Position numbers and translations under genes: made by a program. A stretch of 55,487 nt of DNA from an uncultured Bacteroidales bacterium (GTDB lineage Bacteria; Bacteroidota; Bacteroidia; Bacteroidales; UBA932). The stretch's first letter is position 1; every line of letters starts with the position of its first letter. Shown here one piece after another: positions 1 to 55,487 of this stretch. The notes under the pieces are model-generated. The model was not told the DNA's origin. It saw nothing but the letters and a program-made list of their open reading frames with translations, and made no database searches. Location: NCBI GenBank assembly GCA_900320795.1, contig ONTQ01000011.1, forward strand, positions 1 through 55,487. The letters run 5' to 3'.

Positions 1-3000
1 GTGGGCGCGGTCGTGCTCAGCGGCAGTGCCAACGCCGTTACGGACATGAATGGTGCCTACACCATCAATGTCCCGTCCAACGCAGTCCTCGAGGTGTCCT
101 GCCTGGGATATGTCACCCAGCAGGTTCCCGTAAATGGACGCACCAACATCAACGTCGTCCTCGTTGAGGACGCTGAAGTCCTCCAGGAGGCCGTCGCCCT
201 CGGTTACGGCGCCCAGACCAGGAAGAAGGACCTGTCCGCCGCGGTGGGTATCGTCGGCGAGCCCGACAAGATTGCCGAGCGCCCGGTCACTTCCATCACC
301 CACATGCTCCAGGGCCAGATTCCGGGTGTGGTCGTTTCCAACAACGGCGGCAAGCCTACGGATGGCGCCAGCCTCCTCATCCGCGGTCAGGGTTCCCGGA
401 ACGGTGACTCCGTGCTGTGGGTCGTCGATGGCGTTCCCGGCGCTTCCGTCTATTCCATGAACGACATCGAGAGCATCGTCGTCTTGAAGGACGCGGCCTC
501 CGCCGCCATCTACGGTGCTACTTCCGGTGCCGGCGGTGTTATCCTCGTCACCACCAAGAAGGCCAACAAGGGCATCCATGTGGAGTATGACGTGGTCGCC
601 GGTGTCCGCAGCGCCTACAATCTCCCCGATCCCCTGACGGCCGAGGAAGAGATCCGGATGAAGACGATCTCCCACGCCAATGCCGGCATCTCCCTTCCTT
701 CCGGTTGGGATACTTCCGTCAACCCGTGGGTGGGCGTCCAGCGCACCAACTGGATGGATGAGATCTATCGCAATCCGCTCTATCAGCGTCACGACATCGT
801 GCTCAATTACGGTACCGACGTGTTCAAGAGCCGTCTGAGTTTCACTTATTCCGACAACCCCGGTGTCCTTGTCGGAACGTTCAGCAAGAACTATGGTATC
901 CGCTTCAATGGTGAGTACCAGATGAACAAGTGGATCAAGATTACCGAAAACCTGCATTTCAATACGGGCAACAGCCGCGGCACCGATACCGGTTCCGAGC
1001 ACACGGGTACCATCCTGTCGGCCCTGTACATGCCGCCGTCCGCAGAGGCCTATGCTTCTTCCGGTCCTTACAAGGGAATCTTCGGCGGTTCCACTACGGA
1101 AGATCCCGAATACATCGCACAATATGGCAACTGGGCCGGTCTGCACGGTGACGTGGTGAACCCGCTGCGTTCCCTGCTGGCAGAAACCCAGTTCAACCAG
1201 CCGATGAATATCTGGACTACCACCGGTTTGGAAATTGCCAATATCGTGAAAGGCCTCAAAATCGTGGACCAGTTCACCTATAATATCAGCTCCGGTTACA
1301 CCAAGACCTTCACTCCCCGCCGTCCCGAGGTTGGTAAGCGTGAAATGACCAACCGCCTCACCGAGTCTGCTTCTACCTCCAATTCCTGGCGCAATGAGAC
1401 CACCGTCACCTACGACCGCACCTTCGGCAAGCACACCGTCGGCGCTCTCGGTGCCGTGACCTTCAACAAGCAGTGGGGGCGCGGTTTCAGCGGCCAAGCC
1501 ATTGACCTGGCCATTGAAAATGAGTCCATGCAGTATTTCGCTTTCGGAAGCAGTCCCAGCGTAAGCGACTGGTACAGCGGCCCGGATGCCAACGTGGCTT
1601 TCGTTGCCCGTGGTTCCTATAGCTTCGATGACCGTTATTTCGTGACCGCATCCTGGCGCCGGGACTATGCCGGACGTCTCCCCAACTCCCACAATTATGG
1701 CGACTTCCCGGCCGTCACCGGTGCATGGAAAATCTCCAGCGAGCCTTTCTTCCCGAAGAATGACGTTGTGACCTTTGCCAAACTCCGTGCTTCCTGGGGC
1801 CGCGTGGGTAACCTCGGCTCTATCGGCTGGAACTACAAGTCCCCGGCCCTGAGCGACCAGGGAGACCACAACGACGGCTCCATCGCCGGTCGTGAAAACC
1901 GCCGCAAGCAGGGTACCACCTGGGCCCTTACCACCGCTCTGAACCAGGAACTTACATGGGAAACTTCTGAAACCTTCGACGTCGGTCTGGACATCGACCT
2001 GTTCAAGGATCGTCTGTCCATGTCCTTCGACTACTATAACAAGCGTACCTTCAACCTGATCCAGGATCAGCCGATGGGCTGGCCCACCTCTATCGGTATC
2101 AGCCCCAAGAAGGTGAACCTGGGTGAGATCAACAACAAGGGTGTCGAATTCATCGCCACCTGGAAGGACAAAATCGGCAAGGATTTCAATTACTATGTAA
2201 CCGGCAATGTCGCCTACAACAAGAATACCGTGATTTCCACCGGTATTACCGATGACGAAGGCAATTCCGCTCCTTGGGTAGGAGGTGGAAACTATGGTCT
2301 TGTGACCACGGCCATCTATCGCAGTGAAGTCGGCCAGCCGCTGAATTCCTTCTACATGATTCCTTGGGAAGGCGTTTTCCAGAGCGAGGAAGATATCTAT
2401 GATCACCAGAAAGACGGCAAGCTCATCCAGCCGGGTGCCCGCCCGGGCGACCTCCGTTTCACCGATGTGAACGGTGACGGCAAGATTGACGTGAACGACC
2501 GCGTTTACTGTGGCGATCCTGCCCCGAAGTTTACCTATGCCCTCACCATGGGCTTTGACTGGAAGGGATTGAGCTTCAGCATGATGTGGCAGGGTGTGGC
2601 CGGCAACAAGATTGCCTATATGGCCAAGCAGCTCATCCTCACGGATGCGTATGGCACCTTCTCCCGCAGCCGCGGCATCCTGAATGCCTGGAGCCCCACC
2701 AACCGCGCCTCCAACATTCCTATCATCTCCAACAACGACCCCAACCAGAACATGGCAACCCCGTCCACCTGGTACCTGGAGGATGGTTCCTACCTGCGCC
2801 TGAAGAACGTAACCATCGGCTACGACTTCACCAAACTGTTGCAGAAGATTCCGCACTTCGCCAACCGCGGCAGTTCCTGCTCTGTTTACTTCTCTGCTGA
2901 GAATCCTCTTACCATCACCAAGTACTCCGGTATGGACCCGGAAGTGGGTGGTTACGACACCCTCACCTATCCTGTCTCCCAGGTGTACGCCATTGGTGTG

Positions 3001-3015
3001 AAAATCAACTACTAA
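1..3015 (+). CDS. susC: SusC/RagA-type TonB-dependent outer-membrane receptor (5' truncated by window)
   Basis: This is the outer-membrane barrel that imports oligosaccharides under TonB/ExbBD power, working with the SusD lid encoded next. The readable 1004 residues begin inside the N-terminal carboxypeptidase-regulatory-like domain (VTDMNGAYTINVP, then the SCLGYVTQQVPV strand). The plug follows (QIPGVVVSNNGG, SLLIRGQGS, VLWVVDGVPG, residues about 100-190), then a long 22-strand-type barrel. The protein ends in an aromatic-rich terminal strand, YAIGVKINY, as barrels of this family do. The signal peptide and the start of the regulatory domain are missing, so the GTG at base 1 is not a real start; the gene begins upstream of the window. 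It is followed after 12 bp by susD, the usual operon order. Family is certain; the transported glycan cannot be read from the sequence. Confidence 0.95.
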   Translation: MGAVVLSGSANAVTDMNGAYTINVPSNAVLEVSCLGYVTQQVPVNGRTNINVVLVEDAEVLQEAVALGYGAQTRKKDLSAAVGIVGEPDKIAERPVTSITHMLQGQIPGVVVSNNGGKPTDGASLLIRGQGSRNGDSVLWVVDGVPGASVYSMNDIESIVVLKDAASAAIYGATSGAGGVILVTTKKANKGIHVEYDVVAGVRSAYNLPDPLTAEEEIRMKTISHANAGISLPSGWDTSVNPWVGVQRTNWMDEIYRNPLYQRHDIVLNYGTDVFKSRLSFTYSDNPGVLVGTFSKNYGIRFNGEYQMNKWIKITENLHFNTGNSRGTDTGSEHTGTILSALYMPPSAEAYASSGPYKGIFGGSTTEDPEYIAQYGNWAGLHGDVVNPLRSLLAETQFNQPMNIWTTTGLEIANIVKGLKIVDQFTYNISSGYTKTFTPRRPEVGKREMTNRLTESASTSNSWRNETTVTYDRTFGKHTVGALGAVTFNKQWGRGFSGQAIDLAIENESMQYFAFGSSPSVSDWYSGPDANVAFVARGSYSFDDRYFVTASWRRDYAGRLPNSHNYGDFPAVTGAWKISSEPFFPKNDVVTFAKLRASWGRVGNLGSIGWNYKSPALSDQGDHNDGSIAGRENRRKQGTTWALTTALNQELTWETSETFDVGLDIDLFKDRLSMSFDYYNKRTFNLIQDQPMGWPTSIGISPKKVNLGEINNKGVEFIATWKDKIGKDFNYYVTGNVAYNKNTVISTGITDDEGNSAPWVGGGNYGLVTTAIYRSEVGQPLNSFYMIPWEGVFQSEEDIYDHQKDGKLIQPGARPGDLRFTDVNGDGKIDVNDRVYCGDPAPKFTYALTMGFDWKGLSFSMMWQGVAGNKIAYMAKQLILTDAYGTFSRSRGILNAWSPTNRASNIPIISNNDPNQNMATPSTWYLEDGSYLRLKNVTIGYDFTKLLQKIPHFANRGSSCSVYFSAENPLTITKYSGMDPEVGGYDTLTYPVSQVYAIGVKINY

Positions 3016-3027
3016 TCTGACGTGAAT

Positions 3028-4725
3028 ATGAAAAAATATATCGCTATCGCCCTTGCGGCACTTTGCGCTTTCAGTTTCACTTCCTGCGAAAAATTCCTGG
3101 ATTACGCTCCTCAGGGAACACCCACTGTGGACAACTATTTCCTGAACGACGACCAGGCCAATAATGCCATCGACATTGTGTACTACCGCCTCTTCGAACG
3201 TGACGGTATGTTCTCCCGTGACATCTATTGGGAGCAGGCTTGCGCCAATGATATGGTATGGGGAAAAACCCGTGGTTTCAACCCCCTGGCCACCCTCACT
3301 TATACCGGCAATGAAAGTCCCCTTCTGGACACTTACAACCGTATTTATTCTTATGGCCTTTCCAGAGCAAACTGGATTGTAAGGGCTTTGCTTGAGAAGC
3401 AGGAAAAGGACGGTCTTTCCGATGTCGAGAAACGTGTACTGGGAGAAGCTTATTTCCTCCGTGCCCAGTTCCATCTGCTGGTCGCTTACCGTTATGGTAC
3501 CAAGGAACTCGGTGTTCCGTTCGTGGCCTATGAAGATGTGGAAGGCGGTTACAACTACGAGATTCCCGATCAGCTTCCTTCCGTAACGGACAACTATGCC
3601 TACATCGTCTCCGACCTGGAGAAGGCCGAGGAGATTCTTCCTCGCTTCGAATCCTACGGTGCCGATGACCGCGGCCGCGCCCACAAGGCTTCCGCCGCCG
3701 CCCTGATGGCCAAGACCTATGCTTACTGGGCCATGTGGGACACTTCCAAATGGGACAAGGTCATCGACTGTGTCAATCGCCTCGAGAGCACCTATGGCCG
3801 TGACTTGGTTCCCAACTATCCCGACCTCTTCGCCCCGGATTGGGAGAAAGGCTTCTGGAACAAGGAGTACTGCTGGGGCATCCCCGGCGAAGGTGGTCCT
3901 GACGGCGGCGGCGGTGGTGGTGTCGAAGTCACCGGTGTTATGCTGGAAGACAAGGGCTGGGGCAAGTTCAACGGCTGGGGCCAGATCAAACCCTCCTATG
4001 ACCTTTATGAAGAACTCGCCAAGGACAACTGGGACGAGGATGGTGACGGCGTCGTAGACCGCAACATCCGCCTCCGGACCACCATCCTGGAATACAACGA
4101 CGAGTTCCAGTATTTCGGAGAGACCATGCACTTTGCCTCTCCCCAGAACATTGAGGCCGGTTTCCAGTGCAATAAGTACATGCAGGCCTTTGCTCCGGCA
4201 GACTGCATCGCAAGAGGCTGGGTGCTGGATAACTCCAACTATCCTGTGACCCGCGTGATGTGGCCCATCGTCCGCTTTGCCGATGCCCTGCTGCTCCGTG
4301 CCGAGGCTTATCTGGCCAAGGGCAATGCCGCCGGTGCCACGGCCGATATCAACAGAATCCGCGTGCGCAGCCACCTGAAGCCCCTCACCGGCAATGCCAC
4401 TTGGACGGACCTCTATCACGAGCGCCGCTGCGAACTCGCCTTCGAATTTGCCGCCGACCATGCCTTCGACTGCAAGCGCTGGGCTGTTTCCGGTGATCCT
4501 GAAATCGCCAAGCTGGCCAAGGCCGAACTCAACAGCCACCCTCGCATCCGCAAGTATGAAGATCGTACAGATCCGGAATCCGCTTACGTGATTGCTCCTT
4601 ACGAGGACTATATGAGCCCTGTCAAAGTTTGGGACGGCAACGAAAAGTGCCTCACTTTCCCTTATCCCACCGACGAAATTACCAAGTCCATGGGCAAACT
4701 CCAGAACCCTCCGTCCTGGCGTTAG
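3028..4725 (+). CDS. susD: SusD/RagB-type glycan-binding lipoprotein
   Basis: Surface lipoprotein of about 565 residues that caps the SusC barrel and captures oligosaccharides. The signal peptide MKKYIAIALAALCAFSFTSC ends in a lipobox Cys, followed by EKFLDYAPQGTPTVDNYF, the typical SusD N terminus. TPR-like segments follow (RAQFHLLVAYRYGTKELGVP; AALMAKTYAYWAMW). The C-terminal SusD/RagB part has RFADALLLRAEAYLAKGNAA, then DINRIRVRS and HERRCELAFEF. I chose the ATG at 3028; a GTG six bases upstream only adds Met-Asn. A run of six glycines lies about halfway along (near base 3910), probably a surface loop. It sits 12 bp after susC and 27 bp before the surface lipoprotein gene. Family certain, ligand unknown. 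Confidence 0.95.
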   Translation: MKKYIAIALAALCAFSFTSCEKFLDYAPQGTPTVDNYFLNDDQANNAIDIVYYRLFERDGMFSRDIYWEQACANDMVWGKTRGFNPLATLTYTGNESPLLDTYNRIYSYGLSRANWIVRALLEKQEKDGLSDVEKRVLGEAYFLRAQFHLLVAYRYGTKELGVPFVAYEDVEGGYNYEIPDQLPSVTDNYAYIVSDLEKAEEILPRFESYGADDRGRAHKASAAALMAKTYAYWAMWDTSKWDKVIDCVNRLESTYGRDLVPNYPDLFAPDWEKGFWNKEYCWGIPGEGGPDGGGGGGVEVTGVMLEDKGWGKFNGWGQIKPSYDLYEELAKDNWDEDGDGVVDRNIRLRTTILEYNDEFQYFGETMHFASPQNIEAGFQCNKYMQAFAPADCIARGWVLDNSNYPVTRVMWPIVRFADALLLRAEAYLAKGNAAGATADINRIRVRSHLKPLTGNATWTDLYHERRCELAFEFAADHAFDCKRWAVSGDPEIAKLAKAELNSHPRIRKYEDRTDPESAYVIAPYEDYMSPVKVWDGNEKCLTFPYPTDEITKSMGKLQNPPSWR

Positions 4726-4752
4726 TTGATGACTTTAAACAGACAGTAAAAT

Positions 4753-6504
4753 ATGAAAAAGATATTTTTCGCCATTTTGAGCCTCGCGTTCCTCTTCGTC
4801 GGCTGTAATAAGAAGGAGACGGAACCGTATCAGAATCCGTACAGGGTTATCGTAGACTACCTGCCGCAGACAGTTTCCATCAAGGGACTCTCCGGCAACG
4901 TAACGCCCGATGCCCAGTATGACTGGATTACCTACAACGGCAATGGCAGTTTCACCCTTCGCCGTAATACGACCGGCCTTATCCGCCGTGCCGAATACAC
5001 CATTCCCGGGCAGAGCGACAAGGCTATCGTGAACCAGCGCGCCCATGGTCTGGACGGTATGGTCTCTTCCAAGCTTACCAACAAAGATGCAGACGCCCGG
5101 ACAGCCATGATGACCGTGAACTTCTCTACCGAGTTTGATGATGACTATGCTTCCTGGGGCTATGTCTTCGGCCAGAGTCAGGACATGTCCGCGAACAAGG
5201 ATTATCCCCAGGGCTCCTTCTCCAAAGGTGATAAGACCATTACGCTGGAAGGTGTCGATCCCGAACAGAGTTACTATTTCTGGGCCTATATGGTCTCCAC
5301 AGAGGGTGACAAGATTTATGCCCCTGTCTTCGGTATTGCCAAGCCCGTTACGATCAAGGCCGGTGAAGATGTGCAGGCCATTTATAATACCGCGCCTGAA
5401 TTCGCTGAAGTGCGTGTGGAAGGTGGTGTCCTGATTGACGGACCGATCTTCCTCCGCGACAATGTGAAACTCTCCGGCGGCTGGAATTCTACCTTTGACA
5501 AACAGGATATGAACAACCGTACCATCATCGACGGCGGCGGCAAGAGACGTGCGCTCATTTCCGGCATTACTCCCAATGGCGACCGCCCGGGCTTCAAGGA
5601 TGCTTGCATCAACGGCTTCGAAATCCGCAACGGGCTTGGCTCCAACGTGGTGTTCAACGGAAAACTGACCGTTGAATGGTGCTATATCCACAACGGCACC
5701 AACTCCGACAAGGGTGGCGGTATCATGGCTACCGAGTCTGCCGGTGACGAACTGGTCCTGGCCAACAGCATCATCGCCTGGAACAAGGCAGACGCCCATG
5801 CCGGCGGCGTGAGCGTGTCCGGTGAAGGAACCAAGGTGACGGTTGTGAACACCCTCTTCCGTGGCAATGCATCCATCGCCCAGTATGGTTATACGGCTGC
5901 CATCCACGGCCAGGCCGGTGTAAAGGCCTATGTTGCCAACTGCACCTTCGTGGACAACGTGAACTGGCGTGACGGTTCCTCGGCGACTTCTTCCCCTTGG
6001 AGCGGCATCATGTTCCGTAATGGCGGCACCCATATCGAGTTCGTGAACAACCTCGTGGCCGGTAACTGGTACTTCCTGCCCGGTGTGGCCGACAATCCGG
6101 ACGCTCATCCTGATCGTTATGAGATGCCGATCAAGCCCGAGTTCATCCTGGAACAGCAGGTCCAGCAGATTGACCTGAATGTCGTGGCCGGTGATGACCC
6201 TGCCTGGGTATGCCAGAGCAATGTCATCTGCGGTGCCGATGCCAATAACTTCATCGGCCGTGCCGGTAACGGTGCCCAGCAGAACGCCGCACAGGCCGCC
6301 TGCACCTTCGTGAAGAACAGCGACTTTAAGACGCTCTTTGTGAACTACGACGGCGGTGACTTCCATCCCGCCGGCGCAGCCCTCTCCACCGGTGAGAATA
6401 CTGCTGCTGCCAAGAGTATTCTGGGTACTTATATGACCGACCTTGACGGCAATCCGCGTGTCACGGGCGGCAAGATCAATGCCGGTTGCTATCAGGCACA
6501 GTAG
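4753..6504 (+). CDS. Surface lipoprotein with C-terminal parallel beta-helix (putative surface glycan-binding protein)
   Basis: This 583-residue lipoprotein (MKKIFFAILSLAFLFVGC, Cys 18) occupies the SusE/SusF slot of the operon, so a surface glycan-binding role is likely. The N-terminal part (about 20-200) looks like one or two beta-sandwich domains. From about residue 215 it becomes a right-handed beta-helix: repeated short strands such as VRVEGGVLIDGPIFLRDNV, then NRTIIDGGG, FEIRNGLGSNVVF, LTVEWCYIHNG and VTVVNTLFRGNAS. It ends with a typical CYQAQ terminus after an LDGNPRV motif, as in choice-of-anchor/DUF1565-like surface helices. Beta-helices of this type are found in pectin-active enzymes as well as in adhesins, so a catalytic (lyase-like) role cannot be excluded, but I see no diagnostic active site. 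It is the last gene before the terminator at 6551. Confidence 0.75.
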   Translation: MKKIFFAILSLAFLFVGCNKKETEPYQNPYRVIVDYLPQTVSIKGLSGNVTPDAQYDWITYNGNGSFTLRRNTTGLIRRAEYTIPGQSDKAIVNQRAHGLDGMVSSKLTNKDADARTAMMTVNFSTEFDDDYASWGYVFGQSQDMSANKDYPQGSFSKGDKTITLEGVDPEQSYYFWAYMVSTEGDKIYAPVFGIAKPVTIKAGEDVQAIYNTAPEFAEVRVEGGVLIDGPIFLRDNVKLSGGWNSTFDKQDMNNRTIIDGGGKRRALISGITPNGDRPGFKDACINGFEIRNGLGSNVVFNGKLTVEWCYIHNGTNSDKGGGIMATESAGDELVLANSIIAWNKADAHAGGVSVSGEGTKVTVVNTLFRGNASIAQYGYTAAIHGQAGVKAYVANCTFVDNVNWRDGSSATSSPWSGIMFRNGGTHIEFVNNLVAGNWYFLPGVADNPDAHPDRYEMPIKPEFILEQQVQQIDLNVVAGDDPAWVCQSNVICGADANNFIGRAGNGAQQNAAQAACTFVKNSDFKTLFVNYDGGDFHPAGAALSTGENTAAAKSILGTYMTDLDGNPRVTGGKINAGCYQAQ

Positions 6505-6540
6505 ATTCTTCGCTTTGCTCTGGATGACAGAGCGGACATC
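6505..6540. repeat. Hairpin-bearing intergenic motif after the SusCD operon
   Basis: Directly after the stop codon is a segment reading ATTCTTCGCTTTGCTCTG, then GATGA, then CAGAGCGG. GCTCTG (6517-6522) and CAGAGC (6528-6533) form a 6-bp stem with a 5-base loop. The CTTCGC...CTCnGnATGACA pattern resembles an interspersed intergenic motif I recall from several Bacteroidales and other genomes. With one copy in the window, dispersal cannot be shown here. Confidence 0.35.
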
Positions 6541-6550
6541 CCTTTTTATG

Positions 6551-6579
6551 GACGGCCCCAGGCGGGGCCGTCTTTTTTA
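6551..6579 (+). terminator. Rho-independent terminator of the SusCD operon
   Basis: A perfect 9-bp GC-rich stem, GACGGCCCC (6551-6559) with GGGGCCGTC (6564-6572), encloses the loop AGGC and is followed by TTTTTTATTT. It lies 46 bp after the stop of the surface lipoprotein gene. It separates the highly expressed uptake genes from the regulator and enzyme genes. Confidence 0.93.
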
Positions 6580-6611
6580 TTTGTACTGAACTTTGATTTT
6601 TGATAAGAAAC

Positions 6612-6646
6612 TGCGTGATTTGCGCTTTTTGCGCCATATTCTGCGC
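6612..6646 (+). promoter_or_regulatory. Direct-repeat array, candidate operator for the XylR-type regulator
   Basis: Four copies of TGCG(C/T) lie on one strand at 6612, 6621, 6630 and 6642. The first three are spaced 9 bp apart, and the second and fourth are 21 bp apart, two helical turns. AraC-family proteins typically bind two direct half-sites in this geometry. The array ends just upstream of the predicted -33 element of the regulator gene, a position suited to autoregulation. Function is inferred from position and spacing only. Confidence 0.4.
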
Positions 6647-6652
6647 AGGTGC

Positions 6653-6684
6653 TTGCCATTTTAGGGAGGGTTTTCTTAAATTTG
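6653..6684 (+). promoter_or_regulatory. Predicted Bacteroidota-type promoter of the regulator/enzyme operon
   Basis: A -33-like TTGC at 6653-6656 is followed after 20 bp by TAAATTTG (6677-6684), a full match to the Bacteroidota -7 consensus TAnnTTTG. Transcription would start near 6691, leaving a leader of about 23 nt before the ATG at 6714. Confidence 0.7.
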
Positions 6685-6713
6685 TAAGAAACGAACCACA
6701 ACACTAAAACAGC

Positions 6714-7892
6714 ATGGCACGTGTTCTCATGATGACAGACTTCTCGGAGTCTTATGCCAACAAACTTTTGGGAGGCATCATGCGGTTTTCGCATGAACAC
6801 GAACCCTGGGCAGTTTGCAAAGTTCCCCTTTCCCTTCGGGACAGCGGCCGTATGCAGGAAGTGGTGGATTTTGCCACCACATGGAAGGCCGACGCTATCA
6901 TCGGCCAGTTCCATAACAACGACAACGTAAACGCTTTTCTGGAACGAGGCATCATTACCCTTGCACAGGATTTCGAGCAACGGTTCCCGAATCTGATCAA
7001 CATCAGCGGCGACTATCTTCTCTCCGGAGAAATGGCGGCCGACTATTTCATCGAGAAAGGAGTCCGTTGTTTCGCGTTCTATGGTATCCGGGGCATGGTT
7101 TGGTCGGAAGAGCGCCTGGAAGGGTTCTCGAACCGCATTAGGGAACGTCTTCCGGAAGCACAGTTCTCTGCCCGTATGAAAACGGGACCGCAGGAGGTTT
7201 GGTGGTACGACACGGCCAGTCTCACGGAGTGGCTTTCCGGGCTTCCCAAGCCGGTGGCCATCCTGGGTTGTGACGACAACATCGCTTACCAGATTATCGA
7301 AGCCGTCTCGCAGATGGACCGTCCGGACGTGCGTATTCCGGATGATATTCTGGTGATGGGCGTGGACAACGACGCTTCCGTCTGCCAGTTGTGTTCTCCC
7401 CAACTCACCTCCATCAATCAGGATGTCGAGCAGGCCGGCTATCAGGTGGCCGCTTTCATTGAGGAACTGATGGCTTTTCCGGCCGATGAACGCCGGCTCC
7501 ACTACCGGGACATCGTGGTCAGGCCGACTTACATCACCACCCGGCAAAGCACAGATGCCTTTATCCACCAGAACCCGTATGTCTCCAAGATCATGTACTA
7601 TGTGAACGAGAACCTGCAGAACCGGATCAAGGTGGAGAGCCTGGTGGACCAGGTCCCCATGAGCCGCCGCATGCTGGAAACCATGTTCGCGCGGGAAACG
7701 GGCATCTCCCTTTACCAATATATCATCCGGGCGCGTGTGAACCGGATGAAAGACCTTATCAATGCCGGCCATTCGCCTCTTCAGGCGGCCGACGTACTGG
7801 GGACGGAATACAAAATCATCGCCCGCAATTTCAAGAATCTCACCGGCATGACGCCGGCCGAATATGCCAAGAAACAATCAAACTCCCAATAG
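6714..7892 (+). CDS. xylR: XylR-type transcriptional regulator (LacI-like sugar-binding domain plus AraC HTH)
   Basis: Cytoplasmic one-component regulator of 392 residues. Residues 1-280 form a periplasmic-binding-protein-like sensor (MARVLMMTDFSESYANKLLG; FAFYGIRGM; ILGCDDNIAYQIIEAV; DILVMGVDNDASVCQL; LTSINQDVEQAGYQVA), followed by the VVRPTYITTRQSTD linker seen in E. coli XylR. Residues about 285-392 are a two-HTH AraC domain (VSKIMYYVNENL; RMLETMFARETGISLYQYI; NFKNLTGMTPAEYAKK). No signal peptide or membrane segment, so it senses an imported mono- or disaccharide. The second HTH lacks the usual GYxxxSYF core (VLGTEYKIIARNF), so DNA contacts may differ from E. coli XylR. Its own promoter lies upstream and its stop is 1 bp from the next start, so it probably heads and autoregulates the enzyme operon. 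Xylose need not be the inducer. PULs more often use HTCS, SusR or ECF-sigma regulators. Confidence 0.88.
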   Translation: MARVLMMTDFSESYANKLLGGIMRFSHEHEPWAVCKVPLSLRDSGRMQEVVDFATTWKADAIIGQFHNNDNVNAFLERGIITLAQDFEQRFPNLINISGDYLLSGEMAADYFIEKGVRCFAFYGIRGMVWSEERLEGFSNRIRERLPEAQFSARMKTGPQEVWWYDTASLTEWLSGLPKPVAILGCDDNIAYQIIEAVSQMDRPDVRIPDDILVMGVDNDASVCQLCSPQLTSINQDVEQAGYQVAAFIEELMAFPADERRLHYRDIVVRPTYITTRQSTDAFIHQNPYVSKIMYYVNENLQNRIKVESLVDQVPMSRRMLETMFARETGISLYQYIIRARVNRMKDLINAGHSPLQAADVLGTEYKIIARNFKNLTGMTPAEYAKKQSNSQ

Positions 7893-7893
7893 T

Positions 7894-9444
7894 ATGAAAA
7901 GAATTGCGCTTGCCTTTACAGCAGCACTCATGATGCTGGTATCCTGTAACAAAGGGGACGACGATCCCCGTCTTGTCATCATCACATTCGACGGCCTGCG
8001 CTGGCAGGAACTCTTCTCCGGGGCCGATGAATCCCTGGTGGGCGACACCCGTTTCGTGAGCAATCCCGAAGCCCTCAAGGCCGCTTACTGGCGGGATACG
8101 CCCGAGGAGCGCCGTGAAGCCCTCATGCCTTTTGTCTGGAGTTACGTTCCGCAGCACGGTTATCTCATCGGCAACCGTGACAAGGAGAGCATGATGACGG
8201 TGGCCAATACCATGAATTTTTCCTATCCCGGCTACAGCGAGATGTTCTGCGGCTGGCCCGATGACGAGCGCATCAACAGCAACGACCCCAATCCCAACCC
8301 CAACACCAGCGTGCTGGAAGTGGCCAACCGGGATCCCCGCTACAAGGGAAGCGTGATGATGTACTCCTCCTGGGAAAGCATCCGTTATGCCGTGAACAAT
8401 GAGCGTGGCGGTTTCCCCGGCTGCGTGGCCGATGAAAAACCTTATGTGAACACCGTCGGAGCCCGGGTTCTTTATGAAATCAACCAGTGGCAGAACGGAA
8501 AAACCGAAGAGTGCCCGGATTATTTCACCTATGGCTATGCCCTGGAAACTCTGACCAGTGCGCATCCCAAGGTGTTCTATGTGGGCTTCGGTGATCCCGA
8601 CGAGTTTGCCCACGCCGGAGAATATGACCGTTACCTCCAGTCCCTCAACGAGGGAGACACTTACATCCGCCGCATTGTGGAAACCTGCGAGGCCGATCCT
8701 TTCTACAAAGGGAAGACCACCTATATTCTCACCTGCGACCACGGCCGCGGCCTGGGTCCCAAGTTCACGGGCCACGGCGGGAACATCCGTCCTTCCCGTG
8801 AGACCTGGTTCATCGCCTTTGGAAAGGGCGTTCCCGTAAAGGGCGAGACCACTCACAACGGTCCTTTCTTCACCAAGCAGTTCGCCGCCACCATCGCGGA
8901 CATCCTTGGCATCGAATTCACCCCGGACAACGGCGAAAAGTGCGAACCGTTCAATCCCGACTTCTACAAGGAGCCTGAAGCACCGGTGGCATCGGCCAGT
9001 TTCGAAGCAGTGGAGGCCAAACCCAAGGGCCGGGGTCTCCGTTATACCTATTATGAAGGGGATATCATGAGCGTTCCCCAAATGCTGGCCTGTCCGGTCA
9101 AAGCCCAGGGTATCACTCCGGAATTCAGCACGGCCGTCAAAAAGACGGAAGACCATTTCGGCATCGTATTCGAAGGCCTCATGAAAATCGAGAAGGGAGG
9201 GCTATATCTTCTCTCATCGGCCACCGACGACGGCAGCATCTTCTTCCTGGACGGGCAGAAACTCTTTGACATCGACCGGGACGGCGGCGGCTACAAGGGC
9301 GCCTGGATCAACCTGGCCCCGGGTTATCACCGCATCCAGTTGCAGTATTGGGAGAATTATGGCGGAGAGAATATCGAAATCGGCCTGGACGGAGAAGGCA
9401 TAACCTATGAAAACCTTCCTGCGAGCATGCTCTTTTATGAGTAG
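7894..9444 (+). CDS. AlkP-superfamily phosphohydrolase lipoprotein with C-terminal PA14-like module
   Basis: Exported lipoprotein of 516 residues (MKRIALAFTAALMMLVSC). Residues about 24-370 form an alkaline-phosphatase-superfamily metallohydrolase: VIITFDGLRWQELFSG holds the first metal Asp, NFSYPGYSEMFCG the probable nucleophile position, GDPDEFAHAGEY and LTCDHGRG the other metal ligands, and FTGHGG the late His. There is no sulfatase C/S-x-P-x-R signature, so a phosphate or phosphodiester substrate is more likely than sulfate. Residues 379-516 form a PA14-like carbohydrate-binding module (DDGSIFFLDG, DIDRDGGGY) that aligns without a gap to the C terminus of the GH3 at 14743. The ATG at 7894 is chosen because it begins the lipoprotein signal; the frame is open upstream but overlaps the regulator gene. 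The ATG of the following GH92 gene lies inside its last codons. Confidence 0.82.
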   Translation: MKRIALAFTAALMMLVSCNKGDDDPRLVIITFDGLRWQELFSGADESLVGDTRFVSNPEALKAAYWRDTPEERREALMPFVWSYVPQHGYLIGNRDKESMMTVANTMNFSYPGYSEMFCGWPDDERINSNDPNPNPNTSVLEVANRDPRYKGSVMMYSSWESIRYAVNNERGGFPGCVADEKPYVNTVGARVLYEINQWQNGKTEECPDYFTYGYALETLTSAHPKVFYVGFGDPDEFAHAGEYDRYLQSLNEGDTYIRRIVETCEADPFYKGKTTYILTCDHGRGLGPKFTGHGGNIRPSRETWFIAFGKGVPVKGETTHNGPFFTKQFAATIADILGIEFTPDNGEKCEPFNPDFYKEPEAPVASASFEAVEAKPKGRGLRYTYYEGDIMSVPQMLACPVKAQGITPEFSTAVKKTEDHFGIVFEGLMKIEKGGLYLLSSATDDGSIFFLDGQKLFDIDRDGGGYKGAWINLAPGYHRIQLQYWENYGGENIEIGLDGEGITYENLPASMLFYE

Positions 9445-12271
9445 CAGGCCCTTCATATCCGCTCTGATGGCTCTGGCTCTTGTTTCCTGCGCAGGGGAAC
9501 AGGAGCCGGCCGGTCTTGTAAACGTATTCAACGGAACGGGTTTCGTAGGCAATACCTATCCCGGCGCCACGCTCCCGTACGGCATGGTCCAGCTGAGTCC
9601 GGACACCGACGTAAACTCGGCCTCCGGTTACCGGTATGCCGATGACAAAATCTTGGGATTCAGTCACAACCACCTCTCCGGAACCGGTTGTCCGGATCTC
9701 GGAGACTTTCTGGTGACCCCCGGCCTGGACAGCGTGGAACCGCTCCCGTTGAATCATCGGAACGAAACTGCCGGTCCCGGCTACTATAAAGTGACATTCC
9801 CCGAAAAGGGCATTACGGCCGAATTGACGGCGACGGAGCGTACCGGTGTGCACCGTTACCGTTTCAGCGGCCGCGGAAAGCGCCTGATCAGCATCAATAC
9901 GCTGTCCTGCGTGGGAGGCTGGTGCACTCCGATTGAAATGGAAATCCGCACGGAGGGGGAGGAGATTCTGGCCCACCGCCGCGTGAACGGCTGGGCCGAC
10001 GGGCGCGACTCCTATCTCTCGGCCGTCTTTTCGGCCCCTTTCGAGAAGGCAGAGGAAACATCCAAGTGTATTCTGACTTTCACTTTTGCCGATGACCTGA
10101 AGGACGTGACACTCATCGCCGGCCTCTCCGGCGTTTCCCTCGAAGGAGCCCGTAAAAACCGCCTGGCCGAGACGGAAGGGGAGTCGTTCGACAGCCTTCT
10201 GGCCAAGGCGAAAGCCACCTGGAACCGGGCCCTGGGCCGCATCCGGGTGAAGGGCGGCCCGGCCGATGTCTTCTACACCAACCTCTACCATACTTACATC
10301 ACCCCCAACCGGATCGATGACGTGGACGGCTGGTACAGGGATCAGTCGGCCCGGAACAGGCAGTTGGAGAAGGGACATCATTTTTACTCCACGCTTTCCA
10401 TCTGGGACACCTTCCGCAGCTGGAATCCGCTCCAAACCCTTATGGCCCCGGAGATGGTCGGCGACATGGTGTGCAGCATGCTGGACCAGTACCGCTGCCG
10501 GGGAGAACTGCCCATCTGGCCCCTTGCAAGCGACGAGACCGGCTGCATGATTGGCTACCACAGCGTTTCGGTCATCGCCGACGCATGGCTCCGCGGCATT
10601 CGCGGATTCGACGGCGAGAAGGCCCTGGAAGCCATGATTGTCTCTTCCAACAGGAACAACGTCAATGCTTCGGAGTTGTACAACACCTTCGGCTATATTC
10701 CGGCCGACATGAAGGTGGAATCTGTTTCCCAGGTATTGGAATTCTGCTACGACGACTGGTGCATCGCCCGCATGGCGGAGGCGCTGGGACATGCCGATAT
10801 CGCGGCGGAATATGACGCGCGGGCCCTGCGCTACCGCGCCCTCTTCGACCCCAACACCGGCTTTTTCCGCGGCAAGAAGGCCGACGGCAACTGGGTGGAA
10901 CCCCTGGAGCCGCTGCTCCGCAGCCGCGACTTCACGGAAGCCTCGCCCTGGCATTACCGCTTTTTCGTCCCCCACGACATGGCCGGCCTCCAGGCCCTGA
11001 TGGGCGGCCGCGAAGCCCTGTACGCCGCCCTGGATTCCCTTTTTACCTACAAGCCCGAGGGGCAGAAGTCGGTGGATGAGGGCATCGGCGGCATCATCGG
11101 CCAGTATGCCCACGGCAACGAGCCCAGCCACAACATGGCCTGGCTCTTTAACTATGTGGAGGCTCCTTCCCGTACGCAGGAGGTGGTCCGCGAAATCCTC
11201 ACGAAACTTTACACTACGGCCCCCGACGGAATCTGCGGAAACGAGGACTGCGGTCAGATGAGCGCCTGGTATGTCCTGGGCGCCCTGGGCCTGTACCCCG
11301 TGTGCCCCGGTACTGGCGAGTATCAGTTGGCAGCGCCGCTCTTCAAGGAAATCACGGTGGAACTCGGGAATGGCAACATCTTGATAATCAAGGCCGATCA
11401 TCCGGAGTATGCCTATGTGTCGGACATTACGCTGAACGGCGAACCGCTCCGGCGGAACTTCCTTAAGTATGAGGAAATCATCTCCGGCGGAACACTGGAA
11501 TACCGCTTGTCGGCCCGTCCGGACCACGGACGGGACAAGTTGCCGGCCGCCTATTCCCTCACGCATGAGGAGGTGGTGTGCCCGGTGGCCATCCTCGGAG
11601 ACATCATCCTGTTCCCGGAAGAGGCGGAGATTTGCCTGAAAACCCGCACGGAGGGCGCCGTCATCCACTATACCCTGGACGGAAGCGAACCGACGGCGGA
11701 CAGTCCCCTTTACACGGAGCCTTTCATCCTCCGGGAATCGGCCCCCATCCGGGCCCGTGCTTTCAAGGAGGGGATGGAGCCCTCCTTCGTGACTTCCCGC
11801 ACGGCGCACAAACTTCTTTTCCACGCCGCGGCTTCCCGCACGGGCATGAAGCCCGGCTGCCGTTACACCTACCATGCCGCGAATTTCGTTGCCCTGAGAC
11901 AGATTGAGGAAGACCCGGCCGAGGCCACCGGCACCATGCCGTTCCCTTCCATCGCAGGTGCCCCGGACCAGGACCATTTTGCATACTGCTTCTACGGATA
12001 CATCGACATTCCGGAGGACGGGATCTGGTCTTTCTATACCAAGAGCGATGACGGCAGTTCCCTCTATATCGACGGAACCATGGTGGTGGGGAACGACGGC
12101 TCGCACAGTGCGGTGGAGGCCGTTGGACGCATCCCGCTCCAGAAGGGGCTGCATGCCTATAAACTTCTCTATTTTGAGGATTATGAAGGGCAGTCCCTGG
12201 AATGGGGCTGGAAAGCCCCTTCGGCCCGGACGTACTCAACCATTCCCGCCAACCGGCTTTTTTACCGATAA
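9437..12271 (+). CDS. GH92 alpha-mannosidase with C-terminal chitobiase-like and PA14-like modules
   Basis: Lipoprotein of 944 residues (MSSRPFISALMALALVSC). GH92 enzymes are calcium-dependent inverting exo-alpha-mannosidases. The N-terminal beta-sandwich begins VNVFNGTGFVGNTYPGAT, with LGFSHNHLSGTG. The (alpha/alpha)6 barrel carries the acid motif AHGNEPSHNMAW (Glu 562) and the base motif CGNEDCGQMSAWY (Glu 603, Asp 604). After the catalytic part come a short chitobiase-C-like strand module (YTLDGSEPTADSPLY, about 730-790) and a PA14-like module (about 806-944, SDDGSSLYIDG, GNDGSHS). I chose the ATG at 9437, which overlaps the upstream gene by 8 bp and starts the signal peptide; a start at 9407 would add ten residues. 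A paralogue with the same architecture is at 50480. Mannosidase activity follows from the family; the exact linkage is unknown. Confidence 0.92.
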   Translation: MSSRPFISALMALALVSCAGEQEPAGLVNVFNGTGFVGNTYPGATLPYGMVQLSPDTDVNSASGYRYADDKILGFSHNHLSGTGCPDLGDFLVTPGLDSVEPLPLNHRNETAGPGYYKVTFPEKGITAELTATERTGVHRYRFSGRGKRLISINTLSCVGGWCTPIEMEIRTEGEEILAHRRVNGWADGRDSYLSAVFSAPFEKAEETSKCILTFTFADDLKDVTLIAGLSGVSLEGARKNRLAETEGESFDSLLAKAKATWNRALGRIRVKGGPADVFYTNLYHTYITPNRIDDVDGWYRDQSARNRQLEKGHHFYSTLSIWDTFRSWNPLQTLMAPEMVGDMVCSMLDQYRCRGELPIWPLASDETGCMIGYHSVSVIADAWLRGIRGFDGEKALEAMIVSSNRNNVNASELYNTFGYIPADMKVESVSQVLEFCYDDWCIARMAEALGHADIAAEYDARALRYRALFDPNTGFFRGKKADGNWVEPLEPLLRSRDFTEASPWHYRFFVPHDMAGLQALMGGREALYAALDSLFTYKPEGQKSVDEGIGGIIGQYAHGNEPSHNMAWLFNYVEAPSRTQEVVREILTKLYTTAPDGICGNEDCGQMSAWYVLGALGLYPVCPGTGEYQLAAPLFKEITVELGNGNILIIKADHPEYAYVSDITLNGEPLRRNFLKYEEIISGGTLEYRLSARPDHGRDKLPAAYSLTHEEVVCPVAILGDIILFPEEAEICLKTRTEGAVIHYTLDGSEPTADSPLYTEPFILRESAPIRARAFKEGMEPSFVTSRTAHKLLFHAAASRTGMKPGCRYTYHAANFVALRQIEEDPAEATGTMPFPSIAGAPDQDHFAYCFYGYIDIPEDGIWSFYTKSDDGSSLYIDGTMVVGNDGSHSAVEAVGRIPLQKGLHAYKLLYFEDYEGQSLEWGWKAPSARTYSTIPANRLFYR

Positions 12272-12274
12272 ACT

Positions 12275-14728
12275 ATGAAAAAACTCGTCCTGTTAACTGC
12301 TTTTGCCCTTTTTTCGCTGGCAGCCCTGGCACAAGGATTTGCCGACAGGGAAGCGTACTACCGGGAGCTCCTGCGGCAGATGACACCGGAGGAGAAAGCC
12401 TATCTGCTGATGGGAGACGGCGGGGTTCCCCGCCTGGGCGTTCCCGAGTTCGGTATGGATGACGGAGCCAGGGGGCCGCATACATGGGAAGGCTCCACCG
12501 GCTTTCCTTGCGGCCTGGGCCAGTCATCGGCCTGGAATCAGGAGTTGATGTTCCGGGCCGGGCAGGTGATGGGCGAAGAGGCGCGGGCCCTGGGCAAGAC
12601 GGTCCTGTTGGGCCCCGGCGTCAATATCCTCCGGGACCCGCTGGGCGGACGTTTTTTCGAATACTATACGGAAGACCCTTACCTGAACGGGGCCACGGCG
12701 GTCCCGATAGTGAAGGGCCTTCAGAGCATGGGCGTTGCCGCCTGCCTCAAGCATTATGCCTGCAACAACCGGGAGTCCAACCGGAATTTTTACTATTCAG
12801 TCGTGGATGAACGGTCCTTGCATGAAATCTATCTTCCGGTTTACAAGGCAGCGGTTCAGAAAGGAAAGGTATGGACCATCATGACTTCGGCCAATGGCAT
12901 TAACTTCGAGTATGTGAGCGACAGCCGGAAAATGCTCACGGACATTCTCAAGGACCAGTGGGGCTTCGACGGCTTTGTCATGACCGACTGGCTGCAGACC
13001 CGCACCACCGAAAAGGCCATTTCGGCCGGCCTGGACAAATCCATGCCGGGCTGGGAAGAATGCCTTTACGGAAAAGCGCTGCTGGAGGCGTTGAAAAAAG
13101 GCACGGTCCGGGAAAGTTTCATGGACGACAAGGTGCTCCGCATCCTACGGATTTGCGACCGGGTGGGGCTGCTGGAAGGCTCTCCCGCCAAGGTTCCCAC
13201 GGACTGCAGAATCCTTACGCCGGAACATGTGGCGGTGGCGAGGGAAATGGCGCAGGAAAGCATGGTGCTCCTGAAAAATGAAGGAGGGCTTCTGCCGCTG
13301 GACCCCGGAAAGGTGCGCCGCATCCTGGTGACGGGCCCCAACGCCACCCTGCGAACCTGCGAAATCGCCATGGGCGGCAGTTCCTGGATGTATTCTCCGG
13401 GCGAAGTGACCATCCTGGACGGCCTTCGGAAGACTTACCGGAAAGTGGACTGGTTTGACTGGAAATCTTTGGGCGGCTTCCGGGAAATCGAGGCTCCCGT
13501 GCATGCCCGCTACTATAAAAAAGGCCTGGAGGAGCCCGCTGTGGAACGGACGGAGGATGGCATCAACTTCATGTGGGAAATGCGGTCTCCGGATGCTTCC
13601 ATCCCGGTGCAGGAATGGACCGGGGCGCGCTTCGATTTCACCTTTACGGCACCGGCCGACGGAAAATACACGTTCCGCTTCACTTCCGGCGGCGGCCACG
13701 TGAGCGCCTACAACGGTTCGTGGGAAGGGGCTCCGGTCGTTTTTATCCGGGGAGACCAGAAGATTGCCGGGACCCCCATGGGCACGGTGGATCTTAAAAA
13801 GGGACAGGACTATCATCTGTGCATCGTTTTTGAAAAGACGGAAGGGGACGCCTCCCTCCATGTGGAATATTCTACGCCGGAATCGGAAGGGGCTCCCGCC
13901 CGTCTGGCGGCCCTGGAAAAGGCGGCTCGGAAGGCCGATGCCGTCATTTTCGTGGGGGGCTTGGACATGAACCTGGATACCGAAGGCCGGGACCGGATTA
14001 CGATGCTGTTCCCTCAATTGCAGCAGGAAGCAATCCTGCGGCTGGTGAAGGCGAATCCCCGGACGGTGGTCACCCTCATGAACGGTTCTCCGGTCGAATT
14101 GGGCGGCTGGCTCCCGGAAGCCCCGGCCGTATTGGAGGCCTGGTATGGAGGGATTGAGGCCGGAACGGCCGTGGCCGATATTATCAGCGGGAAAGTGAAC
14201 CCCAGCGGCCATCTGACCTTCACATGGCCCAGGCATTACGAGGATACGCCCATCCATCGGCTGGGCTGGGAGAACCAGGACCTGATTTATTTCACGGACA
14301 GCCTGAATGTGGGCTACCGATATTACGACAGCAAGGGCGTGGAACCGGAATTTCCCTTCGGCCACGGCTTGAGTTATACCTCTTTTGCGTATGAAGGCTT
14401 GCGGCTGGAGAAGGAGGGGGATGCCGCCTTCCGGGGAACGCTGACGGTGCGCAATACCGGCTCCCGGTCCGGAAAGGAAGTGGTGCAGGTCTATATCCGC
14501 CCGCTGGAGCCGTCCGTAGAGCGTCCCGTGCATGAATTGAAGGCATTCTGCAAAGTGGAGGTTCCAGCAGGCGGTTCTGCGGAGGCCTCCTTCACCCTGG
14601 AACCGGACGCCTTCTCCTTCTATGATGTCACGCTTCCCGGCTGGCGGGTGGATCCGGGCCGGTATGTGGTTGAGATTGGGCGCGATTCCCGCCATATCGA
14701 ATTGACAGAAACCGTAGTTGTAAAATGA
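12275..14728 (+). CDS. GH3 beta-glycosidase with internal PA14-like insertion
   Basis: Secreted protein of 817 residues with a signal peptide ending ALAQ. GH3 retaining exo-hydrolases cleave terminal beta-glucose, beta-xylose and similar sugars in the periplasm. The first GH3 domain shows GPGVNILRDPLGGRFFEYY, substrate-binding CLKHYACNN (Lys 159, His 160) and the nucleophile Asp 238 in GFDGFVMTDW. The second domain begins near 320 (AQESMVLLKNEGGLLPL) and is interrupted at about 408-533 by a degenerate PA14-like insertion (FTFTAPADGKYTFRFTS; KGQDYHLCIVFEK). NLDTEGRDR (Glu 570) is the likely acid/base region. A fibronectin-III-like tail ends the protein after FPFGHGLSYTSF. It starts 3 bp after the GH92 gene and its stop overlaps the first possible start of the next GH3. 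Confidence 0.92.
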   Translation: MKKLVLLTAFALFSLAALAQGFADREAYYRELLRQMTPEEKAYLLMGDGGVPRLGVPEFGMDDGARGPHTWEGSTGFPCGLGQSSAWNQELMFRAGQVMGEEARALGKTVLLGPGVNILRDPLGGRFFEYYTEDPYLNGATAVPIVKGLQSMGVAACLKHYACNNRESNRNFYYSVVDERSLHEIYLPVYKAAVQKGKVWTIMTSANGINFEYVSDSRKMLTDILKDQWGFDGFVMTDWLQTRTTEKAISAGLDKSMPGWEECLYGKALLEALKKGTVRESFMDDKVLRILRICDRVGLLEGSPAKVPTDCRILTPEHVAVAREMAQESMVLLKNEGGLLPLDPGKVRRILVTGPNATLRTCEIAMGGSSWMYSPGEVTILDGLRKTYRKVDWFDWKSLGGFREIEAPVHARYYKKGLEEPAVERTEDGINFMWEMRSPDASIPVQEWTGARFDFTFTAPADGKYTFRFTSGGGHVSAYNGSWEGAPVVFIRGDQKIAGTPMGTVDLKKGQDYHLCIVFEKTEGDASLHVEYSTPESEGAPARLAALEKAARKADAVIFVGGLDMNLDTEGRDRITMLFPQLQQEAILRLVKANPRTVVTLMNGSPVELGGWLPEAPAVLEAWYGGIEAGTAVADIISGKVNPSGHLTFTWPRHYEDTPIHRLGWENQDLIYFTDSLNVGYRYYDSKGVEPEFPFGHGLSYTSFAYEGLRLEKEGDAAFRGTLTVRNTGSRSGKEVVQVYIRPLEPSVERPVHELKAFCKVEVPAGGSAEASFTLEPDAFSFYDVTLPGWRVDPGRYVVEIGRDSRHIELTETVVVK

Positions 14729-14742
14729 TAAACCCTTTGTTC

Positions 14743-17418
14743 ATGAGAAAGATAGCACTTGTGGGCCTTCTCCTGGCCACCTTTACCGCCGCGGCGCAGC
14801 CGCAACTCAGGGAGGACAATATCGACGAGGTTCTGCAGGCGATGACCCTGGAAGAAAAGGCTTCGCTCCTGGTGGGAACCAGTTCCGACAACCTGGTGCC
14901 CGGCCTGGCCGGCGGCACCCGGGCCATTCCCCGGCTGGGCATTCCCCAGACCATCTTCTCCGATGGCCCGGCCGGCGTGAGAATCGACCCTTCAAGGGAC
15001 CCCGCCCACACAGTGGCGACGGGCTTCCCGGTGGGCACGCTCCTCGCCAGTTCCTGGGATACGGACCTGGTGGAACGCACTACGGCCGTCCTCGGAAATG
15101 AGGTGCTGGAGTACGGCGTGGACGTACTGCTGGCTCCCGGCATGAACATCCACCGCAATCCGCTCTGCGGCCGCAACTTCGAGTATTTCAGCGAAGACCC
15201 GCTGCTGAGCGGACGGATGGCGGCGGCCTATGTGCGCGGCATCCAGAGCAACGGCGCCGGTACTTCCATCAAGCACTATGCGGCCAACAACCAGGAAACC
15301 AACCGTTCCGAGAACGATGCCCTGGTGAGCCGCAGGGCCCTGAGGGAAATCTATCTCAAGAACTTCGAGATTGCCGTGAAGGAAGGAAAGCCCTGGACGG
15401 TGATGAGTTCCTACAACAAACTCAACGGCAACTACACCCAGCAGGATTACGACCTCCTCTCCACCGTTCTCCGGGACGAATGGGGCTATGAGGGCATTGT
15501 GATTACCGACTGGGGAAACAAGGATAACACCGTGCAGTCCGTGAAGGCCGGAAACGACCTCATGGATCCCGGTTCCGACGTGGAAATCCGGCGCATCCTT
15601 GCCGGTGTCCGCGGCGGCAGCATCTCCATGGAAGAACTGGACCGCAATGTGCGCCGTGTCCTGGAATATGTGGTGAAGACCCCTCGTTTCCGCAAGTATG
15701 CCTATTCCGGCCATCCCGACCTGGAAGCCCATGCCCGCATGGCCCGCGAGGCGGCTGCGGAGTCCATCGTCCTTCTGCGCAATCAGCATAACACGCTTCC
15801 GCTTAAGGGAACGGAGAGAGTGGCCCTGTACGGTGTTACCAGCGAGGACTTTATCGCCGGCGGCACCGGTTCCGGTGAAGTGACCAAGCCCTATGTGGTC
15901 ACCATGACCCAAGCCCTGGAGGCGGCCGGATTTACCCTGGATCCCGGTCTCAAGAAGTACTACTCCCTGGAGGCCAAGGCCTTGCGGACCCGCTTCAATA
16001 TTGAACCCGTAGAGGACAACGAATATCGTGAGGAACCCCGTCTCACCGCATCGGCCATCGGTTTCCAGTCTTCGCTGGACGATGTGGCCGTAGTGGTGTT
16101 CGGACGCCAGGCCGGCGAAGGAAAGGACCGCCATGTGGAGAACGATTTTGAACTCTCCGCCACCGAGCGGGAACTGCTGGTGAATCTGCACAAGGCCTAT
16201 CATCCCCGGGGAAAGCGGGTGGTGGTAATCCTTAACGTGGGCGGCGTCGTGGAAACCGCTTCCTGGAAGCATCTGGTGGATGCCATCCTCCTGCCCTGGT
16301 CTCCGGGACAGGAGGGTGCCAACGCCATTGCCGACATCCTGACGGGCAAGGTGAACCCTTCCGGCAAACTGCCCATGACCTTTCCGGGCAGTTTCGTGGA
16401 CATCCCCTCATCGGCCGATTTCCCCTACGATTATGACCCTCTGGCCCCTTATCATGCCAGGGAAAATGTGGACTTCACCGTCTATTCGGAAGATATCTGG
16501 GTGGGCTACCGCCATTACCTGACCACCGGTACGGAGGTGTCCTATCCCTTCGGCTACGGCCTCAGTTATACCACCTTCGCCTATTCCAAGCCGGTCGTGA
16601 AGGCCGGGGCCGATGGCTTCACCGCTTCCGTCACCGTTACCAATACGGGCGCCGTAGCCGGAAAGGAAGTGGTCCAACTCTATGTGGACGCTCCCTCCGG
16701 CGGCTTGGAGAAACCGGTCTGTGAACTCAAGGCCTTTGCAAAGACCAGGCTCTTGCAACCCGGTGAAAGCCAGGTGCTTACTATGGTGGTGGACAACTAC
16801 TCCCTGGCTTCCTTCAACGAAGGGACATCGGCCTGGGAAGCCGCGGAAGGGGAGTACAAGGTGCTCTTCGGGGCATCTTGTGCCGATATCCGCGCCACCG
16901 GTTCCTACAAACTCAAAAAGGCCCTTTCCTGGCCGGTGCACGATGTCCTCAGGATGCAGGGCGGGGAATATTTCCCGGCCGTGAAGGATGCCGTCCCTGT
17001 CGGCGAGGGACTCCGCTACAGTTATCGGGAAGGGGAGTACATGAGTGTGGACGGGTTCCTGTCCGCCGCTGAGAAGCGCTCCGGCATTACGCCTGTCATC
17101 ACTGCGGCTCTTAAGGAGCAGGACGACCATTTCGGCATCATTTTCAAGGGCCTCATGAAAGTGGAGAGGGACGGCCTGTACCGTCTTTCCCTCCGCTCCG
17201 ACGATGGCTCCCGCCTTGTGCTGGACGGCCGGAATGTCCTGGATCTGGACCGGGACGGTGGAGGATACGAGGAGGTGTGGCTCATGCTTGAAGCCGGCTA
17301 TCACCGTCTTGAAATCGGCTTCTGGGACAATTTTGCAGAGGAATACATCGAAGTGGGCCTCAAGGGCCCCGGCATATCCGTTTACAACCTCCCCGCTTCC
17401 ATGCTCTATTATGAATAA
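14743..17418 (+). CDS. GH3 beta-glycosidase with C-terminal PA14-like module
   Basis: Secreted protein of 891 residues from the ATG at 14743 (MRKIALVGLLLATFTAAAQ); an in-frame ATG at 14725 would add six residues and overlap the preceding stop. GH3 signatures are IFSDGPAGVRIDP, APGMNIHRNPLCGRNFEYF, IKHYAANNQETNR and the nucleophile Asp 256 in YEGIVITDWG. The second domain has SIVLLRNQHNTLPL, and the fibronectin-III tail follows YPFGYGLSYTTF. Residues 754-891 form a PA14-like module (SDDGSRLVLDG, DLDRDGGGY) aligned without gaps to the end of the AlkP-type protein at 7894, about 75 of 138 residues identical by hand count. Unlike the GH3 before it, the PA14 lies at the C terminus rather than inside the second domain. 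Probable beta-glucosidase or beta-xylosidase; substrate not decidable. Confidence 0.92.
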   Translation: MRKIALVGLLLATFTAAAQPQLREDNIDEVLQAMTLEEKASLLVGTSSDNLVPGLAGGTRAIPRLGIPQTIFSDGPAGVRIDPSRDPAHTVATGFPVGTLLASSWDTDLVERTTAVLGNEVLEYGVDVLLAPGMNIHRNPLCGRNFEYFSEDPLLSGRMAAAYVRGIQSNGAGTSIKHYAANNQETNRSENDALVSRRALREIYLKNFEIAVKEGKPWTVMSSYNKLNGNYTQQDYDLLSTVLRDEWGYEGIVITDWGNKDNTVQSVKAGNDLMDPGSDVEIRRILAGVRGGSISMEELDRNVRRVLEYVVKTPRFRKYAYSGHPDLEAHARMAREAAAESIVLLRNQHNTLPLKGTERVALYGVTSEDFIAGGTGSGEVTKPYVVTMTQALEAAGFTLDPGLKKYYSLEAKALRTRFNIEPVEDNEYREEPRLTASAIGFQSSLDDVAVVVFGRQAGEGKDRHVENDFELSATERELLVNLHKAYHPRGKRVVVILNVGGVVETASWKHLVDAILLPWSPGQEGANAIADILTGKVNPSGKLPMTFPGSFVDIPSSADFPYDYDPLAPYHARENVDFTVYSEDIWVGYRHYLTTGTEVSYPFGYGLSYTTFAYSKPVVKAGADGFTASVTVTNTGAVAGKEVVQLYVDAPSGGLEKPVCELKAFAKTRLLQPGESQVLTMVVDNYSLASFNEGTSAWEAAEGEYKVLFGASCADIRATGSYKLKKALSWPVHDVLRMQGGEYFPAVKDAVPVGEGLRYSYREGEYMSVDGFLSAAEKRSGITPVITAALKEQDDHFGIIFKGLMKVERDGLYRLSLRSDDGSRLVLDGRNVLDLDRDGGGYEEVWLMLEAGYHRLEIGFWDNFAEEYIEVGLKGPGISVYNLPASMLYYE

Positions 17419-19936
17419 ATTGGGAATCAGACTATTGGCGCTGGCCCTCATCCTCCCGGGGATGACATGGGCCCAGGATGTTTTTCCGGACGGGAAACCC
17501 ATGCCGGAATGGTTCCGCGATGTCCGGAAGGCCGAGCTTGCGTCCCTTGGAGAGCCGTATGTGATTACCCGTTACGGGGTAAAGCGGAATTCCTCCGAAG
17601 TACAGACGGAAGTTATCCAGAAGGTAATCGACCTGGCTGCGGAGAAAGGGGGTGTGGTGGTGGTCCCAAAAGGGACCTTTGTCTGCGGAGCCCTTCATTT
17701 CAAGCCCGGAACCCATCTCTGGATTGAAGGGACCCTGAAGGGGTCGGACCGGGTGAAGGATTTCCCTTTGGAGACCACCCGCATCGAGGGGCAGACCTGC
17801 ACCTATTTCCCGGCGCTCATCAACATTGACGGGGTGGATGGCTTCGTGCTGGGCGGCCCGGGTACCCTGGACGGGAGCGGCACGGAGTTCTGGCGGGAGA
17901 TGAAAACCCGCTGGAGCTGGAACGGCGAGGCCACCAACAAGGATGGGCAGCGTCCCCGGCTGGTGTTCATTTCCAACAGCAGCCACGTGACGGTGCAGGA
18001 CCTCCACCTGAAAGACAGTCCCTTCTGGACCCAGCACGCCTACAAGAGCCACCATCTCCGTTTCCTGGACCTGACGGTCACTTCGCCTACCAGCGGGGAA
18101 TTGAGGGGCTACAGCACGGACGCCATTGATTTGGATGCCTGCCATGATGTACTGGTCAAGGGTTGTTATATGGACGTTTTCGACGACGGAGTCGTCCTCA
18201 AGGGAGGAAAGGGCACTTTTGCCGACTTGGATCCGGACAACGGCCCCAACGAGGATATCCTTATCGAGGACTGCACTTTCGGGCAGACTCACGGCTGTCT
18301 CACCCTGGGCAGCGAGTGCGTGGCGGCCCGGAATGTGATCCTGCGGAACTGCGTTGCGGAAAACACCCGCTCCGTCCTCTGGCTCAAACTGCGCCCCGAC
18401 ACACCGCAGAAATACGAATACATTCACGTGGAGAATGTCTCCGGCCGATCCGGCATCGTGCTCAAGGTCCGTCCCTGGACCCAGTATTACAAGCGGGAGC
18501 CCCGGGCCGATATGCCGGTCACCCTATGTAACCATGTGTCTCTTAATGATATAAGGATAGATTCCCCCCATCCCGTTGATTTGGAACGGTCTGACCAGTA
18601 TGTTCTGAATGATTTTGCCTGGGACGGAAAGGACCTTCTGGAAAAAGGGGAGGAGAAGAAATACGAGGGCTGGAGTGCCGCCCGGCAGGAGGCGGCGCGG
18701 AAAGCTGCTTTCGCGAACTTGAATTATGATCGGGATGCAGTTCCGGCCTTCACGCTGGAAGACCCGCTGGCTTTCTGCGACGGCAGAAAATTGACATCGG
18801 CCGACGAATGGCCTGCCCGCCGGCAGGAAATCCTGTCCCTTTTCCAGCGGGAAATGTATGGACAGATGCCTTCTCCCGCCCCCATCTGGTGTGAACTGCT
18901 GGAGGAGGGAAGCACCCTTACGGGCTTTGCCACCCGCCGGCAGGTTCGGATGTGGTTCCGCGAAGACAAGACCGGTCCCAAGATAGACTGGCTCATCATA
19001 ACGCCGGCCCACGTGCAGGGCCCGGTCCCGGTGATTCTGCTTCTCAACTATACCGGCAACCACGAACTTCTTAAAGATCCCGAAATCCTGCTTCCCGACC
19101 AGTGGATGCGCGTCCCCCGCCACGAACGGGGACACTATAACCTGGACGGAGAGGACACCGTGTTTCCGGTGAGTTCCCTCATCGCCCGGGGCTATGCCGT
19201 TGTAACGGCTTGCTATTGTGATATTTCCCCCGATCCGGATCCCGGAGCCGAGAAAGACGGTATCATCCTGCAGGACAGTTTCGCCTACAGCCACGGCGTG
19301 TTTGAACTCTGGGGCAGGAGGGATCCCTCCCGCGCGGACAACACCACGGCGCTCGCCGCCTGGGCATGGGGGCTGATGCGGGGGATGGACATGATTGTCC
19401 AGGACCCGGGACTGGACCAGGACAGGGTGGTGGTCACCGGTTATTCCCGTCTCGGGAAGGCGGCCCTCCTGGCCGGAGCCTTCGACGAGCGCATCCCGGT
19501 TACGGTTCCCATCCAGTCCGGAGGTGGCGGCGTTCCTCTTGCCAAGCATTTCTATGGCGAAAGCATTGCCACGGAAGTGGCATCCTTCCGCCATTGGTAT
19601 TGCCGGGCCTATGACAAGTATGCCGGCCATGAGCAGGAGATGCCTTTCGACCAGCATCTGCTTCTCAGTTGCCTTGCGCCGCGGGCTGTCCTTGTCGAGG
19701 GCTATGATGCGCCCTGGTTTGATACGGAAGGCGAGTTTCTGGCCGTTCAGGCGGCCGCTCCCGTATGGGCGTTCCTGGGACAGCCGGGTCTTCCGGCAGT
19801 GCCCTGGCCGGCCGATTATGACCGTTCTGCCATCGGAGAAAAAGTGGGATACGTCCGCCGCGACGGCGGGCATGGCATATCGGCCTATGACTGGATGTGG
19901 ATGATGGATTTTGCCGACCAGATTTGGAATCAATAA
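17411..19936 (+). CDS. Bifunctional GH28 polygalacturonase-type / CE15 glucuronoyl esterase fusion
   Basis: Secreted protein of 841 residues (signal peptide ending GMTWA) with two catalytic halves. Residues about 50-430 are a GH28 beta-helix: STDAIDLDACHDVLV (Asp 237), VFDDGVVLKGGKG (Asp 258/259), QTHGCLTLGSE (His 294) and LWLKLRP match the NTD, DD, GHG and RxK-type sites of galacturonan or rhamnogalacturonan hydrolases. Residues about 455-841 resemble CE15 alpha/beta hydrolases, which cleave esters of glucuronic acid: VVVTGYSRLGKAALLAGAF has the nucleophile Ser 679, then MPFDQHLLLSCLAPRAVLVE, and RRDGGHGISAYDW has His 821. The open frame extends upstream to 17204, but the first part is out-of-frame GH3 sequence; the signal peptide fixes the start at 17411, overlapping the GH3 stop by 8 bp. 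The fusion would couple removal of an ester to cleavage of an acidic backbone. Confidence 0.87.
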   Translation: MNKLGIRLLALALILPGMTWAQDVFPDGKPMPEWFRDVRKAELASLGEPYVITRYGVKRNSSEVQTEVIQKVIDLAAEKGGVVVVPKGTFVCGALHFKPGTHLWIEGTLKGSDRVKDFPLETTRIEGQTCTYFPALINIDGVDGFVLGGPGTLDGSGTEFWREMKTRWSWNGEATNKDGQRPRLVFISNSSHVTVQDLHLKDSPFWTQHAYKSHHLRFLDLTVTSPTSGELRGYSTDAIDLDACHDVLVKGCYMDVFDDGVVLKGGKGTFADLDPDNGPNEDILIEDCTFGQTHGCLTLGSECVAARNVILRNCVAENTRSVLWLKLRPDTPQKYEYIHVENVSGRSGIVLKVRPWTQYYKREPRADMPVTLCNHVSLNDIRIDSPHPVDLERSDQYVLNDFAWDGKDLLEKGEEKKYEGWSAARQEAARKAAFANLNYDRDAVPAFTLEDPLAFCDGRKLTSADEWPARRQEILSLFQREMYGQMPSPAPIWCELLEEGSTLTGFATRRQVRMWFREDKTGPKIDWLIITPAHVQGPVPVILLLNYTGNHELLKDPEILLPDQWMRVPRHERGHYNLDGEDTVFPVSSLIARGYAVVTACYCDISPDPDPGAEKDGIILQDSFAYSHGVFELWGRRDPSRADNTTALAAWAWGLMRGMDMIVQDPGLDQDRVVVTGYSRLGKAALLAGAFDERIPVTVPIQSGGGGVPLAKHFYGESIATEVASFRHWYCRAYDKYAGHEQEMPFDQHLLLSCLAPRAVLVEGYDAPWFDTEGEFLAVQAAAPVWAFLGQPGLPAVPWPADYDRSAIGEKVGYVRRDGGHGISAYDWMWMMDFADQIWNQ

Positions 19937-19947
19937 AACGAAATAAG

Positions 19948-22152
19948 ATGATGTACCGTTTCCACCTTTTCTTTTCTTCCCTATGCGTCCTCGTCCTGGG
20001 GATGCTGGTTTCCTGCAACACGTCCCACACCCTGTTCCATGACGGGGTTTCGGAATATACCATCGTGCTGGACGGGCAGACTTCCGGAATCGAGCAGTAT
20101 GCCGCCCAGGAACTGCAGTACTGGGTAGAACAGGTAAGCGGCGTCTCCCTTTCCATCGTAAACGGACCGGCGGAGGGAAAGTGTCTTATCCTGAGTACGT
20201 TGGATCCGGGGGGAAGAGAAGATGGCTTTGTTTATTACAGTAAAGGGGCCGATATTCATTTTGAAGGCCGGGGCCCCCGCGGGACCCTCTATAGTGTGTA
20301 TTCATTCCTGGAAGAGGAACTGGGTTGCCGCTGGTATTCCTCCAAGGTCAGCGTGGCTCCGCACCAGGATTCCTGGAAGTTCGGAAAACTGCGCCGGGAA
20401 GAGACTCCCGGCATCCTGATTCGCGACAACTGCGTACTGGATGTGCGTTCCAACCCCGTCTTTTCGGCCCGGATGCGGAACAACTTCATCCGCATCCCTT
20501 CTCCCGACGGAAAGGGAACCCTCGAGGGCAGTGCCGAAGGCTATTGGGGCGTCCATGCCCTGGGCTATTTCCTGCCGGCAAACCAATACTTTGCTACCCA
20601 TCCGGAGTACTTCTGCCTGCGGGACGGTCAGCGCTATGGCGGTTATGGCCAGCCTTGCCTTTCCAATCCCGATGTGCTTCAGATCGTCATCGAAGGCGTC
20701 CGGCGGGTCATGCGGGAGCAGCCGGATTATCTGATTTATTCGGTGGAGCAGCAGGATGACCAACTCTACTGCGAGTGCGACGCCTGCCAGGGGCTCTCGG
20801 CCAAATATGGCGGCGAATCCGGTGTAATGGTCTGGTTTGTGAACCAGGTGGCCGATGCCGTGCGGGAGGAGTTCCCGGACAAGTTCATCGGCACCTTTGC
20901 CTATCAATATACGCGGCACGCCCCCAAGGACATCGTCCCCCGCGACAATGTGGTGATCCGCCTGTGCAGCATCGAGTGCTGCCTGCTCCATCCTTACGAT
21001 GCCTGTGAACAGAACCAGGCTTTCCTGAAGGACCTGGAAGAATGGAGTGCTATCGCCCCGCACCTGTACATCTGGGATTATGTGACGGACTTCTCCCAAT
21101 ATACCTTGCCGGTGGCCAACTGGAAATCCATGCAGCCGCACATCCGCGACTTCGTGGACAACCACGCAATCGGCATTTTGGAAGAGGGGGATTACCAGAC
21201 GGTTTCCTGCGAACTTCGCGAACTTCGTTCCTGGGTCCTCTCCAAACTGATGTGGAATCCAGATGCCTCCATGGATGAACTGATCCTGGACTTCACCGAA
21301 GGGTATTACGGCCCGGCCGGCCGCTATGTCCGGGAATACCTGGACCTGGAAGAGCGCATTCTCATGCGCGAGGGCATGCACCGCAACTGCTACATCGGCG
21401 CTGCCGATGAGATTTATACCGATGAATTTATCCGTGAAGGGCGCCGGATTTTCGCCGGGGCGCGGAAGGCTGTAGCCGGAAACCCCGAACTGCTGGACCG
21501 CGTAGAGACGGCCGAAATGCCGCTTTGCTTCCTTCAGATGTATAAGAATCCCCTCTGGGGCTTCAATGAAAAGGCCGATGAAGTGGTGCGCCGCACCATG
21601 GAGCGGGAGGGAATGGACCGTCTGGCGGAGGGCGCCTGGGCCGGAGGATTCATGACCGTAAAGAATCTGCTGGAGCATTATGACAAACTGAAGGAAGACC
21701 TCGGCAACGCGGAGTCCCTGCCGGCATCCCTGACATCGGCCCCCGCTGAAAAAGGCTTCCGCTATGTCCGCTACGAAGGGGACTTCCTCTCCACAACGGA
21801 GATGATCCGTCGCGGAAAAGTGGTGGACCAGGGCCTTACTGACCATGTTTTCATTGATGAAGACCCGGAGACAGATCACTTCGGCTATGTTTTCAAAGGC
21901 GTTCTGGAGATTCCCCAAGAGGGAATGTATCAACTCCGCGTGCTCTCCGATGACGGTGCCGTAGTGTTCCTGGACGGGAAGCCGATGATTGCCCAGGACG
22001 GTTCCCATAGTCCCCAGCTGTCCATTCGCTACCTGCGTCTCGAGAAAGGGTATCACAGTTGTGAAATCCGTTATTTTGAAGACTGCGAGGGACAGGAGCT
22101 GGATGTGACCCTGATGGGAGAAGACGGCTCCGACGCGCTCATATTTTTGTAA
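19948..22152 (+). CDS. DUF4838 (GH163-like) lipoprotein with C-terminal PA14-like module
   Basis: Lipoprotein of 734 residues (LCVLVLGMLVSC). Residues about 35-130 are an alpha-glucuronidase/GH20b-like N-terminal domain (EQYAAQELQYWVEQVSGVSL; GRGPRGTLYSVYSFLEEELG). A TIM-barrel-like DUF4838 region follows (SVEQQDDQLYCECDACQ; IGTFAYQYTRHAPKDI; LYIWDYVTDFSQY; GILEEGDYQT). As I recall, DUF4838 contains the GH163 endo-beta-N-acetylglucosaminidases active on complex N-glycans, so a GlcNAc-type endo activity is possible; GlcA activity is another. Residues about 605-734 form a PA14-like module of the same subtype as in the GH92 proteins (FGYVFKGVLEIPQEG; LSDDGAVVFLDG; QDGSHS). Two adjacent ATGs (19948, 19951) are possible starts. 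Confidence 0.72.
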   Translation: MMYRFHLFFSSLCVLVLGMLVSCNTSHTLFHDGVSEYTIVLDGQTSGIEQYAAQELQYWVEQVSGVSLSIVNGPAEGKCLILSTLDPGGREDGFVYYSKGADIHFEGRGPRGTLYSVYSFLEEELGCRWYSSKVSVAPHQDSWKFGKLRREETPGILIRDNCVLDVRSNPVFSARMRNNFIRIPSPDGKGTLEGSAEGYWGVHALGYFLPANQYFATHPEYFCLRDGQRYGGYGQPCLSNPDVLQIVIEGVRRVMREQPDYLIYSVEQQDDQLYCECDACQGLSAKYGGESGVMVWFVNQVADAVREEFPDKFIGTFAYQYTRHAPKDIVPRDNVVIRLCSIECCLLHPYDACEQNQAFLKDLEEWSAIAPHLYIWDYVTDFSQYTLPVANWKSMQPHIRDFVDNHAIGILEEGDYQTVSCELRELRSWVLSKLMWNPDASMDELILDFTEGYYGPAGRYVREYLDLEERILMREGMHRNCYIGAADEIYTDEFIREGRRIFAGARKAVAGNPELLDRVETAEMPLCFLQMYKNPLWGFNEKADEVVRRTMEREGMDRLAEGAWAGGFMTVKNLLEHYDKLKEDLGNAESLPASLTSAPAEKGFRYVRYEGDFLSTTEMIRRGKVVDQGLTDHVFIDEDPETDHFGYVFKGVLEIPQEGMYQLRVLSDDGAVVFLDGKPMIAQDGSHSPQLSIRYLRLEKGYHSCEIRYFEDCEGQELDVTLMGEDGSDALIFL

Positions 22153-22171
22153 ACCATTAATATACACTGAT

Positions 22172-23068
22172 ATGAAAAAGATTTTATTTGCTTTTGCGGC
22201 CGTACTGATGCTGGCTTCCTGCTGCCGGCAGGCCCCTCGGAAAGAGCTGGCTTCCCATGTGATTGTCATCGGCCTGGACGGCTGGGGCTCCTGGTGCATG
22301 GAAAAGGGACAATACCCCTTCATCAAGGAAATGATGCAGGAAGGCTCCTGGACGCTGCTCAAGCGCCCCGTGCTTCCTTCCGACAGCGGCCCCAACTGGG
22401 CGGCCATGATGAACGGCACGCCGGTGGAATCTTCCGGCTGGTACGGAAACGACCCGGAGCCCCGCTTCAAGCCCCTTGTCCAGACGGAACATAAAAACCA
22501 GCCCACTTTCTTCCACCTTATGAAAGAGCAGCGTCCCGCCGACGAGTGCGGCGTGGTGTGCGAGTGGGGAGATTTCCTCAATTATGCCGATACCCTGTGC
22601 CTGGATTATTACAAACGCATCCATCACGCTTCCCAGTATCCGGACGCTGTGGTGGAGGAGAGCGTAAAGTACATTACCGAGAAGAAACCCACCCTGTGCT
22701 TCATCCATATTGATGCACTGGACCACATGGGCCATGCCTTCGGACAGGGTTCTGACGAGTATTATGCCGAACTTCCGCTGGTGGACGAGCGTGTCCGTAA
22801 GATCGTGGAAGGCGTGAAAGCGGCCGGCATTTACGATGACAGCATCATTATGATTACTTCCGACCACGGCCATATCGGCGGCAGTCATGGCGGTTACAGC
22901 CAGCTGGAATTGGAGACGCCCTTCGTGATTTGGGGAAAAGGCGTGAAGAAGAACCACGAGATTAAAGAGACGATGATTCAGTATGACATGGCTGCCACGG
23001 TGGCCAAAATCCTGAATCTGGAAACTCCCCAGAGTTGGAGGGGAAAGGCTCTTGACGTTTTTGAATAA
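22172..23068 (+). CDS. Type I phosphodiesterase/nucleotide pyrophosphatase-like lipoprotein (AlkP superfamily)
   Basis: Exported lipoprotein of 298 residues (MKKILFAFAAVLMLASC). Alkaline-phosphatase-superfamily metal sites are visible: VIVIGLDGWGSW (first Asp), PVLPSDSGPNWAAMMNG (probable Ser nucleophile), IHIDALDHMGHAFGQ (Asp and His ligands), MITSDHGHIGG and SHGGYSQLELETPFVIWGKG (late His). The C terminus (YDMAATVAKILNLETPQSWRG) is typical for the group. It lacks the sulfatase signature. It is the second AlkP-type enzyme of the locus, this one without a binding module, and lies 19 bp after the DUF4838 gene and 6 bp before GH127. It probably removes a phosphate or phosphodiester substituent; the substrate is unknown. 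Confidence 0.85.
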   Translation: MKKILFAFAAVLMLASCCRQAPRKELASHVIVIGLDGWGSWCMEKGQYPFIKEMMQEGSWTLLKRPVLPSDSGPNWAAMMNGTPVESSGWYGNDPEPRFKPLVQTEHKNQPTFFHLMKEQRPADECGVVCEWGDFLNYADTLCLDYYKRIHHASQYPDAVVEESVKYITEKKPTLCFIHIDALDHMGHAFGQGSDEYYAELPLVDERVRKIVEGVKAAGIYDDSIIMITSDHGHIGGSHGGYSQLELETPFVIWGKGVKKNHEIKETMIQYDMAATVAKILNLETPQSWRGKALDVFE

Positions 23069-23074
23069 GAAGCC

Positions 23075-24928
23075 ATGAAACGATTGTCCGTCCTTGCCTT
23101 GGCCTTGCTGGTGGCAGCCTGCCAGGCCCCCGAGGAAGAGAGCATGAAGCGGCTGATGCCGGTAAATTTCTTTTCCGTAACCATCAATGACGCTTTCTGG
23201 ACCCCGCGCCTTCTCATCCACAAGGATGTCACCCTTCCGGTGTGCATCGACCAGATTGAGAACCAGACGGGCCGAATCCGCAATTTCGAGAATGCCGCCA
23301 GGGGAGAAGGGGAGCATTCCGGTATCTTTTTCGATGACTCGGATGTGTACAAGGCCCTGGAAGGCATGGCCTATTCCCTGCAGATTGAACCGGACCCCGA
23401 ACTGGAAGCCAAGTGCAACGAATGGGTGGACAAGTTCTACGCCGCGCAGCAGCCGGACGGTTATCTGAATACGTATTATACCCTCACCGGGCTGGAGAAC
23501 CGCTGGCACGATATGGACCGGCACGAGATGTACTGCGCCGGCCACATGACCGAGGCGGCCGTGGCGTATTACCAGGCTACGGGACGCCGCCGCCTCCTGG
23601 AAGTGAGTGAACGGATGGCCAATCATATGATGAGTGTCTTCGGCCCCGGCAAGCGCCATTGGGTTCCCGGTCACGAGGAAATCGAACTGGCCCTTGTCAA
23701 ACTGTACGAGGTAACCGGAGAAAAGAAGTACCTGGATTTCGCTCTCTGGCTGCTGGATGAACGCGGCCATGGTTACGGGTCTTACGGAGACGACCGTGTC
23801 TGGCCTGCCGTCTATTACCAGGACGAGGTCCCGGTGCGGGAACTGTCCCGGATAACCGGACATGCCGTCCGTTCCATGTATCTGTATTGCGGCATGGCCG
23901 ATGTGGCTGCCTATACCGGGGATAAGGAACTGATCGCCGCCCTGGACCGTCTCTGGGACCATGTGGTGAACCGGAACATGTACATCACCGGCGGTATCGG
24001 CCAGTCTTCCCGGAATGAAGGCATCACGGAAGACTATGACCTTCCCAACCTGACGGCCTATTGCGAGACCTGTGCTTCGGTAGGGATGGTATTCTGGAAC
24101 TGGCGGATGAACCAGTTCACCGGCGATGCCAAGTATATCGACGTGATGGAACGGTCCCTGTACAACGGAGCCCTGGCGGGCATTTCCCTCAGGGGAGACC
24201 GTTTCTTCTACGTGAATCCCCTGGAATCGCTGGGCGGTCACCATCGGCAGGAATGGTTTGGCTGCGCCTGCTGCCCCAGCCAGATCTGCCGTTTTATCCC
24301 CTCCGTGGGCAATTATGCCTATGGCACTTCCGAAAAAGCCCTCTGGGTGAACCTCTATATGGGAAGTGACGTGACGGTGAAACTGGCGGGGAAGGAGATG
24401 AAGGTACACCAGACCACCTCTTATCCCTGGGATGGCAACGTGACGCTGGAGATGGGCCTTCAGAAACCCGTAAAGGGCGAAATCCGCCTTCGCATCCCCG
24501 GCTGGTGCAAGGATTATACGCTTGCCGTGAACGGCCATGCCGTCAGCGCTCCCGTGGAGAAGGGTTATGCGGTACTCGGCGGCAAGTGGAAAGATAAGGA
24601 CAAGATTGAACTGGTCTTGAATATGCCGGTGGAGGTGGTCGCGGCCGATCCCCGCGTCAAGGAGGACGAGGGCAAGCGTGCCGTCCAGCGCGGCCCCATC
24701 GTGTACTGCATCGAAGAGGTGGACAATCCGGAAGGATTCGACGACCTGGCGCTCACCGGAGGGATGGATTTCAAGGTGGAGAAACTGCCCAAAAAACAAT
24801 GGTGGGGACACGAGATTATGCAGATATCGGCCCGCACCGGGGAAGAGGAGATGACCCTTATTCCGTACTTTGCCTGGGACAACCGCGAAGCCGGAAAAAT
24901 GAAAGTTTGGATTCCTTTTAAAGACTGA
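23075..24928 (+). CDS. GH127 beta-L-arabinofuranosidase
   Basis: Lipoprotein of 617 residues (MKRLSVLALALLVAAC). GH127 retaining enzymes use a zinc-bound cysteine nucleophile to release beta-L-arabinofuranose. The N terminus (VTINDAFWTPRLLI) and the (alpha/alpha)6 barrel (QQPDGYLNTYYT; YCAGHMTEAAVAYYQATG; VYYQDEVPV; GHAVRSMYLYCG; YITGGIGQS) are characteristic. The metal site can be read: YCETC gives Glu 331 and Cys 333, and GCACCPS gives Cys 399 and Cys 400. This matches the Glu-x-Cys and Cys-Cys arrangement of the Bifidobacterium longum enzyme HypBA1. C-terminal beta-sandwiches complete the family length. It lies 5 bp before the GH78-GH3 gene. Beta-L-arabinofuranose occurs in extensins and in rhamnogalacturonan II, which supports a plant-derived target. 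Confidence 0.94.
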   Translation: MKRLSVLALALLVAACQAPEEESMKRLMPVNFFSVTINDAFWTPRLLIHKDVTLPVCIDQIENQTGRIRNFENAARGEGEHSGIFFDDSDVYKALEGMAYSLQIEPDPELEAKCNEWVDKFYAAQQPDGYLNTYYTLTGLENRWHDMDRHEMYCAGHMTEAAVAYYQATGRRRLLEVSERMANHMMSVFGPGKRHWVPGHEEIELALVKLYEVTGEKKYLDFALWLLDERGHGYGSYGDDRVWPAVYYQDEVPVRELSRITGHAVRSMYLYCGMADVAAYTGDKELIAALDRLWDHVVNRNMYITGGIGQSSRNEGITEDYDLPNLTAYCETCASVGMVFWNWRMNQFTGDAKYIDVMERSLYNGALAGISLRGDRFFYVNPLESLGGHHRQEWFGCACCPSQICRFIPSVGNYAYGTSEKALWVNLYMGSDVTVKLAGKEMKVHQTTSYPWDGNVTLEMGLQKPVKGEIRLRIPGWCKDYTLAVNGHAVSAPVEKGYAVLGGKWKDKDKIELVLNMPVEVVAADPRVKEDEGKRAVQRGPIVYCIEEVDNPEGFDDLALTGGMDFKVEKLPKKQWWGHEIMQISARTGEEEMTLIPYFAWDNREAGKMKVWIPFKD

Positions 24929-24933
24929 AAGAT

Positions 24934-27900
24934 ATGAAAAAGACGGGATTTGCGCTCTCTGCGCTTCTTATTTTGGCCGCCTGCAGCGAAAAGGCCCCCA
25001 AGGGGGAGGAGGCTCCGCTGTGGGAGCCCCCGAAGGAAGAGATTGTGGAGATAGACCATACGATGGGCTGTGCCGGAGTGGCCGATGCTCCCAACCAGTG
25101 GATCGCCTTCCGGAAAGATGTGAACCTGAAGACCGTTCCTTCCAAGGCGGAGGCCCGGATATCGGCCGACAGCAAATACTGGCTGTGGGTAAACGGGGAA
25201 CTGGTGGTCTTCGAAGGCGGCCTCAAGCGCGGGCCCAATCCCTCTGACAGTTATTTTGACCGCCTGGACCTGGCTCCTTACCTCAAGAAAGGGGAGAACC
25301 GGGTGGCGCTGCTGCTCTGGTACCTTGGCAAGGATGCTTTCTCGCACAAGAGCAGCGGAACGCCGCAGCTGTGGTTCGACTGCCCGGCCATCGGCAACGA
25401 CGGCTGGCAATGCCGCGTCCATCCCGCCTATGGGACGGCCGATGACCTTCCGGTGCCCAACTTCCGCCTTCCGGAATCCTGCATCCGCTTCGATGCGCAG
25501 AAGGATATGGAAGGCTGGCAGACAGGCTCCCTGGAGGGATTCTCGCCCGCGGTGACGCTGGAGAACACCCTGGGCAAGCTGCATATCCGTCCCATTCCGC
25601 AGTGGAAGGACTTTGGCATCAAGGAGATTGCCTTTGAGACAACGCCCGGTGCGGATGCTGACACCGTGCGGGCGGTCCTGCCCCACAACATGCAGATGAC
25701 CCCCGTCCTCGCGGTGGAGGACCCGGAAGGCGGACACCGGATTGTCATTGAGACCGACCACTCCAAAGTGGGGGTGGAGTGCCTGAGGGCCGAATACATC
25801 ACCAGGCCTGGAAAGCAGACCTACGAGTCCCTGGGCTGGCTCAGCGGACAGCGGATTATCCTGACGGTGGAGCACGGCGCCCGAGTGACGGGCCTCTCCT
25901 ACCGCGAAACCGGCTATGACACCGCCCCCGACGGCAAGTTCAGCTGTTCGGATGAATTTTATAACCTCTTCTGGCAGAAGGGCCTGAGGACCATTTATGT
26001 GAATTCCCGCGACACCTTCTTCGACTGCCCGGACCGCGAAAGGGCCCAGTGGTGGGGAGATATCGTGACCATCACGGGAGAGAGTTTCTACACCTATTCT
26101 CCTTCCCTGTATTCCCTTATCCGGAAGGGCATCCGGGAACTCTGCGACTGGCAACGTCCGGACGATATCCTTTTCTCTCCCATCCCCGGCAACTACGGGG
26201 TGGAGCTGCCCTGCCAGATGCTGGCCGCCGTGGGCCGATACGGTATCTGGAACTACTACATGAACACCGGAGACCTGGAGACCATCCGCTATGTCTATCC
26301 TGCCGTGAAGCGCTATCTGGCCACTTATCACCGGGGCCCCGACGGGCTCATGGCCTGGCACAAGGGAGACTGGAACTGGGGAGACTGGGGCCAAAACCGT
26401 GACCTGCGCCTCCTGCAGAACCTCTGGTATGTCCTGGCCCTGCAATCCATCTCGGACATGGCCGATGCGCTTGGGAATCAGGCCGAAGGCAGTGCCTACT
26501 GGGCGCAGATGCTTTCCCTGTGCGAAGCCATCAACCGGGAGGCCTGGACGGGAACCTGCTACCGGCATCCGGAATATCAGGGTGAGACCGACGACCGGGT
26601 GAATGCCCTTGCCGTACTGGCCGGATTGGCCGACAGGGACAAATACGACGCCCTCTTCGAAGTGTTCAAAACCCATGAACACGCCAGCCCTTACATGGAG
26701 AAGTACGTGATGGAAGCGCTCTTTGCCATCGGCCATGGGGATTATGCGCTGGAGCGTGAGCGTAAAAGATACGATTTCATGGTGAACCATCCCGACTACG
26801 ACACCCTCTTCGAAAACTGGAACGTGGGCGTGAACGGAGACTGGAATTGCGGGAGTGTGAACCATGCCTGGAGCGGCGGCCCGCTGGCCGTTTTCCCTTC
26901 CCGGATGCTGGGAATCGTCCCTACGGAACCCGGTTGGAAACGCTTTACCGTGCGGCCTGACGCTTTCGTCTTTGATGAGTGCTCCCTCTCCTTCCCCACG
27001 GTGGCGGGGACCATCGCCGTCACTTACAGCCGCAGCGGGGACTACATGGAGATTACCGTTCCGGAAGGTACACTTGCCGATGTGTCCCTCCCGGACACTT
27101 TCCTCCGTAAGGCCCTTGGCCCCGGAACACACCGCCTGCCGCTCACTTTCAAGCAGGAAAACACCGCCGGCATGAAGTTCCGGGATGCCTCCCTCCCCGT
27201 GGAAAAGCGGGTGAAAGATCTGATGGGACGCCTTTCCACCGAAGAAAAGGTGCAGCAGATTACGGCCCAACTCCTGTACGGAGGAGAGTTCTATGTGAAG
27301 CGGAATTATCCCGCCGGACATATCCGGAACGTGGGGCATTTCCTGAAAGGGGCTTCTCCCCGGGAGGTGGCCGAGGCCATCAACGAGGATACCCGACGTT
27401 CCATGGCGGCCAGCCGCTGGGGCATTCCGGTGCTGCAGCACGGTGAAGCGCTTCACGGAGCCCAGTGGGGAAGCGCCACCTGCTTCCCGCAGAGCATCGG
27501 CATGGCGGCTACTTTCGATGACGGCTTGTACTACCGTGTCGGCCAGGTGGTGGCGCAGGAACTGCGTGCCGTGGGCGTACGGCAGGTGTATGCTCCAGTG
27601 ATCAATATTACGCGCGACCAGCGCTGGGGCCGAGGGCAGGAGAGTTACGGCGAAGACGTCCTCATGAATTCCCGGATGGGTGTCGCTTATGTGAAAGCCC
27701 TGGAAGAAGGTGGTGTGGTAGCCACCCCCAAGCACTTTGTGGACAATTACGGCGAGGGCGGCCACGATTCATTTGCGTCCACTACCTCGTGGAGGGAACT
27801 CAGGGAAGTATATCTGGAGCCCTTCCGGGCCTGTGTCCAGGAAGGCGGAGCGCGGGGCGTCATGAGTTCCTACAATTCGGTGGACGGTATTCCCTCCTCC

Positions 27901-29310
27901 TGCAATGGCCGTCTCCTGAACGATATTCTCAAGAAAGAATGGGGCTTCAAGGGAATTGTGGTCTCCGACTATGACGCCGTCGATATCGTCCGCCGGTCCC
28001 ATCGGATGGCCGAAACGGAAGACGATGCCCTGGTGATGTGCCTTAAAAACGGACTGGACCTGGAACTGCACGTCACTTCGCCGGGCCTTCTGGCGAAGGT
28101 GGAGGACGGCAGCGTTCCCATGGAAGTGCTGGACGAGGCCGTGCGCCGCGTCCTAACCCTCAAATTCGAACTGGGCCTCTTCGACGAGCCCTTCGTGGAT
28201 GCTCCCAAGGCCGATGAGACCGTCCGCAGCGTCGAGCACCGCGAACTGGCTTATGAGAGCGCCGTCCAGGCTATGACCCTGCTGAAAAACGACGGCATCC
28301 TGCCGCTGAAAAATGTCCGCCGGGTGGGCCTGTACGGCCCGGCCGCCAATACCCTGAACCTCGGAGACTACAGCGGCGGTTATGGCGGCTGGCGGGGGGA
28401 AGGGGCCGTCACGCCTTTCGAGGGGCTGAAGCAGGCCCTCTCCGGGCAGGCCGAAGTGCTTCTCAATCCCGATACCCGCAGTTGCGACGTGCTGCTTTTC
28501 TTCCCTTCCATCCGGGAAGAGGAGGGAAGCGACCGCAGCAGTTTCCGTCTTCCGTCGGCCAGTATGACCGTGCGCCGGGAAGAGGGTGCCACCATCATCG
28601 GCGGTCAGCAGGAAATGCGGGTCAATGTGGACCAGGAGAAGATGGTGCAGGATCTCATTGCAAGCGGAAAGCCGGTTGTGGTGGTACTACACAATGGCGC
28701 GGTCATCGACATTTCCGACTGGGTGGACGGCGCCGCGGCCGTGCTGGAAGCCTGGTATCCCGGTGAGCAGGGCGGCCGTGCCGAGGCCGATGTCCTGACC
28801 GGCAAGCGCAATCCCGGCGGGCGTCTGCCCTTCAGCTGGGTGCGCAGCATCGGCCAGAATCCTTACTATTATTCCATCAAGCCCAGCGGCCGCGGGTATG
28901 GCTATGTGGAGAACGACGGTTCCCCGCTCTATCCCTTCGGCTATGGCCTCAGCTACACTACCTTCGAGTACAGCGGCTTTGAGCTTGCGGAAACGCTGGA
29001 TAAGGATAAACCCCTGAAAGTGAAGGTGACGGTGACCAACACCGGCTCCGTGGAGGGCGACGAGGTGGTGCAGGTGTATATCCATGACTCTCTGGCCTCC
29101 GTGGTGCGTCCCCTGAAGCAGCTGGCTGCTTTCAAACGGGTTTCCCTGGAGCCCGGCGAGAGCCGTGAGGTGGAACTGGAGATTCCTTACCGCCAGTTCG
29201 GCCTGTGGGACAAAGACATGCACTTCGGCGTGGAAGAAGGCTGGTTTGAGGTTTGGATCGGCAAGAACGCCAACGAAAAAGTAGCCGAACGGCGGGTGTA
29301 TGTCAATTGA
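24934..29310 (+). CDS. GH78 alpha-L-rhamnosidase / GH3 beta-glycosidase fusion lipoprotein
   Basis: A single 1458-residue lipoprotein (MKKTGFALSALLILAAC) holding two complete enzymes. Residues about 40-740 are GH78: beta-sandwich binding domains (ADSKYWLWVNGELV; LDLAPYLKKGENRVALLLW), then an (alpha/alpha)6 barrel with FFDCPDRERAQWWGD (Asp 367, Glu 369, general acid region), GDWNWGDWGQN and NWNVGVNGDWNCGSVNHAW. Residues about 747-1458 are GH3: RVKDLMGRLSTEEKVQQI, QHGEALHGAQWG, YAPVINITRDQRWGRGQESY, TPKHFVDNY, the nucleophile Asp 1012 in GFKGIVVSDYDAV, and a fibronectin-III end after YPFGYGLSYTTF. There is no linker beyond a few residues (KQENTAGMKFRD). I see no stop or frame disturbance at the joint, so this is one polypeptide. 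It suggests successive removal of rhamnose and the next beta-linked sugar from the same side chain. Confidence 0.92.
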   Translation: MKKTGFALSALLILAACSEKAPKGEEAPLWEPPKEEIVEIDHTMGCAGVADAPNQWIAFRKDVNLKTVPSKAEARISADSKYWLWVNGELVVFEGGLKRGPNPSDSYFDRLDLAPYLKKGENRVALLLWYLGKDAFSHKSSGTPQLWFDCPAIGNDGWQCRVHPAYGTADDLPVPNFRLPESCIRFDAQKDMEGWQTGSLEGFSPAVTLENTLGKLHIRPIPQWKDFGIKEIAFETTPGADADTVRAVLPHNMQMTPVLAVEDPEGGHRIVIETDHSKVGVECLRAEYITRPGKQTYESLGWLSGQRIILTVEHGARVTGLSYRETGYDTAPDGKFSCSDEFYNLFWQKGLRTIYVNSRDTFFDCPDRERAQWWGDIVTITGESFYTYSPSLYSLIRKGIRELCDWQRPDDILFSPIPGNYGVELPCQMLAAVGRYGIWNYYMNTGDLETIRYVYPAVKRYLATYHRGPDGLMAWHKGDWNWGDWGQNRDLRLLQNLWYVLALQSISDMADALGNQAEGSAYWAQMLSLCEAINREAWTGTCYRHPEYQGETDDRVNALAVLAGLADRDKYDALFEVFKTHEHASPYMEKYVMEALFAIGHGDYALERERKRYDFMVNHPDYDTLFENWNVGVNGDWNCGSVNHAWSGGPLAVFPSRMLGIVPTEPGWKRFTVRPDAFVFDECSLSFPTVAGTIAVTYSRSGDYMEITVPEGTLADVSLPDTFLRKALGPGTHRLPLTFKQENTAGMKFRDASLPVEKRVKDLMGRLSTEEKVQQITAQLLYGGEFYVKRNYPAGHIRNVGHFLKGASPREVAEAINEDTRRSMAASRWGIPVLQHGEALHGAQWGSATCFPQSIGMAATFDDGLYYRVGQVVAQELRAVGVRQVYAPVINITRDQRWGRGQESYGEDVLMNSRMGVAYVKALEEGGVVATPKHFVDNYGEGGHDSFASTTSWRELREVYLEPFRACVQEGGARGVMSSYNSVDGIPSSCNGRLLNDILKKEWGFKGIVVSDYDAVDIVRRSHRMAETEDDALVMCLKNGLDLELHVTSPGLLAKVEDGSVPMEVLDEAVRRVLTLKFELGLFDEPFVDAPKADETVRSVEHRELAYESAVQAMTLLKNDGILPLKNVRRVGLYGPAANTLNLGDYSGGYGGWRGEGAVTPFEGLKQALSGQAEVLLNPDTRSCDVLLFFPSIREEEGSDRSSFRLPSASMTVRREEGATIIGGQQEMRVNVDQEKMVQDLIASGKPVVVVLHNGAVIDISDWVDGAAAVLEAWYPGEQGGRAEADVLTGKRNPGGRLPFSWVRSIGQNPYYYSIKPSGRGYGYVENDGSPLYPFGYGLSYTTFEYSGFELAETLDKDKPLKVKVTVTNTGSVEGDEVVQVYIHDSLASVVRPLKQLAAFKRVSLEPGESREVELEIPYRQFGLWDKDMHFGVEEGWFEVWIGKNANEKVAERRVYVN

Positions 29311-29422
29311 GCGTCGAATGTAAGTAACTGATTTTTATTCGTTTATGAGAATTCGCTTAGTCCGGATCGCCCAAGCGATTTTGCGTAAAACGCTGGTGGC
29401 CAGCTGTTTGTGTTCGACGGCC
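29311..29422 (+). repeat. Leader/signal-peptide cassette, copy A (partner at 37061-37172)
   Basis: This 112-bp block covers 34 bp of intergenic DNA, the ATG and the first 25 following codons of the GH106 gene. It aligns without gaps to 37061-37172 in front of the GH51 gene, 81 of 112 bases identical by hand count. Identical cores include ATTTTGCG and CAGCTG. The similarity ends inside the signal peptides (ILRKTLVASCLCSTA against ILRKLLIVSCLCSTA). Confidence 0.75.
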
Positions 29423-32400
29423 ATCGGCTTGCCGATAGTCTCCTGTTCCCGGAATCCATCCGATTCCGGGACGCTTGCCAGGCAGTTTCAGCAGCCGCCC
29501 ATGGAATACAGGCCCTATGTCTGGTGGCACTGGATGGGTCCCAATTTCTCCAAAGAAGGCATAAGGGCCGATCTGGAAGCCATGGCCGAGGCCGGCATTG
29601 GCGGGGCCACCATCTTTAACATCGCATCGGCCGTTCAAGAGACGCACCATCCCATCGGGAACAACCCTTGGCCGGAGCAGACCTACCGGAGCGAGGCCTA
29701 TTGGGAGGCGTTGGAATATGCCGCCGAGGTGGCTCAGGAACTTGGGTTGAAGATAGGCCTGCACAACAGTCCCGGCTACAGTACCACCGGCGGGCCCTGG
29801 ATTGACGAGGAGAAGGGGATGCAGACGGTGGTCCATAGCGTTACCGCCGTCAGGGGCGGGGGAGAAGTGCGGCAGATGCTGCCCCGTCCGGAACTTCCGG
29901 TCTATGGCGGCTGGGGCGCTACGGGCCGCCGCGCTACGTTCTACCGGGACATCGCCGTGATAGCGGTTCCGGACAAGCCCGGCGCTGCCGTTGATGAAGT
30001 ATTGGACCTGAGTGCGCAGATGGATAGCACGGGGCTGCTTGCCTGGAATGCTCCTGCCGGCCGCTGGAAAGTGTACCGGATAGGCCATGCGCCCACCCTT
30101 TCCAATCCGCATCCGCTTCCGGACAACCTGATCGGAAAAGCCCTGGAGGCCGACAAGATGAGCGCCGAGGTATCGGCCTACCATTGGGACCAGGTGCTGG
30201 AGCCCTTGGAAGAGCACCTGGGAAAGTACTTCGGGAAATCCTTCACGCATTTACTCATAGACAGTTACGAGGCCGGGGAGCAGAATTGGACCCCCGGTTT
30301 CCGGGAATATTTCAAAGGGGTCTGCGGTTATGATCCGCTGCCCTGTATGGCGCTTCGGGAGGCGGACCCTCAGAACCCGCGCAATGCGGCTTTCGAGGAA
30401 GACTGGCGCATCCTCATCCAGCGCCGCTTCCTGCAGGACGGATGGCAGGTGGCCCGCGACAAAGTGCACGAAAAAGGCCTTCTGCTTTTCTGGGAGCCTT
30501 ATTGGGGCCCCTTCAGCACCACCGAGTCGGTATTTGTGGCCGACGTTCCCATGGGCGAATTCTGGACGGGCGGCAGCGGCCGCATCATGGAAGCCATCGT
30601 GGACAAGGCCAGGGAATACGGCAAGCCCATCGTGGGGGCCGAAGCTTTCACCGGCCGTCCGGAAGTGAGCCACTACACGGAAGACCCAGCCTTCCTCAAG
30701 CATTCGGCCGACGGGGCCTTTGTCTCCGGCGCGAACCTCCTCTTCCTGCACCACTGGGTGCACCAGCCCTTCGACGACCGTTACCAGCCCGGAATGGGAA
30801 TGGGATGGTGGGGCACGCACTTCAGCCGCCACCAGACTTGGTTCAAGCCCGGTAAGGCATTCTTTACCTACCTCTCCCGCTGCCAGATGCTTCTTCAGCA
30901 GGGCACCCTGGGAGAACGTTCGGAGAATTGGATCCAGCGGAAAACGGACGGGGCCGACATTTACTTTGTCATCAACCCGGAAGATACTCCTCGGGCGGTG
31001 ACCCTCCCTTCCGGCCCTCAGCCGGCCGAACTGTGGGACCCTTACCACGGAACCATCCGCGCAGCCGCTCCGGCCGATTCCGTCCGCCTCACACTGGATC
31101 CCGGGCAGTCCCTCTTCGTGGTCCTTCCCAAGGAGCCCACGCGCTACAAGAAAGAGAAGATACAGGAAGGAACTTTGCTGGAAACCCGGGATCTGGGGAA
31201 GGTCTGGGACGTTTCCTTCGCCCCCAAGCTGGATGTTCCCTTCACCCTTAATCCTTTCATCCTGAAAGATTTCAGCGAATGTGAAGAGCCCTATCTCAAG
31301 TATTTTTCCGGCACGGCCACCTATTCGGGTACTTTCTTCTGGGCCCGGGAAGACGTCCGCGTATGGCTGAACCTCGGGGAAATGAACGACATCGCGGAGG
31401 TCACGGTGAACGGAAGCCCTGCGGGCGTTCTCTGGTATCCTCCCTTCCGGGCCGATATCACCCCCTTCCTGAAACAGGGTGAGAATCACCTGGAGATCGC
31501 CGTCACCAACAACTGGGCCAACCGGCTCATCGGCGACGAACAGTTCGAGCCCGACTTCGAATGGGGAGAAGACCGCGGTCCGGCCATGGGACGTGCCATG
31601 AAAGCTTTCCCGGAGTGGTTCCTTAAAGGGGTGCCGCGTCCGTCCAAGGACCGGAAAGGTTTTGTAATCTGGTCTTATTTCCGGGCCGATTCCCCGCTTC
31701 AGCCCGCCGGCCTCGTGGGGCCCGTGGAACTGGAAATCTATTCCTCAGCGGCAGGCGCCCGAAATCTGGTGCCGGAGAAGCCCTCTTCCGCGCCCGATTA
31801 TCTTTGTACCTGGAATCTGCAGTGCTATCGTTCCAATCAGGACGGCCCCGTGAAAAACCGGGCCGAGATGGTGGAGGAGAACTTCTTCGGAGACGGACCC
31901 TATCAGGGATGGGCTTCCCTTTATCCGGCCATCCGGGAAGACCTCTTTCTGGTCCTGGACGATTCCTGGGACATTCCCCGGGACATGAACGAGCGGGGTG
32001 GGAATCCTTATTTCGGAACCGTGCGGCTGGACACTACTCGTTTCCCTTCTTTCAAAGGGAAACCGGCGCAGCGCCTGAAAGCACTCTCCGACCGCTTCAC
32101 CGGCTTGGGCTGGAAGGGCCTCGGAGGCTGGATTTGTGCGGAGAAAGCCGGCACTTCCCCGGAGGTTCCGGACAGCGTTTACTGGCCGCAGCGGCTGCGG
32201 GAAGCGCAGGAAGCGGGAATTCGCTACTGGAAAGTGGACTGGGGGAAGAACCAGGGAAGCGGGGAGTGGAGAAAGCAGCTCACCCGGTGGGGCCGGGAAT
32301 ATGCTCCCGAGCTGATTATCGAGCACGCCATGAATCCGGAATTCATCGCCTTCAGCGACACATACCGCACTTATGATGTGGAAAACATTACCGCACAGAC

Positions 32401-33202
32401 GGTTACCATAGACCGGGTGGCCCAGTATCTCCGGTATTCCCCTGAAGCTCCGGCCCAGGGTATCATCAACTGTGAGGACGAGCCCTATATCGCGGCCGGC
32501 CTCGGCTGTGCCATCGGCATCATGCGGCATCCCTTTGTGGGAGCCCTTCCTTCCGGTCGGGCCGATATCGGCTTCCCCACCAGCGGGCGCAATCTCAAAT
32601 GCCGCCTGGACGAGGTGGTCCGCGGCGTTCGCTGGCACCGCATCGCCCTCCCGTTTGCTTCTGACGGCGTTTCCTTCGCGGTGGACCCCGTCATCCTGGA
32701 GGACGGCTGGATTTATGCTTTCGATGAAAGTTGGATTCGGCATGAAGTGGGAGACACCGTCCGTGTATCGGCCCCGGCCCGCGTGAGCCGGAATATGCCG
32801 CTTCCAAAGGTGGGCTCCGAGGACCCCGCCCGTCCTTTCGTCCTTTCAAGCCGGTACCCTGGCGGTGCCGTCGCCGTGGCTACGGTAGGCCGTTCGCTGG
32901 GCCGCGAATATGTGCTCCAGGAAGTCCCCGTAGAGGTGGAAGTCCCCTCTACAGCGTCTCCGGTGGGCGTTTTTGGCCGCTATGGCTCTCTTACGCTCAC
33001 TTATCCCGCACCCCTTGGAGGTGTGCGGGTCTTAGCCCAGGATCTCGCCGGAAAAGAAGCCGTGGATATCACCGGAAGGGTAACGGTGGAGGGGAACCGC
33101 GTGACAATCCCCGGCGCCGTGATTTCCGAAATCGGCCTTATGGCGGCCACGGAAGGCGATGTCTCCGACCCCGGCCTGGTACTGAAACTTTTTGCCCGGT
33201 GA
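29345..33202 (+). CDS. GH106 alpha-L-rhamnosidase fused to a clan GH-D-like (GH27/GH36-type) domain
   Basis: Exported protein of 1285 residues with a long basic signal region and a lipobox-like IVSC at Cys 34. Residues about 45-810 are GH106: EYRPYVWWHWMGPNFSKEGI, EAMAEAGIGGATIF, LKIGLHNSPGYSTTGGPW, LLIDSYEAGEQNWTPGF and FWEPYWG, then galactose-binding-like sandwiches (VWLNLGEMNDIAEVTVNG). Residues about 815-1285 form a second, unrelated enzyme-like domain: DLFLVLDDSWDIP resembles the first barrel strand of GH27, GIRYWKVDWGKNQ (Asp 965) the nucleophile strand of clan GH-D, followed by LIIEHAMNPEFI and a beta-sandwich tail. I cannot assign it to a numbered family; alpha-galactosidase or related retaining activity is an inference. 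GH106 proteins normally end near the joint, so the extension is unusual. The first 26 codons belong to a cassette shared with the GH51 gene. Confidence 0.85.
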   Translation: MRIRLVRIAQAILRKTLVASCLCSTAIGLPIVSCSRNPSDSGTLARQFQQPPMEYRPYVWWHWMGPNFSKEGIRADLEAMAEAGIGGATIFNIASAVQETHHPIGNNPWPEQTYRSEAYWEALEYAAEVAQELGLKIGLHNSPGYSTTGGPWIDEEKGMQTVVHSVTAVRGGGEVRQMLPRPELPVYGGWGATGRRATFYRDIAVIAVPDKPGAAVDEVLDLSAQMDSTGLLAWNAPAGRWKVYRIGHAPTLSNPHPLPDNLIGKALEADKMSAEVSAYHWDQVLEPLEEHLGKYFGKSFTHLLIDSYEAGEQNWTPGFREYFKGVCGYDPLPCMALREADPQNPRNAAFEEDWRILIQRRFLQDGWQVARDKVHEKGLLLFWEPYWGPFSTTESVFVADVPMGEFWTGGSGRIMEAIVDKAREYGKPIVGAEAFTGRPEVSHYTEDPAFLKHSADGAFVSGANLLFLHHWVHQPFDDRYQPGMGMGWWGTHFSRHQTWFKPGKAFFTYLSRCQMLLQQGTLGERSENWIQRKTDGADIYFVINPEDTPRAVTLPSGPQPAELWDPYHGTIRAAAPADSVRLTLDPGQSLFVVLPKEPTRYKKEKIQEGTLLETRDLGKVWDVSFAPKLDVPFTLNPFILKDFSECEEPYLKYFSGTATYSGTFFWAREDVRVWLNLGEMNDIAEVTVNGSPAGVLWYPPFRADITPFLKQGENHLEIAVTNNWANRLIGDEQFEPDFEWGEDRGPAMGRAMKAFPEWFLKGVPRPSKDRKGFVIWSYFRADSPLQPAGLVGPVELEIYSSAAGARNLVPEKPSSAPDYLCTWNLQCYRSNQDGPVKNRAEMVEENFFGDGPYQGWASLYPAIREDLFLVLDDSWDIPRDMNERGGNPYFGTVRLDTTRFPSFKGKPAQRLKALSDRFTGLGWKGLGGWICAEKAGTSPEVPDSVYWPQRLREAQEAGIRYWKVDWGKNQGSGEWRKQLTRWGREYAPELIIEHAMNPEFIAFSDTYRTYDVENITAQTVTIDRVAQYLRYSPEAPAQGIINCEDEPYIAAGLGCAIGIMRHPFVGALPSGRADIGFPTSGRNLKCRLDEVVRGVRWHRIALPFASDGVSFAVDPVILEDGWIYAFDESWIRHEVGDTVRVSAPARVSRNMPLPKVGSEDPARPFVLSSRYPGGAVAVATVGRSLGREYVLQEVPVEVEVPSTASPVGVFGRYGSLTLTYPAPLGGVRVLAQDLAGKEAVDITGRVTVEGNRVTIPGAVISEIGLMAATEGDVSDPGLVLKLFAR

Positions 33203-33224
33203 CCGTTTGCCTTATTGCCCGGTG
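33192..33224 (+). repeat. Perfect direct repeat TTGCCCGGTG
   Basis: The 10-mer TTGCCCGGTG occurs at 33192-33201, overlapping the stop of the GH106 gene, and again at 33215-33224. The copies are 23 bp apart and lie upstream of the predicted promoter at 33237. This is a possible regulator site; function is not shown. Confidence 0.4.
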
Positions 33225-33236
33225 CTGTGTTACCAT

Positions 33237-33268
33237 ATTGCAAAAAAGGCAAAAAAAAGGTATTTTTG
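33237..33268 (+). promoter_or_regulatory. Predicted Bacteroidota-type promoter inside the enzyme cluster
   Basis: ATTG (33237-33240, or TTGC one base later) is followed after 20 bp by TATTTTTG (33261-33268), matching TAnnTTTG. The 86-bp gap before the next start is the largest since the regulator, and the site lies 20 bp before that ATG. It probably starts a second enzyme transcript. Confidence 0.65.
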
Positions 33269-33288
33269 TAAGGATAAGATTTGGCCTT

Positions 33289-34452
33289 ATGAAAAAGATT
33301 CTTTTTGCCTTTTTTTTGTTTTTGGGATGTATTTCCGTTCAGGCCCAGCAATATGATGTCGCCGCCTATCTCTATCCCGCATATGCATCGGGAGATCCGC
33401 GCCTGAGGCCTTTCTGGCCCATGGGGATGGGTGAATGGGAGACGGTACTCACCATGCAGCAGCGCTATCCCGGTCACGCATGGGACCGCCATCCCCTTTG
33501 GGGCTATATCAACGAGGCCGACCCTGCCGTGATGGAGATGGAAATCGACCAGGCAACCTCGCACGGCGTGAATGTCTTCATCTTCGACTGGTACTGGCTG
33601 GACGGCCGCCCCTGGATGGAGACCACCCTCACGGAGGGCTTCCTGAAAGCCCGCAACCGGGACAAGATGCAGTTCTATCTCATGTGGGCGAACCACAACG
33701 TGGGAAACGACTGGGACACCCGCATTTCCGGGCATCAGGAGGGCAACATTATCTATCGCGGGGGTGTGAACCGCGGCGAATTCGAGAGAATCTGCAAGCG
33801 GAACATCGAACTCTTCTTCAAGCAGCCCAATTACTACAAGATTGACGGCAAGCCGGTGTTCATGATTTACGAGGTGAGTACCTTCATCGAGGGAATCGGC
33901 GGCGTAGAGGCGGCGAAGGATGCCCTGGCCTGGTTCCGCAAGGAGGTGAAGAAAGCCGGCTTCCCGGACCTGGAACTCCAGTTCACCATGTGGGACAGCC
34001 AGTTCAACTACAGCGGCGTGGACGAGGCCAAAGTGAAAGCCGGCCGGCCCCGGGACAAATTCATCCGGGAACTGGGCTTTAACAGCATGTCCCACTACCA
34101 GTTCTGTCACTTCATCTGGATGGACGACGATTACCGGAACATCCTGGACCGCGCCTATGAGGAATGGGACAAACTGGATGCCGAATTCTCCATCCCATAC
34201 TATCCGCACGTTTCCATCGGCTGGGACAACAGTCCCCGCTTCGGTGACAGCGCCGTGGTGAAGGAAAACACCCCGGAACGCTTCGAGGAAGCCCTGCGCC
34301 GGGCCAAGGCCTGGGTGGACGCCCGTCCCGGCCTGCACCCGCTCATCACTATCAACTCCTGGAACGAGTGGACGGAAACCAGTTATCTCCAGCCGGACGA
34401 CGTGTATGGCTATGGCTATCTGGAGGCCGTGAAACACGTTTTCAAACAATAG
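33289..34452 (+). CDS. GH99/WbsX-like secreted glycan-active protein
   Basis: Exported protein of 387 residues (MKKILFAFFLFLGCISVQA). It matches the glycosyltransferase-WbsX/GH99-like domain: DVAAYLYPAYASGDPRLRPF, WPMGMGEWETV, MEIDQATSHGVNVFIFDWYW, FYLMWANHNVGNDW, YYKIDGKPVFMIYEV and ITINSWNEWTETSYLQPDD. The family shares a fold with GH99 endo-alpha-mannosidases, but few members are characterised and some act on other polysaccharides. The frame is open to 33199, but that extension is intergenic; the signal peptide and the upstream promoter fix the start at 33289. It leads the second enzyme run and is followed after 13 bp by the metallophosphoesterase. An endo-acting role on mannose-containing or other alpha-linked chains is plausible. 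Confidence 0.78.
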   Translation: MKKILFAFFLFLGCISVQAQQYDVAAYLYPAYASGDPRLRPFWPMGMGEWETVLTMQQRYPGHAWDRHPLWGYINEADPAVMEMEIDQATSHGVNVFIFDWYWLDGRPWMETTLTEGFLKARNRDKMQFYLMWANHNVGNDWDTRISGHQEGNIIYRGGVNRGEFERICKRNIELFFKQPNYYKIDGKPVFMIYEVSTFIEGIGGVEAAKDALAWFRKEVKKAGFPDLELQFTMWDSQFNYSGVDEAKVKAGRPRDKFIRELGFNSMSHYQFCHFIWMDDDYRNILDRAYEEWDKLDAEFSIPYYPHVSIGWDNSPRFGDSAVVKENTPERFEEALRRAKAWVDARPGLHPLITINSWNEWTETSYLQPDDVYGYGYLEAVKHVFKQ

Positions 34453-34465
34453 AACCCTTATCAGA

Positions 34466-35491
34466 ATGGACAGAAGAGATTTCATAAAAGTGTCCGGAAC
34501 GGCGGCCGCCGGGCTGGCTCTTACGGGCTGCGGCCCCCGGACGGGAGAGCCCCCCGTTCCCGTTTTGCCGCCGGTGGATCCTTCCCGGATTGTCCGTGAT
34601 GTGGAGCGGCTGGAGCCGCTGTACGTCAAGGAGATTCATGTGAAAGTGGGTGCTTCCAAGCCCTTCGGTGTGCTCCACGTTTCCGACACGCATATTGCCC
34701 GGGCCGACAATCGGGACGATGAGCGGAAGATAAAACTGGCCGCGTCCCGTTCTTGCGGAATGACCTACGGAGAGCATTATCTGGACGAAGCCATCCGCTA
34801 TGCACGGGACAAAGGCTTGTATATGATGCACACCGGAGACATGTACGACTTTGTCTCCGAAGCCAACCTGGACTGCTGTGCACATCATATGCTGGAGGCC
34901 GACTGGTTTGTCTGCGCCGGCAACCACGAATACTCCAAGTACGTGGGTGAGGCAAAGGAAGACGAGGCCTACAAGAACGACAGCCGGGAAGCCGTGCAGG
35001 GCGCTTATCCCAACGACCTTACTTTTGCCAGTCGGGTCATTTGCGGAGTCAATTTTGTGGCTCTGGACGATGTGTATTACAATTTTACGGAAGCGCAGCA
35101 TGCCCTGATGGAAAAGGAAATGCAGAAGGGCCTTCCCGTCGTGATGCTCTGCCACGTGCCGCTGTACACGCCCCAGGCTCTGGCCGATGAACTATCCTAC
35201 ACTGGCGGCAACTGCGGCTACCTTACGGGCGTCCCGGAGGAAATCACCTCCCAGTATGACCCGGGCGTCACTTATCCCGCCGGGGAGGAATGGCGATACC
35301 GCAAAGTCCAGCAGCACTCCGACAAACCCACGCTCGATTTCATTGCCTGGCTCAAGGAACAGTCTCTCCTGAAAACCATTCTCTGCGGGCATTGCCACCG
35401 CTTTTACGAAGAGCGCTTTTCTCCTTCCGCCATGCTTTATGCCGTGGACGCGACCTATCACGGAGGTGCCCAGGCCGTTTACTTTGAATAG
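34466..35491 (+). CDS. Tat-exported calcineurin-like metallophosphoesterase
   Basis: Protein of 341 residues with a twin-arginine motif (DRRDFIKVSG) and a lipobox-like Cys 22, so it is exported folded with its metals and probably lipid-anchored. The five calcineurin-like motifs are all present: VLHVSDTHIAR (DxH), MHTGDMYDF (GD), VCAGNHEYSK (GNHE), VVMLCHVPLYTP (H) and LCGHCHRFYEE (GHxH). It therefore has a complete two-metal site for hydrolysis of phosphomonoesters or diesters. The first 22 residues are 19/22 identical to those of the MBL-fold protein at 53417, although the mature enzymes are unrelated. It lies between the GH99-like gene and GH43. Substrate unknown; a role in removing phosphoryl groups from the target glycan is inferred from context. 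Confidence 0.88.
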   Translation: MDRRDFIKVSGTAAAGLALTGCGPRTGEPPVPVLPPVDPSRIVRDVERLEPLYVKEIHVKVGASKPFGVLHVSDTHIARADNRDDERKIKLAASRSCGMTYGEHYLDEAIRYARDKGLYMMHTGDMYDFVSEANLDCCAHHMLEADWFVCAGNHEYSKYVGEAKEDEAYKNDSREAVQGAYPNDLTFASRVICGVNFVALDDVYYNFTEAQHALMEKEMQKGLPVVMLCHVPLYTPQALADELSYTGGNCGYLTGVPEEITSQYDPGVTYPAGEEWRYRKVQQHSDKPTLDFIAWLKEQSLLKTILCGHCHRFYEERFSPSAMLYAVDATYHGGAQAVYFE

Positions 35492-35502
35492 CCCGTCTGC
35501 CC

Positions 35503-37059
35503 ATGAAAAAGTTTTCATCCCTGCTTGTCGGCCTGGCCTTTTTGGCCGCCTCTTGCATCCAGCGGCAGCCCGCCGTGGTGCCGGCCTGGCAGGAGGGATG
35601 GGGTGACCAGGGCAACGGAACGTATATCAATCCCGTCCTGAATGCCGATTTCTCGGATCCGGACGCTATCCGGGTAGGGGATACCTACTATATGGTGGCA
35701 TCCGATTTCCATTTTCTGGGCATGCAAATCCTGCAGTCCAAGGATTTGATGAATTGGGAGTACCTCACCCACTTGTATTCCCGTTTTGACTATCCCGGCT
35801 GGGAAACCAACGAGCGTTATTCCGGGGGCTCCTGGGCGCCCAGCATCCGCTATCATGACGGTCTCTTTTATGTCTATTTCTGCACGCCGGATGAAGGCCT
35901 CTTCATGACCAGCGCCCCCGCACCGGAAGGCCCTTGGGCCCCGCTCCACTGCGTAAAGGAAGTGTGGCACTGGGAAGACCCCTGTCCTTTCTGGGACGAA
36001 GACGGGCAGGCCTATCTGGGACACAGCGTATGGGGTGCCGGCCCTATCATTCTCCACAAGATGTCTCCCGACGGGAAACAGCTTCTGGACGAGGGCGAAG
36101 TGGTGTACCGCGGCCCGGTGGCCGAGGGAACCAAGATTCATAAGATGAACGGATACTACTATCTGAGCATCCCCGAAGGCGGCGTCGGCGGCGGTGTACA
36201 GGTGATTCTCCGCTCCACTTCCCTCTATGGCCCGTATGAGAAGCGGGTGGTGTTGGAGCAGGGTTCTACTCCGATCAACGGCCCGCATCAGGGAGCCATT
36301 GTGGATACCCCCGAAGGGGAGTGGTGGTTCCTCCACTTCCAGGATACGCCCGTGCTGGGCCGTGTAGTCCATCTGCAGCCCATGCATTGGCAGGAAGACT
36401 GGCCTGTGATGGGCGTGGACATCGACCGGAACGGGATTGGAGAGCCGGTTTACTGCTGGAAAAAACCGGCCGGTCTTAAGACGGCTCCCTCCTACCCGGC
36501 CACGTCGGACGATTTTTCCGCTCCTACCCTCGGTGCCCAGTGGCAGTTCAACCACAACCCGGTTCCGGAAGGGTGGTCCCTTACGGAGAACCCCGGGAAG
36601 CTTACCTGTCACGCCCTGAAGGCTTCCTCGTTCCGGGATGCCCGCAATACCCTGAGCCAGAAGCTCTTTGGCTACAAGGGAACCGTGACGGTGAAACTGG
36701 ATACCCGCCATTTCGAGGAAGGCTGCCGGGCGGGCCTCTCCGTCATGGGCTCGGTCATGCCCACCCTGGGCGTCAAGTTGGAAGGAGGCCGGCGCAGCCT
36801 TTATCTGGCGGCTGACGACGGGACGGAGTCCACCGTCCAGGCCCTCAAGGGCCATTCGGCCTTCCTCCGCTTCACCTATGACGCTCCGGCCGAATCCTTC
36901 CGGTTCTATTACTCCCCGGACGGAAAGGCCTTCCAACCGGTTGGAGAGCCCTTCGGCTGTTACAGGGCCAATTGGAAAGGTGTGCGCCCCGCCATCTATT
37001 CCTTCAATGTAAACGATGACGGCGGTTCGGCTGTGTTTGATGATTTTACCGTTCAATGA
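35503..37059 (+). CDS. GH43 arabinofuranosidase/xylosidase with C-terminal beta-sandwich
   Basis: Lipoprotein of 518 residues (SLLVGLAFLAASC). The five-bladed propeller carries the GH43 triad: Asp in NADFSDPDAIRVGDTYYMVA (base), Asp in WHWEDPCPFWDEDGQAYLGH (pKa modulator) and Glu in VAEGTKIHKMNGYYYLSIPE (acid). Blade motifs SGGSWAPSIRYHDGLFYVYF and GPHQGAIVDTPEGEWWFLHF fit. From about 325 to the end there is a GH43-C2-like sandwich (DDFSAPTLGAQWQFNHNPVP; AGLSVMG), common in subfamilies 10-12 and in beta-xylosidases. Probable alpha-L-arabinofuranosidase or beta-xylosidase; the subfamily call is uncertain. It starts 11 bp after the phosphoesterase gene and ends just before the duplicated leader cassette. 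Confidence 0.9.
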   Translation: MKKFSSLLVGLAFLAASCIQRQPAVVPAWQEGWGDQGNGTYINPVLNADFSDPDAIRVGDTYYMVASDFHFLGMQILQSKDLMNWEYLTHLYSRFDYPGWETNERYSGGSWAPSIRYHDGLFYVYFCTPDEGLFMTSAPAPEGPWAPLHCVKEVWHWEDPCPFWDEDGQAYLGHSVWGAGPIILHKMSPDGKQLLDEGEVVYRGPVAEGTKIHKMNGYYYLSIPEGGVGGGVQVILRSTSLYGPYEKRVVLEQGSTPINGPHQGAIVDTPEGEWWFLHFQDTPVLGRVVHLQPMHWQEDWPVMGVDIDRNGIGEPVYCWKKPAGLKTAPSYPATSDDFSAPTLGAQWQFNHNPVPEGWSLTENPGKLTCHALKASSFRDARNTLSQKLFGYKGTVTVKLDTRHFEEGCRAGLSVMGSVMPTLGVKLEGGRRSLYLAADDGTESTVQALKGHSAFLRFTYDAPAESFRFYYSPDGKAFQPVGEPFGCYRANWKGVRPAIYSFNVNDDGGSAVFDDFTVQ

Positions 37060-37060
37060 A

Positions 37061-37172
37061 GCGTGGAATATAAATAGTTGATAATTAATTATTTATGAAA
37101 AGTAGCTTAGCCTGGTTTACCTATACGATTTTGCGCAAATTGCTCATTGTCAGCTGCTTGTGCTCTACGGCC
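37061..37172 (+). repeat. Leader/signal-peptide cassette, copy B (partner at 29311-29422)
   Basis: This 112-bp block begins 1 bp after the GH43 stop and includes the 34-bp spacer, the ATG and the first 25 following codons of the GH51 gene. It aligns without gaps to 29311-29422 (81/112 bases). The intergenic part contains an AT-rich TTGATAATTAATTATTTATG, whereas the surrounding DNA is GC-rich. Confidence 0.75.
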
Positions 37173-39053
37173 CTATGGGCCGCTTTCCCGGCCGATGCTC
37201 AGGAAATCGACCTTCGGCATCCGGAGTCGCTGTCCCCTTATATTTTCGGACATAACCTGGAGCATACCCGGGCGGCCGTGAACGGAGGCCTCAGTGCCCA
37301 GATGCTTCAAAACCGGAAATTCGCCGGCAAGCCGTCCCGGAACCAGGGGCTGGCCCTGGGCTGGTTCGGTATCGGCCGGAAAGTGCTTTACCTGACGGAC
37401 GAGACACCCTCCTATACGCGCCATATCGGCATCCCCGACATGTATCGGGGCAATGAGCTCAAGGTGCAGGCCATCCAGAATCTGGAAGAAGGGCAGGAGG
37501 CCGGAATGGGACAGTATGGCCTGTTTGTCGCGGCGGGGCAGAGCTATGAACTGCGCACGGTGACCCGGGTGTCCCGCCCCTTGACCCTGACGGTGGATAT
37601 TACCGACCGTTTCGGGAAGAAGGTGTACGCCTCCAAAAAACTGAATCTGGCCCCGTCCGAAGACTGGGTGGTGAGCGAATTCACCCTGACGGCCTCTGAC
37701 AGCGATACCGACGCTTCCATCCGCTATCATTTCGACCGGCAGGCCGAACTGGTCTTCGGTGCCGTCTCCATGCTGCCTGCGGGCCATTTCCACGGCATGA
37801 GGGCCGATGTGGTGGAGAAACTGAAAGCCATCGGCCCCCGCATGCTGCGCTGGCCGGGCGGTAATTTTGCCGGAGAATACCGATGGAAAGACGGTTTGCT
37901 TCCCGTGGACCAGCGTGCGCCCCTCCAGGCCGCCATGGAGATAGAAACGCAGCCCTTTTCCTGGGGCTATGACTTCCACGAGATTGGCACCGATGAATTC
38001 ATGGCCTTGTGCCGGGAGGTGGGTGCCCAGCCGATGTTGACGCTGAACCTGGCTTGGAGTTCCCCGGAGGAAAGCGCGCAGTGGGTGGAATACTGCAATG
38101 GCTCCGCCGATACGGAATACGGCCGCAGGCGTGCCGAAAACGGCCACCCCGAACCCTATCACGTGCGTTTCTGGTCTTTGGGCAACGAGATGGGGTATGG
38201 GCACATGGAAGGCCCGCAGGGGTCTTCGGCCTATGCAGAGCTGGCCCAGCGGCATGTGGATGCCATGCTGGCGGTTTCGCCGGAGCTGGAACTGTGTTCT
38301 TCCGGTCCCTATCCCAATGACGACTGGGCCAGGCACAGTGCGGCACGGATGGCAGAGAAAGTGCAATACACTTCTGTCCACCACTATGCCAACCCTGCCG
38401 GCGGGCGCCATTTTGTGACGCCGGAGGAAACGGAAACCACGTATCGGGATATTGTGGCCTCGCTCGATGGCAATATCCATCAGGCCCGGAGAATGCGGGA
38501 AAGCCTGGATGCGACCGGAAAAAAGCTTCATATGTCCTTTGACGAATGGAACCAGTGGTATGCCTGGAACCGCCCCAGCTGCGTGGCCGAGGGCATCTAT
38601 TCGGCCCGGGTGCTGCATTTCTACCTGAATGAGAGCAATGCGCTGGATATGCCGCTGGCCTGTTATTTCCAGCCGGTGGGGGAAGGTGCCATCCTCATTA
38701 CGCCTCAGGGGAGCCGTCTTACCGCCAATGGCCAGGTTTTCGCCCTGCTGAAAGCCCACCAGGACGGGATGCGCTGTCCGGTGAGCGGCAACGGGGATTA
38801 TTCCACGGCGGCAACGCTTAGGGACGGAGTCCTGACCGTAAGCTGGGTCAACGATTCCTACGATACGGACAGAACCTTTAGCCTCCCGGTGAGAGGGGAG
38901 GTGTTGGAGGCTTCGCTTCTGTGCTCCGATGATGTCCGGCCGCATTCCTACTTTGAGGAGAAGGAGTTGCCGGTAAGCCGGCAGCGGAAAGCGGTGTCGG
39001 CCACTCTGCCGCCCCATAGCGTGGCCCTGATCCGTATTCGTCTGAAAAAATAG
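37095..39053 (+). CDS. GH51 alpha-L-arabinofuranosidase
   Basis: Exported protein of 652 residues; the signal peptide runs to ADAQ near residue 36. GH51 retaining enzymes release alpha-L-arabinofuranose. Motifs are LSPYIFGHNLEHTRAAVNGG, RMLRWPGGNFAGEYRWKDGL, acid/base Glu 365 in FWSLGNEMGYGHMEG and nucleophile Glu 484 in HMSFDEWNQWYAW, followed by the C-terminal sandwich (VSATLPPHSVALIRI). An inserted beta-sandwich-like segment lies at about 120-225. The first 26 residues match those of the GH106 protein at 29345 although the enzymes are unrelated. It is followed after 7 bp by the GH71/99-like gene, whose signal peptide also contains LIISCLC, a shorter echo of the same leader. Confidence 0.93.
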   Translation: MKSSLAWFTYTILRKLLIVSCLCSTALWAAFPADAQEIDLRHPESLSPYIFGHNLEHTRAAVNGGLSAQMLQNRKFAGKPSRNQGLALGWFGIGRKVLYLTDETPSYTRHIGIPDMYRGNELKVQAIQNLEEGQEAGMGQYGLFVAAGQSYELRTVTRVSRPLTLTVDITDRFGKKVYASKKLNLAPSEDWVVSEFTLTASDSDTDASIRYHFDRQAELVFGAVSMLPAGHFHGMRADVVEKLKAIGPRMLRWPGGNFAGEYRWKDGLLPVDQRAPLQAAMEIETQPFSWGYDFHEIGTDEFMALCREVGAQPMLTLNLAWSSPEESAQWVEYCNGSADTEYGRRRAENGHPEPYHVRFWSLGNEMGYGHMEGPQGSSAYAELAQRHVDAMLAVSPELELCSSGPYPNDDWARHSAARMAEKVQYTSVHHYANPAGGRHFVTPEETETTYRDIVASLDGNIHQARRMRESLDATGKKLHMSFDEWNQWYAWNRPSCVAEGIYSARVLHFYLNESNALDMPLACYFQPVGEGAILITPQGSRLTANGQVFALLKAHQDGMRCPVSGNGDYSTAATLRDGVLTVSWVNDSYDTDRTFSLPVRGEVLEASLLCSDDVRPHSYFEEKELPVSRQRKAVSATLPPHSVALIRIRLKK

Positions 39054-39060
39054 AAAGCCT

Positions 39061-40941
39061 ATGAGAAACAGTTTGATAATCAGTTGTCTGTGTTTTTTGG
39101 TCGCGATGTCCTGTACGCAAAGGCAGGAGACTCCGGAAGGAGACCTGATGAGCGACACCTGGGTGGCCACGGACGCCCTGGGACGGCAGATGCCGCTGCC
39201 GGAGGCCGTCGGCCCTGTCAAGGACGGCCGCCATTTCACGGGCATCTTCTACATCACCTGGCACGGTGCGGGGAACCATAACCTGCCCGGTCCCTATACG
39301 GATGTGACCAAAATCCTGCAGGAGGACCCGTCGGCCCGACTGGACTCCCACCATCCGCTGTGGAAGTACGGCTCCTACCATTGGGGAGAGCCGGAGGCCG
39401 GTTATTTCCTGAGCCAGGACACCTGGCTCATGCGGCGGGACCTCTCCATGCTGCAGGATGCCGGCATCGATGTCCTCATCCTGGATGTCACCAACGGCGT
39501 CTGTTACTGGGACGAATGGGAACTGCTCCTGAGCACCATGGAGAAAATGCGTGAAGAGGGCAACCGTACTCCGCAGTTCACCTTCTGGTCCTACAACAAC
39601 AATCCCGTAAACGTGGTGACGCAACTGTTTGAGCGTTATTACAAGGCCGAAAAATACAAAGACCTCTGGTTCTGCTGGGACGGGAAGCCCCTGCTTCTGT
39701 ACAATGCCGACCCTTCCGTCGATGCCACCGGTAATTTCGACCGGAAGAAGGAAGACTATCCGGCCGAAATCTTCGACTTTTTCACTCTCCGGAACATGTG
39801 GTGGGGCTATTACGCCTGGGGAGCCGAGCATGAACATTCGGAAAATTCCCGTTATGTGGGTACGGAGGACAACTGGAGTTTCGGCTACAGCATGGACGAC
39901 GAGCGGGTCAGTCGGATGACACCTGAAGAACTGGCTTCCAAGCACCTCGGGAAAGTGGAGGAATGCGCCGTTACGCCCGCCCAGCATTCCCTGGGCATGG
40001 CCGGGGCCCACATGGGCGTCGGCAAGTCCTGGACGCGGGCAGGCGGAGAGCCGGCCCTGAACGAGAGGGACCTGCCCGAGGATGAAAGCCTGTCCGGCCT
40101 GGGCCTTTATTTCCAGGAGCGCTGGGAAGACGCCCTGGCGGTGGATCCGCCTTTCATCTACCTGAACGACTGGAACGAGTGGACGGCCGGAAAATACAAC
40201 TTCGGGGACACCTGGTTCCTGGGCCGGGAGAACAGCCCGTTCGCCTTCGTGGACCAGTACAATGCCGAATTCAACCGCACCATCCAGCCCATGAAGGGCG
40301 GCTATACTGATAACTATTACATGCAGATGGCCCGGAACATCCGCCGTTACAAGGGTGCCCGGCCCATTCCGGAGAACAAAGGATTCCGAAGCATCCGGGT
40401 GGACGGCTCGTTCAAGGACTGGGACAAGGTGAAGGTAACCTACCGCGACACGCGCGGGGATACGGCCTGGCGGGATGCCGACGGCTATGCCGGCCTGCAT
40501 TATACCGACACTTCGGGCCGAAACGATATCATCGAAGCCAAGGTGGCCATCGACCGGAAAGGGAGCGTGCATTTCTTTGCGAAAACGACGGCCGACATCA
40601 CCTCTTCCGAAGGCCCCGACTGGATGCTCCTTCTTCTGGACGCCGATCAGGATGCCTCCACAGGCTGGCACGGGTACGATTTCGTGGTGAACAGAATCCC
40701 CGGCCGGCTTATGGCGTGGAACGGCACCGGATGGTCTCCTGTGGCCGATATTCCCTACGCCGTCTCCGGAAACGGTCTGGAACTTTCCATCCCGATGGAG
40801 CTCCTGCACCTGGGCGGAAGTGCCGTAAGCTTCGACTTCAAATGGGCCGACAACTGCGGACCGCTGGAAGACCCCATGTTCCTCGCCGGCGACGCCGCCC
40901 CCAACCGCCGCTTCAATTACCGTTTTATCTGGAAACGCTGA
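39061..40941 (+). CDS. GH71/GH99-like lipoprotein with C-terminal CBM9-like domain
   Basis: Lipoprotein of 626 residues (MRNSLIISCLCFLVAMSC). The N-terminal domain (about 50-440) is a GH71/99-like TIM barrel: FTGIFYITWHGAGNHNLPGP, MLQDAGIDVLILDVTNGVC, TPQFTFWSYNNNP, KPLLLYNADPSVDA and FIYLNDWNEWTAGKY. The C-terminal domain (about 445-626) is a CBM9/DOMON-like sandwich beginning SIRVDGSFKDWDKVKVTYRD, with LLLLDADQDASTGWHGYDFV and a closing FNYRFIW strand. It is the second protein of the GH99/71 type here but not close to the one at 33289. It may be an endo-acting enzyme with its own binding module. Family membership is moderate; catalytic residues cannot be assigned by eye. Confidence 0.7.
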   Translation: MRNSLIISCLCFLVAMSCTQRQETPEGDLMSDTWVATDALGRQMPLPEAVGPVKDGRHFTGIFYITWHGAGNHNLPGPYTDVTKILQEDPSARLDSHHPLWKYGSYHWGEPEAGYFLSQDTWLMRRDLSMLQDAGIDVLILDVTNGVCYWDEWELLLSTMEKMREEGNRTPQFTFWSYNNNPVNVVTQLFERYYKAEKYKDLWFCWDGKPLLLYNADPSVDATGNFDRKKEDYPAEIFDFFTLRNMWWGYYAWGAEHEHSENSRYVGTEDNWSFGYSMDDERVSRMTPEELASKHLGKVEECAVTPAQHSLGMAGAHMGVGKSWTRAGGEPALNERDLPEDESLSGLGLYFQERWEDALAVDPPFIYLNDWNEWTAGKYNFGDTWFLGRENSPFAFVDQYNAEFNRTIQPMKGGYTDNYYMQMARNIRRYKGARPIPENKGFRSIRVDGSFKDWDKVKVTYRDTRGDTAWRDADGYAGLHYTDTSGRNDIIEAKVAIDRKGSVHFFAKTTADITSSEGPDWMLLLLDADQDASTGWHGYDFVVNRIPGRLMAWNGTGWSPVADIPYAVSGNGLELSIPMELLHLGGSAVSFDFKWADNCGPLEDPMFLAGDAAPNRRFNYRFIWKR

Positions 40942-40945
40942 TATC

Positions 40946-43549
40946 ATGAAAAAGGGAGTCTTCTTGCTTTTGACATTTCTGGGTTTTTCCGCCGCGGCCG
41001 CCGCGCAGACGGCCACCACCTTCGAGATGCGCTATTTCACCCCGGATGCCAAGGCCGATGGCGTGACAGACTTCCACGGGGAAACCGAGTGGTTCACAAC
41101 GCCCCAGCGCGTGGAAATGCTGGGAAAATATGCCCGGTACGCCTCCCGTTTCTGGGGAGACCCCGGCCTGGACACGCCCCTTTTCGGGGAGGCAGAAGTG
41201 ACTGCTGCCCTTTCCCGCCTGAAGCCGCAGCCGCTTACCACGGTACGACGGACCATCCCTCTGGAGCAGTGGCGGGCTGTGGGTTACAAGAAGGGAAAAG
41301 AGGCCGATGTGGTGCGCCGCCACCGGGCCTGGACGGCCGGCGGAGCCCGGATAGAAGCCGGTGCGCTGGTTCTGGACGGTGCCACGGCCGCTCCACCCAT
41401 TGACCCCCTGGCGTGGCGTTTTCGCCTGAAAGCCTCCCTGTCCGGGGAATCTCGGGGCCTTGTGGTAAGTCTGGCCCATCCGGACGGAACGGCCACAGAC
41501 GTCTCTGTTCCGTCCCTTGAGGAATTTGAGCTTTACGGCTCTGTCCCCGATGGCGTGCTGTTTCTCTCCAGTGGAGGGAAAACCTTGCGGGAACTGCCCC
41601 TGAAGGCGGCTGTCTGCGGGTTGACCCTTGCCGGAAAATCGGCCCTGGAAGCCATCTCCCTGTATGATTTTGTGCGGCATGGAGAAGACAACGCCACCTC
41701 GTATTGGAGCGAGATGGTCTTCGAGGAAGACTTCGAGCCCGTCCCGTCCCTTGAAGGCTGGCAGGAAAGCGGGTATGATGATTCGGCCTGGGAGCCGGTA
41801 ACCCTGCCGTCGGCCCATGGCGGAGCCTCGCAGGCGGGGGAAGACTACTACCTTCGCACCCGCGTGAAGGTCGATGCTTTCTCACAGGCGTTCCTGCATC
41901 TGGATGCGCTGGATCCGGCTGGAGAGGTTTGGATCAACGGGCAGCCGGTAGCCGTCCTGAAAGGGCGCACGCCGTATCTGCTGGATGTCGCGGAATACCT
42001 GCATCCAGGGGAGGAGAACCTGATTGCCGTGAAGGTGAAGCCTTTCTACACCAACCAGACCGTGTTCCATGCCCCTTCGGACCATCACTTCGGCTGGTTC
42101 CTGGGAGAAACATGCCTCCTGCTTGTGGATACCCCCAACCGGATTACGGATGTCTATTCGTACACCGCGTCTCTGAACGAGAGGGAAGCGGTTCAGCATC
42201 ATAAGATTACCCTGCGAAGGGAGGGCTATGACTTTTTCTCCGGCCGGCTGTGCATCCGCTACAGCCCGTGGTTCCCGGAAGAGGGAGCCGTCGTGGCCGA
42301 GGAGGAATTCCCCGTGGAATTGCGTCCCCGGGTGGACAATGTGATTGAGCACGATGTAGTTGTGAAGGAACCCGCCTGCTGGAGTCCGGAAAAACCGCAA
42401 CTCTATAAGTTGGAAGTGATTCTGAAGGATGCGGATGGAAAACCCATCGACGACTGCGTGCTCACCACCGGCATCCGCCTCATCCGGCAGAAGGAAGGCG
42501 TTCTGTATGTGAACCATCGGCCCGAGGTGCTGGGCGGAGGACAGATTTTCGGCTACCGCCTGCCGCTGGAGACGGTGGCCCGCACGGTTTACTGTCCTCG
42601 TCCGGAGCAACTGATGCGGGAACTTCTGATGGCCAAGCGCCTGGGGAACCTTCTCCGCATCCACGTCCATGCGCGTACGTTGTCTCCGGAAGGCACCAAC
42701 GACCCCCGCCTGGCCCGCTGGGCCGACCAGTTGGGCCTGTACCTTATCTGGCAGACGCCGGCCTGGACCCGGGAAGGGGAAGGCTGGAACGTGGATATCG
42801 GCCATTATCCCGTGTATATGCGGGAGGTGTACAACCATCCGTCCATCGTGATGTGGGAGGCGGGCAACCATCCCAACTGGTTCCTCCGCCACGGCCCGCG
42901 CGAGACGCAGGACTATATGGCCGCTATCATCCCGGCCATCGCCAATACCGACAGCAGCCGGCTCATTTCCCCCACCACCGCCTGGAATGCCACGCACTAC
43001 GGCAATTATGAGGGAACGGTGGACTTGGAGGGCAATCCCCTGGAGCCCGAACCCTGGCTCATGCACCCCATGATGACGCGCGGCATCCAGGATTCCTACT
43101 CGGGATATGACAATCCCTGGAGCGAGATCCGTTCCATGCCCAGTCCGTGGGCCAAATGGACTCTGGAAGCCAAGGATTTATGCTATTACAACTTCGAGCA
43201 CGAGGAATCCATCGGCATGCCCAACTGGTCGCTGGCCCGGAAGGAACCCTGGTACCGGATAGACTCTTACGAGAAGAATTACGAGGACGGGAATATCGGC
43301 ACACGACTGACTTTTGACCAGTGGCGGGAGAGCCAGGCCTATCAGGCCTTCGGGGCCTGGGAGAGTATGAAGATGCAACTTCTGATGGGAACCAGCGGCT
43401 TTTCCTGGTGTTCCCTGGAATCAGGTCCCAATATGTTCACCTACCAGAAGCCGCTGGTGGATGCTTTCTGCGTGCCCAAACTGGCCTTCCATGCCAACCG
43501 GATGGCCTTCCAGCGCCTTTGGGCGGCCAGCCGGAGGGCCGGAGTGTAA
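40946..43549 (+). CDS. GH2-like glycoside hydrolase with altered acid/base motif and shortened C terminus
   Basis: Secreted protein of 867 residues (signal peptide ending AAAAAQ). GH2 sandwich domains are seen at about 255-400 (WQESGYDDSAWEPVTLPSA; VWINGQPVAVLKGRTPYLLD) and 400-510 (CWSPEKPQLYKLEVILKDAD). The TIM barrel (about 515-850) has MAKRLGNLLRIHVHA and HPSIVMWEAGNHPNWF. In most GH2 enzymes the latter motif ends GNE, with Glu as acid/base; here the residue is His 642. A Glu-rich CYYNFEHEES near 765 may hold the nucleophile. The N-terminal 250 residues form an extra domain I do not recognise. The protein stops at RLWAASRRAGV, where relatives seem to continue into another sandwich, so the C terminus may be lost. 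Either a distinct GH2-related group or a decaying gene. Confidence 0.78.
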   Translation: MKKGVFLLLTFLGFSAAAAAQTATTFEMRYFTPDAKADGVTDFHGETEWFTTPQRVEMLGKYARYASRFWGDPGLDTPLFGEAEVTAALSRLKPQPLTTVRRTIPLEQWRAVGYKKGKEADVVRRHRAWTAGGARIEAGALVLDGATAAPPIDPLAWRFRLKASLSGESRGLVVSLAHPDGTATDVSVPSLEEFELYGSVPDGVLFLSSGGKTLRELPLKAAVCGLTLAGKSALEAISLYDFVRHGEDNATSYWSEMVFEEDFEPVPSLEGWQESGYDDSAWEPVTLPSAHGGASQAGEDYYLRTRVKVDAFSQAFLHLDALDPAGEVWINGQPVAVLKGRTPYLLDVAEYLHPGEENLIAVKVKPFYTNQTVFHAPSDHHFGWFLGETCLLLVDTPNRITDVYSYTASLNEREAVQHHKITLRREGYDFFSGRLCIRYSPWFPEEGAVVAEEEFPVELRPRVDNVIEHDVVVKEPACWSPEKPQLYKLEVILKDADGKPIDDCVLTTGIRLIRQKEGVLYVNHRPEVLGGGQIFGYRLPLETVARTVYCPRPEQLMRELLMAKRLGNLLRIHVHARTLSPEGTNDPRLARWADQLGLYLIWQTPAWTREGEGWNVDIGHYPVYMREVYNHPSIVMWEAGNHPNWFLRHGPRETQDYMAAIIPAIANTDSSRLISPTTAWNATHYGNYEGTVDLEGNPLEPEPWLMHPMMTRGIQDSYSGYDNPWSEIRSMPSPWAKWTLEAKDLCYYNFEHEESIGMPNWSLARKEPWYRIDSYEKNYEDGNIGTRLTFDQWRESQAYQAFGAWESMKMQLLMGTSGFSWCSLESGPNMFTYQKPLVDAFCVPKLAFHANRMAFQRLWAASRRAGV

Positions 43550-43618
43550 CCCGCCTGTCGCCGTTCCGGTTCCGCAGCCATCGTTCCGGATGCCATTTCA
43601 TTGTCTATAAGCTGCAGT

Positions 43619-45304
43619 ATGAATAAGGCGCTGGTCATACTTGTCGTTGCGCTGACGGTCGTTTCCTGTGGGGAACGTGCCGAGACCTGGCGGGTGAGCG
43701 AGCTGTGTTTCACGGCCTCCCGGAGCTATGCATCCGGGGGCGGAGACCGGGTGAAGATGGATGTGGAGTTCTCCAGCAAAACCTCGGGCCAAACGCTTAC
43801 CATTCCTGCCTTCTGGGATGGGGAAGACCGTTTTGTGGTGCGCTTCGCCCCTACGGAGCCCGGCCGGTGGACTTGGAAGAGCATCTGTTCCGACGACCCT
43901 GCCCTCCACGGGAAGAAAGGGACGCTCCACTGCCGGAAATATAGCGGCCCGCTGGAAATCTACCGGCATGGTTTTGTAAAGGCCAAAAAGGGCACGAAAT
44001 ACCTGATGTATGCGGATGGAACGCCGTTTTTCTACCTTGGCGACACCCATTGGGGAATGTACACGGAGGAACTGTCCGAAGAGCATTTCAAGAAGATTGT
44101 CCGCCGCCGCGTGGAGCAAGGTTTCACGGCGGTGCAGAGCGAACCCATCGGCGCTCCCTTCCATCTGCAGGACGGGCACGTGGATGCGGATGACATCGCC
44201 GGATTCCGAAAGGCCGATGCCTACTATCAGTTCATAGCCGATGAGGGACTTCTGCATGCGAATGCCGAGTTCTTCTTCCCCACGGAATTGTCCCGGGAAT
44301 TGGCTTCGGATGATGCGGCGCTAAAAGCCCTCTGCCGCTACTGGGTGGCCCGCTTCGGTGCCTATCCGGTCCTCTGGACCCTGGCGCAGGAGATTGACAA
44401 TGACGTCTATGCCGAACTGGGCGGCCGTTTCTTTGACTACACCGACAATCCGTGGGTGAAGATTGCCGAGTATCTCCACGCCGCAGACCCTTATTCCCAT
44501 CCGCTCTCCGGCCATCAGGAGAATGCGGTGAATACCAGCGTCACCGGAGCCGGAACCGAACCGGGAAAAGTTCGTGCCGACGGGAACGGGGTATCGGTCT
44601 TCCTGTCCGAGGAGGTTTCCAGGCGCACCGGCCACTCCTGGTGGGCGGCCCAATGGTCTCCGCCCCTGCACGAGACTCCCACAGCGGACGCTATCCGCGA
44701 TTATTGGCTTTCTCCCCGCCCGGCCGTGAATTACGAAGGTCGCTACTGTGGCGTGTGGACCCTGAACTTCGGCTCGCGGGCCCAGGGTTGGATATCGTTC
44801 CTGTCCGGTTTTTGCGGCTATGGGTACGGCGCTGCCGACATTTGGTTCTACCACAGCGGCTTCGAGTCAGACATCACCTCCTTTGACGGCGTGGAGTATA
44901 TAACTCCGGAGTTGAAAGCCATTCCCTGGCAGGAAGCCCTGGAATATCCCAGCGCCCGGCAGATGATTCATCTGAAGAATCTGCTGGAATCCTTTGACTG
45001 GTGGAACCTTACGCCCGTCATTCCCGGAGACCCCGTTTTTCGGGATGCTTCCGGGGCGGCGGTCTATGCCCGAACGTCCCGGGTGCATCTGCTCTATTTC
45101 TATGGGAAAGAGACGCGGACCGGGCGCATCTCCGGCCTGGCCTCCGACGCCGGGATGGAAGCACAGTGGTATGATCCGCGTACCGGCAGGTTCCGGGAGG
45201 CGGCCTTGCCCGTCCGGGAGGCCGACGGTTATTGGTCCCTTCCCCCAAAACCGGACGAGGAAGACTGGGTGTTGGAAATCATCGAACATAATAATAAACG
45301 ATAG
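43619..45304 (+). CDS. DUF5060-DUF4038 (GH140-like) glycoside hydrolase lipoprotein
   Basis: Lipoprotein of 561 residues (MNKALVILVVALTVVSC); a TTG 18 bases upstream is an unlikely start. Residues about 25-110 are a DUF5060 sandwich (MDVEFSSKTSG; FVVRFAPTEPGRWTWKS). The DUF4038 TIM barrel follows: YLMYADGTPFFYLGDTHWGM, EEHFKKIVRRRVEQGFTAVQ and VLWTLAQEIDNDVYAEL, where Glu is a candidate catalytic residue. A C-terminal sandwich ends WYDPRTGRF. GH140 contains the Bacteroides thetaiotaomicron apiosidase for rhamnogalacturonan II, so apiose or another branched sugar is a possible target, but DUF4038 proteins are functionally diverse. It starts 69 bp after the GH2-like gene and 3 bp before the next GH43. 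Confidence 0.75.
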   Translation: MNKALVILVVALTVVSCGERAETWRVSELCFTASRSYASGGGDRVKMDVEFSSKTSGQTLTIPAFWDGEDRFVVRFAPTEPGRWTWKSICSDDPALHGKKGTLHCRKYSGPLEIYRHGFVKAKKGTKYLMYADGTPFFYLGDTHWGMYTEELSEEHFKKIVRRRVEQGFTAVQSEPIGAPFHLQDGHVDADDIAGFRKADAYYQFIADEGLLHANAEFFFPTELSRELASDDAALKALCRYWVARFGAYPVLWTLAQEIDNDVYAELGGRFFDYTDNPWVKIAEYLHAADPYSHPLSGHQENAVNTSVTGAGTEPGKVRADGNGVSVFLSEEVSRRTGHSWWAAQWSPPLHETPTADAIRDYWLSPRPAVNYEGRYCGVWTLNFGSRAQGWISFLSGFCGYGYGAADIWFYHSGFESDITSFDGVEYITPELKAIPWQEALEYPSARQMIHLKNLLESFDWWNLTPVIPGDPVFRDASGAAVYARTSRVHLLYFYGKETRTGRISGLASDAGMEAQWYDPRTGRFREAALPVREADGYWSLPPKPDEEDWVLEIIEHNNKR

Positions 45305-45307
45305 GAT

Positions 45308-46690
45308 ATGAAGATAAAATGCTTGCTCGCCACCTTGCTGGTGGTCTCTTGCGCCTCCGGAGAACAGGAGGTAAAAGTAGTGCTTGCCGAAGGCAGGGAA
45401 GCCGTCCCCGCAGGAGAATTCGGCTACAATCCCATTTGCCCGATGGGCGTTTACATGGCCGATCCCAGTGCCAAGGTGCTGGACGGAAAGATGTATGTGG
45501 CCTGCTCGCTGGATTTGACGACGGACATCTGGTGCACGGGTTACCATCACATGCTCTCCACGGAGGATGCCCTCCACTGGACGCTGCACACGAATGTCTT
45601 TGCCTCGAAAGGCCCTTATGACGGCGTCCCTTACAGCGATGCCGACCTGTATGCTCCCGACATTGCCGAGAAAGACGGCCGCTACTATCTGTACTACGAC
45701 CTCTCGGAATGGACCGAGGGCGTAGCCGTTTCCGATTCTCCCACCGGCCCGTTCACCGACGGTGTGCAGATTGGGGACATCCGGGGTATCGACCCCTGCG
45801 TCTTCATCGACGACGACGGGCAGGCCTATTACTTCTGGGACCAGTTCAGCGCCAGGGGCGCCAAGCTGAATCCCGACATGACCACGCTGGATATGTCCAC
45901 CCTGCATGAAGGCATCGTCACGGAGAAGGAACATGGCTTCCACGAGGGCAGCTTTGTCTTCAAGCGCGACGGCTGGTACTACTATGTCTATGCCGATATC
46001 AGCCGCCAGAACATGCCCACCTGCATCGGCTATTCCATGTCCCGCGATGTCTTCGGCCCTTACGAGTACAAGGGCGTGATCGTGGACAGCAACGGCTGCG
46101 ACCCGGACGTGTGGAACAATCACGGTTCGGTAGTGGAACTGAACGGGCAGTGGTATGTGCTGTACCACCGTTCCACCCATCACAGCAGCAAACTGCGCAA
46201 GGCTTGCATCGAGCCTATCACCTTCAATGCCGACGGGACCATCAACGAAGTGGAAATGACCTCCCAGGGTGCCGGGAAGCCCATTCCGGCAACCAGCACC
46301 ATCGATGCCGCCCGTGCCTGCCTGTTCAATGGCGGCCCGCATGTGCGCCTGATGGAAGGCCGTAGCGACCGCGAAATCATTTCCGGACTGGTGGATGGCA
46401 GCAAGGCGGCCTGGAAATATATCGACTTCCCCGCCGGACTCCATAAACTCACCATGCGGGTACGGGCGCTCAATGGCGGCCACATTACCGTGACGCAGGA
46501 CCAGTCCTTCTCCGGATGGATTGCCGGCCTGGATGTCCCCAAGGGGAAAGGGGAGTGGATGACCCTGGAATGCGAAGTGGAGGATGTGGAGGAAGGTCCC
46601 CATGCCCTCTGGTTCATGTTCTCCGGCGATTACGGCGGTCGGAAGCATCCCATTGACCTCTTTGAAATTGACTGGTTTACATTCGAATGA
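45308..46690 (+). CDS. GH43 glycosidase with C-terminal CBM6-like module
   Basis: Lipoprotein of 460 residues (MKIKCLLATLLVVSC). The GH43 propeller has Asp in VYMADPSAKVLDGKMYVACS (base), Asp in GIDPCVFIDDDGQAYYFWD and Glu in GFHEGSFVFKRDGWYYYVYA (acid), with DADLYAPDIAEKDGRYYLYY and NHGSVVELNGQWYVLYHR. Residues about 335-460 form a CBM6-like sandwich (WKYIDFPAGLHKLTMRVRA; WFMFSGDYGGRKHPIDLFEI). It differs from the GH43 at 35503 in both propeller details and accessory domain, so the two probably act on different linkages; arabinofuranosidase, xylosidase or galactosidase activity are all known in the family. Followed after 21 bp by the oxidoreductase gene. Confidence 0.9.
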   Translation: MKIKCLLATLLVVSCASGEQEVKVVLAEGREAVPAGEFGYNPICPMGVYMADPSAKVLDGKMYVACSLDLTTDIWCTGYHHMLSTEDALHWTLHTNVFASKGPYDGVPYSDADLYAPDIAEKDGRYYLYYDLSEWTEGVAVSDSPTGPFTDGVQIGDIRGIDPCVFIDDDGQAYYFWDQFSARGAKLNPDMTTLDMSTLHEGIVTEKEHGFHEGSFVFKRDGWYYYVYADISRQNMPTCIGYSMSRDVFGPYEYKGVIVDSNGCDPDVWNNHGSVVELNGQWYVLYHRSTHHSSKLRKACIEPITFNADGTINEVEMTSQGAGKPIPATSTIDAARACLFNGGPHVRLMEGRSDREIISGLVDGSKAAWKYIDFPAGLHKLTMRVRALNGGHITVTQDQSFSGWIAGLDVPKGKGEWMTLECEVEDVEEGPHALWFMFSGDYGGRKHPIDLFEIDWFTFE

Positions 46691-46711
46691 ACACTTAATA
46701 CACTATAACCT

Positions 46712-48016
46712 ATGGCTGATTCAAGAAGATCTTTCCTAAAGAAGGCGGGTGCGGGGATTGTCGCTGCGACCATCCTGCCCAGAAACGTATTCGGCGCCAT
46801 GGGCGGCAACAAAAAGTATGTCGCCCCCAGCGACCAGCTTACGCGGGGTATCATCGGCGTGGGGGGTATCGGCATGTCCGGCCTTCACTTTGCCAGTGAT
46901 GACAAATGCCGCCTCGTAGCGGTCTGCGATGTGGACCAGGGCCACCTGAACCGGGCCCTTGAGGCCGGCAAGGAGCGTTTTGGCACCCACCTCGCCGCCT
47001 ATCATGACTTTCGTGACCTTATCCACGACCCCAACGTGGACATCGTCCACATTGCCACCCCTTCCCACTGGCATGGCATCATGGCCGTGGAGGCAGCCCG
47101 GGCCGGCAAGGACATTTTCTGTGAGAAACCCATGACCCGCACCATCGGGGAAGGACAGAAAGTGGTGGAGGCGGTGGCCAGGTACGGGCGTATTTTCCGC
47201 CTGGACACCTGGTTCCGCTTCAAGGACACGTTCTATGGCCTTGGAACGACGGTGGAACCCCTCAAGAAGTTGGTTTCCAGTGGCTTGCTGGGCTGGCCGC
47301 TGACCGTTCGCATCTCGGGGGCCACGGGTTTCGCCTGGAAGTTCTACTGGACGGGACGGGAAGACCTGACGCCCCAGCCCGTTCCGGCCGAACTGGACTA
47401 TGACCTCTGGCTGGGCCCCGCCCCGTACAAACCCTACCATCCGCACCGGGTGCACGGAACCTTCCGTGGCTACTGGGATTATGAGTCCGGCGGCCTCGGG
47501 GACATGGGACAGCACTATATCGACCCCGTTCAGTATATCCTCGGGAAGGACGACACCTTCCCCGTAAAGGTGGAAGTGGACGCTCCCCAGCAGCATCCCG
47601 ACGCTGTTGGAACCTGGCGCAGCATCACCTATACTTATGATGATGGATGCAAGATTATCCTGGAAGGCGAGGGCTACGAAAGCCCCGGCAAGGTTCCGTA
47701 CATCGAAGGTCCGCTGGGCAAAGTTTACAAGGGCTTCGAATGCACCATCCCCCATGTGTGGGATGTCATCAACTCGCTGCCGGACCCGGCTCCCCGCCAC
47801 ACCGATTTCCTGGAGTGCGTGAAAAACCGTCAGCACTTCGCCCTGGATGAGATTATCGGCCACCACAGCGCGACGGTCGTGAACATGGGCGCCTGCGCCC
47901 TGCGCCTCGGCCGCACCCTGCACTTCGACCCGCTCACCCAGCGTTTTATCGGCGACGATGCCGCCAACCATCTCATCAATCAACCGATGCGTGCCCCTTG
48001 GGCTTCCATGATTTAG
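46712..48016 (+). CDS. Tat-exported Gfo/Idh/MocA oxidoreductase
   Basis: Protein of 434 residues with a clear twin-arginine signal (SRRSFLKKAG, then VAATILPRNVFGA), so it is exported folded with bound NAD(P). The Rossmann fold shows GIIGVGGIGMSG (about 47-57), LVAVCDVD, IVHIATPSHWHG and the family Glu-Lys-Pro motif at 138-140 (IFCEKPMTRTI). The C-terminal half has GGLGDMGQHYIDPVQYI and ends with the NMGACALRLGRTL region. Periplasmic members with tightly bound cofactor include GH109-type glycosidases and sugar C3 oxidoreductases. The next gene encodes a DUF1080 protein, a domain known as 3-keto-glycoside hydrolase, so a role in oxidising a glycoside at C3 or in a redox-assisted cleavage cycle is the best guess. 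Confidence 0.88.
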   Translation: MADSRRSFLKKAGAGIVAATILPRNVFGAMGGNKKYVAPSDQLTRGIIGVGGIGMSGLHFASDDKCRLVAVCDVDQGHLNRALEAGKERFGTHLAAYHDFRDLIHDPNVDIVHIATPSHWHGIMAVEAARAGKDIFCEKPMTRTIGEGQKVVEAVARYGRIFRLDTWFRFKDTFYGLGTTVEPLKKLVSSGLLGWPLTVRISGATGFAWKFYWTGREDLTPQPVPAELDYDLWLGPAPYKPYHPHRVHGTFRGYWDYESGGLGDMGQHYIDPVQYILGKDDTFPVKVEVDAPQQHPDAVGTWRSITYTYDDGCKIILEGEGYESPGKVPYIEGPLGKVYKGFECTIPHVWDVINSLPDPAPRHTDFLECVKNRQHFALDEIIGHHSATVVNMGACALRLGRTLHFDPLTQRFIGDDAANHLINQPMRAPWASMI

Positions 48017-48022
48017 TGCCTT

Positions 48023-49183
48023 ATGAAAAAGATATTTGCTCTGTTTACCGCGCTCCTGCTGGTGGCAGGAAGCCTCTTTGGACAAGTAGTCAGCGATTCC
48101 GCCAAACGGGATGCCCTGAAGCAGGAAATCTCCCGCTGCGATGATTCCGTGGCGCGTTCTTTCCTGCTCCAGCAGTTGTATCCGCTGGCGCAGGAATCCG
48201 ATATTCCGCTTTACCTTTCCTATGTGGGCGACCCTCTTTGCGCCCCCATGTCCGTCGCGGCCCTGGTGGCCCTTCCCGGCGGGGACAAGGCGCTCATGGA
48301 ACTGGTGCGCACGGAAGGGGCCGACAAGACGCTCCTCTGCGGCGCCGTGGCCGACCGGGGGCTCCGCGAGGCCGAACCGTATCTTCTCCAGTGGGCCGGG
48401 AGTGCCCGCGGGGAAGAGAAGAAGGCCATCGACCGGACCCTTGGCATCATCGGCGGAAAAGCCTCTGCCAAGTATCTGAAGAGCCAGTCTTTGCCGGACT
48501 ATCTGGTCCTTCTGGACAATCTGAGCGACAAAGAGGCCGTGAAGGCCGCCAAGGGCCTTCTGAAAGATGCCAATTCCGGTATCCGCTGTGCTGCGGTAAA
48601 GACCGTCATCGAGCGGTCGGCCCGGAATCCGAAGCTGGTGGTGGACGCCCTCAAGACAGGCGACCGTCCTTACCGCAACGCCGCCCTCTCCGCTACGGAA
48701 AAATATGATGGGGAGACCCTGGCAAAGGCGCTGGAAAAAGCCTATGCCACCCTTTCCGACGAAGCCCGGACGGATGTCCTCAACTGGCTGGGTGCAAAAA
48801 AAATAAAGAGCGCCCTTCCCCTTGTTACCGGCAGCATTTCGAACCCGGGCGAACTGGGAGAAACGGCCATCCGCACCACCGGCATCCTCGGTGGTGAGCA
48901 AGCAGCCGAAGCGCTTGTGGCCGCCCTTTCCGGTGACAAGGCCGATGTCGCCTTTGCCGCCCTGGCCACCTTTGAAGGAAACTTGACCGATAGGTGGAGA
49001 CAATGGCTGCTTCCGGAAATTTGTTTGCGGCAGAGGCCTTGGACGGTATGGCTACTGTGGCGCAGGCGGAGGGGATCGCTGCCCTTCTGGATGCTTCTGC
49101 CGGGGACTTCACGGCACCACTCCAGAAAGCCCTTGTCTATGCTCTTCATACGGAAACGCCTGAGGCTCAGGCAGAAAGACTGA
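48023..49183 (+). CDS. HEAT-repeat protein, N-terminal fragment of a frameshifted HEAT-DUF1080 gene
   Basis: Begins with a signal peptide (FALFTALLLVAGSLFGQ), followed by helical HEAT-like repeats from about residue 35 (PMSVAALVALPGGDKALMEL; GIRCAAVKTVIERSARNPKL; GETAIRTTGILGGEQAAEAL; VAFAALATFEGNLTDR). After about residue 323 the frame turns into unrelated Arg/Trp-rich sequence (WRQWLLPEICLRQRPW) and stops at 49183, while genuine HEAT sequence continues in another frame from 48994. One extra base in the GG at 48993-48994 would read DRVETMAASGN and join both parts. So this is the first 40 per cent of a gene spanning 48023-50403. Whether the break is real or a sequence error cannot be decided here. 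Confidence 0.8.
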   Translation: MKKIFALFTALLLVAGSLFGQVVSDSAKRDALKQEISRCDDSVARSFLLQQLYPLAQESDIPLYLSYVGDPLCAPMSVAALVALPGGDKALMELVRTEGADKTLLCGAVADRGLREAEPYLLQWAGSARGEEKKAIDRTLGIIGGKASAKYLKSQSLPDYLVLLDNLSDKEAVKAAKGLLKDANSGIRCAAVKTVIERSARNPKLVVDALKTGDRPYRNAALSATEKYDGETLAKALEKAYATLSDEARTDVLNWLGAKKIKSALPLVTGSISNPGELGETAIRTTGILGGEQAAEALVAALSGDKADVAFAALATFEGNLTDRWRQWLLPEICLRQRPWTVWLLWRRRRGSLPFWMLLPGTSRHHSRKPLSMLFIRKRLRLRQKD

Positions 49184-50403
49184 AGGGATATCTTCCCGCT
49201 GCCGTTCACAAGGACAAATTCTATCCGGTCCTCGCCGCCGGCAATTCCGATGCCGCCGCGAATGTACTCCGCGAGGCGGCACAGAAAGACGCATCGGCCC
49301 GCGATGCTCTCTTTGGCATGCAGATTCCTTCCGTGACGGAGGATGTTCTCGCTGCGGCCCGTGAAGGAGGAAAGGATGCCGACAAGTACCTGGACCGCTA
49401 CGTAAACCTTCTTTCCCGGTTCGGGGAGAACGACGACGTGAAGCGGCTGGGCCTTGCCGAAGTGCTTTCGCTCGCATCCGACCCGGCCGTGAAGGTGTCG
49501 GCCCTTGGCAAACTGGGGGACATGCCGCTCATGAAATGTTTCCTTCTGGCTGGTAAGTATCTGGACGACAGCGCGGAAAGTGTGCGTTTTGCCGCGGCGG
49601 ACGCTGTTCGCAAGATTGCTTCCCAGTGCAAGGAAGAAATCAATTATGACGACTTCAAGGGCAGCCTGGAGAAGGCCGCCGCCCTCTACCGTACCCGCGG
49701 GCTGGCCGATGACGGCTATGCCGTGGACGAGATTGGCAAGATGCTTTCAGAGGCGAAACCCGCCCCGCGGAGCGAACTCACGGCCGAAGAGAAGGCGCGG
49801 GGTTTCGAAATGCTCTTTGACGGAAGCGACCTTTCCAAGTGGCATGGTGACAAGGAAGGCTATACCGTGGTGAACGGAGCCATCCTGGTATCGGCCCTTT
49901 ATGGAAGTACGGGCAACCTCTACACCAACAGGCAGTACCGCAATTTCGTGTATCGTTTCGAGTTCTGTTTCCTGGAGGAAGGCGTGAACAACGGCGTGGG
50001 CATCCGTACCCCCGAGAACGTGGATGCCGCCTACCACGGCATGTGCGAACTGCAGATCCTGGACCACGACGCCCCGCAGTACGCCGGCTGGCTCAAGGAT
50101 TACCAGGTGCACGGTTCCATCTATGGCATCGTCCCTGCCAAACGCCTCAAGCACAAACCTTTGGGTGAATGGAGCACCGAGGAAATCATCGTGGAGGGAG
50201 ACCATATCAAAGTGACGGTGAACGGCGAAGTGATTACCGATGCCAATGTGCGTAAGGTAACCCAAGGCGGCCGCAAGGCTACCATCGACGGCAGGGAGCA
50301 CCCGGGACTGTTCAACCGGAAGGGGTATATTTCCTTCTGCGGCCACGGTGCGGGCCTCAAGATCAGAAACGTGCGGATTCTGGACCTGGGAGAGAAGAAA
50401 TAG
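48994..50403 (+). CDS. HEAT repeats plus DUF1080 (3-keto-glycoside hydrolase-type) domain, C-terminal part of frameshifted gene
   Basis: Continues the protein begun at 48023 in a different frame; GTG 48994 is only the first in-frame start-like codon, so independent translation is doubtful. Residues about 1-255 are more HEAT-like repeats (LFAAEALDGMATVAQ; YLDRYVNLLSRFGEND; SVRFAAADAVRKIASQ). Residues about 268-466 are a DUF1080 jelly-roll: RGFEMLFDGSDLSKWHGD, YTVVNGAILVSALYG, LYTNRQYRNFVYRFEFCF, NNGVGIRTP, YHGMCELQILDHDAPQYAG, WSTEEIIVEGDHIKVTVNG and GYISFCGHGAGLKIRNVRI. DUF1080 proteins cleave 3-keto-disaccharides or glycosides, often by elimination. With the oxidoreductase upstream it would form an oxidation-then-cleavage pair. 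HEAT repeats may give a docking platform. The intact protein would have about 794 residues. Confidence 0.82.
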   Translation: METMAASGNLFAAEALDGMATVAQAEGIAALLDASAGDFTAPLQKALVYALHTETPEAQAERLKGYLPAAVHKDKFYPVLAAGNSDAAANVLREAAQKDASARDALFGMQIPSVTEDVLAAAREGGKDADKYLDRYVNLLSRFGENDDVKRLGLAEVLSLASDPAVKVSALGKLGDMPLMKCFLLAGKYLDDSAESVRFAAADAVRKIASQCKEEINYDDFKGSLEKAAALYRTRGLADDGYAVDEIGKMLSEAKPAPRSELTAEEKARGFEMLFDGSDLSKWHGDKEGYTVVNGAILVSALYGSTGNLYTNRQYRNFVYRFEFCFLEEGVNNGVGIRTPENVDAAYHGMCELQILDHDAPQYAGWLKDYQVHGSIYGIVPAKRLKHKPLGEWSTEEIIVEGDHIKVTVNGEVITDANVRKVTQGGRKATIDGREHPGLFNRKGYISFCGHGAGLKIRNVRILDLGEKK

Positions 50404-50435
50404 TCCCCGGTTTGTGTCTTCGGAACGGGCAGCGC

Positions 50436-50478
50436 TTTCCATATTGGAAATACAGCCGAGATTCTGTACATTTGTACA
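50436..50478 (+). promoter_or_regulatory. Two palindromes overlapping the promoter of the second GH92 gene
   Basis: TTTCC-ATATT-GGAAA (50436-50450) covers the predicted -33 element. TGTACA-TT-TGTACA (50465-50478) covers the -7 element and ends 1 bp before the ATG. Dyads placed on both core elements are typical of repressor control; no cognate regulator can be named. Confidence 0.45.
50443..50474 (+). promoter_or_regulatory. Predicted Bacteroidota-type promoter, possibly leaderless
   Basis: ATTG (50443-50446), a 20-bp spacer and TACATTTG (50467-50474) match the -33/-7 consensus. The GH92 start codon begins 6 bp after the -7 box, so the transcript would start at or next to the ATG. A later in-frame ATG at 50492 would give a short leader instead. 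Confidence 0.7.
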
Positions 50479-50479
50479 T

Positions 50480-53320
50480 ATGGAAAAAAGAATGCTATTT
50501 GCGGCCCTGCTGCTGCCCGTCCTGTTTTTTGCGGCTTCCTGCAGTACTCCGGAGGAAGGCGTCGCCCTTCATGACGTGAATCCTTTTGTGGGAAGTGGCG
50601 GTATCGGCCATACCTATCCCGGAGCCACGGCCCCTTTCGGACTGGTCCAACTGAGTCCGGACACCCGGAACGGAGGCTGGATTGCGGCGTCCGGTTATCA
50701 CGATGAAGACAGTACCCTCATGGGTTTTTCTCATACCCATTTGAGCGGAACCGGCGGCGTCGATTTCGGAGATTTCCTCTTCACGCCCCTGCTGGGGGAG
50801 GTTCTCCTGACGGAAGAGGGCTTCCAGGCCCCCCGGTTGCCTTTTTCAAAAGCCGACGAAAAAGCGTTCCCCGGCTATTACAGCGTTGTGCTTGAGGGTG
50901 TCACGGCTGAACTGACGGCGCTTCCCCATACGGGATGTCATTCCTATGGCTTTTACGGGGAAGGGGAGCGGCATCTGCTCATTGACCTCCGTCACAATAT
51001 CGGCGAAACCCGTCCCAGTGACATTACCTGCACCGCGGTGGCCGACACCCTCTTGGAGGGAGGCCGTCACGTGGCCGGATGGGCACCAGCCCGGGAAATC
51101 TGTTTCAGCGCCCGTTTCTCCGTGCCTTTTACCAGTTGCATCCCCGACGGGAAAGACCGTTACCTCCTTACTTTCCCGGCTGATACCAAGGGAGTTACCG
51201 TTACCGTGGGCCTCTCTCAGGCCAGTGTGGAAGCGGCCCGGAAAAACCGCCTTGCAGAAGCGCCCCGCTGTGATTTCAGTGACGTGATGGAGCGTTCGCG
51301 GAGGCTGTGGGAGGAGGCGTTCGGAAAGATTATCATCGAGGGTGGAACGTCCGCTCAGCGGACCAATTTCCATACGGCGCTTTACCACACTCTCGTGGCC
51401 CCGAATCTCATCAGCGATGCAGGGGAGAGACCCTTCTATTCCACGCTTTCCCTCTGGGATACCTACCGTACGTGGAATCCGTTGCAGACCCTGATGAATC
51501 CGCAGCTGGTAAGCGACATGGCCCGGAGCCTCGTCCTCACGTTCCAGCGGGACGGAAAACTGCCCCTCTGGCCCCTTGCCGGCATGGATACGGACTGCAT
51601 GATAGGCTATCATGCCGTATCGGTCCTGGCCGATGCGTGGCTTCGCGGCATCCGCGGATTTGACGGAGAGGCGGCCCTGGAGGCCATGGTGGCTTCCTCC
51701 AACCTGGATCCGGCATCGGCCTGGTATAACGAGTACGGCTACATTCCCTGCGATTTTGCCTCCGAGTCCGTCTCCCGTACGCTGGAGTTCTGCTACGATG
51801 ACTGGTGCATCGCCCGTATGGCCGAAGCGCTTGGGCATGAGGATATTGCAGCGGAGTATGATGCCAGGGCACTCCGGTACCGGAACCTGCTGGACCCCTC
51901 CACTGGCTTTTTCCGGGGCCGGGATTCCGAAGGCAACTGGCGCAGCCCTTTCAATCCCGACGGCCGTTCCCGGGATTACACAGAGGCCACGGCCTGGCAA
52001 TACCGTCACTATGTGCCGCAGGATATGGGCGGCTATATCGGCCTGATGGGCGGACGGGAGAAGGTGAAGACTACCTTGGATTCGCTGTTTACGTATGAGT
52101 ATCTGGATCCGTCCATGGCCGATGACGGCAATGTGACGGGGATGATCGGGCAGTATGCCCATGGCAATGAGCCCAGTCACGGATCGGCCTGGCTGTATGC
52201 CTGTATCGGAGACCCTTCCTCTACGCAGCGGTGGGTGAGGCATATCCTGGACCGGATGTATGCTCCCACTCCGGAGGGCATCTGCGGCAACGAGGATTGC
52301 GGCCAGATGAGCGCCTGGTATGTGATGAGCGCCATGGGCCTGTATCCGCTCTGCCCCGGCAGCGGCGAGTTTGTGCTGGGAGCGCCCCTTTTCAGGAAAA
52401 TTACTTTGCATCTTCCCGGAGGAAAAACCTTTGTCATTACGGCCGACCATCCCGGATACGCTTATGTGAAGGATGTCCGTCTGAATGGGAAAAAGGTTGA
52501 GGCACAGTTTATTACCTATTCGGATATTGTAAAGGGCGGAGAACTTTCCTTCACCCTCTCCAAGAAGCCTTTCCATGGACGGGATGCGCTTCCGCCCCCG
52601 TATTCCATGACAGGGGAGAACCTGGTTTCCACGCCGGTTCTCCTCGGGAATCCGCGCTTTTTCAGGGGAACCTTCCAGGCCTGTCTTGGCAGCCGGACCC
52701 CCGGGGCGGAAATCCGTTACACGCTGGACGGCAGCGAGCCCACGGAGAAATCGGCCCTGTATGCGGGCGCTTTTCCCGTCCGGGAGGAGGTAATCTTGAA
52801 AGCCCGGGCGTTCAAGGAGGGTATGATGCCGAGCCCGCTTCTGCAGTGCCGGGTGTTCCCGCTGGTCATCCATCCGGCGGTTCCGCTGACCGCCAAGCTC
52901 GCTCCGGGCTGCCGCTACACCTATCACAGGGGCGGTTTCAAGATGACGGCCGATGTAGTGGCGTCTCCGGCGGTTTTGCGCGGCGTGATGCCGGAGCCGT
53001 CCATCCTGGGCGCACCGGACGAGGACCATTTTGGCTACATTTTCACGGGGTATCTGGATGTCCCGGAAGAGGGCCTTTGGGAATTCGCCATCACCAGCGA
53101 CGACGGCTGCGTGCTGGAAATCGACGGCCATCTGGCCGTGAATGCCGATGGTTCCCATTCCAATTCCACGGCGACGGGCTTCATCGGCCTTGCAAAAGGG
53201 CTGCATGCCTTTACACTCCGTTATCTGGAAGACTATGAAGGGCAAAATTTGGAGTGGAGGTGGCGAAGTCCTTCTTCAGAGGGCTTTGCCCTCGTTCCCG
53301 CATCCGCTATTTCCCATTAA
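50480..53320 (+). CDS. GH92 alpha-mannosidase (second copy) with chitobiase-like and PA14-like modules
   Basis: Lipoprotein of 946 residues (MEKRMLFAALLLPVLFFAASC). GH92 features are VNPFVGSGGIGHTYPGATAP, LMGFSHTHLSGTG, IRGFDGEAALEAM, acid motif AHGNEPSHGSAW and base motif CGNEDCGQMSAWY. The C terminus repeats the architecture of the protein at 9437: a chitobiase-C-like segment (YTLDGSEPTEKSALY) and a PA14-like module (FGYIFTGYLDVPEEG, SDDGCVLEIDG, NADGSHSNS). The two are clearly paralogues but have diverged throughout, so they probably differ in linkage preference. The frame is open back to 50348, but the signal peptide and promoter place the start at 50480. It follows its own palindrome-rich promoter and is separated by 96 bp from the next gene. 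Confidence 0.93.
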   Translation: MEKRMLFAALLLPVLFFAASCSTPEEGVALHDVNPFVGSGGIGHTYPGATAPFGLVQLSPDTRNGGWIAASGYHDEDSTLMGFSHTHLSGTGGVDFGDFLFTPLLGEVLLTEEGFQAPRLPFSKADEKAFPGYYSVVLEGVTAELTALPHTGCHSYGFYGEGERHLLIDLRHNIGETRPSDITCTAVADTLLEGGRHVAGWAPAREICFSARFSVPFTSCIPDGKDRYLLTFPADTKGVTVTVGLSQASVEAARKNRLAEAPRCDFSDVMERSRRLWEEAFGKIIIEGGTSAQRTNFHTALYHTLVAPNLISDAGERPFYSTLSLWDTYRTWNPLQTLMNPQLVSDMARSLVLTFQRDGKLPLWPLAGMDTDCMIGYHAVSVLADAWLRGIRGFDGEAALEAMVASSNLDPASAWYNEYGYIPCDFASESVSRTLEFCYDDWCIARMAEALGHEDIAAEYDARALRYRNLLDPSTGFFRGRDSEGNWRSPFNPDGRSRDYTEATAWQYRHYVPQDMGGYIGLMGGREKVKTTLDSLFTYEYLDPSMADDGNVTGMIGQYAHGNEPSHGSAWLYACIGDPSSTQRWVRHILDRMYAPTPEGICGNEDCGQMSAWYVMSAMGLYPLCPGSGEFVLGAPLFRKITLHLPGGKTFVITADHPGYAYVKDVRLNGKKVEAQFITYSDIVKGGELSFTLSKKPFHGRDALPPPYSMTGENLVSTPVLLGNPRFFRGTFQACLGSRTPGAEIRYTLDGSEPTEKSALYAGAFPVREEVILKARAFKEGMMPSPLLQCRVFPLVIHPAVPLTAKLAPGCRYTYHRGGFKMTADVVASPAVLRGVMPEPSILGAPDEDHFGYIFTGYLDVPEEGLWEFAITSDDGCVLEIDGHLAVNADGSHSNSTATGFIGLAKGLHAFTLRYLEDYEGQNLEWRWRSPSSEGFALVPASAISH

Positions 53321-53416
53321 AGCGTTGATTGTCATTTCTCAAAGTTTTTTTGGCGAAAACAAAAGAGGTCCAATGCCCGAAACTGGCTATCTTGTAAAGC
53401 ACGAAAATCATCTACT

Positions 53417-54331
53417 ATGGACAGAAGGAATTTCATCAAAGTTTCCGGTGCGGCAGCGGCAGGCCTGGCCCTTTCCGGCTGCACTCCATCCGCATGGAGC
53501 AAAAGAGAAGAGGAACTGTTCGGCCCCAGGCAGAAAGGGCATTTTTCCCTAATGCAGATTTCATCGGCCACTGACACCATCGGTGAATCGTACTTGATAA
53601 AAACCAGGGGTGGGAAGGTGTTCATGGTGGACGGCGGTTTTGCCACGGACGTTCCCAAGCTGCGCGGTTTCCTGGCCAAGGCCGGCAACCATGTGGACCA
53701 GTGGTTTATCACCCATCCGCACGAAGACCACATGGAAGCCCTGGCCACCATCCTCAAGGACCCGCAGGGAATTACGGTTGACAAGGTGATTTATTCCCGC
53801 CTCCCGGATGCCTTCCTGGACTGCGAGCCTGGCAGTGCCGGTAACGCCCGCGGTTATTACCGTGCCCTGGACGATTGTATGGACGGGACGGATTTCATCA
53901 ATGTTCATCACACCGGGCTTCGCTTCGACATGGACGGGGTGGGTATCATGATTCTCAGTGTGGCCGATATGGAGATGGCGGTGCGCGATTACAACGAGCA
54001 GTCCATGATTATCCGCATGTGGGATGACAGCAAGAGCGTCGTTTTTCTCGGAGACGCCGAGGAAAAACGTGGAGAAAGCGTCCTGGCGCAGTACCGGGAT
54101 TATCTGGATTGCGACTATCTCCAGATGGCCCACCATGGTCAGAGCGGTTGCAACGAGAAGTTCTACAAGTCCATCCATTTCCGCGCCTGTCTCTGGCCTA
54201 CGCCCTCCTGGGTTTGGGAACCCGGGGAGAACACCTGGCTGAAGACCTTGGAAACCCGTCGCTGGATGGATGAGATTGGCATCACGGAACATCATGTCAG
54301 TTGTCTGGAGCAAGACTGGACCCTGTTATAA
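53417..54331 (+). CDS. Tat-exported metallo-beta-lactamase-fold hydrolase
   Basis: Protein of 304 residues with a twin-arginine motif (DRRNFIKVSG) and a lipobox-like Cys 22. The MBL-fold metal motifs are complete: WFITHPHEDHMEAL (HxHxDH), VVFLGDAEEKRGE (Asp) and LQMAHHGQSGCN (His), in the order seen in ComEC/Rec2-type soluble hydrolases. GESYLIKTRGGKVFMVDGG is the fold's first beta hairpin. It is therefore a zinc-dependent hydrolase; phosphodiester, lactone or ester substrates are all possible. Its first 22 residues are 19/22 identical to the signal region of the metallophosphoesterase at 34466. I see no convincing promoter in the 96 bp upstream. Function in the glycan pathway is inferred only from location. 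Confidence 0.83.
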   Translation: MDRRNFIKVSGAAAAGLALSGCTPSAWSKREEELFGPRQKGHFSLMQISSATDTIGESYLIKTRGGKVFMVDGGFATDVPKLRGFLAKAGNHVDQWFITHPHEDHMEALATILKDPQGITVDKVIYSRLPDAFLDCEPGSAGNARGYYRALDDCMDGTDFINVHHTGLRFDMDGVGIMILSVADMEMAVRDYNEQSMIIRMWDDSKSVVFLGDAEEKRGESVLAQYRDYLDCDYLQMAHHGQSGCNEKFYKSIHFRACLWPTPSWVWEPGENTWLKTLETRRWMDEIGITEHHVSCLEQDWTLL

Positions 54332-54343
54332 AACCCAATTATT

Positions 54344-55487
54344 ATGAAGAAATTGTTTACCATCCTTTTGCTGGTACTGGCCATGGGAATTGCGCAGGTG
54401 GCCGGCGCCCAATGCGTTTCTGTAGAGAGCGCCCGATTCTGCACGGGGGACAACCCCGCCTGGCAGCTGGCCGATTTTGACGACAGCGCCTGGCAGGTGC
54501 TCTTCCTGGATAAAGACTGGAACCAGCAGGGCATCCGAAATGCCAACAATTATGGCTGGTACCGCCTTCATGTGGTGATTCCGTCTTCCTTGAAAGGGGG
54601 CGTCACCGGGGATATCCTGTTTGACATGGGTCCCATTGACGATACCGACGAGACGTATCTCAATGGGCATCTGGTCGGAAAGACAGGCCGCAATCCCAAG
54701 GAAGAAGGCGGTTTTGATGGTAAATGGGATACACCCCGCCGGTATGTGGTATCCCCTGAGTGGGTGCGCTGGGACAAGGAGAATGTCATCGCTGTCCGCG
54801 TTTACAACGGAGGGGACCCGGGTGGTTTCTATGCCCAGCCCGTCAACATCACCAAACCGGAACTGAAAGACTATGCAAGCCTCACCCTGAAACGCGAAAA
54901 CAAGGAGTATGTGGCCACCGTCAGCAGCCAGATCAAGACCAGCGGCACGGTTCAGGCGCAGATTAAGGACGTCCTCACAGGCGAAGTCCTGTCTTCCAGG
55001 ACTTGGAAAGTGCGCCCCGGCGGCAAGAAGAATCTCACCTTCACCCAGCCTCTCCTGGAAGGGACCCGCGTGGTCTTTACCTACAGGGACAATCGTTTCG
55101 ATGATTTTCTGGAGGCCAATGTCTGTGCTCCCTATATCCTTACTCCGCCGGCGCCGGCCACGCCCCGTTACAACGGACCGCTGGTGTTCGGTGTGCGCCC
55201 CGGCTCTCCGGTCATTTTCCGCCTGGCGTTCTCCGGTGAGAAACCCATGACCTACAAGGTGGAAGGCCTCCCTGAAGGGGTTGTGCTGGATTCTGAAAAG
55301 GGCGTTCTCAGCGGCCGTGTCCAGGAAGAGGGAGACTACACGCTGATCTTTACGGCCACCAATGCCAAGGGCAGCACCAGCGCTTCCTTCACCCTCAAGG
55401 TGGGTGCCAGAATCGCCCTCACTCCGCCCATGGGCTGGAATTCCTGGAACTGCTGGGGCACCAGCGTCTCGCAGGAGAAGGTGATGG
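54344..55487 (+). CDS. GH27 alpha-galactosidase-type enzyme with N-terminal accessory domains (3' truncated by window)
   Basis: The open frame runs from the ATG at 54344 to the window end without a stop (381 codons). A signal peptide (FTILLLVLAMGIAQVAGA) is followed by a galactose-binding-like sandwich (WQLADFDDSAWQVLFL; WYRLHVVIPS; FDMGPIDDTDETYLNG; NVIAVRVYNGGDPGGFYAQP), a second beta-rich segment (about 165-260), and a putative Ig-like domain (about 280-355, KVEGLPEGVVLDSEKGVLSG). The catalytic domain begins at about 360 with ALTPPMGWNSWNCWG, the GH27 N-terminal signature. Family action: retaining removal of terminal alpha-D-galactose, or alpha-N-acetylgalactosamine or beta-L-arabinopyranose in some members. 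The active-site Asp residues lie outside the window. It starts 12 bp after the MBL-fold gene and shares its transcript. Confidence 0.88.
   Translation, partial: MKKLFTILLLVLAMGIAQVAGAQCVSVESARFCTGDNPAWQLADFDDSAWQVLFLDKDWNQQGIRNANNYGWYRLHVVIPSSLKGGVTGDILFDMGPIDDTDETYLNGHLVGKTGRNPKEEGGFDGKWDTPRRYVVSPEWVRWDKENVIAVRVYNGGDPGGFYAQPVNITKPELKDYASLTLKRENKEYVATVSSQIKTSGTVQAQIKDVLTGEVLSSRTWKVRPGGKKNLTFTQPLLEGTRVVFTYRDNRFDDFLEANVCAPYILTPPAPATPRYNGPLVFGVRPGSPVIFRLAFSGEKPMTYKVEGLPEGVVLDSEKGVLSGRVQEEGDYTLIFTATNAKGSTSASFTLKVGARIALTPPMGWNSWNCWGTSVSQEKVM

Follow-up and report, generated by a model that had tools for sequence, protein, structure and literature searches.

PA14 domains in carbohydrate-active enzymes

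PA14 is a common accessory domain, and it is an established notion that enzymes acting in the same pathway can have binding modules in common. In the domain MpPA14, two neighbouring aspartates joined by a cis peptide (DcisD) hold a Ca2+ ion that binds vicinal hydroxyls, and the PA14 sugar site comprises DcisD plus residues of loops L9 and L11 (PMC8092209). Within GH3, the class with an inserted PA14 (ABB_ABS_PA14_FLD) accounts for 2,673 of 27,499 sequences in PMC5104943, and the PA14 inserts of RmBgl3B and DesR make no observed contact with substrate (PMC6987092). The GH92 family includes a mannose-phosphate-mannose mannosidase, and the solved enzymes 6f8z and 7zgm are treated as alpha-1,3-mannosidases (both from PMC9522356). 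Full-text literature searches, in which some sources were available in part, did not find module sharing described for a polysaccharide-utilisation locus such as the one presented below, which may still be published; they gave one paper in which GH92 and PA14 occur side by side, one that mentions DUF4838 and none with a sulfatase and a PA14 domain.

A polysaccharide-utilisation locus and its gene content

The stretch of DNA analysed, hereafter the window, is one whole contig (C127, 55,487 bases, G+C content 58.4%) of a 2.8 Mb genome in 266 contigs, and the nearest records found were Bacteroidales and Bacteroidia MAGs, some of them titled with ruminant-stomach samples. Pfam scans identified in the window a polysaccharide-utilisation locus, in which SusC/SusD and a LacI-AraC-type regulator are accompanied by a long enzyme series. 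The gene cluster (1..54331, plus strand) harbors SusC, SusD, the regulator, AlkP, GH92, GH3, GH28-esterase, DUF4838, phosphodiesterase-like, GH127 and GH78-GH3 genes, together with GH106, WbsX, metallophosphatase, GH43, GH2, apiosidase-like (GH140) and GH43-CBM6 genes, as well as GFO_IDH_MocA, 3-keto-disaccharide hydrolase, GH92 and metallo-beta-lactamase fold genes. The GH78, GH106, GH127, GH43 and apiosidase-like enzymes suggest a plant polysaccharide as the substrate. A GFO_IDH_MocA oxidoreductase, a HEAT-repeat protein and a 3-keto-disaccharide hydrolase are clustered at 46712-50403, a trio that suggests a 3-keto glycoside route within the locus.

It is reasonably probable, in our assessment, that the locus carries PA14 carbohydrate-binding modules of mixed origins on several of its enzymes. 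All five module-bearing genes begin with an in-frame ATG, at 7894, 9437, 14743, 19948 and 50480, and continue with a sequence that resembles a signal peptide (5/5); the AlkP and GH92a reading frames overlap. The AlkP protein is a predicted enzyme, matching the AlkP superfamily model PF01676 at 25.9 bits against a cut-off of 24.3, and had no match among PDB sequences up to E 0.1. A lipoprotein signal was also considered as a marker of the module-bearing enzymes and was discarded, as a simple lipobox occurs in four of the five and likewise in 13 of 22 other proteins, with some of the calls looking spurious.

Five related C-terminal modules

The initial annotation had described five proteins of the window as ending in a PA14 module, and PF07691 exceeds its gathering score (24 bits) in all five of them. 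The modules, each of about 138 residues and all on the plus strand, lie at 9028..9441 in the AlkP-superfamily protein (gene 7894-9444; 26.2 bits; loop DRDGGGY), at 11849..12268 in GH92a (gene 9437-12271; 35.0 bits; motif NDGSHS), at 17002..17415 in GH3b (gene 14743-17418; 37.1 bits; motif DRDGGGY; placed by trees in the AlkP-module lineage), at 21748..22149 in the DUF4838 protein (gene 19948-22152; 42.2 bits; motif DGSHS) and at 52901..53317 in GH92b (gene 50480-53320; 40.5 bits; motif DGSHS; included in the trees), those of GH92a and GH92b following CHB_HEX_C_1/Fn3_assoc. A profile of the five modules gave eight matches in the whole genome, five of them inside the window. All ten pairwise alignments scored far higher than their shuffled controls (1000 per pair; z 23.8 to 71.7), bearing out the claimed likeness, with identities of 28–54%: 54% for AlkP and GH3b, 54% for GH92a and GH92b, 38% for DUF4838 and GH92b, and 28–35% for the other seven pairs. 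AlphaFold2 models of the AlkP and GH92a modules (two of the five) display the PA14 beta-sandwich fold with mean pLDDT values of 96.8 and 95.2, respectively, and the best Foldseek matches of both were sugar-bound MpPA14 and RsgI-type PA14 domains, with TM-scores by query length of 0.74–0.83 and E-values down to 1.5e-07.

The (S/T)DDG..DG motif is present in all five modules, and the DHFG..F.G motif, which had been claimed for all of them, in four, GH92a reading DHFA instead. The two proposed subtypes hold as motifs, DGGGY marking AlkP and GH3b, and DGSHS marking DUF4838 and the two GH92s; as clades they were rejected, since DGSHS is common to GH92, metallophosphatase and older AlkP modules in the trees. 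On these comparisons DGSHS is the ancestral state and DGGGY the derived one, arisen in an AlkP paralogue.

A further, degenerate PA14 had been noted inside the GH3 protein encoded at 12275-14728 (GH3a). This insert in the C domain (residues 402-541; 13478..13897, plus strand) is marginal, reaching 22.3 bits with PF07691 in one scan (cut-off 24) and 24.7 in another. Its sub-threshold PA14 match, residues 414-474, lies inside Glyco_hydro_3_C (330-701); the PA14 of GH3b (796-851) lies past the Fn3-like domain (648-718) and is not inserted in the C-terminal sandwich domain. The GH3a insert was not accepted as the same module as the other five, being weakly alike at best (z 1.5–5.5 only).

Differential evolution of the GH92 and DUF4838 modules

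The module tree retained 191 of 198 rows after those covering fewer than 106 model positions were dropped, and a subset of 89 rows contained 32 AlkP, 9 GH3b, 7 DUF4838, 14 of the 19 metallophosphatase-labelled (MPP), 2 of the 20 'other', 25 of the 102 GH92 and neither of the two PHP modules. The MPP label was at first set by hand and is supported by Pfam scans for 16 of the 19; despite the label, Pfam finds no metallophosphatase domain in L161 (which is cut), L233 or L116_3, and in the 191-row tree the partner of L116_3 is a PHP protein. For the order-level searches, the catalytic parts of AlkP, DUF4838 and GH3b were compared with 295 order-level genomes and at most 30 loci were read per search; catalytic matches were considered from 40 bits upward, and the module was sought in every frame of at least 60 codons in the loci read, a few frames being truncated at a contig end or interrupted by stops.

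The GH92 modules form one clade in both trees, with 96 of 102 rows in the 191-module tree (SH-aLRT 98) and 25 of 25 in the 89-row tree (99/98). The modules of GH92a and GH92b fall within this clade, which spans many Bacteroidota genera, and those of AlkP, GH3b and DUF4838 stand outside it in both trees. Catalytic and module distances are correlated, with Mantel r 0.84 for 89 GH92 rows and 0.72 for 32 AlkP rows (p 0.001 each). A profile search of the genome-contig database, in a scan that used one peptide pattern from the five modules and thus favoured close relatives, kept 79 loci, of which 66 contain a GH92 carrier; 27 of these 66 are genus-named (Bacteroides, Parabacteroides, Phocaeicola, Alistipes, Azobacteroides, Prevotella and Gelidibacter). 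The GH92 modules are thus an established part of GH92 across Bacteroidota that descends with the enzyme. The initial annotation had proposed that the module spread by recombination within the locus; for GH92a and GH92b the family clade (SH-aLRT 98) and the correlation (r 0.84) contradict this, each module being closest to those of its own enzyme family. The window's genome encodes ten GH92 enzymes, three with and seven without the module; as only three of the ten carry it, GH92 does not need the module. Two GH92-PA14 enzymes were also observed in very long frames, one with an apiosidase-like (GH140) part (G003:C56 49163, 1499 aa) and one with an additional part (G255:C8 93885, 1717 aa).

The seven DUF4838 modules likewise form a clade of their own (97 in the 191-row tree, 100/99 in the 89-row tree), the position of which shifts between the trees, with AlkP/metallophosphatase modules at 89 in the former and with GH92 modules at 96/72 in the latter. 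Alternative placements were not rejected by AU tests (p 0.17–0.25), and the grouping of DUF4838 with GH92 modules as one subtype is left open. By blastn breakpoints, a segment with the DUF4838-PA14 gene (19928..22169, plus strand) is missing from G177:C3 (97% identity across 19.9 kb upstream), and nearly the same segment (19936-22156, plus strand) from the goat record JAFSMS010000017.1 (L084), 88% identical over 6.9 kb. The whole gene is therefore present or absent, so that the module goes with it, and with the modules in their own clade and no sign of copying, recombination inside the locus is not borne out for DUF4838. The difference is more simply read as an insertion in the lineage of the window, losses being the other reading. 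Outside the genus, 29 DUF4838 relatives were read and the module was present in no frame of their loci; many of these relatives end in another domain, discoidin-like by eye. In L232 (G508:C32), L233 (G508:C167, on the opposite strand) and G558:C471, DUF4838 genes adjoin genes with this kind of PA14, an adjacency that is a possible route to the fusion seen in the window's genus.

Probable transfer of a module from the AlkP lineage to GH3b

Two tandem AlkP genes occur in some congeners, and in some of these pairs the DGSHS paralogue branches first among the AlkP modules, the other paralogue reading DGGG(Y/F). The AlkP catalytic tree splits like the modules, with three DGSHS paralogues and the G185 copy in one clade (100/99). 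Among the 12 rows of this tree that are marked as module-less, five end at the edge of the locus and are thus only cut (L355, L362, L364, L366 and L369). Of the seven that truly lack the module, two belong to G014, two to order-level relatives, and one each to G005, G061 and G185. The two G014 enzymes form a separate long branch. The G185 copy (G185:C55 11022) occupies the DGSHS position among the AlkP paralogues, has a length of only 367 aa and is a probable case of module loss. Among other modules, the nearest to those of AlkP are from calcineurin-like metallophosphatases (13 rows at 96, joining at 81 in the 191-row tree; the label is supported by Pfam for 12 of the 13), a join that is not resolved in the midpoint-rooted 89-row tree. 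Taken together, the module probably joined AlkP inside the genus in its DGSHS form, the loop changed in one paralogue and some losses came later.

The GH3b modules form one clade (100/100 in the 89-row tree; 99/94 in a separate tree once the GH3b copy of G185 is included), and AlkP and GH3b modules together a 38-row clade (100/100 in the 89-row tree). GH3b is nested among AlkP modules in a 31-row clade of 21 AlkP and 10 GH3b rows (100/99), with a similar clade at 91/98 in the 89-row tree, and a tree with all AlkP modules apart from GH3b was rejected in two AU tests (p 0.00018 and 0.00184). Keeping the 29 DGGG-type AlkP modules together without GH3b was not rejected (p 0.22 in both tests), so that the position within AlkP overall is firm and the donor branch open. 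In the GH3b catalytic tree (36 rows), the six PA14 carriers form one clade (100) and 30 rows, 24 of them congeneric, lack the module, a distribution by which the GH3b module is seen as gained once, inside the genus.

An AlkP-PA14 gene lies on the same contig in 10 of the 11 GH3b-PA14 carriers seen (the window, G003, G019, G139, G177, G240, G247, G255, G317 and RGIG3283), the exception being G185, with its AlkPs on another contig. The two modules are 5–8 kb apart in seven of these ten carriers and about 10–37 kb apart in G019, G139 and G317. Trees and co-localisation thus give good support to one in-locus transfer between unrelated neighbours, by which GH3b would have received its module from the AlkP module lineage. 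In the evolutionary course suggested by the trees, AlkP would first have borne a DGSHS module, the loop would have changed to DRDGGG(Y/F) in a tandem AlkP paralogue, and GH3b would then have acquired such a module inside the locus. The comparison with PA14 domains of other loci (191 modules and the 89-row subset) accordingly leaves sharing within the locus to the AlkP and GH3b pair, one of the five modules having moved, with GH92a, GH92b and DUF4838 set apart in clades of their own families; apart from this transfer, AlkP, GH3b, DUF4838 and the main GH92 modules keep to their enzyme class in the trees built.

That AlkP and GH3b each acquired a DGGGY module independently, from some third carrier outside the sample, is doubtful. 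Room for such a source is left by the donor-branch tests (AU p 0.22) and by the sampling, which covered 300 congeners of a larger group; on the other side, the DGGG consensus is found only in AlkP and GH3b among the five module classes compared, and the AlkP-PA14 gene accompanies GH3b-PA14 on the contig in all carriers except one. The direct transfer also agrees with the order-level searches, in which the module was found in no frame of the loci of 17 AlkP relatives (three of them close) and 28 GH3b relatives outside the genus; in this sample there is no sign of a wider architecture, and the AlkP, GH3b and DUF4838 fusions are specific to the window's genus. Elsewhere in the window's genome (L001, G000:C74), a metallophosphatase with an N-terminal PA14 lies just downstream of a module-less GH3 that is 51% identical to GH3b. 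The case is a useful one, as a single transfer links two unrelated enzymes encoded in the same locus and relatives that predate and postdate the event are available, and matched pairs are at hand for testing the role of the module, namely GH3b with and without it and AlkP with a DGSHS module, a DGGG module or none.

Putative ligand site and specificity

The DD of (S/T)DDG aligns with the RADDG motif of MhPA14 (6m8m), and the adjacent aspartate pair, DcisD-equivalent by this alignment, is present in all five modules of the window. Across the 102 GH92 modules the conservation is 94% for D67, 97% for D68 and 100% for G69, and the DD column is 100% conserved in 29 DGGG-type AlkP, 10 GH3b and 7 DUF4838 modules. 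By alignment and residue counting, we infer that DGSHS/DGGGY falls in loop L9 and (F/W)(E/D)(D/N)(Y/F/C)xG in loop L11. By analogy with known PA14 lectins, the DD would hold a Ca2+ ion that grips a sugar by its vicinal hydroxyls, selectivity would be set by two loops, DGSHS/DGGGY and (F/W)(E/D)(D/N)(Y/F/C)xG, and the module would keep its own enzyme near the substrate.

It is unlikely that the modules are mainly structural, serving stability, oligomer contacts or as an active-site lid, and not carbohydrate-binding. The PA14 inserts of RmBgl3B and DesR, for which PMC6987092 gives no substrate contact, would fit such a role, and the correlated module and catalytic distances (r 0.84 and 0.72) are expected too of co-adapted parts. 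The almost invariant DcisD-equivalent pair argues against it, as do the sugar-bound lectin domains among the best fold matches; furthermore, having moved between AlkP and a GH3, the module is not fitted to any single catalytic surface, and it is absent from seven of the ten GH92s of the genome and from every one of the 24 congeneric GH3b rows read that do not belong to the clade of carriers.

With carbohydrate binding as the preferred reading, the specificity of the modules comes into question, as a single one had been proposed for all five. The DGGGY and DGSHS subtypes differ in both aligned ligand-loop regions, which makes one specificity for all five less likely, and judged from these loops two specificities are likelier and a single one unlikely. 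AlkP and GH3b may share one ligand, differing from that of GH92 and DUF4838, and a shared specificity is plausible for GH92a with GH92b and for AlkP with GH3b. Between AlkP and GH3b, L9 is kept (DRDGGG) and L11 differs (ENYGG versus DNFAE), so that these two as well might differ in ligand. One ligand would probably serve AlkP and GH3b, and another the GH92s, perhaps with DUF4838.

That one module of one specificity was spread by recombination in this locus to all five enzymes is quite improbable. Five related modules do reside in one locus and the step from AlkP to GH3b is of this kind; for the origin of the modules, however, the reading is contradicted by the GH92 modules lying in a GH92 clade across many Bacteroidota genera, and it is opposed by the whole-gene difference at DUF4838 and by the divergence of both aligned ligand loops between the subtypes.

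Related modules on phosphoesterases and other enzymes

Outside the genus, related modules were observed on calcineurin-like phosphatases (such as L091, L116, L148 and L218-L224) and on a PHP-domain protein (L224), and a second PHP-PA14 protein, L031, was observed inside it. In one frame of L220 (8625-12008, G503:C2), Alk_phosphatase, a calcineurin-like metallophosphatase and a C-terminal PA14 are fused, adjoining a GH92-PA14 gene. The wider module set also includes GH20, GH29, an arabinofuranosidase-type enzyme, and BNR-repeat and PQQ proteins, most of the modules following CHB_HEX_C_1/Fn3_assoc. In the surroundings (up to 20 kb each) of ten strong GH92-PA14 loci outside the genus, a phosphoesterase-PA14 was observed in six (G357, G431, G503, G536, G601 and G670), which is not an unbiased rate as seven of the ten loci were noticed via two strong matches per genome; the other four (G419, G491, G570 and G587) are without one. 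No second kind of carrier was seen within the flanks of at most 4 kb of the 27 genus-named GH92 loci, which include G357, its phosphatase lying farther out than this view.

A phosphorylated mannoside is conceivable as a substrate, by analogy, because GH92 includes the mannose-phosphate-mannose mannosidase. A bolder proposal, which we regard as improbable, is that this PA14 branch would be a targeting tag for a phosphate-bearing mannose glycan, carried by GH92s and by three unrelated phosphoesterase folds (AlkP-like, calcineurin-like and PHP) that would replace one another in such loci, the change from DGSHS to DGGGY marking a second glycan state (e.g., after mannose removal) for AlkP and GH3b. 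The solved GH92s nearest to GH92a and GH92b are the alpha-1,3-mannosidases 6f8z and 7zgm, and the remaining locus hints at a plant polysaccharide, both of which speak against a phosphorylated mannoside; the repeated pairing of GH92 with differently folded phosphoesterase-PA14 enzymes points to a phosphorylated glycan worth seeking.

Comparison with known systems

The modules have the same fold as MpPA14 (6x7x and others) and MhPA14 (6m8m), the DDG aligning with RADDG of the latter; they are shorter (about 138 versus 177–188 residues), their loops differ, and they are attached to enzymes with putative binding, whereas the lectins belong to adhesins. Like KmBglI, DesR and RmBgl3B, GH3a has its insert within the C domain, whereas the C-terminal PA14 of GH3b, past the FnIII-like domain, is absent from the five GH3 architectures listed in PMC5104943. 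The sulfatase 9s8a, an AlkP-superfamily enzyme, has a C-terminal PA14 that can be aligned with these modules, reading TDE with inserted residues where those of the window have (S/T)DDG. In other Bacteroidales, the metallophosphatase-PA14 and PHP-PA14 proteins (L091, L105, L116, L148 and L218-L224) carry related C-terminal modules on catalytic folds unrelated to AlkP. Finally, GH92a and GH92b share the module clade and the architecture of GH92 with CHB_HEX_C_1/Fn3_assoc and a C-terminal PA14 (CHB_HEX_C_1 checked by Pfam among GH92s for GH92a, GH92b and L004 only), and nothing essential differs from the known GH92-PA14 architecture, the window having two such genes in one locus.
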